A DNA stretch of 64,000 bases from Tetracentron sinense (lineage: Eukaryota > Streptophyta > Magnoliopsida > Trochodendrales > Trochodendraceae). Below are positions 1-64,000 of the stretch, piece after piece. The translations under genes and the position numbers were made by a program. The notes under the pieces were generated by a model. The model was given only the letters and a program-made list of their open reading frames with translations, did no database searches and was not told where the DNA came from. The stretch covers positions 5,319,072-5,383,071 of the forward strand of contig CM026566.1 in the NCBI GenBank assembly GCA_015143295.1, given 5' to 3'. Every line of letters begins with the position of its first letter. Positions within the stretch are counted from its first letter, which is position 1.

Positions 1-477
1 AAATAATTTAAACCTTATGTATTATTCCAATCCTAGATCTAGACCATGCGATAAATTTTCTAGAATTCATAATCAAAATAGACAAGAATTGAAACTGGTA
101 ATCTTATACCTTTCGCTGGAATTTCCCTGTTCCCTTCACGGTGTGATGTTGGGTTTCTCGGCGCTTGAGAGGATGAGAAAAGTCTTCTCTTTTCTCCTTA
201 GGTCTGATTCAATGGGGCTTCTTAATGACGTAAGAGAAAAGAGGGACCCCCCCTTTGCTTTATATACCCTTGGAACCCTACCCATCATAACGGTCGCCAA
301 CCCTGACCATGTTGTTAGCTTTAATAACACTTAAAGAATCCCAGTTCGATCACATCTCTTTAGTGGGACCCATTAACCTTAACATTCTCTATTGATAACA
401 ATACAATCCGAGTTTTGAAAACCTAAAGATTGCGTCGGACCACATGGGCTTTTATTTAATAATAAAAAACTCTAACA
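1..477 (-). repeat. Left LTR of copy 1 (3' LTR on the minus strand, cut by window edge)
   Basis: It ends at TCTAACA and matches 58737-59213 closely, and 4452-4985 less closely. Both left LTRs lack a segment of about 37 bp that both right LTRs carry. It contains an open frame of about 100 codons on the plus strand that recurs in all four LTRs; this lies antisense to the element and is not taken as a gene. Confidence 0.85.
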
Positions 478-1879
478 ATTTCCCACTTGGTCCAAGCAAT
501 CCTTAAATAAAATAAAATGACTCTTCGGATTGAACAACTTTAAAAACATGAGTGGTCACTCTTTTAATTTTGAAAAACATTACTGTCGAGAATTAAGTGT
601 TCTTTAACTGTCACTTTGATTCAAAAGCACCACTAACGGTGATCATAGAAGCATTTAGCATCTACTAGTGTTCATTACTATGATGCAAGCCACTCCATGG
701 TCAAACGGCTAGTAATACTAATGTTTCAGAGCGGTTCTTTATGGTGGCTAAGTATGGTGTGACATGGACTGTACACAACCTTATGTGATCAAAATGTGTA
801 CGTCCAAAAATTGTCCACGCTACATGCATTTAAGCATATGCATGTCATTCCGATACTTTACGGCAACCCCCATGTGAAGTCCATCACCTTGCATCCAAAA
901 TAAAGGCCTCAAACATGGTGCCCAACTATGTTCAGCCCAAGCAACTTGAGAGCTTTGTGCGAGGCTCTCGGGCAAACCTAACATCAATGACATCCGTCAT
1001 GTGAAGTCCATCACTTGATGTCTTTACCTTTTGCACGTGCAGTTCAAATACATAACTATAATCAAATGATGCATCAATTATTTAATTTGCATAACCATAA
1101 TATATCAATATTTGAGAGTGTAAAACAATGACATGTATATCATATAAAAGTTTGGAATACAAAACAATAAACAATACTCCCACTAAATAAAAGAATCAAA
1201 CGATTCTAAAAGGTTCCATAATAGTGACAAGTTCTTAAAAATTTCTGATGGAGAGTTCTTTAGTTAACGGGTTTATAATCCAAACATGTAACAACACATA
1301 ATCTGATGAGGATTTCAAACTATCCTAAAAACAAGTAAAATCAGAGGCTGAATAACTTTTAAACTTCTAGTTCAATATATCTCTTGTAAACCAATATGAA
1401 ATCCTATGAGATAACTCCAAATGTCTAGAAATATGATTTCTTGTAATCTTGATATCCAAATTATAACTTACAAACTTCCCACTGATCTTAACATATATCC
1501 ACTGATTCAAGTAGATTACGACTTTAAGTTTACTATTCAAATTGTCACAAGAGTCACAATTACCTAGAGAAAATCTAATAAAATTAACAAACATACACAA
1601 CAAGAATGACATAAAATATGAGTCCAAGTTAGCTAATAAAGATCATCCACTAATATATTACTACCAACTATCTAAAAACTATGTCTGATGAAGAGTGTAC
1701 TCCCCTCAAGGATAAAACTAAACTGTATCCAATCTAAAATAAATAATATCTCACCTAAACAACGACACAATGAAAATAACATCTAATAGTAAAAACCATA
1801 AACAAAGTCTAATACTAAAAGCAAGTTCCAACAGCCTCTAATACTATTGGTGCAGAGTTCTTCAAAAATCAACAGCTCC

Positions 1880-2833
1880 TCAGCCTTGGTGCTTCGCCGA
1901 TGAATGAACTCCTTTGTTCTTCCTGCACCAATCCTTATAATTGAAACAATCTCTTTTCATGTGACCTTTCCCTTTGCAGAAGAAACACTCAATCTCCTCT
2001 TGTTCCTCAGTATTATCCTTTCCCTGAAATTGATGTCCCAAACTTTGTCCTTGATTATGTCCTAAATTATGACTTGAACTCTGTCCTGAATTTTGTCATT
2101 GCCAGAAATTCTGTGAATTATGCTTCTGAAACCCTTTATTTTTAAAATTCTTCTTACTACCAGAATTCACAGCCAAGTTCGCAGACTCGGCTTTCCCACG
2201 CTTCATGCGCTCTTCCTCACTAACACACACAACAATCAGTTCATGCAGATCCCACTTCCTATCCTATGCACTATAATTAACCTTAAAAGCATAAAATGAT
2301 TAGGAAGTGAAGCTACAGCCAAATGCACCATGAGGTCATCCTCAATGGTCAACTCTAGTTCTCTAAGAGAGATAATCAACTTAGATATCTTTAAGATGTG
2401 CTCCCGAATATTTCCAGCACCATCATACTTCAATGAAATCAGCTGAGTCAAACAACTGTACTGACGAGACCTAACAGACCCCATAAATTACTTCTTGATA
2501 GTCTTAAGAAGAACCTTAGCAGTATCAGCAGCAGGAATACCACCCTTGATGGCTACTTGAACAGAAGCTCTAATGATCATCATAGCCATCCTATTGGCCT
2601 TCTCCCACTTCGAATGCAAGAACTTATCTGAATCTGAAGACTCAGCAGTGGGAGTAACCGGCTTTTCCTCCAGTAGGACAAAGTCGTAATCAAGGCAACT
2701 CAGAACTATATCTAGCTGCATTTTTCAAGAACTATAGTTTGAACCATTCAGAGGCTCAATCCCAGTCAAATGTTTCTAAACTACAGACCCATCCATATCT
2801 GAAAATGTCAATGTTTTACTATGTTATGGTATG
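1880..2833 (-). mobile_element. gag-like region of copy 1
   Basis: Minus-strand frames show a Copia-type gag: a segment with LLEEKPVTPTAESSDSDKF, then a UBN2-like stretch with LKISKLIISLRELELTIEDD, and near 1945-1990 a zinc knuckle CFFCKGKGHMKRDC (C-X2-C-X4-H-X4-C). Gag would form the particle and bind element RNA. The region is broken. The same region in copy 2 lies near 60650-61573. Confidence 0.75.
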
Positions 2834-3584
2834 TTTAACAAATTATTGCACAAATTATAATAATTTACTTTATACATATCCTTGCATGACTTTATTTAAG
2901 CTTTATGATTCTAATCCGGACTTGGGGTTAAGTCGGATAGCTAAAGTGGTTTACTTTGAAATTGTTTACTTCCACTTTACGGGACAGTTGGGCGCGGCGC
3001 ATCATCTAATCACACATTTGGGCAAGAGATTTCGACATACAATTCACCCCCCAATCGGTGACAATAGTCGCGCATAGAACTGATCTATCACGTTTTGGAT
3101 TGATTAGGACACTTCCACACCTTTGGGCAAGAGGGTTATCCTTCTCTCACCGCTACGAACAAATCATTCTGCCCTACTCAGTCTACATGAAGTCCTTAGA
3201 CACCTTTAGACAAGACTAGCTATTCAATGTAGGTGAGTGCAAACTTGCGATCTTAAAGAGATTGAAATCCCTAAATTCGAATAACCATAACCTCCATAGG
3301 ACAGTTACCTTTGGACAAGACAATCTAACCTACTTTGGTTATGACCATACGAACGAACACCTTACAGATAAAACCTAAACCCCACAGGATGATCTAACTT
3401 TAGTTTCTGATATTAATTTTGGGTACAAGTATCAAGTTCTTTATTTATTTAATGTCAAAACCATAAGAAAATGATGTCTATGCACTAAAACAGCTCTTTA
3501 CAGTGCTCAGAAGTCTAAATGGACCTCAAAAACGGAATCAGAACACCCAATAACCTTAGAAATCGTCGGACACTTCCCCTGGAC

Positions 3585-3960
3585 ATGTCCTGGGGACGTG
3601 TCACGCGCACAAGACACCCCTGCGAGTGTCACGCGCAGTGCACGCGCATCTCACGCGCTGGGAGTATGCATCACGTTGGAAAATGTGCTGCACGCGCATG
3701 GATTGCGCTCACGCGCGGTCTGCGTATCACGTGCACGCGGTCTGACGCTGTCATGCGGTCCGGTCTGGGCCCTAGTTCGGTCCGGTTGGTTCAGCCATCG
3801 GTCCGGTTGAACCGGTCCGGTCTAGAGAACGGGTTCGGGTTTTATTTTGGGTTGGGTATATGGATCTGGGTCGGGTCAGACCAACGCATTCGGTTCCGGG
3901 TCAGCTTATTCGGATCGGGCCATGGGTCGAGGTTGACCCTCGTGATTCTATCTTCCTCAC
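3585..3960. other. GC-rich leader segment of copy 1
   Basis: This lies between gag and primer-binding site. It is strikingly GC-rich for the window, with many CACGCGC and TCACGCG words followed by CGGTCCGGTT and CGGGT-rich repeats. It is kept in copy 2 (about 62340-62700). Open frames here look like a by-product of the composition. Confidence 0.6.
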
Positions 3961-4435
3961 CCGAAATTTTTATTTATTTATTATTTCAAAACCCTAACTG
4001 CCGTATACTGTAACCACAAAGGAGGGGGGGCTACCGGCCACCAAACCTACCAACTCTGGTGCCATTCAGTCGGCCTCTCTCCGGCGAGCAAAACCTCATC
4101 ACCGGTGGTCCCTTCCGACGACGGACGGCTGTGGAATTGCCGTCCACCTGAAAACGGTGAACCCCCCCCCCCCCCCCCCTTTTTTTTTTTGATCTTCCTT
4201 AAACCTGAATCACTCGGATCCTTAATACGAAAAAATAAATTCATTCTAATCATCTAATTTACCTTAATCATCATAGATCAATAAAAATTGATCATAAAAA
4301 TCTGAAAATCAATCAAATTCTATTTATTTGATTAACCTTAATTATCAATCATTTAGATCAATAAAAATCCGAAAATAAATTAAATTGAACTCAAATTTTT
4401 GATTATTGAGAAAAATTAATCACAAGGTCAAGCCT

Positions 4436-4450
4436 GAGCTCTGATATCAA
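4436..4450 (-). promoter_or_regulatory. Primer-binding site of copy 1
   Basis: On the minus strand the sequence abutting the LTR reads TTGATATCAGAGCTC, one base from the usual plant initiator-methionine tRNA primer site (TGGTATCAGAGC). It fixes the element's orientation. Copy 2 has the canonical form at about 63176-63189. Confidence 0.8.
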
Positions 4451-4451
4451 T

Positions 4452-4985
4452 TGTTGGGATTTAGAATAATAAACAATTTACAACTTATGTATTATTCCAA
4501 TCCTAGATCTAGACCATGCGAAAAATTTTCTAGAATTCATAAACAAAATAGACAAGGATTGAAACTGGTAATCTCATACCTTTCACTAGAATTTCCCTAT
4601 TCCCTTCATGGTGTGATGCTAGGTTTCTTGGCGCTTGAGAGGATGAGAAGAGTCTTCTCTTTTCTCCTTAGGTCTGATTCAATGGGGCTTCTTAATGACG
4701 TAAGAGAAAAGAGGGACCCCCCCTTTGCTTTATATACCCTTGGAACCCTACCCATCATAAGATCCAAGGACTAAGAGGGATCACACCAAAGATCTAACGG
4801 TCGCCAAACCTGACCATGTTGTTAGCTTTAATAACACTTAAAAGAGTCTCAGTTCGATTACATCTCTTTAGTGGGACCCATTAACCTTAACATTCTCTAT
4901 TGACAGCAATACAATCCGAGTTTTGAAAACCTAAAAATTACGCCGGACCACATGGGTTTTTATTTAATAATGAAAAACTCTAACA
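4452..4985 (-). repeat. Right LTR of copy 1 (5' LTR on the minus strand)
   Basis: Bounded by TGTTGGGATT and TCTAACA on the plus strand, 534 bp. Nearly identical to 63191-63723. The adjacent TACAC is the target duplication, confirmed at both ends of copy 2. Confidence 0.88.
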
Positions 4986-5257
4986 TACACATCACGGCCA
5001 TTTGGGGCCATTATGATTATGGTAATTAGAACACATTCTTATCATTCTTAATTTGGGTTACCTATTTCCTATTCATAAATAAATGAGAGGACTCTTCCCA
5101 TCAGCCAAGTGGAAGAGTTCATTTTCTGATCCACTCATATTTGAAATAAGATGAAGAAATTGCAGGGGGTAGATCAGTAAATAAATATTTCTAATGCTCT
5201 CTCAATTTAACAAAAATTGGTATCTCTGTATTTTTAACTCTCTTATATGCATGGCAG

Positions 5258-5760
5258 ATATTACAAAATTACTAGTGGAAAAGAAGCCAGAACTCATCGA
5301 AGAACAGGATATCTATGGGAGGACTGCTCTTCACTATGCTGCATCCTATGGTTGGCCTGGGGTGGCCATACTTTTATTAGAGGCAGACAGCTCAGTAGCC
5401 TACATCCAAGACAAGGATGGCAGATCAGCTCTTCATTATGCAGCTGAGATGATCATTTGAGGGTACCCAGATGCTGTTGAGCTGGTTAACAATAGAGGTC
5501 AGAATGCTTTTCATGTTTGCATCGGAAAGGCACGTGTAGGGGTGCTCGATTGTCTTATGAGTAAGGTTAGGGATGATGAGGTCTTAAACCAGCAGGACAA
5601 TGAGGGAAACACCCCTTTGCATCTGGCCGTTAAGATAGGCAATCCTAAACTGGTGGAATCTATGTTAGAGAAGGAGGGCAGAGTGGACATTGATACCATG
5701 AACAATGACAACTTCACACCCCTCGACTTGACTTTGCGAAGAGAAGATGCATCAATGGAG
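5258..5760 (+). CDS. Ankyrin exon 2 of gene A (damaged)
   Basis: The acceptor GGCAG precedes ATATTACAAAATTACTAG, giving ITKLLVEKKPELIEEQDIYG, as in the homologous exons of B and D. Later repeats read NQQDNEGNTPLHLAV and DNFTPLDLTL. The frame is interrupted at 5458. The donor is ATGGAG/GTAAAA. This is one exon of the gene A pseudogene, listed because the ankyrin homology is clear on both sides of the stop. Confidence 0.75.
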
Positions 5761-8019
5761 GTAAAATTTTGGATTTCTATTTCCATGCGATTACCCACCT
5801 TACCTTCCAAAAAAAAAAAAAAAAAGATTACTTCTTTTAATGTAAAAAAGGGTTGTAATTTTGTAATTATGAAGAAATATCCCTTTACAAAACTACTACT
5901 TTCTCTATTCATAATTACAAAATTGCCACCACTTATAGTGGTAAAATAATCTCTTTAGAAAGTGCACTCTATTTATAATTATAAAATTGCACCAATCTAT
6001 CCATTAAAAAGGAGTTCAAAGCTCTGCCTGTAATTTAAGAGGGGGGTGCATCCACCAATCGGTGGGCCTTAGGTTTTAAAATAGAATTCATGGGTACGTT
6101 AACTATTTCCCCCTTTTTTTTTTCTTGCGTAATTGTCTTATGCATATGTGTTTTGCCAACACACTATTCAATTAGAGAGTGCATTAAATAAAAGTATAAG
6201 CTACTATTATCCCACTTGTTTTTGCCCTTTAAAAAGGGAGTGCAAGGCTCTCCTTCAAATGCACTCTGACACTCCTTTTTGGGGAAGAGCAAATTAACCC
6301 TTGGTTAAATTTTTTAAATTATCTTTTCTAAAAGCAAGGGTAGATGAGTGAACTCTAGGGATTAGTGAACCTTAATCACAGTTAAAGGAAGTTTAAATGG
6401 GGACACTTGGCATGAAAAAGAGACCCAAGATGCCCTTCATTGCCTCACCTACTGAGGAGGTGAATATTTTCCTTTGGGGAAATGAGGATAGTGCATGCTT
6501 TATGAATCTGAAATTAGAAAGAGGCATTTTCTTTTTGTTATTTGAGGTACTGCAACCATATAACAAGATGAAAGAAAGTAAAGTGTTGGGAACACAAAGA
6601 TTTAACTTGGTTCTGCTGAGAAGCCTACATCCACGAAACTGATAACCAAATTTCTTATTCATTCCCTGTTCCTTCTTTGGGTTTCACCCCAGATTTATAT
6701 AGAGGATACAGACAAATTAGAACCGTTATAGTAATGATCTTAGCCCAAGATTACAGCAAAGATATTAGCCAAGGAATCTATAGATCATTCCTTAGTTACA
6801 ATCCAATCACCAAATATGAAATTCCCAAGAAGGAATGTCCAACACGGTACAGCAAAGCAACCAACACTTTTTATTTAATAAGCCTAAAATTTTTTATTTA
6901 TTTTTGGTGAGAGACGCTTTGTAGGCTGCAATTCTAAGTCATGGGAGCCTACAACATTCACTACGTCCATTTATGGAAATTACTCATGCCGAGTTGGATC
7001 AAAGTTTTAAATCCTAACAACTTTAGTGAAATTTTGAAAGTTTATTTGAGAAAATTTTATTATTGAAATATATCAATCAAATATTCTCTAGAAATCTTCC
7101 AATATGTTGAAATAAATTAATTTTTAATTTTTTATTAATTTTTTTGCTAATATATCAAGAGTCTTAATTCTTAATAAATAGATTTTTATAGTTTTAATAA
7201 GTTAGATAGTTTTTCTAGTTTACATAAGTTACCAGAAGAGAGTTTTTTAATATATCAACAGTTCAAATTCCTAAGAATTAGTTTTTTTTAGTTTAAATGT
7301 ATAACTTAAATATCTTTTCTAAATTTTCTAGTTTAACAAGATTTTCAGATGACACACCTGGGAGTAGCCCAGCTGTAGGTGCCATTAGGAAGGAGGTTCC
7401 AGGATCCATTCCAGAGAGGGTGAGTGTTGTACTTTCCACCCGCCCTTAACTTAGAACAAATACTAACTTCTAACCGGGGTTGCGGCCTAACCCGGGTCTG
7501 AATATTAAAAAAAAAAAAGTTTTCGGATGAGGGAACTAATAGCGAAATTTTACTGAAATTAAAAACCATAGTTAGGACTCAGGATCAACCAAACCAAAAA
7601 TGTTGTGTGTGATAGCCTTAGACGGTCGGGCCTTGCCCGCTTGCCAAGATGAGGCCCTGCTTCCTCTAAGGCTACCAAAATCCAACAAAATGCAAATACT
7701 ATATTACATTTGAACTATCCAAAAACCAAGGACATTAGAAAATATTAGTTACTGACCGAGGGTGCCAAGTCGGTTCCTTGTATTAATTTTTTGTAGTACT
7801 AGTCTAATTGTTATGTTATTAGGTTGGGAAAAGGACAACCACTTGGCCATGAAGGCCACACCTAAACTAGTTGTCCTTTTCTCCGAGAGATGGTCTAGGG
7901 GGCGAGCAATATCCTATTAATAAATCAAGGGTGTAATGTAAGATTATATTGTTTTAATCAAATGAACTTCTTACTTGGGTCCTCCCTTACTTTCTTCACG
8001 TTTACATAAATATGAACAG
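5761..8019 (+). other. Intron 2 of gene A
   Basis: AT-rich, with poly-A/T runs and repeated phrases such as TTATAATTACAAAATTG. It is paralogous to gene C intron sequence at 43020-43310 and 43697-45404, and its start resembles that of gene B's intron. Open frames here (for example 6397-6642) have no family features. It holds the SINE at 7353-7518. Confidence 0.6.
7353..7518 (+). mobile_element. tRNA-derived SINE
   Basis: A short element of about 166 bp with a pol III A-box-like stretch (TAGCCCAGCTGTAGG, 7365-7379), a B-box-like stretch (GGTTCCAGGATCC, 7395-7407) and a 3' A-run. It is flanked by imperfect 12-13-bp direct repeats, GATTTTCAGATGA (7340-7352) and GTTTTCGGATGA (7519-7530). The paralogous gene C intron at about 45189-45205 has one uninterrupted target (GGTTTTAGGATGAGGG), an empty site. 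No sibling copy was noticed in the window. Confidence 0.72.
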
Positions 8020-8566
8020 GAGATTCAAGTCTATGGGCACCTGCGTGATGCTGGCGCTAAATTCGGTATAGTGGAACCATTTAATGAAAAAGATTGGGAT
8101 CTTGTAAATGCACAAAAGGATCGATGCTGAGGACAATACCTCCGATATGATAAAAGAAATTAACAGCAATCAGATGATAGTGGCAGCTCTCATTCCCACC
8201 GTCACCTTTGCAGCAGCTTTCCAAGTTCCGGGAGGTTACAATAGTAATGATGGCACAGCAACCCTTGCCAAAAAAGCAGCTTTCCAAGTATTTGTGGTAA
8301 CGGATGCCATAGCATGGTCATGCTCCATGACCACTGTATTCCTCTGTTTCATATTCACCCTTACTCGTAACAGTTACATTGACTCCAACATTGATGAAGA
8401 ATTAACCATTATGTTTTTCACAATTCTGATACTCATTGCCATAATAGCAATGTTTGCCGCATTCGTGGCTGGCCTGTACACGGTGTTAACTAATTCCTTG
8501 TGGCTCGCCATTTTTACTTGTTTTATTGTCTCTGGGACTTGTCTTCTTAGCCCTTTTTTTTGTTAA

Positions 8567-8920
8567 CATTCTTTTTAGAAAATTACGATGGTTGATCAGA
8601 GGTATTGCACTAGCGATGTATGGGCAGGTGCAGGTGATTTATTTTCGTTGTATATTGGGTTTTATGTAATTCCAGGGTGGGTGGTTTCGCTGCGGACCAC
8701 CTTGCTTCTGTTGACAAATTTTCAATGAAGCTATCTTTCAACCAAAACCAAAAGATCGGCAAGTTCTAAATTTTAGAATGTCATTTTCAACAATTGTACT
8801 TTATATCCTATAGATCTTTTTGAGATTTTTCTTGTTCATGTGAAAACAATAACAAACCCACAACTCGAAGTTGGGTTGCACGACTGCTTCAAGTTGCCTA
8901 CTTTGAGCCGCCTCTAAACA
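8567..8920 (+). other. Conserved 3' tail of the PGG gene family (gene A copy)
   Basis: Downstream of the PGG stop, phrases such as TTTTCAACAATTGTA and CCCACAACTCGAAGTTGG recur at 15270-15440, 32520-32700 and 52680-52860, each behind a PGG exon or its remnant. Probably 3' UTR and flank, carried along by duplication. Confidence 0.6.
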
Positions 8921-11900
8921 ATTGAATCTTACGACTTTTGCATTCAAACTGCATGCTTGTCGTGGTTACAGATTTCTCAGACTTCCTTCTTTAGCTGGAA
9001 TGATAAATCTTCTTCCTTTGCAGATGACCAGCTTTGCATTTTCAGTGTTAGTTAGATGGGGAGCTCTCTCTGTTGAAATGAAAGAGATCTATTTCTCTTA
9101 CTTGAGAGTGACTGTTGGATTCAATTCCCTATTTATAGGCCCATAATTCACATAATTGGTTGCATGTATTTCTTTAGAGGCGGACTCGGTTTCAGTCTCA
9201 GTGTGGGTGTGGGTTCAGAGACCCACCAAGCGCACGAACTTAGACTTGCTAATCTAAATTAATGATAACCAAACTAGGATAAACTTGCTAATCTAAATTA
9301 ATGATAACCAAACTAGGAAAAGGGTGATTATGCTCCATAAATAACTGAGTTTTTATATAAATGGACCCTACCTATTAAAAAAGCCTAAAAATGAGCTCCC
9401 TTTTCAAGTTCTTATTTTTGTAGGCTCACACATGTGTGACTTAGTTGCACGTGTGTGAGCTTTATACCTTCAGACCAAAATCCGCTACCATTGTTGTGCT
9501 TCGTAAGTGAAGAAGAAGATCAACAAAACTCATTACAAGAAATCGACTCATCCCTCACGGTTTTTAACCGTAACCATAGGTCATTGATCATGGTAGTGCG
9601 CATAACGAAATGTAACCTTTCGATGCATGATCGTATATCATATCAAATATCACAGTTATATAACTGTAATTGTACATGTAAATTAACCGAAATTATACAT
9701 TTAAAATACAGTCATTTCATGTTCGTCTTAGAACCACGGTTTCATAATTATCCGTGATTGTTTAAATTAAAAGCTCAAAGTGTTGTAATAAATCGTGATC
9801 ATTGATTTTTCTTTTTCTTGAGCTTTCTCTATTTTTTTTTCAATTGTATTCCTCCTTCATGTAACCCTACCACTTGTAACTCCTCACAACCATTTCTAAA
9901 TTTATACAAGATTCAAATAAAGCATTCATCAACACAACAATTTGAAAATAATAGAATAAATTAACCTCCACCATGAATATTATAACAACAGGAAATTATA
10001 TTTTCATTAATAATTAATAAAAATTTATTTACAGTGTGATCAGAATACTTATATGCATAAATGATAATTAATCTAAATAATAACGCTTCTAAAAGATTCA
10101 GTCAAATAATTTTTAAATCTTTCTATTGTTTTCTCACTATGTGGTTCATCACCCTTATCAAAATAGTCAACAATCTAATTATGTATTTTTATTTCATTGC
10201 TAGTGATTATGTCCCTCAGCTACAACATGGTATAGTAACCTCATTATCAGTTACCATTTTTTTTGGGGACATAAAAAAAAATTAAGATAATGATTGGAGT
10301 GTCAGTTATATTTAATACATAAAATTTTTGAAACAACAATTAAAAAGACTAATTAATGTCGAATACATCTTAATATTAATAAAAATTGCCCTTGCGCGTC
10401 TATTCTTACCTTTCGAAAGACTCCGCTGTATTCAATACCATTTTACGAAATTTTCATCAATTATATAAAGATAGTGTGAAGCTTGGGATGTCTTAACCAC
10501 ATTTCCTTTCGGTTGGGTGACTACAGAGGCACGAGCTAAAAGGGACACTTTGGGGGGGTCAGCGGTGAAACGCGAGCGCGCTATTTATTATCTGGGGACC
10601 ACAGGGAGGACCCCGGTGGTTAGATAGAGCTAAGGTGGTCGCGATTACAGTTCGGTAGTGATTGCGGTTACAAGTTCGGACAAGGTGTGAGACAGCCCCA
10701 AGGGACCGTCCATAGTAAGAGGGGTACTCTCCCTAAGGTAAATAAGCCAGAATAGATATAAACATTAGTAAAAAATGTTGAAGTAATTTAAATCCTGAGC
10801 GGGTTTGTTGCCTTCAGGTAAACACAATGAGGAGGTTTTGCGAGATTTGCAGGTCATAGCCACTAGGGAATCTCACTATTTGTGCAAATATTTACGAGGT
10901 GTTTTATATCTTTCAGGATTGTGGTGCCTGCCAACATCTGACTAGCTACGCTGGCACTATTCAAAGGGAGACGTCGTTGTTTGCGAGATTTGCTTATATT
11001 ACATGGTGAAGTGTTTGATATATGACGATTTTAGTTCTATCAAAGGTGAAAGGGGTTTTAAGAGGTTATTGCACTTTTCAATGTAAGGTCCATAGTAGCG
11101 GGCAAAAAGAAATGTCGCAATCCGAAAGGTTTTAGTGGCTTGCTTTACTGGAATAGGTCCCGTTGGTTTTTGATGGAAGGGTTTCACGTAAAAATTGACT
11201 TGGGTTGTGGTGTGCTGTTCCTATCAGACTTTTAAGTTCATTCATCCTTTAATTAATATTTTTGATTGCATGAATCTGTACAAAGCGGTGATAGACTTGT
11301 AGTGGCGACCTAATCATTCCCGAAATTGTGAGTTCTTAACTCAAAACATTAGATGAGGAATTCACCGGATTTTTTCAATATTCAATCACGAGTGACCTTC
11401 CCTGAGTTCAATTAATCACCAACAGGTCAACACGATATGTCGATTTGAAACCCCACTGGACCTATGGTTAAGATTCACTATACCCTTAGATTCACACATT
11501 CTACCATTTGTTTTATGAAAAACATTAATCTTGAGGGTTTTAAAGGTTCTGAACCAGAGGTTAAAAGGGAGTTATGTGGCGTGTGAATGAACTGCCGGAT
11601 CAATTGTATTGGTAGGATCTGGAAGTCATAATTGTTTATACTATAAGTGTTTAAAGTATTGATTTGGCATAATCAGTTGTGAAATTGGGACCGTTGACAC
11701 TAAATAAACTTATACATAATTTAATATGGCATGAGCTTGCGTGGTTGTGAGGCAAAAAAACGCAAGGCCCAAGAGCTATTTTTTTTAAAAAGTAGGGGCT
11801 ACGCTCAAGCGACACCCGATCCCCCCCCGGGCCCAAAGTTTTTGTACTGCTACTCGTTTACCAACAGCCATCAATAATGTACTGATATTCTACATAATCA

Positions 11901-13260
11901 ATCAATCGGCGGGTTGGCCCTAGATAACAGAATAACTAGGAAAAATACCCGAGCTCGACCGGTCCCGCCTAAACGAATGACGGAGTAGAACGCGGGTTTG
12001 CGCCAGTGTAGAGAAAGGTATAGACGGAACAAATCAACACAGCAGACAAAGGTCAGAGTGTCGAGGGGGCTAAGTGTGGGGAACGTGATACCATGCGAGG
12101 TGGAACGGTCTTCAAAGGCAAGACGAGAAGCACCCCCACGTCGCATCCCATCGCCCGAACTGAGCAATATAGATTAGCATATGTGTATATTTATTAATAC
12201 TTACCTTTTTTCTATGATTTATACATTATAATATTTATTGTTGTTGAGGTTTTAGTCCTGTGTCCGTCTGGTTGACCTATCATAGAATTACAAATTGATA
12301 AATTTGTAAATATGAATCAATCTGCTAGATTCTCTCTCTCTCTCCTATAGTATAGTCTATATTATATGTGTGTGGGTTGTTTGTGTGGATTTGTCAAAGG
12401 AAAGAGGAGGACGGAGAGTGAGGAGTGTAATTGCAGAACTTATTGCGCGGTGCACTATGTATTTTTGAACCGCTCAATTCTTTCTTTTATTCTCATAGTA
12501 AAGTGAATATAATTACAATCACATAACATTTGTAATTTTTCGTGACTATGGCTCCGAACGTGAATCAATTATTATAATGGAATTTGCTATATTAAATGCA
12601 AACATATTAGATTTATTATTTGCATGCCACCGTTCACAGGTCGTCTACTATTTTGGCAGTCATTAGGATTGTAACTCGGCCACGTGCAACCCAACCCCAA
12701 CACGTGCCTCTCCAAACTAGTATATATAATCTAAAATACGTATCCAGTACTAACTTTATAGGTATAAGTTTATCGTATAGTAGTATGTTATTAGTTAACT
12801 ATATAATACAAAAAGAAGCTAACAAAAATAAACAATTTATGGACATCTTAATATTATGTTAAAATATTTCTCAACCTCTTTTCATTGTATTACCACATAA
12901 TAAAATATATCAGATTTATTGTAATAGAGGTAAATTACAATATTTTAGAAATACCTAATGTACTCAAGACAAGGTGTATTATGATAGAGATGGTGATCAC
13001 AATTACAATTGTATTGACACGTTTCCTCTTGTTCATCACACCAAGGTGTTCATATCACAATGGCTCTTTTAACCCTAAGCATCTATGGTTACGATTGGAT
13101 AAATAGATTAAGGTCAATGATTAAAATCAATGTTTCAGGAAAATATGCAATCCTACCAAAACCTTGGACTAGCGGTTTGGATTGTTAAATGGAACTTTTA
13201 TTTATAAAAAAAAATAAATATATAACTTTTTTTAAAAATCTCTGTTATAATACACCATAT
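8921..13260. other. Gene-free stretch, old unassigned sequence
   Basis: No coding exon, RNA gene or element with clear ends was recognised. About 10380-11500 has mixed composition resembling decayed LTR or leader DNA (for example TAGTGGCGACC near 11300) but no boundaries. About 11910-12170 is more GC-rich than its surroundings and matches nothing I know. A 39-bp tandem duplication lies at 9244-9318. Confidence 0.5.
9244..9318. repeat. Two-unit 39-bp tandem duplication
   Basis: The phrase beginning ACTTGCTAATCTAAATTAAT occurs twice in direct succession, starting at 9244 and 9283, essentially without differences. Confidence 0.85.
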
Positions 13261-14760
13261 AACGCTGGCTTATGCTGAAAAGTCATTTAGATTGTAGATT
13301 TTGATTGATTAGATTCTAAAGACATCTTATTATTTATTGTGAATTCATTTATGACTAATTTGACCAAAGATCAGGGAGTATTGCTTTATACGATAGGCGA
13401 ACCCTAGAAAAAGGTCCCATAGGAGTATTGTCGGTATAAGTATCCGAATGTGTAGAGAATGACACAAGTAGATATAGCTTTCCAGTCCTTCTAGCTTTAC
13501 TCGACATCACAGCTGATAGGTGTGAACTAGGCCGCACTTACTATATGGGGCACAATGCCGTTCGCGAGTGTTTCAATAGTTGGAGACGTAGTTTATACTC
13601 GAACTATTTATATGCGAATGAATGGATACACATCGGACTGAATGATGCTAAATACATTGATGACTGCATCAATGAGCGAGACCCTATTGAAACACGATTT
13701 GATGATACTTATATCTGATGAGTTTCATTAAAGTGAGCAATGTTGGTTATTAGTGATCACACCTAAGTACCTGCTCTACTTGAGGGAGTTTAGGATAAAG
13801 GACGTGGATAATCGAAAGCTGTTCGAGTTTGAGAATATTCAAAACAAGAATCCATTACTATTAAATTGAGTAGATTATCCAGGTTCCGAGGTTAGGGGGG
13901 AAAGATTCTAAGCTAAACGCTCTCACAAGTGAGTTTTGAAATCAAAAGTAAGATGTGAAATATATTAATTAATATAATATTATATTTAATAAAAGATTTT
14001 TCAAAATTAGTTTTTCTAAACTGAGAAAGAGTTTTAATGACTTAATCAAATGTCTTGGAAACAAGGCATGATGAACATGGCTACGGTCGTAGGATAATAT
14101 CTAATCCGACAGGCTATTAGGGAAGAATGTAATGGAAAGATTATTCGAATGCATTAGTTATTGGTGGGCCCTTTGGGGTTAGGTTTTTTACTGGGGATTC
14201 AATGCAATATAGGATATCACCGTCACTTGCATTCTGGATCCTCTATAAGGGTCATGAGATACACCGGTGTAAGGGGCGGGTTTAGAATGGACCAGAGAAT
14301 CTGTTGACCGGTGCATAAAAAGAAATACAAGCTAGTACAAATAGATGAACGTAATAAGATTAATAGATTAAAAGATTAATCTATATTGTAGCTAAACTGC
14401 TATATAATATAAAGAGATTAAAAATAAACTAATTCTTAACCAACATAAAGGTGGGCTCACGCACATGGGGTTTAGTACTCCTATAAGTGGTCCTACTGTT
14501 CTTCCCTATATTGTAGGGATTTTGTTATAGATAAGTATAATTAATTATCTCTTATCAATGAGATTAGTAATTACGTTTTTACACACAACAAGATTAGCTA
14601 ATTACTTGGTTTTGAAGAAACAACATAGAAGAAAAGATAATCACTAATCCCTCTTGAGGGGACTGTTGCTACGATAAGGTGATAAATGACATTCTTGCTG
14701 TCAAGAAGAGGCACTGATGAATTGGGAAAAAGACCAGAAGTGTCACCGAGACCGGACATT
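13261..14760. other. Unassigned, LTR-like AT-rich stretch
   Basis: No exon was seen. Tone and word use resemble decayed LTR sequence of Copia elements, but no paired ends, primer site or coding part could be found, so family and orientation stay open. Confidence 0.3.
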
Positions 14761-14765
14761 CCTGT

Positions 14766-15150
14766 TTGGCAAAAAACCTTACGGAGATTTGTAGAAGGAT
14801 CTCCAGTTTAGCAGCACCGCTTAAATACTTGACTCAAAAGAATGCTAAGATTGTATGGAGTAACAGATGCGAGATCAGCTTCCAGGAGTTGGAGAAGAGG
14901 CTCACTACAGCTCCTGTTCTCACAGTGCCATCCAGGAGTGGTGGTTTTATCGTGTATAGTGATGTCTCACATGTCGGATTAGGGTGTGTGTTGATGCAAA
15001 ACAAGAAGGTTATAGCTTATGCTTCTTGAGAGCTGAAAGATCATGAGAAAAACTACCCTACACATGACTTAGAGCTCGCCGTAGTTGTTTTTGAGTTGGA
15101 GATTTGGCAGCCCTATCTCTATGGGAAACAGTTCAACGTGTTCATAGATC
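14766..15150 (+). mobile_element. Ty3/gypsy reverse transcriptase-RNase H scrap
   Basis: Translation shows ISSLAAPLKYLTQKNAKIVW, then FQELEKRLTTAPVLTVPS, GGFIVYSDVSHVGLGCVLMQ and the tail DLELAVVVFELEIW...LYGKQFNVFIDH. This is the connection between reverse transcriptase and RNase H typical of plant Ty3/gypsy pol. It is a broken internal fragment without LTRs. It stops abruptly against the PGG-gene tail at about 15151. Confidence 0.85.
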
Positions 15151-15900
15151 ATATGATCTTGAATCTGATGCTAATAATGCCTTAAAAATGTATATAGGAT
15201 GTTTGATTTTAGAAATTTAGTATTCGGTCTTTGGCGAATCTCTTGTGTACGTTCACATGTCCTCGATTAGCAAGTTCTAAATTTTAGATAGTTGTTTTCA
15301 GCAATTGTATTTGTATATCTAATAAATCTTTTTGAGATTCTTCCTATTTTTTGTGAACAATGTTAATACAAATCCACAACTGCAAGTTGGTTTGAATGAC
15401 TGCTTCATGTCGACCGCTTTGAGTGGCCTCTAGACAATTGGATCTTACGAATATCACATACAAAGTGCACACATAATGTTGATACATGAAATTGCAAGGC
15501 TTAGAATCGCACCGCGGCTGCCTGAACCGGTTATTCTGACTGTACAAATGGTGTGACGCTTCCACCAGAGATGATGAAAGGGGGAGAAGAAGAGGGGATG
15601 GAGAAATAGGAGTGGAAAGAGTCATCTAAATAAGGAGAGTATGAAATCCCCTTTTTTTATTTATTTCTAATGTTCTTTCATAATTAAAAAAAAAGTGTCT
15701 CTCCCCTCCAAAATTAGGCTCAACCCTCCTAATTATAGAAAAATTATCATGAGACTCCGGCACCCTCTTTAAGTGACATGTGTCACATGCAAAGCTTCCC
15801 CAAAGCATGTGGAAGCATCTATGTAAATTTATTAGAATATTAGCTTAAAATGCTTTACTACTAAGGTCCTTCCCTCGTACTCTAGAATCTCCAAGTAGAC
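15151..15900 (+). pseudogene. 3' tail of a lost ankyrin/PGG gene
   Basis: From ATGATCTTGAATCTGATGCT onward the sequence parallels 52540-53275 behind gene D: GGTATTCGGTCTTTGGCGAA-like text, TTTTCAGCAATTGTATTTGT, CCACAACTGCAAGTTGG and, at the end, CTAGAATCTCCAAGTAGACT. The PGG exon is missing; the gypsy scrap abuts the break. It marks a sixth family member, now reduced to its 3' flank. The low-complexity open frames here are not genes. Confidence 0.75.
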
Positions 15901-16028
15901 TGAAAAAGGGGCACTTAGCGTGGGTTGACCGCTTAGGATAGGATCGATCCAAGTGCCAAGCTGCCATAATTTGGTGAGCTCTGGATCCTTCTTGGAAATC
16001 CATGACCATGCATTTTTTAAGGTTGGAC

Positions 16029-16085
16029 AAATCAGCAGCCTAGCTATATATCGAAGACAACGATGGTAGATCACCTCTTCACTCA
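16029..16085 (+). pseudogene. Scrap of ankyrin exon 2
   Basis: The phrase GGTAGATCACCTCTTCAC with the preceding AGCAGCCTA...GAAGACAA matches the DKGGRSPLHYAA-coding part of gene B exon 2 (about 24827-24870). Only about 55 bp remain and no frame is kept. It directly follows the lost gene's tail. Confidence 0.5.
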
Positions 16086-16575
16086 CCATGTGTCCTTTTT
16101 AATTTTTTTAAACTGCAATTAAGATTCACTAACCCTTAAAATATGTTTGATTGTTAAGAAAATGGGTAAACACATGAAAAAGAAAAGAAAATTTTAGATT
16201 TTAATATAATTCATAGTTGTGTTTTGTCTAATTATATTTTCTTTTCATTTATTTTATCGACAACCAAACATAGGGTTTTCACTTAAACTTGTAATCATCT
16301 CCAGTTGTAACAGATCTCGGGGGAGTCCGATGAAGCCATTAACATTGCCATGTGTCCCTCTTGACACTTCTTAACTGTGGTTTAGCTTCACCCGGCCATC
16401 CCTAGCGTTCACCCACATATCCTTGGTTTTTAAACAAAATTATTTTTAAAAATTTAACCATAGGAGTTAGTGAATTTTAATTAGGATTAAATTTTTTTAA
16501 AAATAATTTTTCTAAAACCAAGAATAAGTGGGTGAACCCTAAGGGTGGGTATACTTAACCACAGTTAAGATGTGT
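16086..16575. mobile_element. Foldback MITE of the GTGTCC/TTAACCATGG family, with nested insert
   Basis: Arms of the family recur here: GTGTCC...TTAACTGTGGTTTAG...TTCACCC and the complementary ...GGGTGAACCCTAAGGGTGGG...CTTAACCACAGTTAAG. A separate segment at about 16139-16277 begins ATATGTTTGATTGTTAAGAA and ends CAACCAAACATAGGG, like a small inserted element. Confidence 0.55.
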
Positions 16576-16580
16576 GGAAC

Positions 16581-17079
16581 TAGGGCTGTCAACGGGTCGG
16601 ATTCAAACTGGATCTACCTAGATCCGAATCCAATCCGATTAAGAATCCGACAGATCCGAATCCGACCCGAGATCCGATGGATCATTAATTAATTGATCCG
16701 AATCTGAATCCGATTATATTTTTAAGATCCGAATTTGATCCGATCTGATCCGATCCGATCCGATCCGATTAAGGTTAGTTAAAAAAAAACTCTATTTTAA
16801 TAATATAAAAATCTAATATTACCTTAATTAACTCTAATTAATGTTAATTTTTTAAAAATTAATACTTCATCCATAAAAAATCTATTTAATATATTTAAAA
16901 TGATTTTAAAAGGTTAATATAATAGGATCGGATTTTAACCGGATCGGATCATCCTATATCTGGATCCAATCCGATTATAATAGGATTCCACCTATCCGAT
17001 CTGACGGATCACATATAAGGTCCAAAGTTCGGCTAGTCGGATCGGATCCGGATCATGATCCGATCCATTGACAGTCCTA
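16581..17079. mobile_element. hAT-like MITE rich in GATCCGAT
   Basis: Terminal inverted repeats TAGGGCTGTCAACGGGTCGG and ...GATCCATTGACAGTCCTA resemble the CAGGGCTGTCAA ends of plant hAT elements. The interior is built from many GATCCGAT and AATCCGAT words on both strands. Flanking 8-mers agree at only five positions, so the copy is old. About 499 bp, non-coding. Confidence 0.7.
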
Positions 17080-17139
17080 TGACGTACAGGTATGTGCATG
17101 CGAATGGAAGAGGTCTAAAAGGACCAAAGACCAATGGAA

Positions 17140-17275
17140 CCACTCCTGAGTGAAAAGTCCTAAGTGAACCACTCCCGCGTGAAAAGTCTCGAGTACACAT
17201 GTATCCAAGTAAAATATGTCAAAATGGATCAAAGCAAGGGAACCACTCCCGAGTGAAAAGTCCTGAGTACACACG
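17140..17275. repeat. Three short repeats containing CACTCCCGAGTGAAAAGTC
   Basis: The block AACCACTCC(C/T)G(A/C)GTGAAAAGTC occurs near 17139, 17168 and 17240, each followed by a GAGTACACA-like or AAGTGA phrase. The core contains CACTCCCGAGTG, an imperfect palindrome. Function unknown. Confidence 0.6.
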
Positions 17276-17293
17276 TGGAACAGAGATCGAATC

Positions 17294-17561
17294 ACAGCCA
17301 ATCATGATTGAATTCAGGGAGAGTTCAATCGCTCCGACAGCTCAACACGTGTCCCCTTTAACTCCTATTAACTTTGTTTATAAAGAACAAGATTCTGTAG
17401 CCCTTTAATATTTTTTAATAATTTTTTTCAAAAATTTAAGGTTAGATTATTGAACACTAAGGGTTGGAGAATCTTAACCATGGTTAGGAGAGATTAAAGG
17501 GGACACATGTTCAGTTGTGGGAGCGATTAAACTCTCCCTGAATTCAATCACGATTGGCTGT
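17294..17561. mobile_element. Foldback MITE with ACAGCCAATC ends
   Basis: About 80-bp inverted arms: ACAGCCAATCATGATTGAAT...GGGAGAGTTCAATCG...GTGTCCCC on the left, and the complementary GGGGACAC...CGATTAAACTCTCCC...CGATTGGCTGT on the right. 268 bp, non-coding. A half copy lies at 37612-37705. Confidence 0.8.
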
Positions 17562-19071
17562 AAAATCTGAAATAAATACATCACTTTTGAAATATGATTT
17601 GCAAGAACTGCAAAGAGAAGACTGAAGCCCTGTAGTTAAATGTATAAATCTGAAATAAAAAAGAACTACAGGAGTAATGCAAACATCAACTGAAGCCATG
17701 TAGTTAAATGTATAAATCCCAAACATCAATTGAAATAGTAGAACTTTGAATAATTCCAGTTAAGTCTTGTAATGCAATATGTTCATCCACCTCAATGACA
17801 TCTTTTGTCAAAAAACCATTTGATTATCAGCTTTACTTGCACCTTGTTTAAAAATCAGTCTTCATGAATAATGCTAATAAATAATAATGTAAGTAGAACT
17901 TTTGTCGACAGACTCATCTAGCTTGTAGATTCTGTAGAAATATCCAGCATAAGCATCAAATAACAACCTCATAGGATGATTAAGCATTTGTTAATTTTCT
18001 AAATTCTAGAAACCCAGGAGAGCCCCAATGCCGAACTTTCATTCGCCATTGCTCCAATTCATTTAACTGAAAAAGAAGAAGCTAGCCACAAAGCCAGCCT
18101 TGACAAGAGGTAGATCCAATCCTCCTTTATGGACCCCAGACCTACTAGCTTGAAAGTGCCCAAAAGAACCTAAAATTAAGAGTAGAGATGTTAATTCAAC
18201 TGTCCCGCCGTATGATATCACAGGTAAATTAATATTTAAAGTATTAAGCACTAAAAGTTTGAAATTAAATCGCCAACCCAACTACCCAAGTTATAAGTTA
18301 CAAAACAAGTTAACGCTAGACAAATTCATCAAAATAAAAACATTGATCTTGCTAGCCTGTTAAGGGTCTAGCCGAGCATCTGGTGACTCAGAAAGCCAAA
18401 GCTTTGGGGACTTGAGAAAAAAATGAATATTACCTGCAGTTTAGCCATTTAATAGTATGATGTTTATTACTTTAATTTTAAAATACCGAACCTAAAAAGA
18501 AACCAGTTCAATTACTATTTTGAAATACTAATTTTAAGCAATAAAGTATAGAACTTAACTAAAGTAAAAAAAAAAAAATGACAGCAGTGTTTGTGGATAG
18601 CACCAGTAGTCTAGACAACCTAAGTATTATAGTCCTCATAGGTTATCATAGAGATACAAATATTTCACAACAGTGCCCAGTTGCATAAGGGAGCACCATT
18701 TGACAGCATACAAGAGAAATATCCTCTTGTAATCGAATTACAGAAGTAGCTAGAAGTACACGTACACAACATATAACTAAATTAGAATACTTTAAAGGAC
18801 TATTCAGCAAAAGGAAAAAAAAAATAGAATGAAAGATGGGGTTGCTGTGGAGCTAAATCGCCAACTTTCACTAGAAGCAATTAGAGTCAATGCAGTAACT
18901 TAGGTGGTTTAAACATCATTAGTTTAGAGAAGTTAAGAACCAAAAATAATGTTCTTTTAGTTAAGAACTTTTTAGAATGTTAAAGAAACCATATAAGTAT
19001 TTCCTCAAAGTTACCATCTTTCTTTTATGATATTTAGCACACCATATGTTAAGACAATATTTTTATTTGGG
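17562..19071. other. Gene-free stretch
   Basis: AT-rich, no recognisable exon, RNA gene or element boundary. A phrase ending TGTAGTTAAATGTATAAATC is repeated near 17633 and 17700. Confidence 0.5.
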
Positions 19072-21671
19072 TGTAAGGACCCAATTTTTACACCCCTCCT
19101 TAACCTTGGTTAACCTCAAGCTAAACTCTAGGATAACCCTAGTTAAACCGTAGCTAAACCCTAGGACTACCCTAGTTAAACCCTAGCTAAACCCTAATTA
19201 AACCCTAACTAAACCCTAAGTCAACCAAGCCCTAGGTGAACCCTAGCCTAGCCCTGGCAAACGTAGGGTATGGGCTCGAGGTCTATGCATCACCGACCCA
19301 AGGCTCCTACCCATAGACAAACAACCCCAGGCCTGTACAGGGCCCACAAACCCTAGCCAAGCCCTAGGAGGGGACCCAGACCCTAGAAATTTAAAATCTC
19401 AGGAATGTCGGTAGATCATCTACCAACATTTCATTTTTGGTAAAAAAGTATCTCGTGTATTAACATTTAATGCAGACCAGAAACGTTTTTAGAAAATTTC
19501 AAGAATGGCGGTAGAGTTTCTATCGCCAATATCCATTTACCCTTATAGGGGAATGACGGTACTAGAATTATCGCCATTCCCAGTTTACGTAAATCAGAAC
19601 TCGCCTGCCCCCCTGCGCACCTAGGCACACCTCTGGCTACCCCCACTCCCTCCTGCGGCCTCCACCTACCTTCATCCTATTTCCCCTTGGGTACGCAAAC
19701 CCTCCTCTTATAAATTCGAATCCTCTTCATTTCATTTTCCCTAGTTGGAAAACCCGAAAATCCCCAGGATAGAACCTTTGCCTTCTTTTCGCCCCAGCTC
19801 TGTTCTCCACCAAGGGTGAAACAAGGAGCACCAGAAGCATCCAAGGACTATTAGGTCCCTCCCCAGTCACGTACCACCACCACAGCCATCACTGCCTCCG
19901 CCGGTTTCGTTTCAGCAGGGTAGGGACCGCCTCTACTATTACCTTATTATGTTAAAACCTTGGGAGCCCCTGGTCCTACTCTAGGGGACTTTGTTCAGTT
20001 CCTCTTTGTTGCAAATCCAAGAGCAGGGGTTCCCCTTGCCTTCCACTTAGGCATAGGGACCCACCCCCTCAAGGATAGAAAGCTCGGGTTCATAGCCTCA
20101 CCGCTCGGGTACACTCTTCCCTAACCTTCCTAGGGATGCTCGGCCTATGAGGGATCCCTTGGAGGTAGTATGGTGCAGTACCAAGGGGCACAATTTGTTT
20201 TTTGAAAAAATCCAAAAATGGTGGTAAACACAATATCGCCATTTCTGAGCTTTTCCATGGCATTAGCTTTAGGCCCTGGTCCATTCCAGGGCCTGTTTCA
20301 GGTCCCTGAGACCTCCTCTAATCTCCTTGGTCCTTCTAGGCCCACCTAGTTAGCTTAACCATGGTTAAAATCACAAAAAATAAAAATTGCGCAGAATGTC
20401 GGTAAACATTCTAGATTCTTGGCACAGTGTAAACATGACAACTGCAGGCCTAGCTCAGACGAGGCCTAGGGCCCACATCAAGCCTAGGACACGTGATAGA
20501 GTCCCTTAATCAACCTTAAGGGTCCTAGACTCCAAGGCCATCGTCCCCGACCTTACCTCTGACCAGCAAAGCCATTTTCAAAAGTGACTGGGAATGGCGG
20601 TGAACAGTCAACCACTTCAAATTCTGTGAAGAATTGGAATTGGCGGTAAACAGTCTACCGCCAATCCCAATTTCCTGTAGTTGGGTTTTGCATAGGGACC
20701 AGACCAGGTAGGAGGCCATTCTAGGCCCTGCCATGCTACCTGGGCCCACTTCTGACCGGACCAGACTCTTAACTAGGGTTAAACTTAATCCCGGTTAATT
20801 TTTAATTATGGTTAAACCCATTTAACCTTAGGAAAAATCCTAAAAATTCTTAAAAATCAAAGAAATGCAAGAAAGATCATAAAACTGACCTTGGATTTTG
20901 AGAACCATGGTTAACAATCCTAAACATGGTTAACTCCCTTATTAACTCTAGTTAAGAAATCTTGGCCTACCGAACTCAATCTTAGTCTACCGGACTAAAT
21001 CCTTAGCCTACCGGATTAGCCTTTGGTCTCTGGGCCCAATCTTAGCCTCCGGGTTCCAACCTTGGCCTCCGGGCCCATCCCTTGGCCTCCAAGCCCATAC
21101 CCTTGGCCTACCGGGCCCAATCTTAGTTTACCGGACTAATCCCTAGCCTCCGGGCTCAACCTTGGCTTCCGGGCCCATCCTTTGGCCTCTGGGCCCAATC
21201 TTTTAGGCCTCTAGGTCCAAACCCAAGTCTCTGGGCTTAATTCCTTGGCCTCTAGGCCCGAACCCACTAGACCATGCACTTGACCCACCCGGTCAACCAA
21301 ACCCTAGCCCCCAGGCTAGACCATTAAGCCACTCCGGCGCACACAAACACTCCCTTAGCCTTGACACGAGCTCATGTGCTAGAACTACGTTCAGTCTGAT
21401 CTTACCCCATGTGAGTACGTAGGCAACTCAACCCGGGTTCGCCCCTAGTTAAGATTTTTTCTTTCTTAGATTAGTATATTCTAAAACTTAGGCATTTGAG
21501 TAAACTTTGATATAATTTCACTTATACCTAGGGAGTAGGGAACTATTGTAAAATGGGGGTCCTAGGGTGCCTAACACCTTCCCCAGGACTTAACCGAACC
21601 TCTTACTGAGAACTCCAACAAGACCATACCCTTAACATGAATTATCTCGGGATCTGTCCCAAGAATGAATA
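19072..21671 (+). mobile_element. LTR of a Tat/Ogre-like Ty3/gypsy element
   Basis: Starts TGTAAGGACCCAATTTTTAC. Its end carries GGGGGTCCTAGGGTGCCTAA and CACCTTCCCC followed by GGTGGCGACTC, the conserved LTR end and primer-site region of Tat-lineage elements such as Ogre. Inside are degenerate AACCCTA-type repeats (19085-19260), hairpins of the form GGCGGTAAACAGTCTACCGCC (for example 20643-20664) and about 25-bp degenerate repeats of CCTACCGGGCCCAATCTTAG (20960-21260). Only the 5' LTR and start of the leader are present; no gag or pol follows. An inverted relative lies at 33110-34114. Confidence 0.75.
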
Positions 21672-21719
21672 GGTGGCGACTCTCAAGTCAAACCAGTGAG
21701 TGAATTTCGTGCTCACACT

Positions 21720-22790
21720 GGGAATTCGACTTACTCGGTGCCCAAATCGGACAAACTACCTCAGATTCTCTCGAAACTAATTCTCACACTTAGGGTGTGT
21801 CGAATTATACACAATAGAAGAAACCACATAAAAAACCGAGTCTCGATTAGGATTTGGTGCACGGTTGTAGGTTTATGCCAAAGTATTCTTCAAAGTTGGG
21901 AATTCGGCCCACTTGGTGCCCAAATCGGGCAAACGACCTTGGATTCCCTCGAAACCAATTCACATACTTAGGTTGTGTCGAAATACACACGTTAGAAGAA
22001 ATCGCATAAAAAATCGAGCCCCGGTTAGGATTTGGTATGCTGTTGTAGGTTTAAGCCAAAGTATTTTTGAAAAGTTGGGAATTGGGCCTACTCGGTGCCC
22101 AAATCAGGTAAACAATCTCGGATTCCCTCGAAACCAATTCCACACTTAGGTTGTGTTGAAATACACGGCGTTAGAAGAAACCACATAAAAAATCGAGCCC
22201 CGATTAGGATTTGGTGCACAGTTGTAAGTTTAGGCCAAAGTATTCTTGAAAACTTGGGAATTCAGCCTACTCGAAGCCCAAATAGGGCAAACGACCTCGG
22301 ATTCTCTTGAAACCAATTCCCACATTGAAGTTGTGTCGAAATACACGTATTAGAAGAAACCGTATAAAAAATCGAGTCCCAATTAGGATTTGGTGTGCGG
22401 TTGTAGGTTTAGGCCACAATATTCTTAAAAAGTTGAGAATTTGGTCTACTCGGTATCCCAATCGGACAAATGACAAACAAATTCTCACACTTAGGTTGTG
22501 TCGAAATACATGTATTAGAAAAAAATGCATAAAAAACCAAGCCCTAATTAGGATTTGGTGCGCGGTTATAGATTTAGGCCAAAGTATTCTTGAAAAGTTG
22601 GGAATTCGGCCTACTCAGTGCCCAAATCAAGCAAACGACATCGGATTCCCTCGAAACCAATTTCCACACTTGGGTTGTGTTGAAATACACGTGTTAGAAG
22701 AAACTACATAAAAAATCGAGCCCCGATTAGGATTTGGTGTGCGGTTGTAAGTTTAAGCCAATATATTCTTGAAAAGTTGGGAATTCGGCT
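21720..22790. repeat. Six-unit ~179-bp tandem array behind the Tat-like LTR
   Basis: Unit starts (GGGAATTCGGCCTACTCGG-like) lie at 21720, 21898, 22077, 22256, 22436, 22600 and, as a stub, 22779: spacings of 178, 179, 179, 180, 164 and 179 bp. Each unit has ACGACCTCGGATTCCCTCGA, TAGAAGAAACCACATAAAAA and TTAGGATTTGGTGCGCGGTT. Tandem repeats in non-coding parts of Tat/Ogre elements are known and can seed satellites. The apparent proteins in this array are repeat artefacts. Confidence 0.9.
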
Positions 22791-23744
22791 TTGTTAGGGA
22801 TGAAATTTCTAGATTTTTATGTGTTTAATTAAACTCTATAAGTATGAAAAATCTATGAGGAGTTTGCATGTTAGTTATGAAATCCCTAGACTTTTATGTG
22901 TTTAAACTCTATATGTATGAAAAATCTGATATGAACTTGTCTCTTTGCATATTAATTAATTATGAAATCCTTAAATCTTATCATTTCGAGATTTTAATAA
23001 TAAATTATATTTAATTGTCTTTGTAGGAGGGAGTCGGCAGTACACACCTGTTGGGTTTTAGACCAGTAGGAGGGATCTGGTAGGAGGGAGATAGGCAGGC
23101 TTAGAATTTTTTTTCTTTACTACCTAGCAATTTTTAATGGACATGTATATATTGTTATTATTACATTATGAGCACATATGTACGACGATTTGTATGGATT
23201 TATTTTATTATATATATATTGATTGGATTGGATTGGATTGGATGAATTATAGGTAAAAAATTGAATGAATACGATTAATTTATTTTATATTGCTGACAAG
23301 TACAACATCGTAGTACAAAAATAATTTATTTTATATGATGCCCTAGTGTCATGTCACTGTAGGAATGGTCTTGAGTTGCCCTATGACCATATGGTCTCAA
23401 TATCTTTTTTCGAAGTCCTCTATAGAGCGTATGCTTGGTCATTGCAATTTGTTATAATCAAAGTTAAAGTTTAAATTGTAGTTGGTTCTTCCATTGATAT
23501 ATTTGAAGACTTCTACTTCTACTTTATTCTTGCCTCTCGGAGTAAGATTTATCTTTTGTGATTGAAGATTGTATTGCTTCCTTCCTTCCTTGCGACTCAA
23601 TTTGATGAAAATTCGGGTTCTCGGTTTGTTTGTTAGAGGACAAACTTTTGATTCCCCATTCTTTCTATATATAAAACAACCTTTAACTGCTTGATGTTGT
23701 CCTTGGTTTCACTATACCGAATAATAATAGATTCAATATTTCTT
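22791..23744. other. Gene-free stretch with a short duplication and microsatellite
   Basis: A segment of about 75-85 bp containing TTTTATGTGTTTAA and GTATGAAAAATCT occurs twice between 22800 and 22935. A GATTG microsatellite lies at about 23219-23242. No exon seen. Confidence 0.55.
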
Positions 23745-23949
23745 CCCTCCTGCTGAAAGTGACTCTGTTATATTCCTTGAGCAATTTACAGAAATCGGAA
23801 TTAGCTTTTCCACCCTCAAGTAAAGAACAAAGATAATGTAGAACAACCAAAGATAAAACAAGAGATAATTCGTTCTCGTCTTTGGGAGGAGTGTTAGCCC
23901 TACTTTCGGGCTTTTTCTACTCTCAGCTGTTCGGTAGAGAGTGAACACC
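23745..23949 (+). promoter_or_regulatory. Upstream region of gene B, shortened relative to gene D
   Basis: 23755-23930 parallels 47548-47703 upstream of gene D (TATTCCTTGAGCAATTTACA, AAGAGATAATTC, CGTCTTTGGGAGGAG). In D about 235 bp with a TATA-like ATATATATT then follow before GCTGTTCGGTAGAG. In B the two parts join directly at CTCAGCTGTTCGG, so the core promoter seems lost, perhaps by recombination between TCAG repeats. Confidence 0.6.
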
Positions 23950-24685
23950 ATGGATCCTAGATTGTATGAAGCAGCAAGGGAGGGAAGCGTTGATCTCGTC
24001 AAGAAACTAAAAGAAGAAAATCCCAACCTTCTACTATGAGTCACTCCAATCCTGGAGAACACCATTCTTCACCTCGCCACGAAACTCAGAAACGAGGATT
24101 TGGTTAAGGAAGTATGTGACCAGTGTGAATCACTTCTGGCCATGACAAACTCCAAAGGAGACACTGCATTGCACATTGCTGCAAGGGCGGGCTATCTCTC
24201 TATAGTGCATATCCTGGTCGAGAAATCCATTTGTGGATCAACATCCAGAGATGTCGAAGAAGGAGCTCATATACTGAGGATTAAAAATGAAGAGAAGAAC
24301 ACAGTCTTGCATGAAGCTCTACGATAACGGCCAAGGTGTTGACCGAGAAGGCCCCTGAATTATGGCTTGTTGTTAATGAAGCTAGCGAATCCCCACTTTA
24401 TCTGGCCGTCAAAAGGAGGACTTACAGAAATTGCACGTGAAGTCTTAGAATCTGCTCTGCCATTTGCTCAGGAAGGGCCAAACAAATTGACGGCATTACA
24501 CGCCGCAGTCATTTGGGACGATTACGGTATGATTGCACACATTCTTATCATCTTTCATTTTGGTTATTCATATATGATATGAGAAGAGTCTATAAGGCTT
24601 TTAGTTCCCATCAGCGACTCAGATTGAGAGTAATTAAGAATAAGAATCTTTTTAAACCCCTCTCTCTCTTTTATGTATGTGCAAG

Positions 24686-25245
24686 GTATTGTAAAATTAC
24701 TAGTGGAAAAAAAGGCAGAACTCATCAAAAAAAGGGATATCTATGGAAGAAGTGCTCTTCACTATGCTGCATCCTATGATAGGCCTGCGGAGGCCAGACT
24801 TTTGTTGGTGTCAAACACCGCAGTAGCCTACATCCAAGACAAAGGTGGTAGATCACCTCTGCACTACGCAGCCGGTAACGGTAGCTTTTTGACAGCTATG
24901 GGGATCATTGCATGGTACCCAGATGCTGTTGACCTGGTTGACGAAAGAGGCCAGAATGCTTTCCATTTTTGCGTCGCCAATTATAATCAAGCGAGGCCGT
25001 GGGGTCATAATTTGGTGCTCCGTTGGTTCATGAATACTAAGATTAGGTATGATGAGCTCTTAAACCAGGCGGACAAGGATGGAAACACTCCTTTGCATCT
25101 GGCCGTCGACCACGGCTCTCCTGATTTGGTAAGATTTCTGTTAAAGAAATACAAGGGCAGACTCGACATTGATGCCATGAACACGGCCCTCTGCACACCC
25201 TTGGATTTGGCTCTCCCAGGAAAACATGGTCCACAAGCAAAAGAG
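24686..25245 (+). CDS. Intact ankyrin exon 2 of gene B
   Basis: Open from acceptor GCAAG to donor GAG/GTACTA. It begins GIVKLLVEKKAELIKKRDIY and carries ankyrin repeats GRSALHYAASYDRPAEARLL, GRSPLHYAAGNGSFLTAM, GQNAFHFCVAN, GNTPLHLAVDHGSPDLVRFL and a final LCTPLDLAL. It keeps the segment that gene D has lost. This is the best template here for the ancestral exon. Reading continues past the donor only by chance. Confidence 0.85.
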
Positions 25246-25606
25246 GTACTATATTTTATTTCATGCAAAAGATTAGACACTAAATTGCATGCACTGCACT
25301 ATGGATTAGACCCTAAATTGCCGAATTGCACGCACACAAAATATCAATTTAAAAAAAAAAAAAAACCTTTTGGGATAGGGATAGCATCCATCTCCTTCAA
25401 ATTGCCTTTTGTCACTCTCCCTCTTTGGGGAAATGACGAGAGTGCATTCGATTTGGTTTTCTAGTTTAAATAAATTACTTAGATAACTTTTCTACTTCAA
25501 ATGTATCTAAAAGTGGTATTAATAAGATTTTCTAGTTTAAATAAGTTAGGATATATAGTTTATGCTCTTAACTATATATCCTAACTTATCGGAATAAATA
25601 TTTTGT

Positions 25607-27480
25607 TACATCCCAAAATGTCATCTGAGTCAAAATAAAATCATGCATCGCAACACTGTGTTATCATAAACATATAAGGCAATACATAAAATGACAACTA
25701 AAAAATTCTTGAAATAATATCAATCTCAAAATGTCTAGATCAATTTATCCAAAGGATCATTCGATTCTATGTGATCACCTTCAGCTTCCTCCAGATACTC
25801 TTCCTCCTCCTAAGGTTCAGCTACTACTTCTAAATTTAAACCTATCGAAATAAACATATCGGTTGAGTACATACAATTCAGTACTAGACATAAAATCTTA
25901 GCTAACAATATTATAAACATGAATATAAATCATGTTCATCATAACTTAACTTAGCATACATGCATATATACATCAGAGTGTGGAAACATGTTAACATGTT
26001 ATCTTACTTACTTGTAAGCTTATTTAACTTGTGAGATCTTATTCAACTTGCATACACTTGTGAGACAACTTAAAATAGCTCAACACATATGTAGGTGAAG
26101 AGGCTATAATATATTATTCATACCGAGTAACCAACGAATTGCATCCATCAGTGCACTTATGGTTCTTGTGAGCCAGATAACTAGTATCCATAAAATCCAC
26201 GTGTAAACCAGGTACTATGTACCCTTGATTTTATAACTTGTTAGCAAAGTAGTAGCATCCTTGTGAAAACTTGAGATCTTAGACAGTGCTAGTATTGGTA
26301 CTCGTAGCTTATGAAAACACATCATACAATCATACATACACACATACTTGTGAGCTTAATTGTGAGACTTATGAGAATTCTTGTCAACTTATTATACATG
26401 TGAAGTGAAAATGATAACTCTCGATTAAACTACACCTTAAATTACAAATCTAGTGTCATCGAAGAATCATCATAGCGTCACATACCAAAATGAGAAATAA
26501 TCTAAGCAACAAGACCATAATTCAAGGCTCATTTATCCAAATAGTAAATCATAAAATTAATAGATACATCATACGTCATGTCATACATAGCATATTCATC
26601 TTAATCATAGAGAGCACGAAACAAGATCATGGTTCATAACATAAATTCATACAATCATATTCTTACAAATTTATTACTTAATTTAGGTCAATCAACCACA
26701 CTTATTCGATTTACATACTTTACACAGAATTACTTACATTGAATTCATACAACTTATACACATGCAAAATTTTCTTTTAAATTCATTTAAAATCCTTACT
26801 TGCATAGTAATTTCATATTCATTGTTCCTTAAAAATTTATCCCTACTTTCATATTCATTCTTATTCTTAAATTCAATAACAATATTATCATTAGCTTAGA
26901 GGAGAATTTATCTACTTGAAATCTTAATGCTTATTCTTAATTAATTCTATTCTTGATATTCATGCTATTGATAACTAAGGAAGACATATCTACTTTTAAT
27001 CTTTTTCTTATTCTCATATCAATTAATAATCATGCTATTCTTAGCTAAAAGACAATATATCATCCTTTAAAATGACAATAAGCTCCGATCGAAAGCTTCT
27101 CTTTACAACAATTCGCGTCCAACGAGATGAAATCACTCTTTCGATCATGGTCTCTCCTTCTTCAAGTTTTTCCTTATTCTCCAGGCAAGAATTCCATCAA
27201 AACCCTACATTTTCCTCCCTCTGAAGTTCTAAAGCTCTTAGTTAGATAAGAAATCCTAATTCCATGCAATAATAATAATTTATAGGGTTATCTCGAGAGT
27301 TTCCAACTTTCTTCAAATTCTACTCGTTTTTATGGATTTCTACGCGAGGTCGTTCAAATGCCCTAGTAACCGTTTGAATGCCTTCCCCTTTTTTGTTACT
27401 TTTAAGTGAACATCAATATTGATCAAGCATATAAAACATAAAAAAATGAATTAAAAAAATCCGCTCTCTACATAATTAAT
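25607..27480. mobile_element. Possible Ty3/gypsy LTR-like sequence
   Basis: Starts TGTTACATCCCAAAATG, like LTR starts of Del/Tekay elements. It is AT-rich, with repeated CTTGTGAG phrases and a part (GATCGAAAGCTTCTC, GTTTGAATGCC) resembling 54340-54660. No second LTR or coding part; boundaries are uncertain. Confidence 0.35.
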
Positions 27481-27518
27481 TAGATTTGTAATCTACTAAA
27501 TATTATTATTTTTATTTT

Positions 27519-28391
27519 GGGTAAATTACACTGACCTTCCATCAGGTTTGGTGAAATTTCGGAAACCTCCTCCCTTGTTTATGAAATTGTACTACCCTTC
27601 CCTATCTACTTTAGTTATCTATAACAAATGCCCCCTTCCCTTCTGTCCATTACTTATATGGATGGACTTTGATGATGTCATGATTTAAACATTTTAAAAT
27701 ATCTAAATTACCCTTCTTAAAGTCAAAGTTAGCTAATGCATTAAAATAAATGTAGAGTCTCCCTTTAATTACGGTTAAGCATAATTAACCTAAAGTTAAT
27801 ATTTTTTCTTAAAACCAAAGTTAGATGTATGAACCCTAGGGGTGAGTGAATCTTAACCATAGTGGGTGTTAAAAGGGACACATGGTGGCTGATAGAGCCT
27901 CCTTTAATTATGGTTTTTTTTTTAAATTTTTTCTTAAACCCAAAGTTAGATGGACGAACCCTAGGCATGAGGGAATCTTAACCATAGTTAGTGGGTGTAA
28001 AAAGGGACACATGGCGGCTTGTAAAGCTCCTTTAATTGTGTTTAAGCATAATTAACCAAAGTTAATATTTTTTATTTTTTCTTAATACCAAGGTTAGATG
28101 GATGAACCTAAGAGGTGAGTGAATCTTAATCACAGTTAGTGGGTATTAAAAGGGACACATGGCAACTTGTAGAGCTCCCTTTAATTGTGATAGAGTCCAT
28201 TTTTTAAAAACCAAGCCATAAAGAACATGTTTTGTGGAGTAATTGGGGTAAAAATGTAAAAGAGTATCCTCTCATTAATAGCGTCAATCTAACTATCCTG
28301 ACAGGGGATCGAGGGCAGTGTAATTTCAAAAACAATAGGAGAGGTTTCTGAAATTTTATCAAACCTCAAGGAAGGTCAATGTAATTTGCCC
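27519..28391. mobile_element. Mutator-like non-autonomous DNA element
   Basis: Terminal inverted repeats of about 50 bp: GGGTAAATTACACTGACCTT and, complementary at the other end, AAGGTCAATGTAATTTGCCC. Flanking 9-mers TTTTATTTT (27510-27518) and TTTAATTTT (28392-28400) agree at eight positions, fitting a Mutator-type 9-bp target duplication. No transposase. It contains the tandem foldback units at 27753-28195. Confidence 0.72.
27753..28195. repeat. Three tandem copies of a ~140-bp foldback unit
   Basis: Units start at 27753, 27893 and 28022 (TAGAGTCTCC/TAGAGCCTCC/TAAAGCTCC), with a partial fourth at 28170. Each runs from a TTTAATTACGGTTAA-like arm through a T-rich centre to CTTAACCATAG...AAAAGGGACACATGG. 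Same family as the array in gene D intron 1. Confidence 0.75.
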
Positions 28392-28827
28392 TTTAATTTT
28401 TTAACAAAATTCTAAATTTTGAATTTTTTTTGGATATTTTAATAAATTTTGAATACTTTTTTTTTTAAAAATTAAATTAAAAATAAACCTACACTATTTC
28501 TACCAAAATTTTGACCAATCGAAACAACCCAGCATCTTTATGATATCGATTCCGGATGAGAGGACCGAGACCAAAATTTCGTTAACTTTCAAAAAATTGA
28601 AAATTACGGTCGAAACTTGAAACCACCCAAACGAAAAATGCACGGGGTCCTTTAGACGCTTGCCAAGACAAGGAAAAGCCTCATCTAAAGTTTAGGAGAT
28701 CTAACAAAATGCACATACAGGATAACACTTTTGAACGGCCCAATAAATAAGGATATTATAAGATATTAGTTAGTGGCCTATTTCCAAAAAAAAAAAAAAG
28801 TTAGTGGCCCAGGTACCAAGTTACTTC

Positions 28828-31012
28828 TGTTAGACATATATGCCCACGAAAGCTATTCTAGAATTGTATTAGTCCACTAAAACAATAAAAACATATTTTA
28901 CATTCATACATTGTCTTCTACATTAGATAACATATTAAAAGTATCTCATTAGATGAGACTACTTTGTCACTTAGCTAACATTGTAGGAAAACCATCAAAT
29001 TAGTTATTAACTAATTAATAAGGAAATATGGTTTTCGGGTTCGACCTAGTATTGTTCTAAGTTATTCAGGATACATCTGGACAATGTATTCCTACTAATT
29101 TACACATTGTTAGTTCTATATGATGAAGTGATGAATCTCAATCACCGAGAGAAGAGTCTCTTGACTAAGATGTGGATATAAGTAAGAAGTACTTATATTA
29201 CAACTGCATCGCTCAGTGGATACCCTTAGAGATATACTATCTATATATTTAGGATAGTCCATTTGACAGATTGTCTTTAACCTGAGAGGTCGACATCTTC
29301 TCTAGTATTTGCCGTATAGCTTTGATGTAGTCAATCATCATGTCCAACACACCGGACTGAATACGGGCTCGTTGGGTTATGTACGCTATATTAGAAGAAG
29401 TGTGTGTATGCTCAACAAGGATTCCACTACTCTTCTACAGTAATTAATATTGAGTTGATACTTGTCAAAATCGGACTTGAAAAACCCAACACTGGTATTT
29501 ATCGATGAAATGGTTTTATCGAGAAGTTTATTTTCTATATACAAGAAATGTAATTATTATTATTATTTCTTTTAAAGGATTTCTAAAATAGTTTTGAAAA
29601 TCCAAGTTTAACTAAAAGTATCAAAAGAGAATGAGTTCTCAATATAAGCTAGGGATTAAAGACAGTATAATATATTGTCTTGTAAGCTTATAACAATATT
29701 GGAAATAGAGGGACGTATCTATAAATAAATCTTGTGATAGAAATGCCTGTAAGTAATTTTCTATTTTCTAAAGGTTAGTCACATTGTGTTAATGGACATT
29801 ATTGTGATTAGTAGAATTTCAAAGACATGGATGAAATTCTATATTCCTAATAGAGTTATAGGAAATGGTTTCCTAGTAACAATGCTTTAACCAAAAAGGT
29901 TAAGCACTTGATCCTATAACTGGAAATAGGAGATCCCTTTAGATTCCATACACTAGGACATTCTTAAAACTTTTAATTTAATTATTAATTAAATTAATTA
30001 ATTTCTCTAAGTAATCACTATATGATATAGTGAAGCTCTAATAGGTGAAATCACATTAGATGTGATTAATCAAATGGGTAGGACCCATTGGAAATTTTGA
30101 TAAAGATCAAAGGATGACCTATTGGGTTTTGGAAACCCATAAGGGGCGTGTGGAAGTGGGGCTCACATAGGGTGGGACATCCACTTCATGATGAGAAGCC
30201 TTGTTTAATTAGTTACTAATTAATCATTCTTTATTAGATAAGGATAAAATTTGTTAGTTAGTTACTAATTAAAGATTTCCTATTTAAAAGGGATTCCATT
30301 AGTTTGTTACTAATCAATAATTAGTTAGTTACTAATTAAAGATTTTTTATTAGATAAGGGTAAGACTAGTCAGTTATTAATGGATAAAGTTAGTTTCTTT
30401 TTAAGATAAATCCTAATTAATTAGGGATTATCATTAAGGAAACTTTTGAGGAATCCTAATTGGATTAGGATAAAGATGAGGAGTCTTGGATTGCAAGCAA
30501 AGCAATCCAAGATGAACCCTATAAATAGGTGGGACACCTACCCTTGGGAGCCACTCTATTCATTCGATGTTTTCTCTCTCCCTCTCCTTAAAGCTCACGC
30601 CCCCCTCTTCTCTTGTGGAAAAGTGTACGGTCATCCATTCTCTTTTTCTCTTGGTTCTAGTTTTTCTCTTGAGTAAAAGCAGAACTAAGCTTGTTAAATC
30701 AAGAAAGGAACTTGAGATTCAAGAAAAGAACAAAGATCATAGTGCTTGAATTGGAAAGATCATTAGCTTCCATTAGAGAAAGCTTTAAAAGGAAAAGAAG
30801 GTTCGTGTGGATCACGAATGAGACTTTACACTTGTGAAGTTTCACAATCATTGTTCTAATGTGGATTTGACTTAACAATTTCAAAGTCGCAAAGGTGAAT
30901 GTTGTTTTTATCATTCATTGAACAAAATCAATTAGAATATCAGTCAGATCTTGAGATTCGATGTGTGCCCCCCAAGAACTATTTTTCTAAAATTAAAATA
31001 TGCATACTTTCA
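28828..31012 (+). mobile_element. Solo LTR, 2.2 kb, in gene B intron
   Basis: Ends TGTTAGACATATATGCCC and GCATACTTTCA, flanked by a perfect 5-bp target duplication ACTTC (28823-28827 and 31013-31017). It has a promoter-like CCCTATAAATAGG near 30518-30530. No coding region and no second LTR, so it looks like a solo LTR left by recombination. A longer inverted relative lies at 38065-41992. The family could not be named. Confidence 0.75.
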
Positions 31013-31449
31013 ACTTCTTCTGGATATAAATTGTTTTAGGAAAATAATCACCACCTCCATCTGTGAGAGGAGGGCCATCTCGGCTCCATTTTCTTATCAT
31101 GTGTCCTTAATTTAACTTTCTTTAACCGTGTTTAAGATTCACTCACCCCTAGACTTCACTCATCTACCCCTTTTTTTTTATCACACAATTAACATACTCC
31201 AACTCATGCACTCAGCCCTATAATCTCAACTCAAGCCTTTAACTACACACACCCCTCAAAAAAGAGGGGCATGATGGGAGTACTTAAGGAGAAGGCATGA
31301 TAACCGATCTGGGATAATGGGCTAGGGAAAAATAAAATGAATTGAAAGGTTACTATAGGGTTAAAAAAAAATTTAACCAGAGTTTGTGACAGTTGAAGGG
31401 ACGTTGTTTTTTTTTTTTTTTTTTTTTTTTGGGGGGGGGGGGGGAATTA

Positions 31450-31742
31450 CTTGGGGTTGGGATCGGATTTGGTCTGGCCCTCGCTAGACCAAATCCGGCT
31501 GGCTCACTCACAGATCCCCTTTTTATGCCCTTTTAACCCTCGTTAAAAATATTCCAACTCCTGTGGTTAAGTTTCTTTTAGCATTTTCTCCAAAAAAAAA
31601 CTAATGTTAAATGGTTGAACCCTAAGGTTTTGTGAAGCTTAACCACAGTTCAAGAGTGTCAAACGGGGTACATGTCGACCTATGGATTGAGGGCAAGATG
31701 GTTTTGGCCTGGCGAAGGCCAGACAAAATCCATTCCCCTTGG
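31450..31742. mobile_element. Foldback element with GGTCTGGCCCTCGC arms
   Basis: Left arm GGATCGGATTTGGTCTGGCC, right arm GGCCAGACAAAATCCATTCC, enclosing a GTGTCC/TTAACC-type foldback. Related elements lie at about 35690-35945 and 56085-56345. Confidence 0.65.
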
Positions 31743-31883
31743 GGTTGGGGATGGAGCCATGGAGGCCCCACCCAAAGTAGTTATTTCCAATGGAGGGTGT
31801 AATGTATGGTTATACAAATGAACTTCTTCATTTGGTCCTCCCCTTTCGTTTTTCATTCTTCATGTTGACGTTAATATGAACAG

Positions 31884-32471
31884 GAAAATCAAGTCTCTCG
31901 GGAGCTAATTTCTGCTAATGCTAAACGCGGTATAGCAAACCCAATAATTCATCTCGATGATGCTAAAAGGATGGTGGAGGAATATATCAGCCGTACAAAA
32001 GAAATTAACAAACCACAGATGCTAGTCGCAACTCTCATTGCCACTGTCACCTTCGCTGCAGCTTTCCAAGTTCCGGGAGGTTACCAAAGTGAGGGTAGAG
32101 CAACCCTTGCGAGAAAAGCAGCTTTCCAAGCCTTTGTGCTAACGGATGCCATAGCATTGTCATGCTCCATGACTGCTGTATTCCTCAATTTCATAATGCC
32201 CCTTCTTCGTGGTCGTTGGCCCCTCAAAACCATTCGGTTTGTCGCAATTCTGACACTCGTCGCCATGGTAGCAATGTTGGTAGCATTCGTGGCTGGCCTC
32301 TACGTGGTGTTAACTAAATCCTTGTGGCTCGCCATTTTTACTTGTTGTATTGTCTTTGGGATTTTTTTTTCTTTCCTGGTTTTTTGGAAATTTAGTCTAA
32401 AATCAGATGATCCGGTGTCTGATGCTAGTGCCTTAAAAAAAATATCGGAAAAAAATATCTCGAGTGTTTGA
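31884..32471 (+). CDS. Intact PGG-domain exon of gene B
   Basis: 195 codons from acceptor GAACAG to TGA. It begins ENQVSRELISANAKRGIANP, then LDDAKRMVEEYISRTKEINK, then helix 1 with the hallmark LIATVTFAAAFQVPGGYQ, helix 2 (AFVLTDAIALSCSMTAVFLN), helix 3 (ILTLVAMVAMLVAFVAGLYV) and helix 4 (LWLAIFTCCIVFGIFFSFLV), with a short polar C-terminus. This is the standard PGG architecture of ACD6/ITN1-type proteins, which anchors the ankyrin array in a membrane. Confidence 0.88.
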   Translation, partial: ENQVSRELISANAKRGIANPIIHLDDAKRMVEEYISRTKEINKPQMLVATLIATVTFAAAFQVPGGYQSEGRATLARKAAFQAFVLTDAIALSCSMTAVFLNFIMPLLRGRWPLKTIRFVAILTLVAMVAMLVAFVAGLYVVLTKSLWLAIFTCCIVFGIFFSFLVFWKFSLKSDDPVSDASALKKISEKNISSV

Positions 32472-32730
32472 TTTTAGAAATTTGGTATTTGGTCTTTGGC
32501 GAGTCTCTTGTGTACCTTCTCATGTCCTTCATTAGCAAGCTCAAAATTTTAGAAAGTTCTTGTCAGCAATTGTATTTGTATATCTTATAAATCTTAATGA
32601 GATTCTTCTGTTTTATTATTTGCAAACATTGTGAATACAAACCCACAACTGCAAGTTGGCCGCTTTGGGTGCATTGCCTATAAACAATTGGATCCTTTGA
32701 ATTTCCCATATAAAGTGCATACCTGGTGTT
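32472..32730 (+). other. 3' tail of gene B
   Basis: Text shared with the other family tails: GGTATTTGGTCTTTGGCGAG, GTCAGCAATTGTATTTGTAT and CCCACAACTGCAAGTTGG. Probably 3' UTR and flank. Confidence 0.6.
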
Positions 32731-32824
32731 AATACATGAGAATTGCAATAGTTAAAATCGTTCACCACCTGCCTAAAGTGACTATTCCAACCATACGGAT
32801 GGTGCATGTTTTTGTCTAAGAAGA

Positions 32825-32940
32825 CACTACAAGAAAAAGTCCCTTTACTGACAGAATTTTACCAACGGCTTAAAAACCGTCTCTATATAACACTTATACC
32901 AACGGTTTTCTAACCGTTGGTGGTATCTGTCACTACTAAT
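32825..32940. mobile_element. CACTA (En/Spm) transposon terminus
   Basis: Begins CACTACAAGAAAAAGTCCC, the classic end of plant CACTA elements, followed by subterminal palindromes (ACCAACGG...CCGTTGG, 32863-32926). The other end was not found, so it is a fragment or solo end. Confidence 0.72.
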
Positions 32941-33109
32941 TATAAAAAGTACATAATATCCCTAGAAGAAGGGATTGAGAGATGGGAGCCTTTATTTTTA
33001 TTTTTTCTTTAATGGTTTCTGATATTGTTTCTGAATTATAAAAAAATGTTTCTCCCCTCCAAAATTAGGGTCTAGCCTCCTATAGAAAAACTATCATGTG
33101 GCTCATGCA

Positions 33110-34114
33110 GACTCTGTAAGTGACATGTGTCCCAAAGTGTAGAGCCCCTGAATCTGAGGGACACATTGAGTGTTGAGGAGGAGTATTTTGAGTAGGTGCC
33201 TACTCCAGAGGGTCTTCAGGAGCAGCAGAAGGCCTTTGTTAGGTGGCCCCATAATGATTGATGAGAGGGAGGGTTTATATGTATTTTGATGAGTGAAGTT
33301 GTTCACTCTTTGTGAGCACGAGATTATTTATAGGATTTGGGGGACCTAAGATAGTTTAGGGATTTTAAACAAGGGTGTAGGGCACGAGAAAGGCGGAGTT
33401 GAGGTGTCTAGGGGGTGTCAGACAGCTTTCAAGCAAACTCCAAGAATTGTGATAATTTCAATACCGCAATTCCTAGTTTAGGCCAAAATTAAAATGCTGG
33501 TAATGTTATTACCGCAATTTATGAGTTTTTGCCCAAACATGCCCAACCCAGTCGCTATTGGGCAGGGGCACTGTAGCCTTTACCAAAAGTGAAAATACCG
33601 GTAAAGTTATTACCGCCATTACCTAATTTTATAAAAAAAAGGCCTGGGCCCCCCACCAACGGTCATCTAGGGTTTATGGGCCCATGCTTGAGCCCACAGG
33701 GTGGTCTGGTTGTAGGTTTGGGTCTCTAGGCCTAGAAATGGGCCTTGAGCCCTAGGATTTTGACTTAAGATTAACCTAGGATTAGGCCTAGTGTTTAACT
33801 AGGATTTTAACCTACGGTTAGGCCTTCGGTTTGACCTAGGGTTTGCCTAAGGTTTGACTAGGGTTAGGCCTAGGGTTTGCTTGAGTTTGACCTAGAGTTT
33901 GACTAAGGCTTGACTAGGGTTTGACGTAGAGTTTGCTTAGGGTTTTCTTAGGGTTTGACTAAGGGTTGATTAAGGTTCGACCTAGGGTTTGCTTAGGGTT
34001 GACTTAGGGTTTGCCTAAGGTTTGACTAAGGCTTGACTAGAGTTTGAGGGTATTAACCATGGTTAAGATGGTTAACCATGAGTTAGGAAAGAGTGTAAAA
34101 ATTGGGTGATTACA
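33110..34114 (-). mobile_element. Tat-like LTR fragment, inverted
   Basis: On the minus strand it starts TGTAATCACCCAATTTTTAC and contains degenerate TAACCCTAGG-type repeats and hairpins with ACCGCAAT/TTGCGGT-type arms, as in the LTR at 19072-21671. It is shorter, lacks the conserved LTR end and is broken. Confidence 0.55.
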
Positions 34115-34761
34115 CTCTTTATTTTGATTTTGTGTATAAACTTGGATTATGATATATATAGAAGAACATTTTTAGTTCCGCTTCTGCCATAGTATGTTTT
34201 ATCTGTTTTACATGATGATTTGGTAATGAGTTCACAAGCCAAAATATCCTAACTATTAGGGGGTATTTTGGGTCGCGACAAGTTTGGTATCAGAGCCTAG
34301 ACATTAGACCATAGGGACTGAATGTTTTTTTTTGAGTTAACTTTGAACTTAGATGAATTCCACCTTATTGGTATCAATACAAGGCATTAGATCGGTATAG
34401 AGAGTCGTATTCCAAGTATAGATTAGTCACCTAGTCTTAACATGAAATTGGTGAATGACTTAACCAAAATACGAGAATTTAGCATCGCTAGGAAGCTAGT
34501 AGTATGATTATACTATTATGGGTATACTTGATTGTATAAGATACGCCTACATAGGCAAGAAATGCTCGTTGAATTGGTGTGTTCAAATAGCTTGATTTTC
34601 CGTTAGATTCACGCTTTGCTATTGTCTTCAAGAGTTGATCATGAGGCATGACATCCGAGGTAGAGGGTATCAGATTTGAGGGAATGGAGCAGATATTCCT
34701 GTGGAAGATGAGCAGCCAGACTTGACTCAGATCCTTGGGGCAATGGCAGCGGCTATGACTA
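34115..34761 (+). mobile_element. Ty3/gypsy 5' fragment: LTR end, primer site, gag start
   Basis: An LTR-like end GGGTCGCGACA is followed by AGTTTGGTATCAGAGCC (34281-34297), an initiator-methionine tRNA primer site, then a leader and the start of a chromovirus-like gag with MEDEQPDLTQILGAMAAAMT. It ends at a T-run, so it is truncated and broken. Del/Tekay is the likely lineage. Confidence 0.65.
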
Positions 34762-34785
34762 GTTTTTTTTTTTTTTTTTTTTTTC

Positions 34786-35120
34786 CTGTAGTCAACATCG
34801 CTCGAATAGTTTTAGTTCTCAAAATGCCCCTAAGTCAAATTTCTATACCCAAAATGTTTATCACAAATTTTTTAACCCAAAATATTCCTCAAGTTTGCCC
34901 ATATTCCATTATCTTCATTTCTAAAATGTCCCTCAAGTTTGCATACTCAAAATCCCTCAATTTTTTGCTACCCAAAATACTCCTAAAGTTTTTTTTTCTC
35001 AAAATATCTGTACATCATGTTTCTACACTCAACGTGTCCCTCACATTTTTTTACCCAAAATGTCTCTCAACTTCTTATACCCAAAATATTCTTTAAATCT
35101 TTTCCTAAAATGTCCTTCAC
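34786..35120. repeat. Degenerate short tandem repeat (CCCAAAATGTCCCTCAA)
   Basis: Ten or so loosely spaced units of about 27-35 bp with the core ACCCAAAATG(T/C)CCCTCAA. The paralogous array lies at 55085-55505 and the whole flank is shared with gene E. Confidence 0.7.
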
Positions 35121-35260
35121 TAGGGACCCTTTTCCCAATCTCTCTCCCCTCCCCCTCTCTCACGTTCACATGCAACCCACTAGCATATAAAAAAATGTTG
35201 TGTTGGTTCAGTAATAGTATGCAATTATGCATTATATAAGACTACTTTGTGTTGAGATAG

Positions 35261-35428
35261 GATCACAGCCATTGTAATTGAATTCAATTAAATTTTGTAC
35301 GTGGCATATGCATGTGGATTGGATAAAGGAAAAAGAGCGGAAAGTTTAAATTTTTTTTTTTTTTTTTTCGTATTCTAATCTACATGTGCCACATATGCAA
35401 TTTAATTCAATTGCAATTGGCTGTGATC
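35261..35428. mobile_element. Foldback MITE with GATCACAGCCA ends
   Basis: GATCACAGCCATTGTAATTG and CAATTGCAATTGGCTGTGATC-type inverted arms around a T-run. Its duplicate lies at 55642-55801. Confidence 0.75.
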
Positions 35429-35479
35429 ATATCTCCTTCGTGTCAGTTCAAAAACTATTCCACGAACTAGGACCGATGT

Positions 35480-35950
35480 GGGATGAGTGGAATTGGATTT
35501 GGTTTGGGAAATCGAAACCATTTGACACTCATCCCAATGATCGACATGTGTCCCTTTAAACACTTCTTAACTGTGGTTAAAATTTACTAACTATTAGGAT
35601 TCAACCATATAACTTTTGATTTAAAAAAAAAAATTAATCATAAGAGTTAAAATTTCTTAATAGGGATTAAAGGGCAATTAAAGGGGGTAAGACTAGAAAA
35701 CTTTGGTCTGGCGAGGGCATGACCAAATGCGTTCTTGGGGATCGGATTTGTTTTGACCCTCCCAACCAAAACCGGCCTACTCATAGAGCCTCGTTAATTA
35801 CACTTTTAATCCTAAGTTCAAATTTTTAAATAATTTTTCTAAAAACAAGATTATATGGTTGAATATTAAAGATTATTAATGTCGACATGCGGGATGAGGG
35901 CCAGACGTTTCTGGTATGGCCAAAGCCAGACTAAATCCATTCCCTTCCAT
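35480..35950. mobile_element. Compound foldback MITE region
   Basis: A GTGTCC/TTAACTGTGGTTAA foldback (about 35545-35690) is joined to a second with TTTGGTCTGGCGAGGGC and CCAAAGCCAGACTAAATCC arms. Shared with 55905-56345. Confidence 0.6.
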
Positions 35951-36103
35951 GATTTGTGTTACATAGAGAGAACCGTACCTGAAGATGCGTGGTTTATGTT
36001 TATGGACTTGGACTCGTCGACGTGTATTGTTCTCTAAAGTCGATCCGTTCAGCGATCCAGCTGTCTTCTTTACGTGTGGTAAGATCTTTTAGGCCTCGGA
36101 TTG

Positions 36104-36632
36104 TCTCTAGCGAAGCCAGAAACCCCTCTTGGGCAACCATAGAATAAGGGACATGTGGCGTTAAAAGGGGAGAAGTCATTTCATTTTCTCCCCATGATTT
36201 TGACTTCTCCCCACATGATATCTCTTCCCCTTTATCTCAACACCTTATCACCATGTGTCAGATAGTGTGTGGAGAAGTCAAAATCATGGGGCCCATGATT
36301 TTGACTTCTCCACCACTTGTCCCCTATTCTATGGTTGCCCCAGACAAGGGGTTTCTAGCTTCGACTCTAGCCCATGCCAGAAAAGTGCTCTCGAGCCTCT
36401 ATACATTAAGCGGCTTGTGGCATAAAAAAGGGAGAAGTCATTTCATTTTCTTCCTTGATTTTGACTTCTCCCCACTTGGTATCTCTCCCTTTAATTCACC
36501 ATTTTATCACCATGTGCCAAATAATGGTTGGAGAAGACAAAATCATGGGGCCCATGAAATGACTTCTCCAGCCACCTGGCACTTAATGTGTGGTGGCCCA
36601 AGAGCACCTTTCTGGCATGGGCTAGAGAGAAT
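36104..36632. mobile_element. Two adjacent foldback MITEs with GGAGAAGTC cores
   Basis: First element about 36104-36376 (arms CTAGCGAAGCCAGAAACCCC and GGGGTTTCTAGCTTCGACTC). Second about 36370-36632 (arms TCTAGCCCATGCCAGAAAAG and CTTTCTGGCATGGGCTAGAG). Both hold several inverted GGAGAAGTCAAAATCATGGG words. The pair recurs at 56379-56960. Confidence 0.7.
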
Positions 36633-36764
36633 TCGAGGCCAACATCAATTTGCATACGTGGCACAGTAAACTAGATTTGCTATCCAGTTTGCTGTGTCTG
36701 TTGGAGATGCTCTTAGAACAATGAGATATTCTCTTCTCCCTTTTAAGTCTTAACCAACCGGACT

Positions 36765-36915
36765 TTGCCACTGAGACCCCTTAGGTCCGAGACCACCGAG
36801 ACCGTGCTCTAAGAGCACGTGATTTTAGGTGGGGCCATTTCACATGGTAGGCGCCACCTGAAATCCTGTGCTCTTAGAGCACGGTCTTAGCCCTAAGGGG
36901 GTCTCTGAAGCTTTA
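36765..36915. mobile_element. MITE with GAGACCCCTTAGG arms
   Basis: Inverted arms GAGACCCCTTAGGTCCGAGA and CCCTAAGGGGGTCTCTGAAG, with GTGCTCTAAGAGCACG palindromes inside. The gene E paralogous flank (near 57165-57200) lacks it, so it is younger than that duplication or was lost there. Confidence 0.7.
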
Positions 36916-37037
36916 TCGTAACCAATAATACCCAAGGGAGCTAAATTATCTACGGAACCAATTGGGTCTTAATTCCTTTTCTATAAAGGGCTAGACAAGT
37001 CCCTCTCTCTTCTTTACTATTATAATGCGAGAGGGAG

Positions 37038-37468
37038 CAAGGTTTTTAATTTCGAATTTTTTGAAGATTTCGGCCAGCCAACCCGAACCAAAATTCCAAA
37101 AATTGCAGGATTTCGGCAAAAAAATTCGAAATCTGAAATATTTTTATTTTATTAATTATATATATATTTTATTAATATATATATGTTAAAAAATAATATT
37201 TTATTAAAATTTTATATATTTATATAAATATTATTATTTTATTTTTAAAATTAATATATAAAATTTCGAAATTTCATGAAATTTCAATGAAACTTTTGAA
37301 ATATTTCAGAATTTTAATTAAGAAAAACAATAAAAAAAACCATTTAAAAAAAAAATCAGATTTCGGCCAAAATTTTTGAAATCCGAAATTTTGGCCGAAA
37401 TCTGATTTTCAAAATAAACCTAGTTTCGATGTCGTTGGGGTTGTCCGAAACCGAAATTTCAAACCTTG
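37038..37468. mobile_element. hAT-type MITE with perfect 8-bp target duplication
   Basis: Ends CAAGGTTTTTAATTTCG and CGAAATTTCAAACCTTG, flanked by identical AGAGGGAG (37030-37037 and 37469-37476). The AT-rich interior has TTTCGGCCAAAATTT palindromes. 431 bp, non-coding. Confidence 0.85.
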
Positions 37469-37611
37469 AGAGGGAGGGCCTAGCTTGATTTTTCCAAAAT
37501 TCCCAAACTACCCGTATATAAAACAAAACTTTGATTCAATGTTTTACTTTAATGTGGTAATGTTTTACTGTAATTCCCAAACTACCCTTTATCTATTTAA
37601 AGAATAGAATC

Positions 37612-37705
37612 ACAGTCAATTGCAATTGAACTCGGGGAGAGTTCAATCGCACCCGTGGGTTAACATGTTTCCCTTTTAACTCCTATTAACTATGGTTAAC
37701 TCCTT
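37612..37705. mobile_element. Half copy of the ACAGCCAATC foldback MITE
   Basis: CACAGTCAATTGCAATTGAA, GGGGAGAGTTCAATCGCACC and the GTTTCCC...TTAACTATGGTTAA arm match the left arm of 17294-17561. The right arm is missing. Confidence 0.6.
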
Positions 37706-37735
37706 TCCCTCGTTGTCACGTGCCACCCGCTAGTC

Positions 37736-38064
37736 TCTATAATCCAATTTGGTCCCTGCCTTCACTCACCCATTCTCATTTATCTCTTTTTCCCTAGCAT
37801 AAGGGGATCGTCACCACCATGGAAAGAGAAAGGAGAGCTCTCCTCTCTCAAACAATCTTTCACGCTACCACTGTAGCACAAAGGAGGGAGAGATTTCCTA
37901 TTTCTCTGGTTCTCTTCCTTTTTTCTTTACTTCTTCCTATTCTCCCAACAGCAACTTCTCTATTTCGACGAACAACATGTACAGTCGTGGTCCTCCATCA
38001 TACACTCACGCTAGCTACTAGAAGAGGCAGCCACTCTCAGAATCCTTGGTTGCCTCTCCCTCCC
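37736..38064 (+). other. Exon-like upstream segment of gene C (split by solo LTR; continues 41993-42050)
   Basis: A TATA-like CTATAATCC is followed about 80 bp later by ATGGAAAGAGAAAGGAG (37819). The open frame has a hydrophobic stretch (SLVLFLFSLLLPILPTATSL) and then ATRRGSHSQNPWLPLP. It is cut by the 3.9-kb LTR and resumes at 41993 with CTACAGCCAACCCACCATTT and a donor-like CTAGGTAAATC. The uninterrupted paralogue is 57506-57869. It may be a leader exon of genes C and E or a scrap of another gene; I do not recognise the peptide. Confidence 0.45.
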
Positions 38065-41000
38065 TGAAAGTATGCATCTTTTTAGTTTTAGAAAAACAGT
38101 TCTTGGGGGTCATACATCGAATCCCAAGATCTGACTAAGATTCTAATTGATTTCATTTAATGAATGATAAAATAACAATCACCTTTGCGACTTTAAAATT
38201 GTTAAGTCAAATCCACAATAGAAACGATACCAGCAAAACTTCACAAGTGTCAAGTCTCATTTGCAATCTTTTTTCCTTTAAAGCTTTCTCTAATGGAAGC
38301 TAATGACCCTTCCAAATTTCCAGCTTTACGATCTTGAAATAAAGATCCAATCTTGATCTTCAAGAACCTTGATTTCCTTCTTCGTGATATTCACAACTTA
38401 AAACACAAGAAAAGAAAGAGGGGAGAAGGAATGACCGTACAACTCTAGAGAGAGAGAGAGGGGCGTGAGGTATTGAGGAGAAGGGGGAATAATTCTGGAA
38501 ATTATTATATCCTCACAATGGTGGACGTCCACCCCTTTAAATAGGATAGCTTGGGTTGCTTGCAACCCAAATCTCCTAATTCTTATCCAATAAGGATTCC
38601 TCAATTGTTTCTTTAATTGATTTCTCCTAATTAATTAGGATTAATCTATAATAGAAACTAATCTTATCCATTAGTAACTAATCTTATCCTTATCTAATAA
38701 GGAATCTTTAATTAGTAACTAACTAATTAATGATTAGTAACTAACTAATGGAATCCCTAACAATTAGGGAATCAACTAACTAACTAACTAACCTTATCCA
38801 ATAAGGAATCTATAGTTAGAAACTAATTAAAAACAAGATCTCTCCTTGAAGTGGGCGTCCCACCCTAGGTGGGCCCCACTCCACAGGCCCCATAGGATTC
38901 TAAACCCTTTTGGTCACCATTTTGATTCTTTCATCATAATCCCCAATGGGTCCTACCTATTTGGTTTTTCACATCTAATGTGATTCCACCTTGTAAGTGG
39001 TGAAATTTCACCACTTATTTCACACCCCACACGAAAGGGGGTGTGCACTGTAAGAATTAGATCACAACCCTAAGGAGGATTGTGATCATTTCACACCTTA
39101 CCGCCTTAGATTGAAAATAATCTAAGGAGAGGACAGCAAGTGTACCCTCGCCGCCCCACATTAAAATAAAACAAAAGGGGTCTTTTAACAGACCCCACTC
39201 TGGCAGCAAGGAACCCCCTTGTTACCCAAATCTAAATGAAAATAAAGGGGCAGCAAGAAGCTCCCTTGCTGCCACAAATTAAAATAAAATAAAAGGGGTA
39301 TTTTAACAACCCCACTCTGGCGGCAAGGAACCCCCTTGCTGCCCAAATCTAAATTAAAATAAATGAGTAGCAAGGAGCTCCCTTGCTGTCTCAAATTAAA
39401 ATAAAACAAAAGGGGTCTTTTAACATACCCCACTTTGGCGGCAAGGAACCCCCTTGCTGCCCAAATCTAAATTAAAATAAATGAGTAGCAAGGAGCTCCC
39501 TTGCTACCCCAAATTAAAATAAAACAAAAGGGGTCTTTTAACATACCCCACTTTGGCGGCAAGGAACCCCCTTGCTGCCCAAATCTAAGTTAAAATAAAT
39601 AGGCAGCAAGGAAACACCCTTGCTGCCCCAAATTAAAATTAAAACAAGAGGGGTCTTTAATAGACCCCAATCTGGCAGCAAGGAAACACTCTTGCTATCC
39701 CAAATTGAAATTAAATAATAGGGGTCATTAGTGGACCCCACCATGGCAGCAAGGAAGCACCCTTGCTGTCCCAAATTAAAATTAAAAAAATGAGATCATT
39801 AATGGACCCCAGGATGACAGCAAGGAAGCACCCTTGCTGCCCCAAATTAAAATTAAAGAAATTGGGTCATTAATGTACCCCAGGATGGCAGCAGGGAAGC
39901 ACCCTTACTGCCCCAAATCAAAGGGGTCTTAATGGACCCTAACATGGTAGCAACGAAGCACCCTTGCTGCCCCAAATTAAAATTAAATAAGGGGGTCATT
40001 AATAGACCCCACCATGGCAACAAGGAAGCACCCTTGCTGCCCAATTTAAAATTAAATGAGAAAGGTCATTAATAGATCCCACCATGGCAGCAAGGAAGCA
40101 CCCTTGCTGCCCCAGATTAAAATTAAAGAAATGAGGTCATTAATGGAGCCCACCCTGACAGTAAGGAGCCCTCTTGTTGACCCAAATTAAAAGGGGGTCT
40201 ATAACAGACCCCCACCTTGACAGTAAGAAGTTTTCTTGCTACCCCAAGTTAAAGGTCAGCACCCACTGCCATCAGCAGTCCAGTAGTGGGTATAATACCC
40301 ACTACTTATCCACGATCCATAAATTGAGGATGAGAGATAGTCCACACTCTCCCACGAAGAGGACAGATGTTCTCTTCACAAAAAAAGAAAGACAGTTAGA
40401 GGGAGGTGGTTACAAAACTAGCCCCCCATCAACTCTCACGATATAAAAGGGTGGGAGTTAATCAAGCAAAAGGCCGATCATCCCGAATACAGAGAAGGAG
40501 AGGACAAACCCAAAAGGAAAGGACTTCAGCCAAGAAAACAGCCAGAGCTCTAATGGAAGCGACAAGGTAGGCTGAGACGCCTGCCTATCTCTTTCCCCCT
40601 TTTCTCTTTTATTTTGAAAGACCTCTCTTGAGGCAATTGCAAATGCTAAAATGGGGCATTCAGCACCCCCTTATCAAATAAGAAAATGCTACGCTTTACT
40701 CTGTTTCTCTTTTCTTCTTAATGAGAGGTATCTCTCTCAAAAGAGAGCATAATTAATGGCTTAAGTTCACTTATGCCGGAAATGGTTCCCCCACATAAAA
40801 TCATAAACTCCATTAATGGAGGACATTTGAACAGCGGAGTTCAATCGCCTCACACCAAGGTGAGGCGGTCGAAATTTGCTGCTACAGACCGTTTAGAGCT
40901 TCACCATACCATATAGTGATTATTTAGAGAAATTAATTAATTAAATTAAATACTTTAAGAAAGTCCTTGTGTGTGAGATCTAAAGGGATCTCCTATTTCC

Positions 41001-41992
41001 GGTTGTGGGACTAAGTAATCAACCTTTTGGTTAAAGCATTGTTACTAGGGAACACCTTTCTTATACTCCATTAGGATTATAGAATTTATTTATATCCCTG
41101 GACATCCACTAATCACAATAATGTCCATTAACACATTGTGATTAACCTCCAGAAAATAGAGAATTATTTGCAGGTATTTATATCTCAAGATTTGTTTACA
41201 GATGCATCTCTCCACCTCCAATATTGTTATAAGCTTACGGGACAATATCTAATACTGTCTTTAATCCCTAGCTTATATTAAGAACCCATTCTCTTTAATA
41301 CTTTCAGTCAAGCATGGACTTTCAAAACATTTTAGAAATTCTTTAAAGAAATAATAATTATAATTACATTTCTTTTATACAGAAAATAAATTCTTCGATA
41401 AAACCATTTCATCGATAAATACCAATGCTGGGTTTTTCAAGTCCGGTTTTGACAAGTATCGATTCAATATTATTTACTCTGTAAGAGTAGTAGAATCCTT
41501 ATTGAGCGTACACACACTTCTTCTAATATAGGTGCACATAACCCAACGAACCCATATTTAGTCCGGTGTGTTAGAAATATAAAGACAGTATATTTCTAAG
41601 GGTATCCACTTGTAATATAAGTACTTCTTACTTTTATCTACATCTTAGTCAAAAGACCCTTATCTCAGTCATTAAAATTCATCACTGCATCATATGGAAC
41701 TAACAATATGTAAGTTATTAAGAAAATGTTGTCTAGATGTATCCAGATTAACTTAAAACAATTTTAGGTTTACAAGGAATCGGAAAACCATATCTCCTTA
41801 GCAATTAGTTATCAACTAATTAGATGGTTTTTCTACAATATTACCTAAGGGACAAAGTAGTCTCATCCAATGAGATACTTTTGATATATTACCCAATGTA
41901 GAAGACAATGTGTGAATGTAAAATATGCATTTATTGATTAAGTAGATTAATACAATTCCGGAACGGCTTCCGTGGGTATATATGTCTAACAC
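38065..41992 (-). mobile_element. Long solo LTR, 3.9 kb, inverted
   Basis: Bounded on the plus strand by TGAAAGTATGC and GTATATATGTCTAACA, the reverse of the 28828-31012 LTR. Flanks CTCCC and CTTCC agree at four of five positions, and 57805-57820 shows the uninterrupted target. Relative to the shorter copy it has about 1.9 kb extra (roughly 39010-40885) holding the hairpin array and a TATA-like GATATAAAAGGG (40438-40449), either a nested insert or an original part the other copy lost. No coding region. Confidence 0.7.
39170..40250. repeat. Hairpin-bearing tandem array in the long LTR
   Basis: About 16 units. The first part (39203-39605) has a 118-bp period made of two half units; the rest has a ~70-bp period. 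Each unit carries AGCAAGGA(A/G)...CCCTTGCT, able to form a short hairpin, and most also GGGGTC...GACCCC around an A/T-rich spacer. Minus-strand peptides rich in GSKGVSLLP are repeat artefacts. Confidence 0.85.
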
Positions 41993-42344
41993 TTCCTACA
42001 GCCAACCCACCATTTTGTCTACCAGGCCTCCTCCCCCACGACACTAGGTAAATCTTTTTTCTATTTTTTAGTTAGTTAACTTAGTTAAGGTACAGTTTAT
42101 TTTAACCTATTCAGATTAATATTATTTCGCTTATTATGTAGGTATTAAGTTAATTTTAAATCTTTTTAAAAAAAAAAAAAAAGTTCAGATCAGATTAGAT
42201 TAGTCTTGCCTTGAGCGACGGAGAGCAGGGCCATCCCGTCCCGGAGGGACTCAGCCCATTCCCAAATGGAACTGCCTGAATGTCTTATCCATTTGTTTTA
42301 TATTTGATTCTTCCTTGTTAACGCGGTAAAGCCCCACTCTGGCT

Positions 42345-42352
42345 TATATATA
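42345..42352 (+). promoter_or_regulatory. TATA-like box of gene C
   Basis: TATATATA, 87 bp before the ATG, in a block shared with gene D (TTAAC(G/A)CGGTAAAG, then TATTGCT(C/T)ATGAAATGT). The conservation supports a core promoter; start site inferred. Confidence 0.5.
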
Positions 42353-42489
42353 TTGCTCATGAAATGTCACACAATGTACATTCAGCAGGAGGAAATAAAA
42401 TATAACCTTAAGTTTGGTATCGGTAGAGAGTGAACACCATGCATCCTAAATTGTACAAAGCTGCAGCAACAATGGAAAGAGTTGTTTTC

Positions 42490-42591
42490 ATCAGGGAACG
42501 TGCTTATCGCATCAAGGAACGCACTGATCTCATCGAGGAACGCAAACGCTGATCTCATCAAGGAACGCACTGCTCTCATCAAGGAAGTCAA
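42490..42591 (+). repeat. 21-bp in-frame repeat array in gene C exon 1
   Basis: About five units like ACTGATCTCATCAAGGAACGC, coding (T/A)DLIKER heptads. One unit is longer and breaks the frame. Genes B and D have a single unit (SVDLVKKLKEEN). Confidence 0.8.
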
Positions 42592-43308
42592 AGAAGAAAA
42601 TCTAAACCTTGTACTAGAAGGGATTCCAACCCTGAAGAACACTATCCTTCACCTCGCAGCGAAAGTCGGAGACAGGGATATGGTTGAGGAAGAATATGAC
42701 AAGAAATATTGTGAATCACTTCTGACCAAGAAAAAATCAAAGAGAGACACTGCGTTGCACATTGCTGCAAGGGTTGGCCATCTCTCTGTAGTCAATTTCG
42801 TGGTGGAGAAATCCATTTCTGTATCAACATCCATCGACATCGAACAAGTAGGAAAGCAGACTAATCATATACTGACGATTCAAAATCAAAGGAGCAACAC
42901 AGTCTTGCATGAGGTTCTACGAGACCGTCACTCAGATGTGGCGAAGGTGTTGACGGAGAAGGCCCTTCAATTATGTTGTTTTGTTAATGATGCTGGTGAG
43001 TCCCCACAGTATCTAAAATGGTAGTATTTTCATGCAGCAAAAGATTAGACCCTAGCAAAGTATTACCTCATTTTTGTAATTATAAAGAGAAATCTCTTTA
43101 CAAAACTATCATTCTTCTTTTTATAATTACAAAATTGTTACCTTCTATGCATTAAAAAGCAGAGCTCTGCCCAAGGCGCTTGAAGCATGGCTCCGCCTCA
43201 TGTTAACATTATTATTATTTTTTTTTTTGGCGTAATTTCTTCCATATCTGTTTTGCCCTAACACTCTATCCACTCCACTCTCAGTAGATAGAGTGCATTT
43301 AAAAAAAA

Positions 43309-43696
43309 AGCTCAGGATGCTCTCGAGTTCAACTCGAGAGAATCTCTCCGGTTTGAACACCTAGAGGTCGCCACGTGGCTCCTTTGACACTCCTTAACCA
43401 TGGGTAACATTCACCCACCCCTAGGGTTCACCAACCCATCCTTTTTTTATATATATATTAATTATTATTTTTTAAATTAAAAAAACTGTTTTTAAAGTTT
43501 TTTTAATATTAAAAAAAGTTTTTAATTTAAAAAAAAATTAATATTTTAAAAAATAAAAACCAAAGATGGATGGGTGAACCCAAGGGGTGGGTGAACCTTA
43601 CCCATGGTTAAGGGGTGTCAAAGGAGACACGTGGCGACCTCTAGGGGTTCAAACCGGAGAGATTCTCTCGAGTTCAACTCGAGAGAATCCTGAGCT
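43309..43696. mobile_element. Foldback MITE with AGCTCAGGAT ends
   Basis: About 140-bp inverted arms: AGCTCAGGATGCTCTCGAGT...CACGTGGCTCC...TTAACCATGGG, complementary to CCCATGGTTAAGG...GACACGTGGCGACC...TCTCGAGAGAATCCTGAGCT. Flanking A-runs may hide a target duplication. Inside gene C's rearranged region. Confidence 0.85.
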
Positions 43697-44008
43697 AAAA
43701 AAAAAAGCTACTTCCAATTTATGCCAGGTAGATTACTAATACCGGATCAAGGTTTGAAATCCCAATTTTTTTTTGAAAGTTTAGTAAAATTTTGAATTTT
43801 TTTATGAGGGAGGTTTGGGATGATGAGGTCTTAAACCAGCAGGACAATGATAGAAGCACCCCTTTGCATCTGGCCGTCATCAACTCCCTTCCTCGTCTGC
43901 TGAAATCTATGTTAGAGAACAAAGGCAAAGTGGACACTGATACCATGAACAAGGGCAACATGACACCCACGGACTTGACTATTTCCAATAGAACTTGCAA
44001 CAGAAGAG

Positions 44009-45404
44009 GTACTATTTTCATCCTGCAAAAGATTAGCCCATTTAATCTAAATTATGGCAATTTTTGTAATTATAAAAGAAAAATCTCTTTACAAAACTGT
44101 CTCTTCCTCTATTTATAATTACAAAATTGACGGAGGTAAGACCCTAGCACAAGGTTATCCCTTTTAGGCTCCCTTTTGTTTCGGTGTAAAATAGAGGAAA
44201 ACAAATGAATTGTACGGAAAATGTCAATTGTTTTTTTAAAAAAAATATGTGCGAAAATGATATTTTCTGTCGAATTCATTTGTTTTCCCCTATTTTACAT
44301 CAAAACAAATGGAGCATTAGTGTAAAATTGATGGTAAATTTATAATTATGATGAAAAATCTCAAGTGTGAGTCAGTGACTTCCTCTTATTATAATTACAA
44401 AATTGTCACCATCTAAAAATAATCTCTTTACCAACTTGACTCTTTATTTATAATTACAAAATTGCCACCACGTAACTATGTAAGCTAATATTCTCCACTT
44501 CTTTTTGCCCTTTTGGGGAGTGTTAACGTCACTCCCCTTCAAATGCACTTAGACACTCCCTCTTAAGGGAAATGAGGATAGTGCTTTGAGGAAACTAAAA
44601 TTAGAAAAAACAAAGCATTTTTCTTTTTAGAAAAGTGAAAGTACTGTGGAGAGTTGGGTCACCCGATTGAAAATTCAAGGGCAGCAAGGCATACATGCTT
44701 TAAAATGGTGGGCCCAATTGATGTTTGGCAACATTAGATTTTCAATCGTGGGGCCCAACTCTCGATAGTACCTATATCACTTCCCTTCTTTTTATATATT
44801 AAGCCTACAAACATTCACTACATCCATTTAAGAAGATTACTTATGCCAAGTCGGATTAAGGTTTGAAATCCTAACAATTTTAGAAATTTTAGGGAAATTT
44901 TGAATTTTTTATTTTTCAAATATTTTAATCTATCCAAATATTCTCTTGAAATCTTCCAATATGTTGAAATAAATTAATTCTTCATTTTTTCTTTTCGCAT
45001 TAAATTTTTTTCTAATAGACCAATAGTCTTTTTCTTTGGGTAGATATACCAAGAGTCTTAATTCTTGATAATTAGATTTTTATATTTTAAATAGATTACT
45101 TAGATTGGTTTTCTATTCCTAATAATTAAGTTCTTTATTTTAAATGTATTACTTAATGGATAATGCTAGCTTTTATAGTTTAGGACAAGGTTTTAGGATG
45201 AGGGTACTAAGACAGAAACTTTGCAAAAATTTACTGGAGATAAAAACCATGGCCTGCATCACCCAAACCAAAAATGTCGTGTGTGCTCGCCTTAGACTTG
45301 GGGGCCTTGGACGGTTGCCAAGATGAGGCCCTGCTTCGTCGAAGGCTACCAAAATCCAGCTAAAGCCACACACTATATTACTTTTGAACAACATAAGAAA
45401 CAAG
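44009..45404 (+). other. Intron-2-like sequence of gene C
   Basis: Parallels gene A intron 2 up to the phrase near 45300-45400 (AGATGAGGCCCTGCTTC, GGCTACCAAAATCCA). It holds the Tourist-like MITE and the empty site of gene A's SINE. It is cut by the Copia element. Confidence 0.65.
44167..44316. mobile_element. Tourist-like (PIF/Harbinger) MITE
   Basis: Arms GCTCCCTTTTGTTTCGGTGT and ACATCAAAACAAATGGAGC, about 43 bp, with TTA on both sides as a possible 3-bp target duplication. 150 bp, non-coding. Confidence 0.7.
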
Positions 45405-47433
45405 GAGAGAGCCTCACTCTTCTGTCGTAAAGGGTAAATCCATGAAAACCGACTGTAGTCATCCACAAAGAGCATATAAAAACGATAATGGGATGTGGAG
45501 AGTATCGGGGTTGGTCCCCACAAATCACAATGAATTAGATGCAGGGGACATGGAGAATCATGTAAAAAATCGTGAAACTGAAGTTTCTTGCTTTTATTCA
45601 AAAGATAGTCTAAGCAATTAAAATTGCGAAAAGAGTTCCTAGAAACATTGAGTAGAGAATTATCAACTAATAGTTTCCGTAAGACTGTAGAGGAGGGATG
45701 CCCAAATTGCCGATGCCATGTGTCGAGAGTAGTTTGCTGCCCCAAAAAGACTTGCTTGGTAGCCAGTGAACGTGGAGAGATTGGGTACAAATCACCATTA
45801 GTTGGGCCCTCGAGGAGTATTGTCCCTGTTTGAAGGTCCTTGATAGCAAATCCTCAAGGATAGAAAACAAAACAACAGTCATTATCATAGGTAAACGTAG
45901 CCACAGATAATAAATTCTTCTTGATTGCCAGCACTAGTAGAACATCCTGAAGAGTAAAAGAATGACTAGGAGTATGTAGAGAGGAGTTACCAACTTGAGT
46001 GATGGGTAAGCCCTGCCCATTACTGACCATGACTGTATCACTGCCTTGATATTCAGATGATTGATTGAAGAGAGAAGGGTCACTTGTCATGTGGCTCGTG
46101 GCGCCCGTATCTGGATACCACTGATCATCCGGCTCAGACACAGATAACCCAGCAAAGGAGTTGTGGAGGTTAGCATCTAGAGTATTCTGAGGAAGGCGAT
46201 AGCATTGTGGAGCAATGTGACCATGTTTATCACAAATTTGACATGGATCTTGGTAGCGAGGACGACGTGGTGGAGAGTGAACACGCTGCTGGGTCTGGCG
46301 TTGATGGTTACCAAAATTGGAGGAGTTGGGACGTCCTCGGTAGCCCCTTCCACGGTTGCCAGAGTTGCGACGATCATCAGAGTTGCGGCCTCGACCACGA
46401 CCACGAGGATTAGAGTGTTGACCCGCAGCAAAAGCAGCAGCGGATGATGTATCTGAGGCATGCATGAGAAGGAGACGTTGCTCATGGCTAAGCAATCGGC
46501 TCCTGAGTTCGGAAAACGTAATAGGTTCAGCCCTATTCGTAACAGCCGTAACAAAAGACTCGTAGTCCATACCTAGGCCTCCCAGGGCATAGTGAACAAG
46601 ATCAGGGTCGCTAACATGTTGTTGGATAGCGGCCATGGAATCCGACACAGTCTTTAGATGGTGGAGATAGTCTGTGATAGAAGAGGTATCCTTCTTCATC
46701 GTTTGAAGCTGAAGTTTGAGATGCATCACTTGGGCTTGCGAGTGATGGGCGAAGGTGGAAGCTAGAGAGTCCCAGATGGCACGGGAAGAGCGCAGACCAA
46801 CTATTTGTGCAAACACGCCTGGAGTTGATGAGGCTGATGAGGTATTTATCCGTGCGTCGCCATTGGATAAAATCAGGATTCGTCTTAGGCGAATCAGACA
46901 TATCGTTGATGAACTCGGGAGGTTGAGGTATGGTGCCGTCAACATAACCCATGAGATCAACAGCATAGAGGATCGGTTCCATCTGGCTGAACCAGAGAAG
47001 GTAGTTGGTACCGTCCAACTTGATGAGTGCTGAGCTTCCAATGTTTGGAACATTCATAGCAGGAAAAGAAGACATTGTTGAAGTCGTAGATGAAGCTGTT
47101 GAGGAAGCCATTGTAGAGAACAAGCTGGATCGAAAAAAAAAAAATGCGTGAGCTTTTAGAGCTCTGATACCATGCATGTGACAATTCAATATCCTTACAA
47201 TAGCTTGATCAGCTTTGTGAGGGATTTCATTCCATTTTATAGAGTAGAATACAACCCATCGTGTGGGTAGATACAGCTAGCTTACAACCCATGCAAGGGT
47301 GTTTATAGAAAGAATAAATGATCCCAATAGTAGGGATATATACACAACTTTATAACAAAGGAAATAAGAATATTCAAGGTATCTCTTGAATATGGTAACT
47401 CGAATATACAAAGATATTCGAGATACTCTAACA
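45405..47433 (-). mobile_element. Truncated Copia retrotransposon
   Basis: On the minus strand: one LTR (47173-47433, ends TGTTAGAGTATC...TGTCACATGCA), primer site TGGTATCAGAGC, then gag starting near 47125 (DGTNYLLWFSQMEPILYAVD; zinc knuckle CQICDKHGHIAPQC), protease (WYPDTGATSHMT), pre-integrase domain (DTWHRQFGHPSSTVLRKLL) and the start of integrase (HCDLWGPTP, FVDDYSRFSWIYPLR). The remainder of pol and the second LTR are absent; it ends against gene C intron sequence. It is broken, with a few breaks. Insertion or truncation postdates the C/A intron split. Confidence 0.9.
47173..47433 (-). repeat. Single LTR of the truncated Copia element
   Basis: 261 bp between TGCATGTGACAATTC and GATACTCTAACA on the plus strand, adjoining the primer site at 47160-47172. 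Confidence 0.75.
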
Positions 47434-47539
47434 GTTTTCCAATATGGGACTAATTGCTTGAAAAACAACTTTCAAAAACACACTTTATTTTCAAAACAAA
47501 AACTCATGGTTTAATTTTCTTTAAAATATCCAACAATTG

Positions 47540-47956
47540 CTTCCGAAAGATATTCCTTGAGCAATTTACAAAAATGAGAATTTGCTTTTCCACCCTCCAG
47601 TAAAGAACAAAGATAATGCAGAACAACCAAAGATAAAGCAAGAGATAATTCTTTCTCGTCTTTGGGAGGAGTGCTAGACCTACTCTTGGGTTTTTTCTAT
47701 TCTCAGTCTCAGTCAACCAAATGTCCTAATTTTTTAAAAATATATACTTTAACGTCAAAAAGTACTTTAACAGGTTATTTTTGGGACACATGATAGGTTG
47801 AGGTTGATCTGAATGTACCATACGTTGCTTTATCTTTAATTCTTCACTTGTTAACACGGTAAAGGCCCGTTCTGGTTGATATATATTGCTTATGAAATGT
47901 AACACAACCCACATTCAGTAGGAGGAAAAAAAAAAGCATCAGCTGTTCGGTAGAGA
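47540..47956 (+). promoter_or_regulatory. Upstream region and core promoter of gene D
   Basis: 47548-47703 is shared with gene B. The part nearer the gene has TTAACACGGTAAAGG and ATATATATT (47879-47887), as in gene C. The phrase CAGCTGTTCGGTAGAG lies just before the start in B and D. Probably promoter and 5' leader. Confidence 0.55.
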
Positions 47957-48556
47957 ATGAACACCCTGGATCGTAGATTGTATAAAGCAGCAACATTAGG
48001 AAGCGTTGATCTTGTCAAGGAACTCAGAGAAGAAAATTTCAACCTTCTACTAGGAGTGACTCCAATCCTAGAGAACACTGTCCTTCACCACGCCGCAAAA
48101 CTTGGACAAGAGGATTTGATTAAGGAAGTATGTAAGCAATGTGAATTACTTCTGGCCATGAGAAACTCCAAGGGAGACACTGCGTTGCACATTGCTGCAA
48201 GGGCTGGCCATTTCTCTGTAGTCAAAATCCTGGTGGAGAAATCCAGAGATGTCCAAGGTGGAAGAAAGGAGACAAATAATATACTGATCTGGATTCAAAA
48301 TAAAGGGAAGAACACAGTCTTGCATGAAGCTCTACGATGTCGTCGCTCAGATGTGGTGAAGATGTTGACAGAGAAGGACCCAGAATTATGGTATTTTGTT
48401 AATGAGGCTGGTGAATCCCGACTTTATTTGGCCGTAAGAGGAGGACTTACAGAAATTGCACGTCAAGTCTTACAATCTTCTCACACATGCTCACGGAGGG
48501 CGAAACAGCTTGACGGCATTACACGCCGCAATTATTTGGGAAGATTACGGAAATAG
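47957..48556 (+). CDS. Open ankyrin exon 1 of gene D
   Basis: 199 codons and then TAG. Repeats: NTVLHHAAKLGQEDLIKEVC, GDTALHIAARAGHFSVVKIL, NTVLHEALRCRRSDVVKMLT, ESRLYLAVRGGLTEIARQVL. The last 25 or so residues are in a shifted frame relative to paralogues. It is the most intact exon 1 in the window and is useful for reconstructing the family's N-terminus. Confidence 0.7.
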   Translation: MNTLDRRLYKAATLGSVDLVKELREENFNLLLGVTPILENTVLHHAAKLGQEDLIKEVCKQCELLLAMRNSKGDTALHIAARAGHFSVVKILVEKSRDVQGGRKETNNILIWIQNKGKNTVLHEALRCRRSDVVKMLTEKDPELWYFVNEAGESRLYLAVRGGLTEIARQVLQSSHTCSRRAKQLDGITRRNYLGRLRK

Positions 48557-48900
48557 CACATATTCTTATCATCCTTTGTTCATATATTAGAAGACTCTTC
48601 AAGGATTTTAGTTCCCATCACTGATGCGAAAGAAATCAGTTTCTTAATTACCAACTAGTAAATAAATCTCTATAGTGCTCTCAATTTAACAATGGGGATT
48701 TTGCATATCAGCTGCTAGGTGTATCCTAGTTTGCAAAATATAATGTTATATATAATAGATTTACAAATTAACTCACCATTGTTCTACTGTTTAGACAAAG
48801 AACCTCACTCTCCCACTTCCGTTCAAATGCATTCAAAAATGTTTAAAAGTGACTATAATACCCTTGTGACATCTGGAGGACTATAATACCCTTGTGACAC

Positions 48901-49786
48901 GTGTCCTCTTTTAACGTCCTTTAATCTTGGTTAAGATTCACTAATCCTTAGGGTTAAAGCTAGCATCTAACCTTGGTTTTTTGAAAAAAATAACCACACA
49001 GATTAAAATTTAGGAAAATGCTAGTGAGATCGCATAGGGCCGAGACCACACCGAGATCGTGCATGTGATGCATGGATCTCAAATATCAAAAATGAATTTA
49101 ATGAAAATTTGAGACGTGTGCATCACAAGCACGATCTCGCCCTATGCGGTCTCAGTAGCAAAGTCCTAAAATTTATTAACCATAATTCAAGGGCAGTTAA
49201 AGGGTTGTCCTATTTTAACTCCCATTAAGTGTTGTTAATATTCACTAACCCTTGGGGTTAAAGCATCTAACCTTAGTTTTTAGAATATTTTTAAAAAAAT
49301 TAACCATAGGGGTTAAAACTTATTAACCATAATTCAAGAGCAATTAAAGAGGTGTCCCCTTTTAACTCGGTTTAATAGTCGTTAATATTCATTATCCATT
49401 AGGGTTAAAGCATCTAACCTTGGATTTTAGTTTTTTTAAAAAAAAATTTTAAAATTAACCATAGGGTTAAAACTTGTTTACCATAGTTCAAGGGAAATTA
49501 AAGGGGTGTCTCCTTTAACTGTGGTTAAAAGTCACTAACTATTATGGTTAAAGCCTCTAACATGGTTTTAGAAAAAAATTAACCACAAGGGGTCAAAACT
49601 TGTTAACTATAGTTCAAGAGGGCGGTTAAACAGTGTCTCCTTTTAACTCTTTTTAACTGTGGTTAAGATCCACTAACCCTTAGGGTTAAAGCTTCTAATG
49701 TTGGTCTTTAGAATTTTTTTTATAAAAAATTAACCACATTGATTAAAGATTGTTAACCCCAGTTCAAGGACAGTTAAAGAGACAAT
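48901..49786. repeat. Five tandem foldback units in gene D intron 1
   Basis: Unit starts (GTGTCC/TGTCC...TTTTAACTC) near 48901, 49205, 49352, 49506 and 49633; about 130-155 bp each, the first enlarged by a nested MITE. Each is itself an inverted repeat: TTAACTGTGGTTAAGATTCA...TCTAACCTTGG, T/A-rich loop, TTAACCATAGG...TTCAAGGGCAGTTAAAGG. Confidence 0.8.
49019..49160. mobile_element. MITE nested in the foldback array
   Basis: Ends TGCTAGTGAGATCGCATAGG and CCTATGCGGTCTCAGTAGCA, with GAGATCGTGC...GCACGATCTC inner arms. 142 bp, inside the first foldback unit and absent from the other four. Confidence 0.8.
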
Positions 49787-49787
49787 G

Positions 49788-50255
49788 CTCTGTATTAAAA
49801 CTCGGCGAGTTGACCCAAAACTCAGCCAAGTTGACTCGACTCGGCTAGGTTTCGGGTGAGTTTGAGGTAAAATTTGAAAGTGACACTGAAAATCGAGTAA
49901 CTCGCTCCAACTTGCCTGACTAGCCTGAGTTATGTACGATTTGTGCAAAAAATTGAGTAAAATAGCCTACCCGAGTGACTAAATTATGTTTTTTTTTTTA
50001 ACACACCATACCCACACTTAGTATAAATACGAAACAAAAGGGGGATGTTTAGTATATATTGAATTATCTATTTCATTTTAGGCATGTTTTATAATTAATT
50101 TTGAATTTATACCATATATATAGTATTAGAAAAAATTATATATATTTGAGTTTTAGGTGTCATTATTCAGAGGAGTTATGCCCGAATTTCTGAGTTTAAC
50201 TCTGCTCGGCAAGGTTTCAAGTCGAGTCGAGTTTTCGGGGCTCTGAAATACTGTG
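49788..50255. mobile_element. Possible hAT-like MITE rich in ACTCG
   Basis: The left part TGTATTAAAACTCGGCGAGT and right part AGTCGAGTTTTCGGGGCTCT are imperfect inverted repeats; the interior has many ACTCG/CGAGT words. Target duplication not resolved. Confidence 0.45.
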
Positions 50256-50467
50256 GCAGTGCGATTATAATATATCTTAAGAGCATAATAATCATTTTAC
50301 TAACAGTTTTAAAAGCCTAACGAAAGTAGGGGTTTTGGTTGTTTGTCTAACGTGTGATGATTGATGAGTTAATTTGCATAACATTGTATATGCAAACTAA
50401 AGGATAAACTTAACAAAAATAGGGAATCTCTCTTTTTTTGGACCATTCATTCTCTCTTATATGTCAG

Positions 50468-50901
50468 GTATTGCAGAGTTTCTAGTTAAAAAGAAGCCCG
50501 AACTCATCAAAGAAGAGGATAAATTTGGAAGGACTGCTCTTCACTATGCATCGTATGATAAGTATGATAGGCTTGAAGTGGTGAAACTTTTAATAGAGTC
50601 AGACAGCTCAGTAGCCTACATCATAGACAAGGATGGTAGATCAGCTCTTCACTATGCAGCGGGTAATGGCCATGATGACGTAACTAAAGAGATCATTGGA
50701 AGGTACCCAGATGCTGTTGACCTGGTTGATCATTGGAAGGTACCCCGTCTGCATCTGGCCGTCAACCGCGACTCTCCTGATTTGGTGAAATATCTATTAG
50801 ATAAGTACAAGGGCAGAGTAGACATTGATGCCACGAACAAGGCCCACTTCACACCCTTGGACTTGGCCCTTTCAGGAAAACATGATCAACAACGAAAACA
50901 G
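50468..50901 (+). CDS. Open ankyrin exon 2 of gene D (internally shortened)
   Basis: From acceptor ATGTCAG to donor CAG/GTACTA. It begins GIAEFLVKKKPELIKEEDKF; repeats GRTALHYASYDKYDRLEVVK, GRSALHYAAGNGHDDVTKEI, then LVDHWKVPRLHLAVNRDSPD, where two repeats have been fused by an in-frame deletion, and AHFTPLDLALSGKHDQQ. No stop. Confidence 0.8.
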
Positions 50902-52299
50902 GTACTATTTAATTTCATGTATGAGCAAACGGTTAGACCCTAAATTGCATGCACTATGGATCGGCTACATCTGCTGCTGTGAACCCAAAATCGCATCCAC
51001 TACCATCATCATGATGTCATCCCGACACCCATGGGAAAGCATATGTGTTCTTCCCTGTAGGGATCTACCTTGTGACCTGGGTGTTTGATGCTCAGGATCT
51101 CTTGTACAGCTTTTAAATCCGTACATCCAATTTGATCCTAGTCTTCAACCACTCATGGCCACGGGGAAGAACTAAAGGAAGAACATAGACGATTTGCTTC
51201 CCGCATGCATATGTTTGCTGATTAAGTGCATTTAATTTTAATCGGTGTGTCACCTACAACCAATGTTACCTGGTTCGTTGGTTCGCTCGGTTTGAATTCG
51301 GGTTCGTGATTCGCAGTTTGCCACTTTAGAGTGAACACGGTTCGCTAGGGATAGGATGAGATAATTCGTTTCTCGGTTCGCTTATGTTCTTTTGTTTGGT
51401 TCGTTAGCTTGGTTCGTTACTTAAGCATGTAAAACAAATATATGTTTTATTATATATATATATATATATAAACATGTAAATAATATATTACAAATACTTA
51501 TATTTTAACAAAAACCATAAAAAAAAGTCTTTTTATGAGCAGTTTATAAACTCAAAGTATAAATTTAGCGAACCCAAAGAAAAATATTAGTGACTTCAAA
51601 TAAAATTTCGACGAACCAAGACCGTTTCAAAACCACCGTGTGATTTGCTCCATTTCACGAATCAATCTGAACCGAACTACGAACTAGTTTGGGTTCACTC
51701 TAGCATTCAACAAAGTTGGTAATTATTATATGTTTACTGATTAGGCACATTTAATATTAACCGGTGTGTCACCTATGGAAGCAAATTGTATGTGTTCTTC
51801 CCTGTGGCCATGAGTGTTTGATGGCTAGGATCAAATTGACTCGACGGAATTAACATATATATAAGAAATCTTGGCCGTCAAACATCCAGTCCATACGGGA
51901 GAGCACATATGATTTGCTTACTTCACCAACAACACTCAAGTGAAGGCTATAGTTATGCTCCTGAGGTCGCCACATGTCCCTTTTGACACCCCTTAATTGT
52001 GGTTATGAAATACTCACTCCCAGGGTTTACTTGGTTTTTACAAAAAATAATTTTTTTTTATTATTTTTAAATTTTTAAAATTGGGGAAAATGAGAATAAA
52101 AAAAGCCTATAGTCCATCGCTCTTTTTGGGGGGAAAAGGAGAATAACTTGGGGATGGAGCCAAGGAGGCTCCACCCAAAGTAATTGTCCTTCATTGAGTT
52201 TCTCTAATCGAGGGTGTAATGCATGGATATTCACTTATACTGTTTTATTCAAATGAAGTCATCCCCATTTCTTATTCATGTTGACATAAATATGAACAG
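50902..52299 (+). other. Intron 2 of gene D
   Basis: Short compared with gene B. It holds a segment of about 470 bp rich in GGTTCG words (about 51252-51726) between two direct copies of a ~48-bp phrase (TGTTTGCTGATTAAGTGCAT at 51204 and its near copy at 51730), and a half foldback (51960-52080) resembling an arm of 43309-43696. The AAGTAATTGTCC flank before the PGG exon matches gene B's. Confidence 0.6.
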
Positions 52300-52570
52300 G
52301 AGACTCAACTCTGTTGGGACTTTTTTTCTGCTCATGCTATACGCGGTATAGCAAATCCTCTCGGACAGACAACCCAAAAAAAAAATTAAAATCAGATGAT
52401 TGGCCTTTACGTGGTGTTGACTAATTCCTTGTGGCTTGCCATTTTTACTTGTTTTATTGTTTTTGGGATTTGTTCTTCCTCCCTGGTATTCTGTAAAATT
52501 AGTTTGAAATCAGATGATCCGGTGTATGAAGCTTATGTCTTAAAAATATCTCGAAATCAGATGACCCGAA

Positions 52571-53275
52571 TCTGATGCTAATAATGCCTTAAAAATGTAT
52601 CTCGGATGTTTGATTTTAGAAATTTGGTATTCGGTCTTTGGCGAATCTCTTGTGTACGTTCACATGTCCTACATTAGCAAGTTCTAAATTTTAGAAAGTT
52701 GTTTTCAGCAATTGTATTTGTATCTCTTATAATTTTTTTTTGAGATTCTTCCTATTTTGTGTGAACAATCTTAATACAAATCCACAATTGCAAGTTGGTT
52801 TGAATGACTGCTTCATGTCGACCGCTTTGGGTGGCCTCTAAACAATTGGATCTTACGATATCACATAGAAAGTGCATAACACTACACATGAAATTTCAAG
52901 GCTTAGAATTGCCCTGCCGCCGCCTGAACCAGTTATTCTGACCGTACGAACGATGCAATCCGCCAGAGATGAAGGAAGGAGGAGAAGAAGAGGGGATGGA
53001 GAAATAGGAGCGGGAAGAGTCACCTAAAGGAGAGTATGAAATTCTATTCGAATTAAAAAAAAAAAAAAAAAAGTTTCTCCCCTCCAAAATTAGGATCAAC
53101 CCTCCTAAAAATAGAAAAATTATCATGGGCTCAGGTACCCTCTTTAAGTAACACGTGTCACATGCATAGCTTCCCCAAAGCGTGTGAATCATCTATGTAA
53201 ATTTATTACAATATTAGCTTATAATGCTTTACTACTAAGGTCTTCCCCTCATTCTCTAGAATCTCCAAGTAGACT
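52571..53275 (+). other. 3' tail of gene D
   Basis: Matches 15151-15900 almost throughout, ending CTAGAATCTCCAAGTAGACT. Family 3' UTR and flank, as behind A and B. Confidence 0.65.
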
Positions 53276-53389
53276 GATGGATTATATTTCGGTGTTCAGA
53301 AATTATGTAAATAATTTGAATTTATGTTATATTGCTTACAGATACAATTAATATATGTAAAAAAAAAATTTATAAATTTTTTTGAAAAA

Positions 53390-53720
53390 AAATTCTAATC
53401 TCTTGCAGCAGTTTTAACCTGCCATTACAGATTATAATAATTTAATTAATTTTACAATTACAATGGTGGTCGAAAACTACCGAGTTATAAGCAGAATTGG
53501 TTTGACGGAATTGCCCTTATTTAACCGCCATTAGATGAATAAATAACCGTCATTAAATATTTACCTAGAGAGGCGGGTATTACAACCGCCGTAATAGACC
53601 TTCGCAACAAGCCATATCACAACAGTTTGTGAAACCGCCGTTATATTTTATAATGGCGGTTTTATTCAATTGCAGCGGCGGTTTTGAACTGCCGCTTAAA
53701 ATCTTGAATTTTGTAATGGT
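53390..53720. mobile_element. CACTA-like subterminal repeat region
   Basis: Many inverted words of the type AATGGCGGTTTT, AACCGCCGTTATA, GGCGGTTTTGAACTGCCGC. Such clustered subterminal repeats are typical of CACTA ends, but no CACTA terminus was found here. Confidence 0.45.
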
Positions 53721-53749
53721 TATCTCTTAGATTATGATCTCCCACTGTT

Positions 53750-54760
53750 GAAACTCCACTCAAGTGTCTCATACCACGAGAGTAAATAATTTTGGGTTAG
53801 AAAGATCTTCTCCTAAGTCTTAGTCTATCTGAATTTCAATCACCAAACATGTAATCACATATTTTTTAATTTATCATGGAGTTCATACTACCATACTTTA
53901 TTATACATTCATAATTTCAATAACATGGTTTATAAGCATTTATCACAACCATTCATCTTCATCATGCCCCTTCAACCTACATTTGCTCATAACTACCCCT
54001 TTTAAAAATCATATTCATGTCTAAACCCTAGAAAACCATCAAATACTTCCATCATAACTTTCCATCCTCAATTTCATACATGAATAGGGTTAAACAGCGA
54101 ACAACAACACCATGTAAATCATTATCATGCTTATTGAGTCTATACATACACTAAAAACCTTCTTTCAAGCTTAAATCATGATAATTCACACTTAATAATA
54201 TGTAAAGCTTAACAATCTATACTTAGAGTAGCAATTAATCATACATGCAAGCTTGAAAATCATAAATAATTAGTTAGATAGTATATCTTACTCCACTAGA
54301 TCATTTTCATATGATCAATTGCTTGAGAAATGACCTTTAGGGTCGATCTCAAAGCTTCTCTTCTTTCACAAGAAAAAATCTCTTGGAAACCCTAGGTTTT
54401 CTCTCCAAATTAGGTTTATAACACTTAGAGGATGTTAAACCTTCGAAATAAATGTCTAGCTATTTACAGTGTTGGGGGGTTTAAAACCCTAAAATCTGTA
54501 AAAATAGGCATTTTCGTATTTTTTTGCACAGACTGTTCGAACGGGATTAGTGACTGTTCGAATGCCCCTCAATAACTGTTTGAACATCCAATGAACAGAG
54601 TGCTAGGGAAGCTAGGCCGTTTGAATGGTCTGGGAGTCCGTTCGAATGCCCTACCCCCTTTTTCCTCATTTTTTCGCATTTTCTTCATTTATTTTGTCGT
54701 TTAAGTATTTTAAACACTCCTTAATTAATCATCAAACACACAATGCATATTTAATTTGAT
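53750..54760. mobile_element. Possible Ty3/gypsy LTR-like stretch
   Basis: AT-rich, no exon. Includes GGTCGATCTCAAAGCTTCTC and GTTCGAATGCCCCTC phrases resembling 27090-27400. No ends, primer site or coding part. Confidence 0.3.
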
Positions 54761-55084
54761 GATTTTAACTCTGCTAATCATATCAATGGCATAATGTAAA
54801 TTCAGGTCTCTATAATTTTATTACTACCACTTTGCTAATATTCAAAGAGAATGATGTTTGAAAAAATTATTTGAATTTTAGCTTAATTTCAAAATTTTCC
54901 TTTGTTAATTTTGGGAGATTTTTTTCACTAAAAAAATTGGTTGGAATTTAATTTAATTCTAAAAATGTCCTTTATTAATTGATAAAACAATGTTTTCATA
55001 ATTGGACTGATTTGTTGGTTCCCGATTTGATCGGTCCGATTAGATAATATCCTTTTATTATTGAAAATATATATTTTTATTTTC

Positions 55085-55505
55085 TTGGGCATAATGTCCC
55101 TAAAGATTTCATTCTCACAATACCTTTAAGTCAGGTTTCTATACCCAAAATGTCCCTCAATTTTTTTTTTCGTATAGTCAAAATCTCTCAAATATTTTTT
55201 AGTTCTCAACATGCCCCTAAGTCAAATTTCTATACCCAAAATGCTTACCACAAAATTTTTAACTCAAAATGTTCCTTAAGTTTGCCCATATTTCATTTTC
55301 TTCATTTCTAAAATGTCCCTCAAGTTGCATACCCAAAATACCCTCAATTTATTGCTACCCAAAATACCCCTAAAGCTTTTTTTTCTCAAAATATCCATAC
55401 ATAATGTTTCTACACCCAACGTGTCCCTCACATTTTTTTTACCCAAAATGTCCCTCAACTTTCTATACCCAAAATATTCTTGAAATCGTTTTCTTAAATG
55501 CCCCT
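55085..55505. repeat. Degenerate short tandem repeat, paralogue of 34786-35120
   Basis: Same ACCCAAAATGTCCCTCAA core. About 420 bp. Start of the flank shared by genes C and E. Confidence 0.7.
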
Positions 55506-55641
55506 CATTAGGGACCCTTTTTCCAATCTCTCTCCCCCTCCCCCTCTCTCGCGTGCACGTGCAACCGACTAGTATATAAAAAAATGATGTGTTGGTTCAG
55601 TGATAGTATACATTATATAAGGCTACTTTGTGTTGAGATAG

Positions 55642-55801
55642 GATCACAACCAATTGTAATTGAATTCAATTCAATTTTATATATGGCACATGTGGATTGG
55701 ATAAAGGAAAAAGAGCGGAAAATTTAAATTTAATTTTTTTCCGTCTTCCAATTTACATGTGCCACATATGTAATTGAATTCAAGTGCAATTGGTTGTGAT
55801 C
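55642..55801. mobile_element. Foldback MITE, duplicate of 35261-35428
   Basis: GATCACAACCAATTGTAATT and CAATTGGTTGTGATC arms; same interior GGATAAAGGAAAAAGAGCGG. Confidence 0.75.
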
Positions 55802-55904
55802 ATATCTTCTTCGTGTCAGTTCAAAAACTATTCGACAAACTAGGATCCGATGTGGGACGAGTGGAATTGGTCTGGGAAATCGAAACCATCTGTCCCTCAT
55901 CCCA

Positions 55905-56345
55905 ATGGTCAACATGTGTCCCTTTAAACACTCTTTAACTGTGGTTAAAATTCACTAACTCTTAGGATACAACCATATAACCTTGATTAAAAAAAAATTA
56001 ATCATAAGAGGTTAAATTTGTTAATCAGGATTAAAGGGCAATTAAAGGTGGTAAGACCAGACGACTTTGGTCTCACAAGGGCTTGACCAAATCCGTTCTC
56101 GGGGATTGGATTTGTTCTAACACTCCCAAACCAAAACTGACCCACTCATAGAGCCTCTTTAATTGCAGTTTTAATCCTGAGTTCAAATTTCTAGCTTCTA
56201 TGGTTAAAAATTTTTAAATATTTTTTTCTAAAAGCAAGATTACATGGTTGAATCCTAAAGGTTAGTAAATCTTAACTACAGCTAAAAAAAATATTAATAG
56301 GTACACATAGCGACCTGTGGGATGAGGGCCAGCCCAAATCCATTC
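55905..56345. mobile_element. Compound foldback MITE region, duplicate of 35480-35950
   Basis: GTGTCCCTTTAAACACTC...TTAACTGTGGTTAA foldback, then TTTGGTCTCACAAGGGC...AGCCCAAATCCATTCCC. Confidence 0.6.
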
Positions 56346-56378
56346 CCTGATTTGTGGTACCATAAAGAGGCAAAAGAT

Positions 56379-56960
56379 TTCTCTGGCGATGCCAGAAAAA
56401 GGTCTCGGGCTTCCACACATTAGGAGACATCTGGTGATAAGAAGAGGAGAAGTCATTTCATTTTCTCCCCATGATTTTGACTTCTCCCTACTTGATATCT
56501 CTCCTTTTTCTCACACACTTTTAGCCACATGTCGCATTATGTGTGGAGAAGTCAAAATCATGGCCCCATGATTTTGACTTCTCCCTCCACATGTCACCTA
56601 ATGTGTGGAAGCCCAAGGCCATGGTTTCTGGCAGCGCCAGAGACAATCCTATGCCTAAAGAGAGGCACCATACCTGAAAATGGCATCGGATTCTCTAGCA
56701 CTTGCCAAAAAAATGGTCTTGGGCAATCATACATTGTGCGCCATGTGGCATAAAACAGGGGAGAAATCATTTTATTTTCTCCCTTGATTTTTGATTTCTC
56801 CCCAATTGATATCTCTTCCCCTTTTTCTCACACTTTATCATCATGTGTCACAATGTGAAGAAGTCAAACATCAAAGGGGACAATGATTTGACTTCTCCCA
56901 CCACATGGCACACAATGTGTGGTTGCCCGAGACCATTTTCTGGAATGTGGAGAGAGAATC
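56379..56960. mobile_element. Two adjacent foldback MITEs, duplicates of 36104-36632
   Basis: First about 56379-56652 (TCTCTGGCGATGCCAGAAAA and TTTCTGGCAGCGCCAGAGA). Second about 56690-56960. Both hold inverted GGAGAAGTCAAAATCATGG words. Confidence 0.7.
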
Positions 56961-57238
56961 CGAGGCCCCTAAAGATGCGTGGTTTATGTTTATGGACTTG
57001 ACTCGTCGACGTGAACCATGCTCTAAAGTCTATTCAATGATCCAGTTGTCTTCTTTACATGTGGTAAGATCTTTTACACTTCTCAATGCGATCCAGCTAT
57101 CTTCTTTACCCAGCTATCTTCTTTACGTGTGTTAAGATCTTTTACACTTCCCTTAGAACAACAAGATAAATTCTTAACCAATAACCAATTTTGAAAGACC
57201 TAAGGATAACCAATTGGGTCTTATTTCTTTTTCTATAA

Positions 57239-57474
57239 GGGTGTGGTGGGGGTAAACTAAAGTAAAAGAAAATGCCTCATTTAACTTTCTCCCACTATTA
57301 CACTGTTTTGGTGATTTTGGTGGAATGAGAAAAATGATAAAGAGAAAGAATATGTAGGATACTGTTGAGAAAAGCTTGCATGGGAGAGTGTGTCTTTCTT
57401 GCATTCTGAACACCCTAAGGAAAGGATAGGGTTTCACTTTACTTTAACCCACTTTCCCTCAAACGAACACATCC
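57239..57474. mobile_element. Tourist-like MITE with TAA target duplication
   Basis: Ends GGGTGTGGTGGGGGTAAACT and AACGAACACATCC, flanked by TAA on both sides (57236-57238, 57475-57477). The gene C paralogous flank near 36980-36995 reads TCTATAAAGGGCTAGAC, an empty site. Confidence 0.8.
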
Positions 57475-57505
57475 TAAGGAGCTAGACAAGTCCCTCTCTC
57501 TTCTC

Positions 57506-57869
57506 TATAAATCCCATTTGGTCCCTGCCTTCACTCACCCATTCTCATCCATCCCTTTTTCCCTAAGCAGATCGTCACCACCATGGCAAGAGAAAGAGAG
57601 CTCTCCTCTCTCACACAATCTTTCATGCCACCATTGTAGCACGAAGGAGGAAGAGATTTCCTATCTCTCTGCTTCTCTTCCTTTCTTCTTTACTTCTTCC
57701 TGTTCTCCCAGCAGCAACTTCTCTATTTCGACAAACATGTACAGCCATGGTCCTCCATCATCTACTCACATAGCTACTAGAAGAGGCTGCCACTTTCAGA
57801 CTCCTTGGCTGCCTCTTCCTATAGCCAACCCACCATTTCGTCTGCCAGGCCTCCTCCCGCACGGTAGTA
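57506..57869 (+). other. Exon-like upstream segment of gene E
   Basis: TATAAATCCC (57506) and then ATGGCAAGAGAAAGAGAG (57583) and, in another frame, a longer open stretch 57518-57874 ending NPPFRLPGLLPHGSR. It closes at a donor-like GTAGTAG/GTAAATC, and an acceptor-like CCATCAG lies just before the ankyrin start. It parallels the segment upstream of gene C that is split by the solo LTR. Frames differ between the copies, so a non-coding leader exon is as likely as a coding one. I do not recognise a protein family. Confidence 0.45.
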
Positions 57870-58090
57870 GGTAAATCCTTTTTCTATTTTTTTAGTTAGT
57901 TAACCTATTCAGATTAATATTATTGCCGTTGATATATATATATATGTATATATTTTGCTCGTGAAAGGTAAAACGACACACAATCAGCAGGAGGAGATTA
58001 AAAAAAAAAAATACCCATCAGTTGTTCGGCTGATAATGAACACCATGGATCCTAGATTGTAGAAAGCTGCAGCAACATTCGGAAGAGTTA

Positions 58091-58190
58091 ATCACATCAA
58101 GGAATGCGCTGATCGCATCAAGGAACGCCCAGATCTCATCAAGAAACACGCTGATCTCATTAAGGAATGCACTGATCTCATCAAGCAAGT
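58091..58190 (+). repeat. 21-bp in-frame repeat array in gene E exon 1
   Basis: Five units such as GCTGATCTCATTAAGGAATGC, coding ADRIKER, PDLIKKH, ADLIKEC, TDLIKQV heptads. Regular 21-bp period, frame kept. Expanded relative to genes B and D. Confidence 0.85.
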
Positions 58191-58704
58191 CAAAGAAGAA
58201 AATCCCAACCTTCTACTAGGAGTGACTCCAATGGGGAACACTGTCTTTCACCTTGCAGCGAAAGTCAGAGACAGGGATTTGGTTGAGGAAGTATATGATG
58301 AACAATGTGAATCACTTCTGGCCATGACAAACTCCAAGGGAGACACTGCATTGCACATTGCTATAAGGTCTGGGCATCTTCGTATAGTCAATTTCCTGGT
58401 GGAGAAATCCATTTCTGCATCAACATCCATAGACGTCGAACAAGGAGGAAACCAGACTAATTATATACTTGGGATTCAAAATCATAGGAACAACACAGTC
58501 TTGCATGAGGCTCTACAATACCGTCACGAAGATGTGGCCAAGGTGTTGACGGAGAAGGCCCCTGAATTATGGTGTGTTGTTAATGAGGCTGGTGAATCCC
58601 CACTTTATCTTGCTGCAAAAGGAGGCCTTAAAAAATTGTCCGTCAAGTAGTCATAGAATCTTCTCACCTGTAGGCTCACGGCGGGCCAAACGGCTTGACG
58701 GCAT

Positions 58705-58709
58705 TACAC
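58705..58709. repeat. Target-site duplication, left
   Basis: TACAC directly before the LTR, repeated at 63724-63728 after the other LTR. Confidence 0.88.
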
Positions 58710-59213
58710 TGTTGGGATTCAGAATAATAAACAATTTAAACTTTATGTATTATTCAAATCCTAGATCTAGACCATGCGATAAATTTTCTAGAATTCATAA
58801 TCCAAATAGACAAGGATTGAAACTGGTAATCCCATATCTTTCGCTGGAATTTTCTTGTTCCCTTCACGGTGTGATGCTGGGTTTCTCGGTGCTTGAGAGG
58901 ATGAGAAGAGTCTTCTCTTTTCTCCTTAGGTCTGATTCAATGGGACTTCTTAATGACGTAAGAGAAAAGAGGGACCCCCCCCCCCCACTTTGCTTTATTT
59001 GCCCTTGGAACCCTATCCATCATAACGGTCGCCAACCCTGACCATGTTGTTAGCTTTAATAACAATTAAAGAGTCCCAGTTCGATCACATCTCTTTAGTG
59101 GGATCTATTAACCTTAACATTCTCTATTGACAGTAATACAATCCGAGTTTTGAAAACCTAAAGATTACGTCGGACCACATGAGTTTTTATTTAATAATAA
59201 AAAAACTCAAACA
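58710..59213 (-). repeat. Left LTR of copy 2
   Basis: 504 bp, TGTTGGGATTC...AAACA. Closest to 1-477. Confidence 0.85.
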
Positions 59214-62200
59214 ATTTCCCACTTGGTCCAAGCAATTCTTAAGTGAAATAAAATGACTCTTCAGATTGAACAACTTTAAAAACATGAGTGGCCACTCTTT
59301 TAATTTTGGAAAACATTGTTGTCGAGAATTAAGTGTTCTTTAACTGTCACTTTGATTCAAAAGCACCACTAACGGTGATCATGGAAGCATTTAGCATCTA
59401 CTAGTGTTCATTACTATGATGCAAGCCACTCCATGGTCAAACAGCTAGTAATACTAATGTTTCAGAGCGGTTCTTTATGGTGGCTAAGTATGGTGTGATA
59501 TGGACTGTACACAACCTTATGTTATCAAAATGTGTATGTCCAAAATTTGTCCACGCTACATGCATTTAAGCATATGCATGTCATTCCGATACTTTACGGC
59601 AACCCCCATGTGAAGTCCATCACCTTGTATCCAAAATTAAGGCCCCAAACATGATGCCCAACCATGTTCAGCCAAAGCAACTTGAGAGCTTTGTGCGAGG
59701 CTCTCGGGCAAACCTAACATCAATGACATCCGTCATGTGAAGTCCATCACTTGATGTCTTTACCTTTTGCACGTGCAGTTCAAATACATAACTATAATCA
59801 AATGATGCATCAATTATTTAATTTGCATAACCATAACATATCGATATCTGAGAGTGTAAAACAATGACATGTATATCATATAAAAGTTTAGAATATAAAA
59901 CAATAAACAATAATCCCACTAAATAAAAAAATCAAACGATTCTAAAAGGTTCCATAATAGTGACAAGTTCTTTAACATTTTTGGTGGAGAGTTCTTTAGT
60001 TAACGGGTTTATAATCCAAACATGTAACAACACATAATCTGATGAGGATTTCAAACTATCCTGAAAACAAGTCAAATCAGAGTCTGAATAACTTTTAAAC
60101 TTCTAGTTCAATATATCTCTTGTAAACCAATATGAAATCCTATGAGATAACTCCAAATGTCTAGAAATATGATTTCTGGTAATCTTGATATCCAAATTAT
60201 AACTTACAAACTTCCCACTGATCTTAACATATATCCACTGATTCAAGTAGATTACTACTATAAGTTTACTATTCAAATTGTCACAAGAGTCACAATTACC
60301 TAGAGAAAATCTAATAAAATTAACAAACATACACAACAAGAATGACATAAAATATGAGTCCAAGTTAGCTAATAAAGATCATCCACTAATATATTACTAC
60401 CAACTGTCTAAAAAATATGTCTGATGAAGAGTGTACTTCCCTCAAGGATAAAACTAAATTGTATCCAATCCAAAATAAATAATATCTCGCCTAAACAATG
60501 GCACAATGAAAATAACATCTAATAGTAAAAATCATAAACAAAGTCTAATACTAAAAGCAAGTTCCAACAGCCTCTAATACTGTTGGTGCAGAGTTCTTCA
60601 AAAATCAACAGTTCCTCAGCCTTGGCGCTTCACCGATGAATGAACTCCTTTGTTCTTCCTGCATCAATCCTTATATTTGAAACAATCTCTTTTCATGTGA
60701 CATTTCCCCTTGCAGAAGAAACACTCAATCTCCTTTGGTTCCTCAGTATTATCCTTTCCCTGAAATTGATGTCCCGAACTTTGTCCTTGATTATGTCCTG
60801 AATTCTGTCCTAAATTATGACTTGAACTCTGTCCTTGACTCTGTCCTGAATTTTGTCATTGCCAGAAATTCTGTGAATTATGCTTCTGAAACCCTTTATT
60901 TTTAAAATTCTTCTTACTACCAAAATTCACAGCCAAGTTCGTAGACTCTGCTTTTCCCACGCTTCATGCGCTCTTCCTCACTAACATACACAACTATCAG
61001 TTCATGCAGATCCCCCTTCCTATCTTGTGCACTATAATTAACTTTAAAAGCATCAAATGATTGAGGAAGGGAAGTTACAGCCAAATGCACCATGAGGTCG
61101 TCCTCAATGGTCAACTCCAGCTCTCTAAGAGAGATAATCAACTTAGATATCTTCAAGATGTGCTCCTGAACATTTCCAGCACCATTATACTTCAATGAAA
61201 TCAGCTGAGTCAAACAACTGTACTGACGAGACCAAACAGACCTCATAAATTGCTTCTTGATAGTCTTAAGAAGAACCTTAGCAGTATCACCAGCAGGAAT
61301 ACCACCCCTGATGACTTCTTGAACAGAAGCTCTAATGATCATCATAACCATCCTATTGGCCTTCTCTCACTTCGAATGCTAGAACTTATCTGAATCTGAA
61401 GACTCGGCAGTGGGAGTAACAGGCTTTTCCTCCAGTAGGACAAAGTCGTAATCAAGGTAACCCAGAACTATATCTAGCTGCATTTTCCAAGAACTATAGT
61501 TTGAACCATTCAGAGGCTCAATCCCAGTCAAATGTTTCTGAACTACAGACCCATCCATATATGAAAATGTCAATGTTTTACTATGTTATGGTATGTCTAA
61601 CAAATTATTGCACAAATTATAATAATTTACTTTATACATATCCTTGCATGACTTTATTTAAGCTTTATTATTCTAATCCGGATTTGGGGTTAAGCCGGAT
61701 AACTAAAGTGGTTTACTTTAAAATTGCTTACTTCCACTTTACGGGACAGGTGGGCGCATCATCTAATCACACCTTTGGGTAAGAGATTTCAACATGCAAT
61801 TCACCCCCCAATTGGCGACAACAGTCGCACACAGAACTGATCTATCACGTTTTGGATTGATTAGGACACTTCCACACCTTTGGGCAAGAGAGTTATCTTT
61901 CTCCCACCGCTACACACAAATCATTTTGCCCTATTCGGTCTACATGAAGTCCCTATACACCTTTAGGCAAGACTAGCTATTCAATGAAGGTGAGTGCAAA
62001 CTCGCGATCTTAAAGAGACTGAAATCCCTAAATTCGAATAACCATAACCTCCATAGGACGGTCACCTTTAGGCAAGACAATCTAACCTACTTTGGTTATG
62101 ACCATTTGAACGAACGCCTTACAGATCAAACCTAAACCCCATAGGATGATCTAACTTTAGTTTCTGATATTAATTTTGGGTACAAGTATCAAGTTCTTTA

Positions 62201-63190
62201 TTTATTTAATGTCAAAACCATAAGAAAATGATGTCTATGCACTAAAACAACTCTTTACAGTGCTCAGAAGTCTAAATGGACCCCAAAAACGGAATCAGAA
62301 CACCCAAAAACCTTAGAAATGGTTGGACACCTCCCCTAGACATGTCCTGGGGACGTGTCACGCGCACAAGACACCCCTGCGAGTGTCACACGCAGCTCAC
62401 GCGTTGGGAGTGCGCATCACGCTCGGGAAATGTGCTGTATGTGCACGAATTGCGGTCATGCACGGTCTATGTATACGCACTCGCGGTCTGATGCCGTCAC
62501 GCGGTCCGGTCTGGGCCCTAGTTCGGTCCGGTTGGTTCAGCCATCGGTCCAGTTGAACTGGTCCGGTCTAGAGAACGGGTTCGGGTTTTATTTGGGCCGG
62601 GTATATGGATCCAGGTCGGGTCGGACCAACGCATTCGGTTCCGGGTCAGCTTATTCGGATCGGGCCATGGGTCGGGGTTAACCCTCGTGATTCTATCTTC
62701 CTCACCCGAAATTTTTTATTTATTTATTTATTATTTCAAAACCCTAACCACCGCATACTGTAACCACCAAGGGGGGGGGGGGGGGCTACCGGCCACCAAA
62801 CCTGCCAACTCCGGTGCCGTTTGGTTGGCCTCCCTCCGGTGAGCAAAATTTCACCGCCGGTGGTCCCTTCCGGCGACGGACGGCAGCGGAATCGCCGTTC
62901 ACCTGAAAATGGTGAAAGCCCCCTTTTTTTTATCTTCCTTAAACCTGAATCACTCGGATCCTTAATACGAAAAAATAAATTCATTCTAATCATCTAATTT
63001 ACCTTAATCATCATAGATCAATAAAAATTGATCATAAAAATCCGAAAATCAATCAAATTCTATTTATTTGATTAACCTTAATTATCAATCATTTAGATCA
63101 ATAAAAATCCGAAAATAAATTAAATTGAACTCAAATTTTGATTATTGAGAAAAATTAATCACAAGGTCAAGCCTGAGCTCTGATACCAAT

Positions 63191-63723
63191 TGTTGGGATT
63201 CAGAATAATAAACAATTTAAACCTTATGTATTATTCCAATCCTAGATCTAGACCATGCGAAAAATTTTCTAGAATTCATAAACAAAATAGACAAGGATTG
63301 AAACTGGTAATCTCATACCTTTCACTAGAATTTCCCTATTCCCTTCATGGTGTGATGCTAGGTTTCTTGGCGCTTGAGAGGATGAGAAGAGTCTTCTCTT
63401 TTCTCCTTAGGTCTGATTCAATGGGGCTTCTTAATGACGTAAGAGAAAAGAGGGACCCCCCCTTTGCTTTATATACCCTTGGAACCCTACCCATCATAAG
63501 ATCCAAGGACTAAGAGGGATCACACCAAAGATCTAACGGTCGCCAAACCTGACCATGTTGTTAGCTTTAATAACACTTAAAGAGTCTCAGTTCGATTACA
63601 TCTCTTTAGTGGGACCCATTAACCTTAACATTCTCTATTGACAGCAATACAATCCGAGTTTTGAAAACCTAAAAATTACGCCGGACCACATGGGTTTTTA
63701 TTTAATAATGAAAAACTCTAACA
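63191..63723 (-). repeat. Right LTR of copy 2
   Basis: 533 bp, TGTTGGGATTC...TCTAACA. Closest to 4452-4985, including the ~37-bp segment absent from both left LTRs. Confidence 0.88.
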
Positions 63724-63728
63724 TACAC
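63724..63728. repeat. Target-site duplication, right
   Basis: TACAC, identical to 58705-58709, followed by the resumed ankyrin exon. Confidence 0.88.
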
Positions 63729-64000
63729 ATCACGGCCATTTGGGGCCATTATGATTATGGTAATTAGAACACATTCTTATCATTCTTAATTTGGGTTACC
63801 TATTTCCTATTCATAAATAAATGAGAGGACTCTTCCCATCAGCCAAGTGGAAGAGTTCATTTTCTGATCCACTCATATTTGAAATAAGATGAAGAAATTG
63901 CAGGGGGGGTAGATCAGTAAATAAATATTTCCAATGCTCTCTCAATTTAACAAAAATTGGTATCTCTCTGTTTTTAACTCTCTTATATGCATGGCAGATA

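What the first reader, a model, noticed from the sequence alone, without database searches (positions are those of the whole stretch)
1..64000. A ~58.7-kb tandem duplication dated by a shared retrotransposon insertion
Bases 1-5260 and 58738-64000 align at a nearly constant offset of about 58,738. Both contain the same gag-only element in the same ankyrin exon with the same TACAC target. Left LTRs resemble each other more than they resemble the right LTRs, and the right LTRs share a ~37-bp segment the left ones lack. The element therefore inserted once, its LTRs diverged, and the block was duplicated afterwards. Relative order: insertion, then duplication. An assembly artefact (two haplotypes joined) would look similar.
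Basis: partly seen in the sequence, partly recalled or inferred. Interest (0 to 1): 0.75.

Follow-up and report, generated by a model that had tools for sequence, protein, structure and literature searches.

The report
Duplicated retrotransposon with homogenised right end
Two far-apart copies of the same defective jumping element sit at the same spot of related plant-type ankyrin genes, but one end is nearly identical while the rest has drifted apart, so the simple dating argument does not hold; the parts are ordinary and an assembly error is not excluded.

Summary
The repeat is real: 1-5260 and 58729-64000 align at 94.1%. Both hold a copia-type, gag-only LTR element (B: 5.0 kb) in one ankyrin exon; 2 of 3 paralogues in the window show the empty TACAC site, so one shared insertion is well supported. 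The LTR argument for the order of events is not. Left of A4192/B62932 the copies differ at 230 of 4158 sites (5.5%), right of it at 8 of 1067 (0.75%; none of 2000 permutations as extreme). Best reading: shared insertion, duplication in an ACD6-like gene array, then recent gene conversion over the right LTR and flank. Duplication boundaries lie outside the window; joined haplotypes remain possible. Ordinary biology, with a caution for LTR dating.

The parts
1..4985 (-). Element copy A (LTR element, primer site and gag on the minus strand), left LTR cut by the window start
   Evidence: BLAST and LTR alignment; primer-site-like motif with 1 mismatch at 4438-4449 minus
1..477 (-). AL: left LTR of copy A (3' LTR in element orientation), lacks the first 19 bp
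4452..4985 (-). AR: right LTR of copy A (5' LTR), holds the 37-bp segment; 530 of 533 identical to BR
4192..5260 (.). Low-divergence stretch in A (8 of 1067 sites differ from B, plus three 1-2 bp indels); core 4484-5191 has 0 substitutions in 707 aligned columns
   Evidence: changepoint, permutation and spacing tests; indels
4986..4990 (.). TACAC target duplication, right side of A
5239..5736 (+). Second ankyrin exon of unit 1, downstream of A; carries an in-frame stop
   Evidence: tblastn and frames, Ank_2 in its second part
8108..8563 (+). PGG-domain exon of unit 1
   Evidence: PF13962 E 1.9e-24
23938..25230 (+). Unit 2 ankyrin exons; uninterrupted insertion site
47954..48576 (+). Unit 4 first ankyrin exon; uninterrupted insertion site
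58036..58709 (+). Unit 5 ankyrin exon interrupted by copy B; its frame is also broken upstream of the insertion
58705..58709 (.). TACAC target duplication, left side of B
58710..63723 (-). Element copy B, both LTRs complete
   Evidence: TGGTATCAGAGC exact at 63177-63188 minus
58710..59213 (-). BL: left LTR of copy B (3' LTR), lacks the 37-bp segment
60917..61366 (-). gag open frame of copy B (149 aa); a neighbouring piece with weak gag-type matches lies in another frame, so gag is broken
   Evidence: PF14223 E 5.1e-16; 61382-61585: DUF4219 E 0.0029, Retrotran_gag_3 E 0.033, both below cut-off; stops
63191..63723 (-). BR: right LTR of copy B (5' LTR), holds the 37-bp segment
62932..64000 (.). 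Low-divergence stretch in B, partner of 4192-5260
63724..63728 (.). TACAC target duplication, right side of B

Best explanation
A non-autonomous, gag-only copia-type LTR element inserted once into the first ankyrin exon of an ACD6-like ankyrin/PGG gene (5-bp TACAC target duplication). That locus was later duplicated inside a tandem array of such genes, giving copies now 58.7 kb apart. The copies drifted to about 5.5% difference. Recently, non-allelic gene conversion between them copied a stretch of about 0.7-1.1 kb (core A4484-5191) over the right LTR and about 200 bp of adjoining exon and intron, making that end nearly identical again. Shown: the shared right-hand insertion junction, the target duplication in B, the empty paralogous site, the sharp fall in divergence. 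Inferred: that A and B are true paralogues and not alleles, and that the homogenising step was conversion and not a crossover or an assembly effect.
For: Same insertion point, B target duplication and empty site in the 24-kb and 48-kb paralogues. Changepoint at A4192 (2-lnL interval 4164-4232), likelihood gain 31.2 against a maximum of 12.7 in 2000 permutations. Three or fewer differences between right LTRs at the left-LTR rate has probability 7e-11, or 1e-6 at the lower 95% bound of that rate. The contrast survives removal of CpG and CHG sites: 23 of 428 against 2 of 495, p 1.6e-6. The 8 substitutions in the low stretch leave a gap of about 708 bp, with substitutions on both sides (spacing p 0.0015; 0 of 707 against 3 of 69), as expected of a tract with two ends. 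The window holds parts of five ankyrin-gene units with first-exon pairs at 80-85% identity, so paralogues abound. In print, plant LTR conversion tracts are most often 100-1000 bp (PMC7251063, passages seen) and 1-1.5 kb at maize bz (PMC2686159, passages seen).
Against: The right end of the tract rests on 3 substitutions in 69 bp at the very edge of the window, tested at a boundary chosen after looking; the core itself holds a 1-bp and a 2-bp indel (A4840, A5164). PMC7251063 reports conversion between different elements as much rarer than within one. No reads, second assembly or relative was available, so alleles cannot be told from paralogues. Neither duplication boundary is seen.
Confidence: 0.5

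Rival explanations
1. Assembly artefact: A and B are the two alleles of one locus, placed one after the other. The jump in identity is an ancestral recombination point between haplotypes.
For: Patchwork identity (4.8%, 10.8% and 0.75% difference) is also what two haplotypes can show. False duplication of alleles, part of it on the same scaffold, is documented in vertebrate assemblies (PMC9516828, passages seen). The copies' outer boundaries are not in the window.
Against: 5.5% over 4.2 kb is high for alleles (general expectation, not tested). No N in the window, although PMC9516828 lists gaps between duplicated pairs on one scaffold as typical of false duplications. The array contains other paralogues at 80-85%.
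Confidence: 0.27
2. Second unequal crossover inside the element: older duplicates with the element already present recombined near A4192/B62932, so that everything to the right of the junction is recently duplicated and everything to the left is older.
For: A single sharp changepoint inside a direct repeat is what such a crossover leaves. Unequal crossover in plant arrays is well described (PMC2686159 passages), and a tandem duplication with a chimeric gene is reported at ACD6 itself (PMC4091793 passages).
Against: Differences reappear in the last 69 bp of the window (0 of 707, then 3 of 69; spacing p 0.0015).
Confidence: 0.15
3. One reading: insertion, LTR divergence, then one duplication with uniform drift.
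For: Shared insertion site; shared 37-bp difference and 14 sites where left LTRs agree against right LTRs, with no site joining AL and AR against BL and BR.
Against: Right LTRs differ at 3 of 533 where about 31 are expected at the left-LTR rate (p 7e-11). The 14 sites are equally explained as changes on one homogenised right-LTR lineage. AL is as close to AR as to BL.
Confidence: 0.04
4. A's left part belongs to an independent insertion of the same family, joined to B's right end by recombination between two elements.
For: AL, BL and the right LTRs are about equidistant, as in a burst of independent insertions; A's left flank is outside the window.
Against: B is a clean single insertion with matching target duplications in a continuous exon, and A's right flank is in register with B's beyond the homogenised core, so A should sit at the same site unless its whole right side was copied in. 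The 37-bp gap is shared by AL and BL.
Confidence: 0.04

Closest known systems
[quoted passage not shown]
   Same: LTRs, primer site, target duplication, a gag domain and no recognised pol; copy B is about 5.0 kb, against a median of 4,837 bp and quartiles of 3,608-8,054 bp for TR-GAG in PlantLTRdb (PMC10025401 passages)
   Different: gag is broken in both copies, so these are decayed copies; no autonomous partner could be sought
Gene conversion in plant LTRs (PMC7251063; abstract, outline and passages seen)
   Same: Homogenised stretch in or near the published 100-1000 bp range; it upsets LTR age estimates, as that paper warns
   Different: Here it would be between the same LTR of two duplicated copies and run into flanking gene DNA; that paper finds intra-element conversion much more frequent than conversion between elements
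Tandem duplication and chimerism at the Arabidopsis ACD6 locus (PMC4091793 passages seen)
   Same: Ankyrin genes of a related type, with tandem duplication, a pseudogene and a chimeric copy
   Different: Unidentified plant here, 58.7 kb spacing, retrotransposon involved; the label ACD6-like is recalled and rests here only on ankyrin plus PGG domains
Maize P1-wr array (PMC2686159 passages seen)
   Same: Tandem array shaped by unequal crossover, conversion and LTR elements
   Different: Different gene family; its repeats differ by few SNPs, whereas units here are 80-85% identical in the first exon

Membership tests
TR-GAG non-autonomous LTR element | Two LTRs with TG...CA ends | tested here: met
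   B complete; A's left LTR lacks 19 bp by truncation
TR-GAG non-autonomous LTR element | Target site duplication | tested here: met
   TACAC on both sides of B, right side of A
TR-GAG non-autonomous LTR element | Primer binding site next to the 5' LTR | tested here: met
   TGGTATCAGAGC exact in B, 1 mismatch in A; its meaning as a tRNA-Met type site is recalled
TR-GAG non-autonomous LTR element | gag domain present | tested here: met
   PF14223 E 5.1e-16 in B
TR-GAG non-autonomous LTR element | No protease, integrase, RT or RNase H | tested here: met
   None in 14 of 14 minus-strand and 7 of 26 plus-strand ORFs of at least 40 aa overlapping B's internal region; copy A's ORFs not scanned
TR-GAG non-autonomous LTR element | Mobilised in trans by an autonomous relative | not testable with these tools
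   no plant genome collection at hand
True tandem segmental duplication | Two copies in direct orientation on one molecule | tested here: met
   on the sequence as given
True tandem segmental duplication | Copy boundaries seen and the block between them duplicated | not testable with these tools
   both copies cut by the window ends; no genome held
True tandem segmental duplication | Uniform divergence along the copies (simple single-event model) | tested here: not met
   5.5% left, 0.75% right of A4192
True tandem segmental duplication | Full read depth over both copies | not testable with these tools
   no reads
Interlocus gene conversion tract | Sharp local rise in identity | tested here: met
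Interlocus gene conversion tract | Divergence returns on the far side of the tract | tested here: inconclusive
   3 of 69 against 0 of 707, at the window edge
ACD6-like ankyrin-transmembrane gene array | Ankyrin repeats and PGG domain in repeated units | tested here: met
   3 of 5 units show a PGG match, one of these partial
ACD6-like ankyrin-transmembrane gene array | Immune role | not testable with these tools
   no expression or genetic data

The most novel reading that the evidence does not exclude
An LTR of a duplicated, dead retrotransposon acts as a homology handle for recent or continuing exchange between immune-type ankyrin genes nearly 60 kb apart, carrying exon and intron sequence between paralogues, so that dead elements help to shuffle a defence-gene array.
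Probability: 0.12. Interest if true: 0.45.

Novelty: new member of a known kind. Interest (0 to 1): 0.22.

Why it matters
It is a compact example of how non-allelic exchange, or an assembly join, can mislead LTR-based dating: four LTRs that seem to give an order of events carry only three independent sequences. If the copies are paralogues, it shows recent exchange between members of a plant-type ankyrin-gene array far apart; if alleles, it is a false duplication that would inflate a gene count.

Tried and rejected
The search of the window's own genome failed: none is held, so boundaries, depth and further family members could not be followed. The searchable collections hold viral, prokaryotic, plasmid and metagenome sequence; no scan of them was run. 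CpG or CHG methylation hot spots as the cause of uneven identity were tested and rejected for the LTR contrast (23 of 428 against 2 of 495); they explain part of the 10.8% block at A3658-4191 (6.1% after removal). A second, older exchange as the cause of that block was considered and left open. Solo LTRs or other copies in the window: in the self-BLAST at E 1e-10, rows of 80 bp or more, no LTR match beyond the four LTRs. tRNA genes: none (ARAGORN); Rfam: no match at gathering scores. A calendar age was not given: the plant is unidentified and its rate unknown. Six paper searches were used for context; they were not aimed at this locus or species, and no claim of absence from print is made.

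Data handling: in the LTR patterns the BL 3' end was misaligned by MAFFT; I replaced its 21 BL-private sites by 18.
Full report
OBSERVATION. Window bases 1-5260 align with 58729-64000 in direct orientation at 94.06%. Both copies contain an LTR element. LTRs are AL 1-477 (19 bp cut off by the window), AR 4452-4985, BL 58710-59213 and BR 63191-63723. Both aligned stretches end where the window ends, so neither boundary of the duplicated region is visible, and the ~53 kb between the copies is not shown to be duplicated.

ANATOMY. The element lies on the minus strand: the primer-site-like TGGTATCAGAGC adjoins the right LTR (exact at 63177-63188, one mismatch at 4438-4449). Copy B holds a copia-type gag piece (PF14223, E 5.1e-16) and, in another frame, a piece with weak gag-type matches below cut-off (61382-61585). 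No pol domain was found in 14 of 14 minus-strand and 7 of 26 plus-strand open frames of at least 40 aa overlapping B's internal region; 19 plus-strand frames and copy A were not scanned. gag is broken in both copies: each of the three minus-strand frames has at least 8 stops in A and at least 13 in B across the gag stretch. The anatomy fits the plant TR-GAG class (PMC10025401 passages).

HOST LOCUS. The window holds an array of ankyrin/PGG genes on the plus strand. First-exon matches lie at 23938-24527, 42575-43015, 47954-48553 and 58036-58641; second-exon matches at 5239-5736, 24649-25230, 43789-43992 and 50434-50883; PGG matches at 8108-8563, 31875-32468 and a partial one near 52291-52545. 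First-exon pairs are 80.1-85.3% identical (6 pairs), second-exon pairs 63.7-79.3% (6 pairs). Ankyrin plus PGG is the make-up of plant ACD6-like proteins (recalled), so the source is very probably a plant; the species was not identified. B's exon is also broken in frame upstream of the insertion, and A's downstream exon has an in-frame stop, so both loci look like pseudogenes.

INSERTION SITE. Joining B's flanks gives GGCATTACAC|ATCACGG; the paralogues at 24 kb and 48 kb read GGCATTACACGCCGC without interruption, while the third one compared (42.7-43.3 kb) loses similarity before the site. TACAC flanks B on both sides and A on the right. A's right flank matches B's in register. One insertion inherited by both copies is therefore well supported. 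A's left flank is outside the window.

DIVERGENCE IS NOT UNIFORM. 238 of 5225 aligned sites differ. The best single changepoint is at A4192/B62932, inside the element about 260 bp from the right LTR: 230 of 4158 sites differ to the left, 8 of 1067 to the right (likelihood gain 31.2; largest of 2000 permutations 12.7). Segmentation gives 4.78% (A1-3657), 10.83% (3658-4191) and 0.75% (4192-5260). Left LTRs differ at 28 of 477, right LTRs at 3 of 533 (Fisher p 4e-7). The LTRs are the same kind of sequence, so composition hardly explains it, and the contrast survives removal of CpG and CHG sites (23 of 428 against 2 of 495, p 1.6e-6).

WHAT THE LTRS CAN SAY. Site patterns over AL, BL, AR, BR are: 14 sites left against right, 10 private to AL, 21 private to BL (18 after correcting a misaligned end), 2 private to AR, and none joining AL with AR against BL with BR. 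Because AR and BR are nearly one sequence, the 14 sites may all be changes on a single right-LTR lineage later shared by conversion. Branches of 10, 18 and about 15 fit a star (p 0.32), and the divergence of left from right LTR before the split is estimated at 0.2% (-1.6 to 2.1%). The 37-bp segment remains the one feature suggesting that the LTRs already differed when the locus was duplicated; in AR it lies between short direct repeats (TAA; read from the sequence printed), as a deletion from the left LTR would leave.

MECHANISM. In the low stretch the 8 substitutions lie at A4303-4483 (5) and 5192-5230 (3), leaving about 708 bp without one (spacing p 0.0015); there are also 1-bp indels at A4396 and A4840 and a 2-bp indel at A5164. 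A tract with two ends suggests gene conversion of about 0.7-1.1 kb rather than a crossover, in keeping with published tract lengths for plant LTRs (most often 100-1000 bp, PMC7251063) and maize bz (1-1.5 kb, PMC2686159). The right end of the tract rests on three substitutions at the window edge and was chosen after seeing the data. PMC7251063 also finds conversion between different elements much rarer than within one, which counts against this reading. The conversion would be recent: 0 of 707 gives an upper 95% bound of 0.42%.

RIVALS. Joined haplotypes remain open: alleles may also show patchwork identity, and false duplications on one scaffold are documented in vertebrate assemblies (PMC9516828 passages). 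The window has no N, and 5.5% is high for alleles, but neither point is decisive. An unequal crossover inside the element would explain the changepoint but not the return of differences at the edge. Independent insertions are unlikely given B's clean site and the shared 37-bp gap.

VERDICT. The repeat and the shared insertion are real; the order 'LTRs diverged, then duplicated' and the size and tandem nature of the duplication are not shown. The likely story is ordinary: a duplicated gene array carrying a dead element, with recent homogenisation of one end, or an assembly join. Its value is as a caution for LTR dating.

Noticed in passing
45173-47276 minus: Another copia-type element fragment with gag, Pol_BBD and gag_pre-integrase domains and an exact primer-site-like TGGTATCAGAGC at 47161-47172.
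   Followed up: partly
34775-43014 and 55161-58610: Largely colinear blocks at 72-89% identity upstream of array units 3 and 5, an older duplication within the array.
   Followed up: partly
21719-22789: Tandem array of about 6 copies of a 179-bp unit.
   Followed up: no
39145-40192: Tandem arrays with 118-bp and 70-71-bp periods.
   Followed up: no
15148-15903 and 52556-53277: 86% identical stretches; the second lies just downstream of a partial PGG match of unit 4, the first may be a further gene-end remnant.
   Followed up: no
43309-43696: Inverted self-match at 85% identity over its whole length, possibly a foldback or MITE-like element.
   Followed up: no
34285-34296 plus: Exact TGGTATCAGAGC on the plus strand, perhaps the start of a further LTR element.
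   Followed up: no
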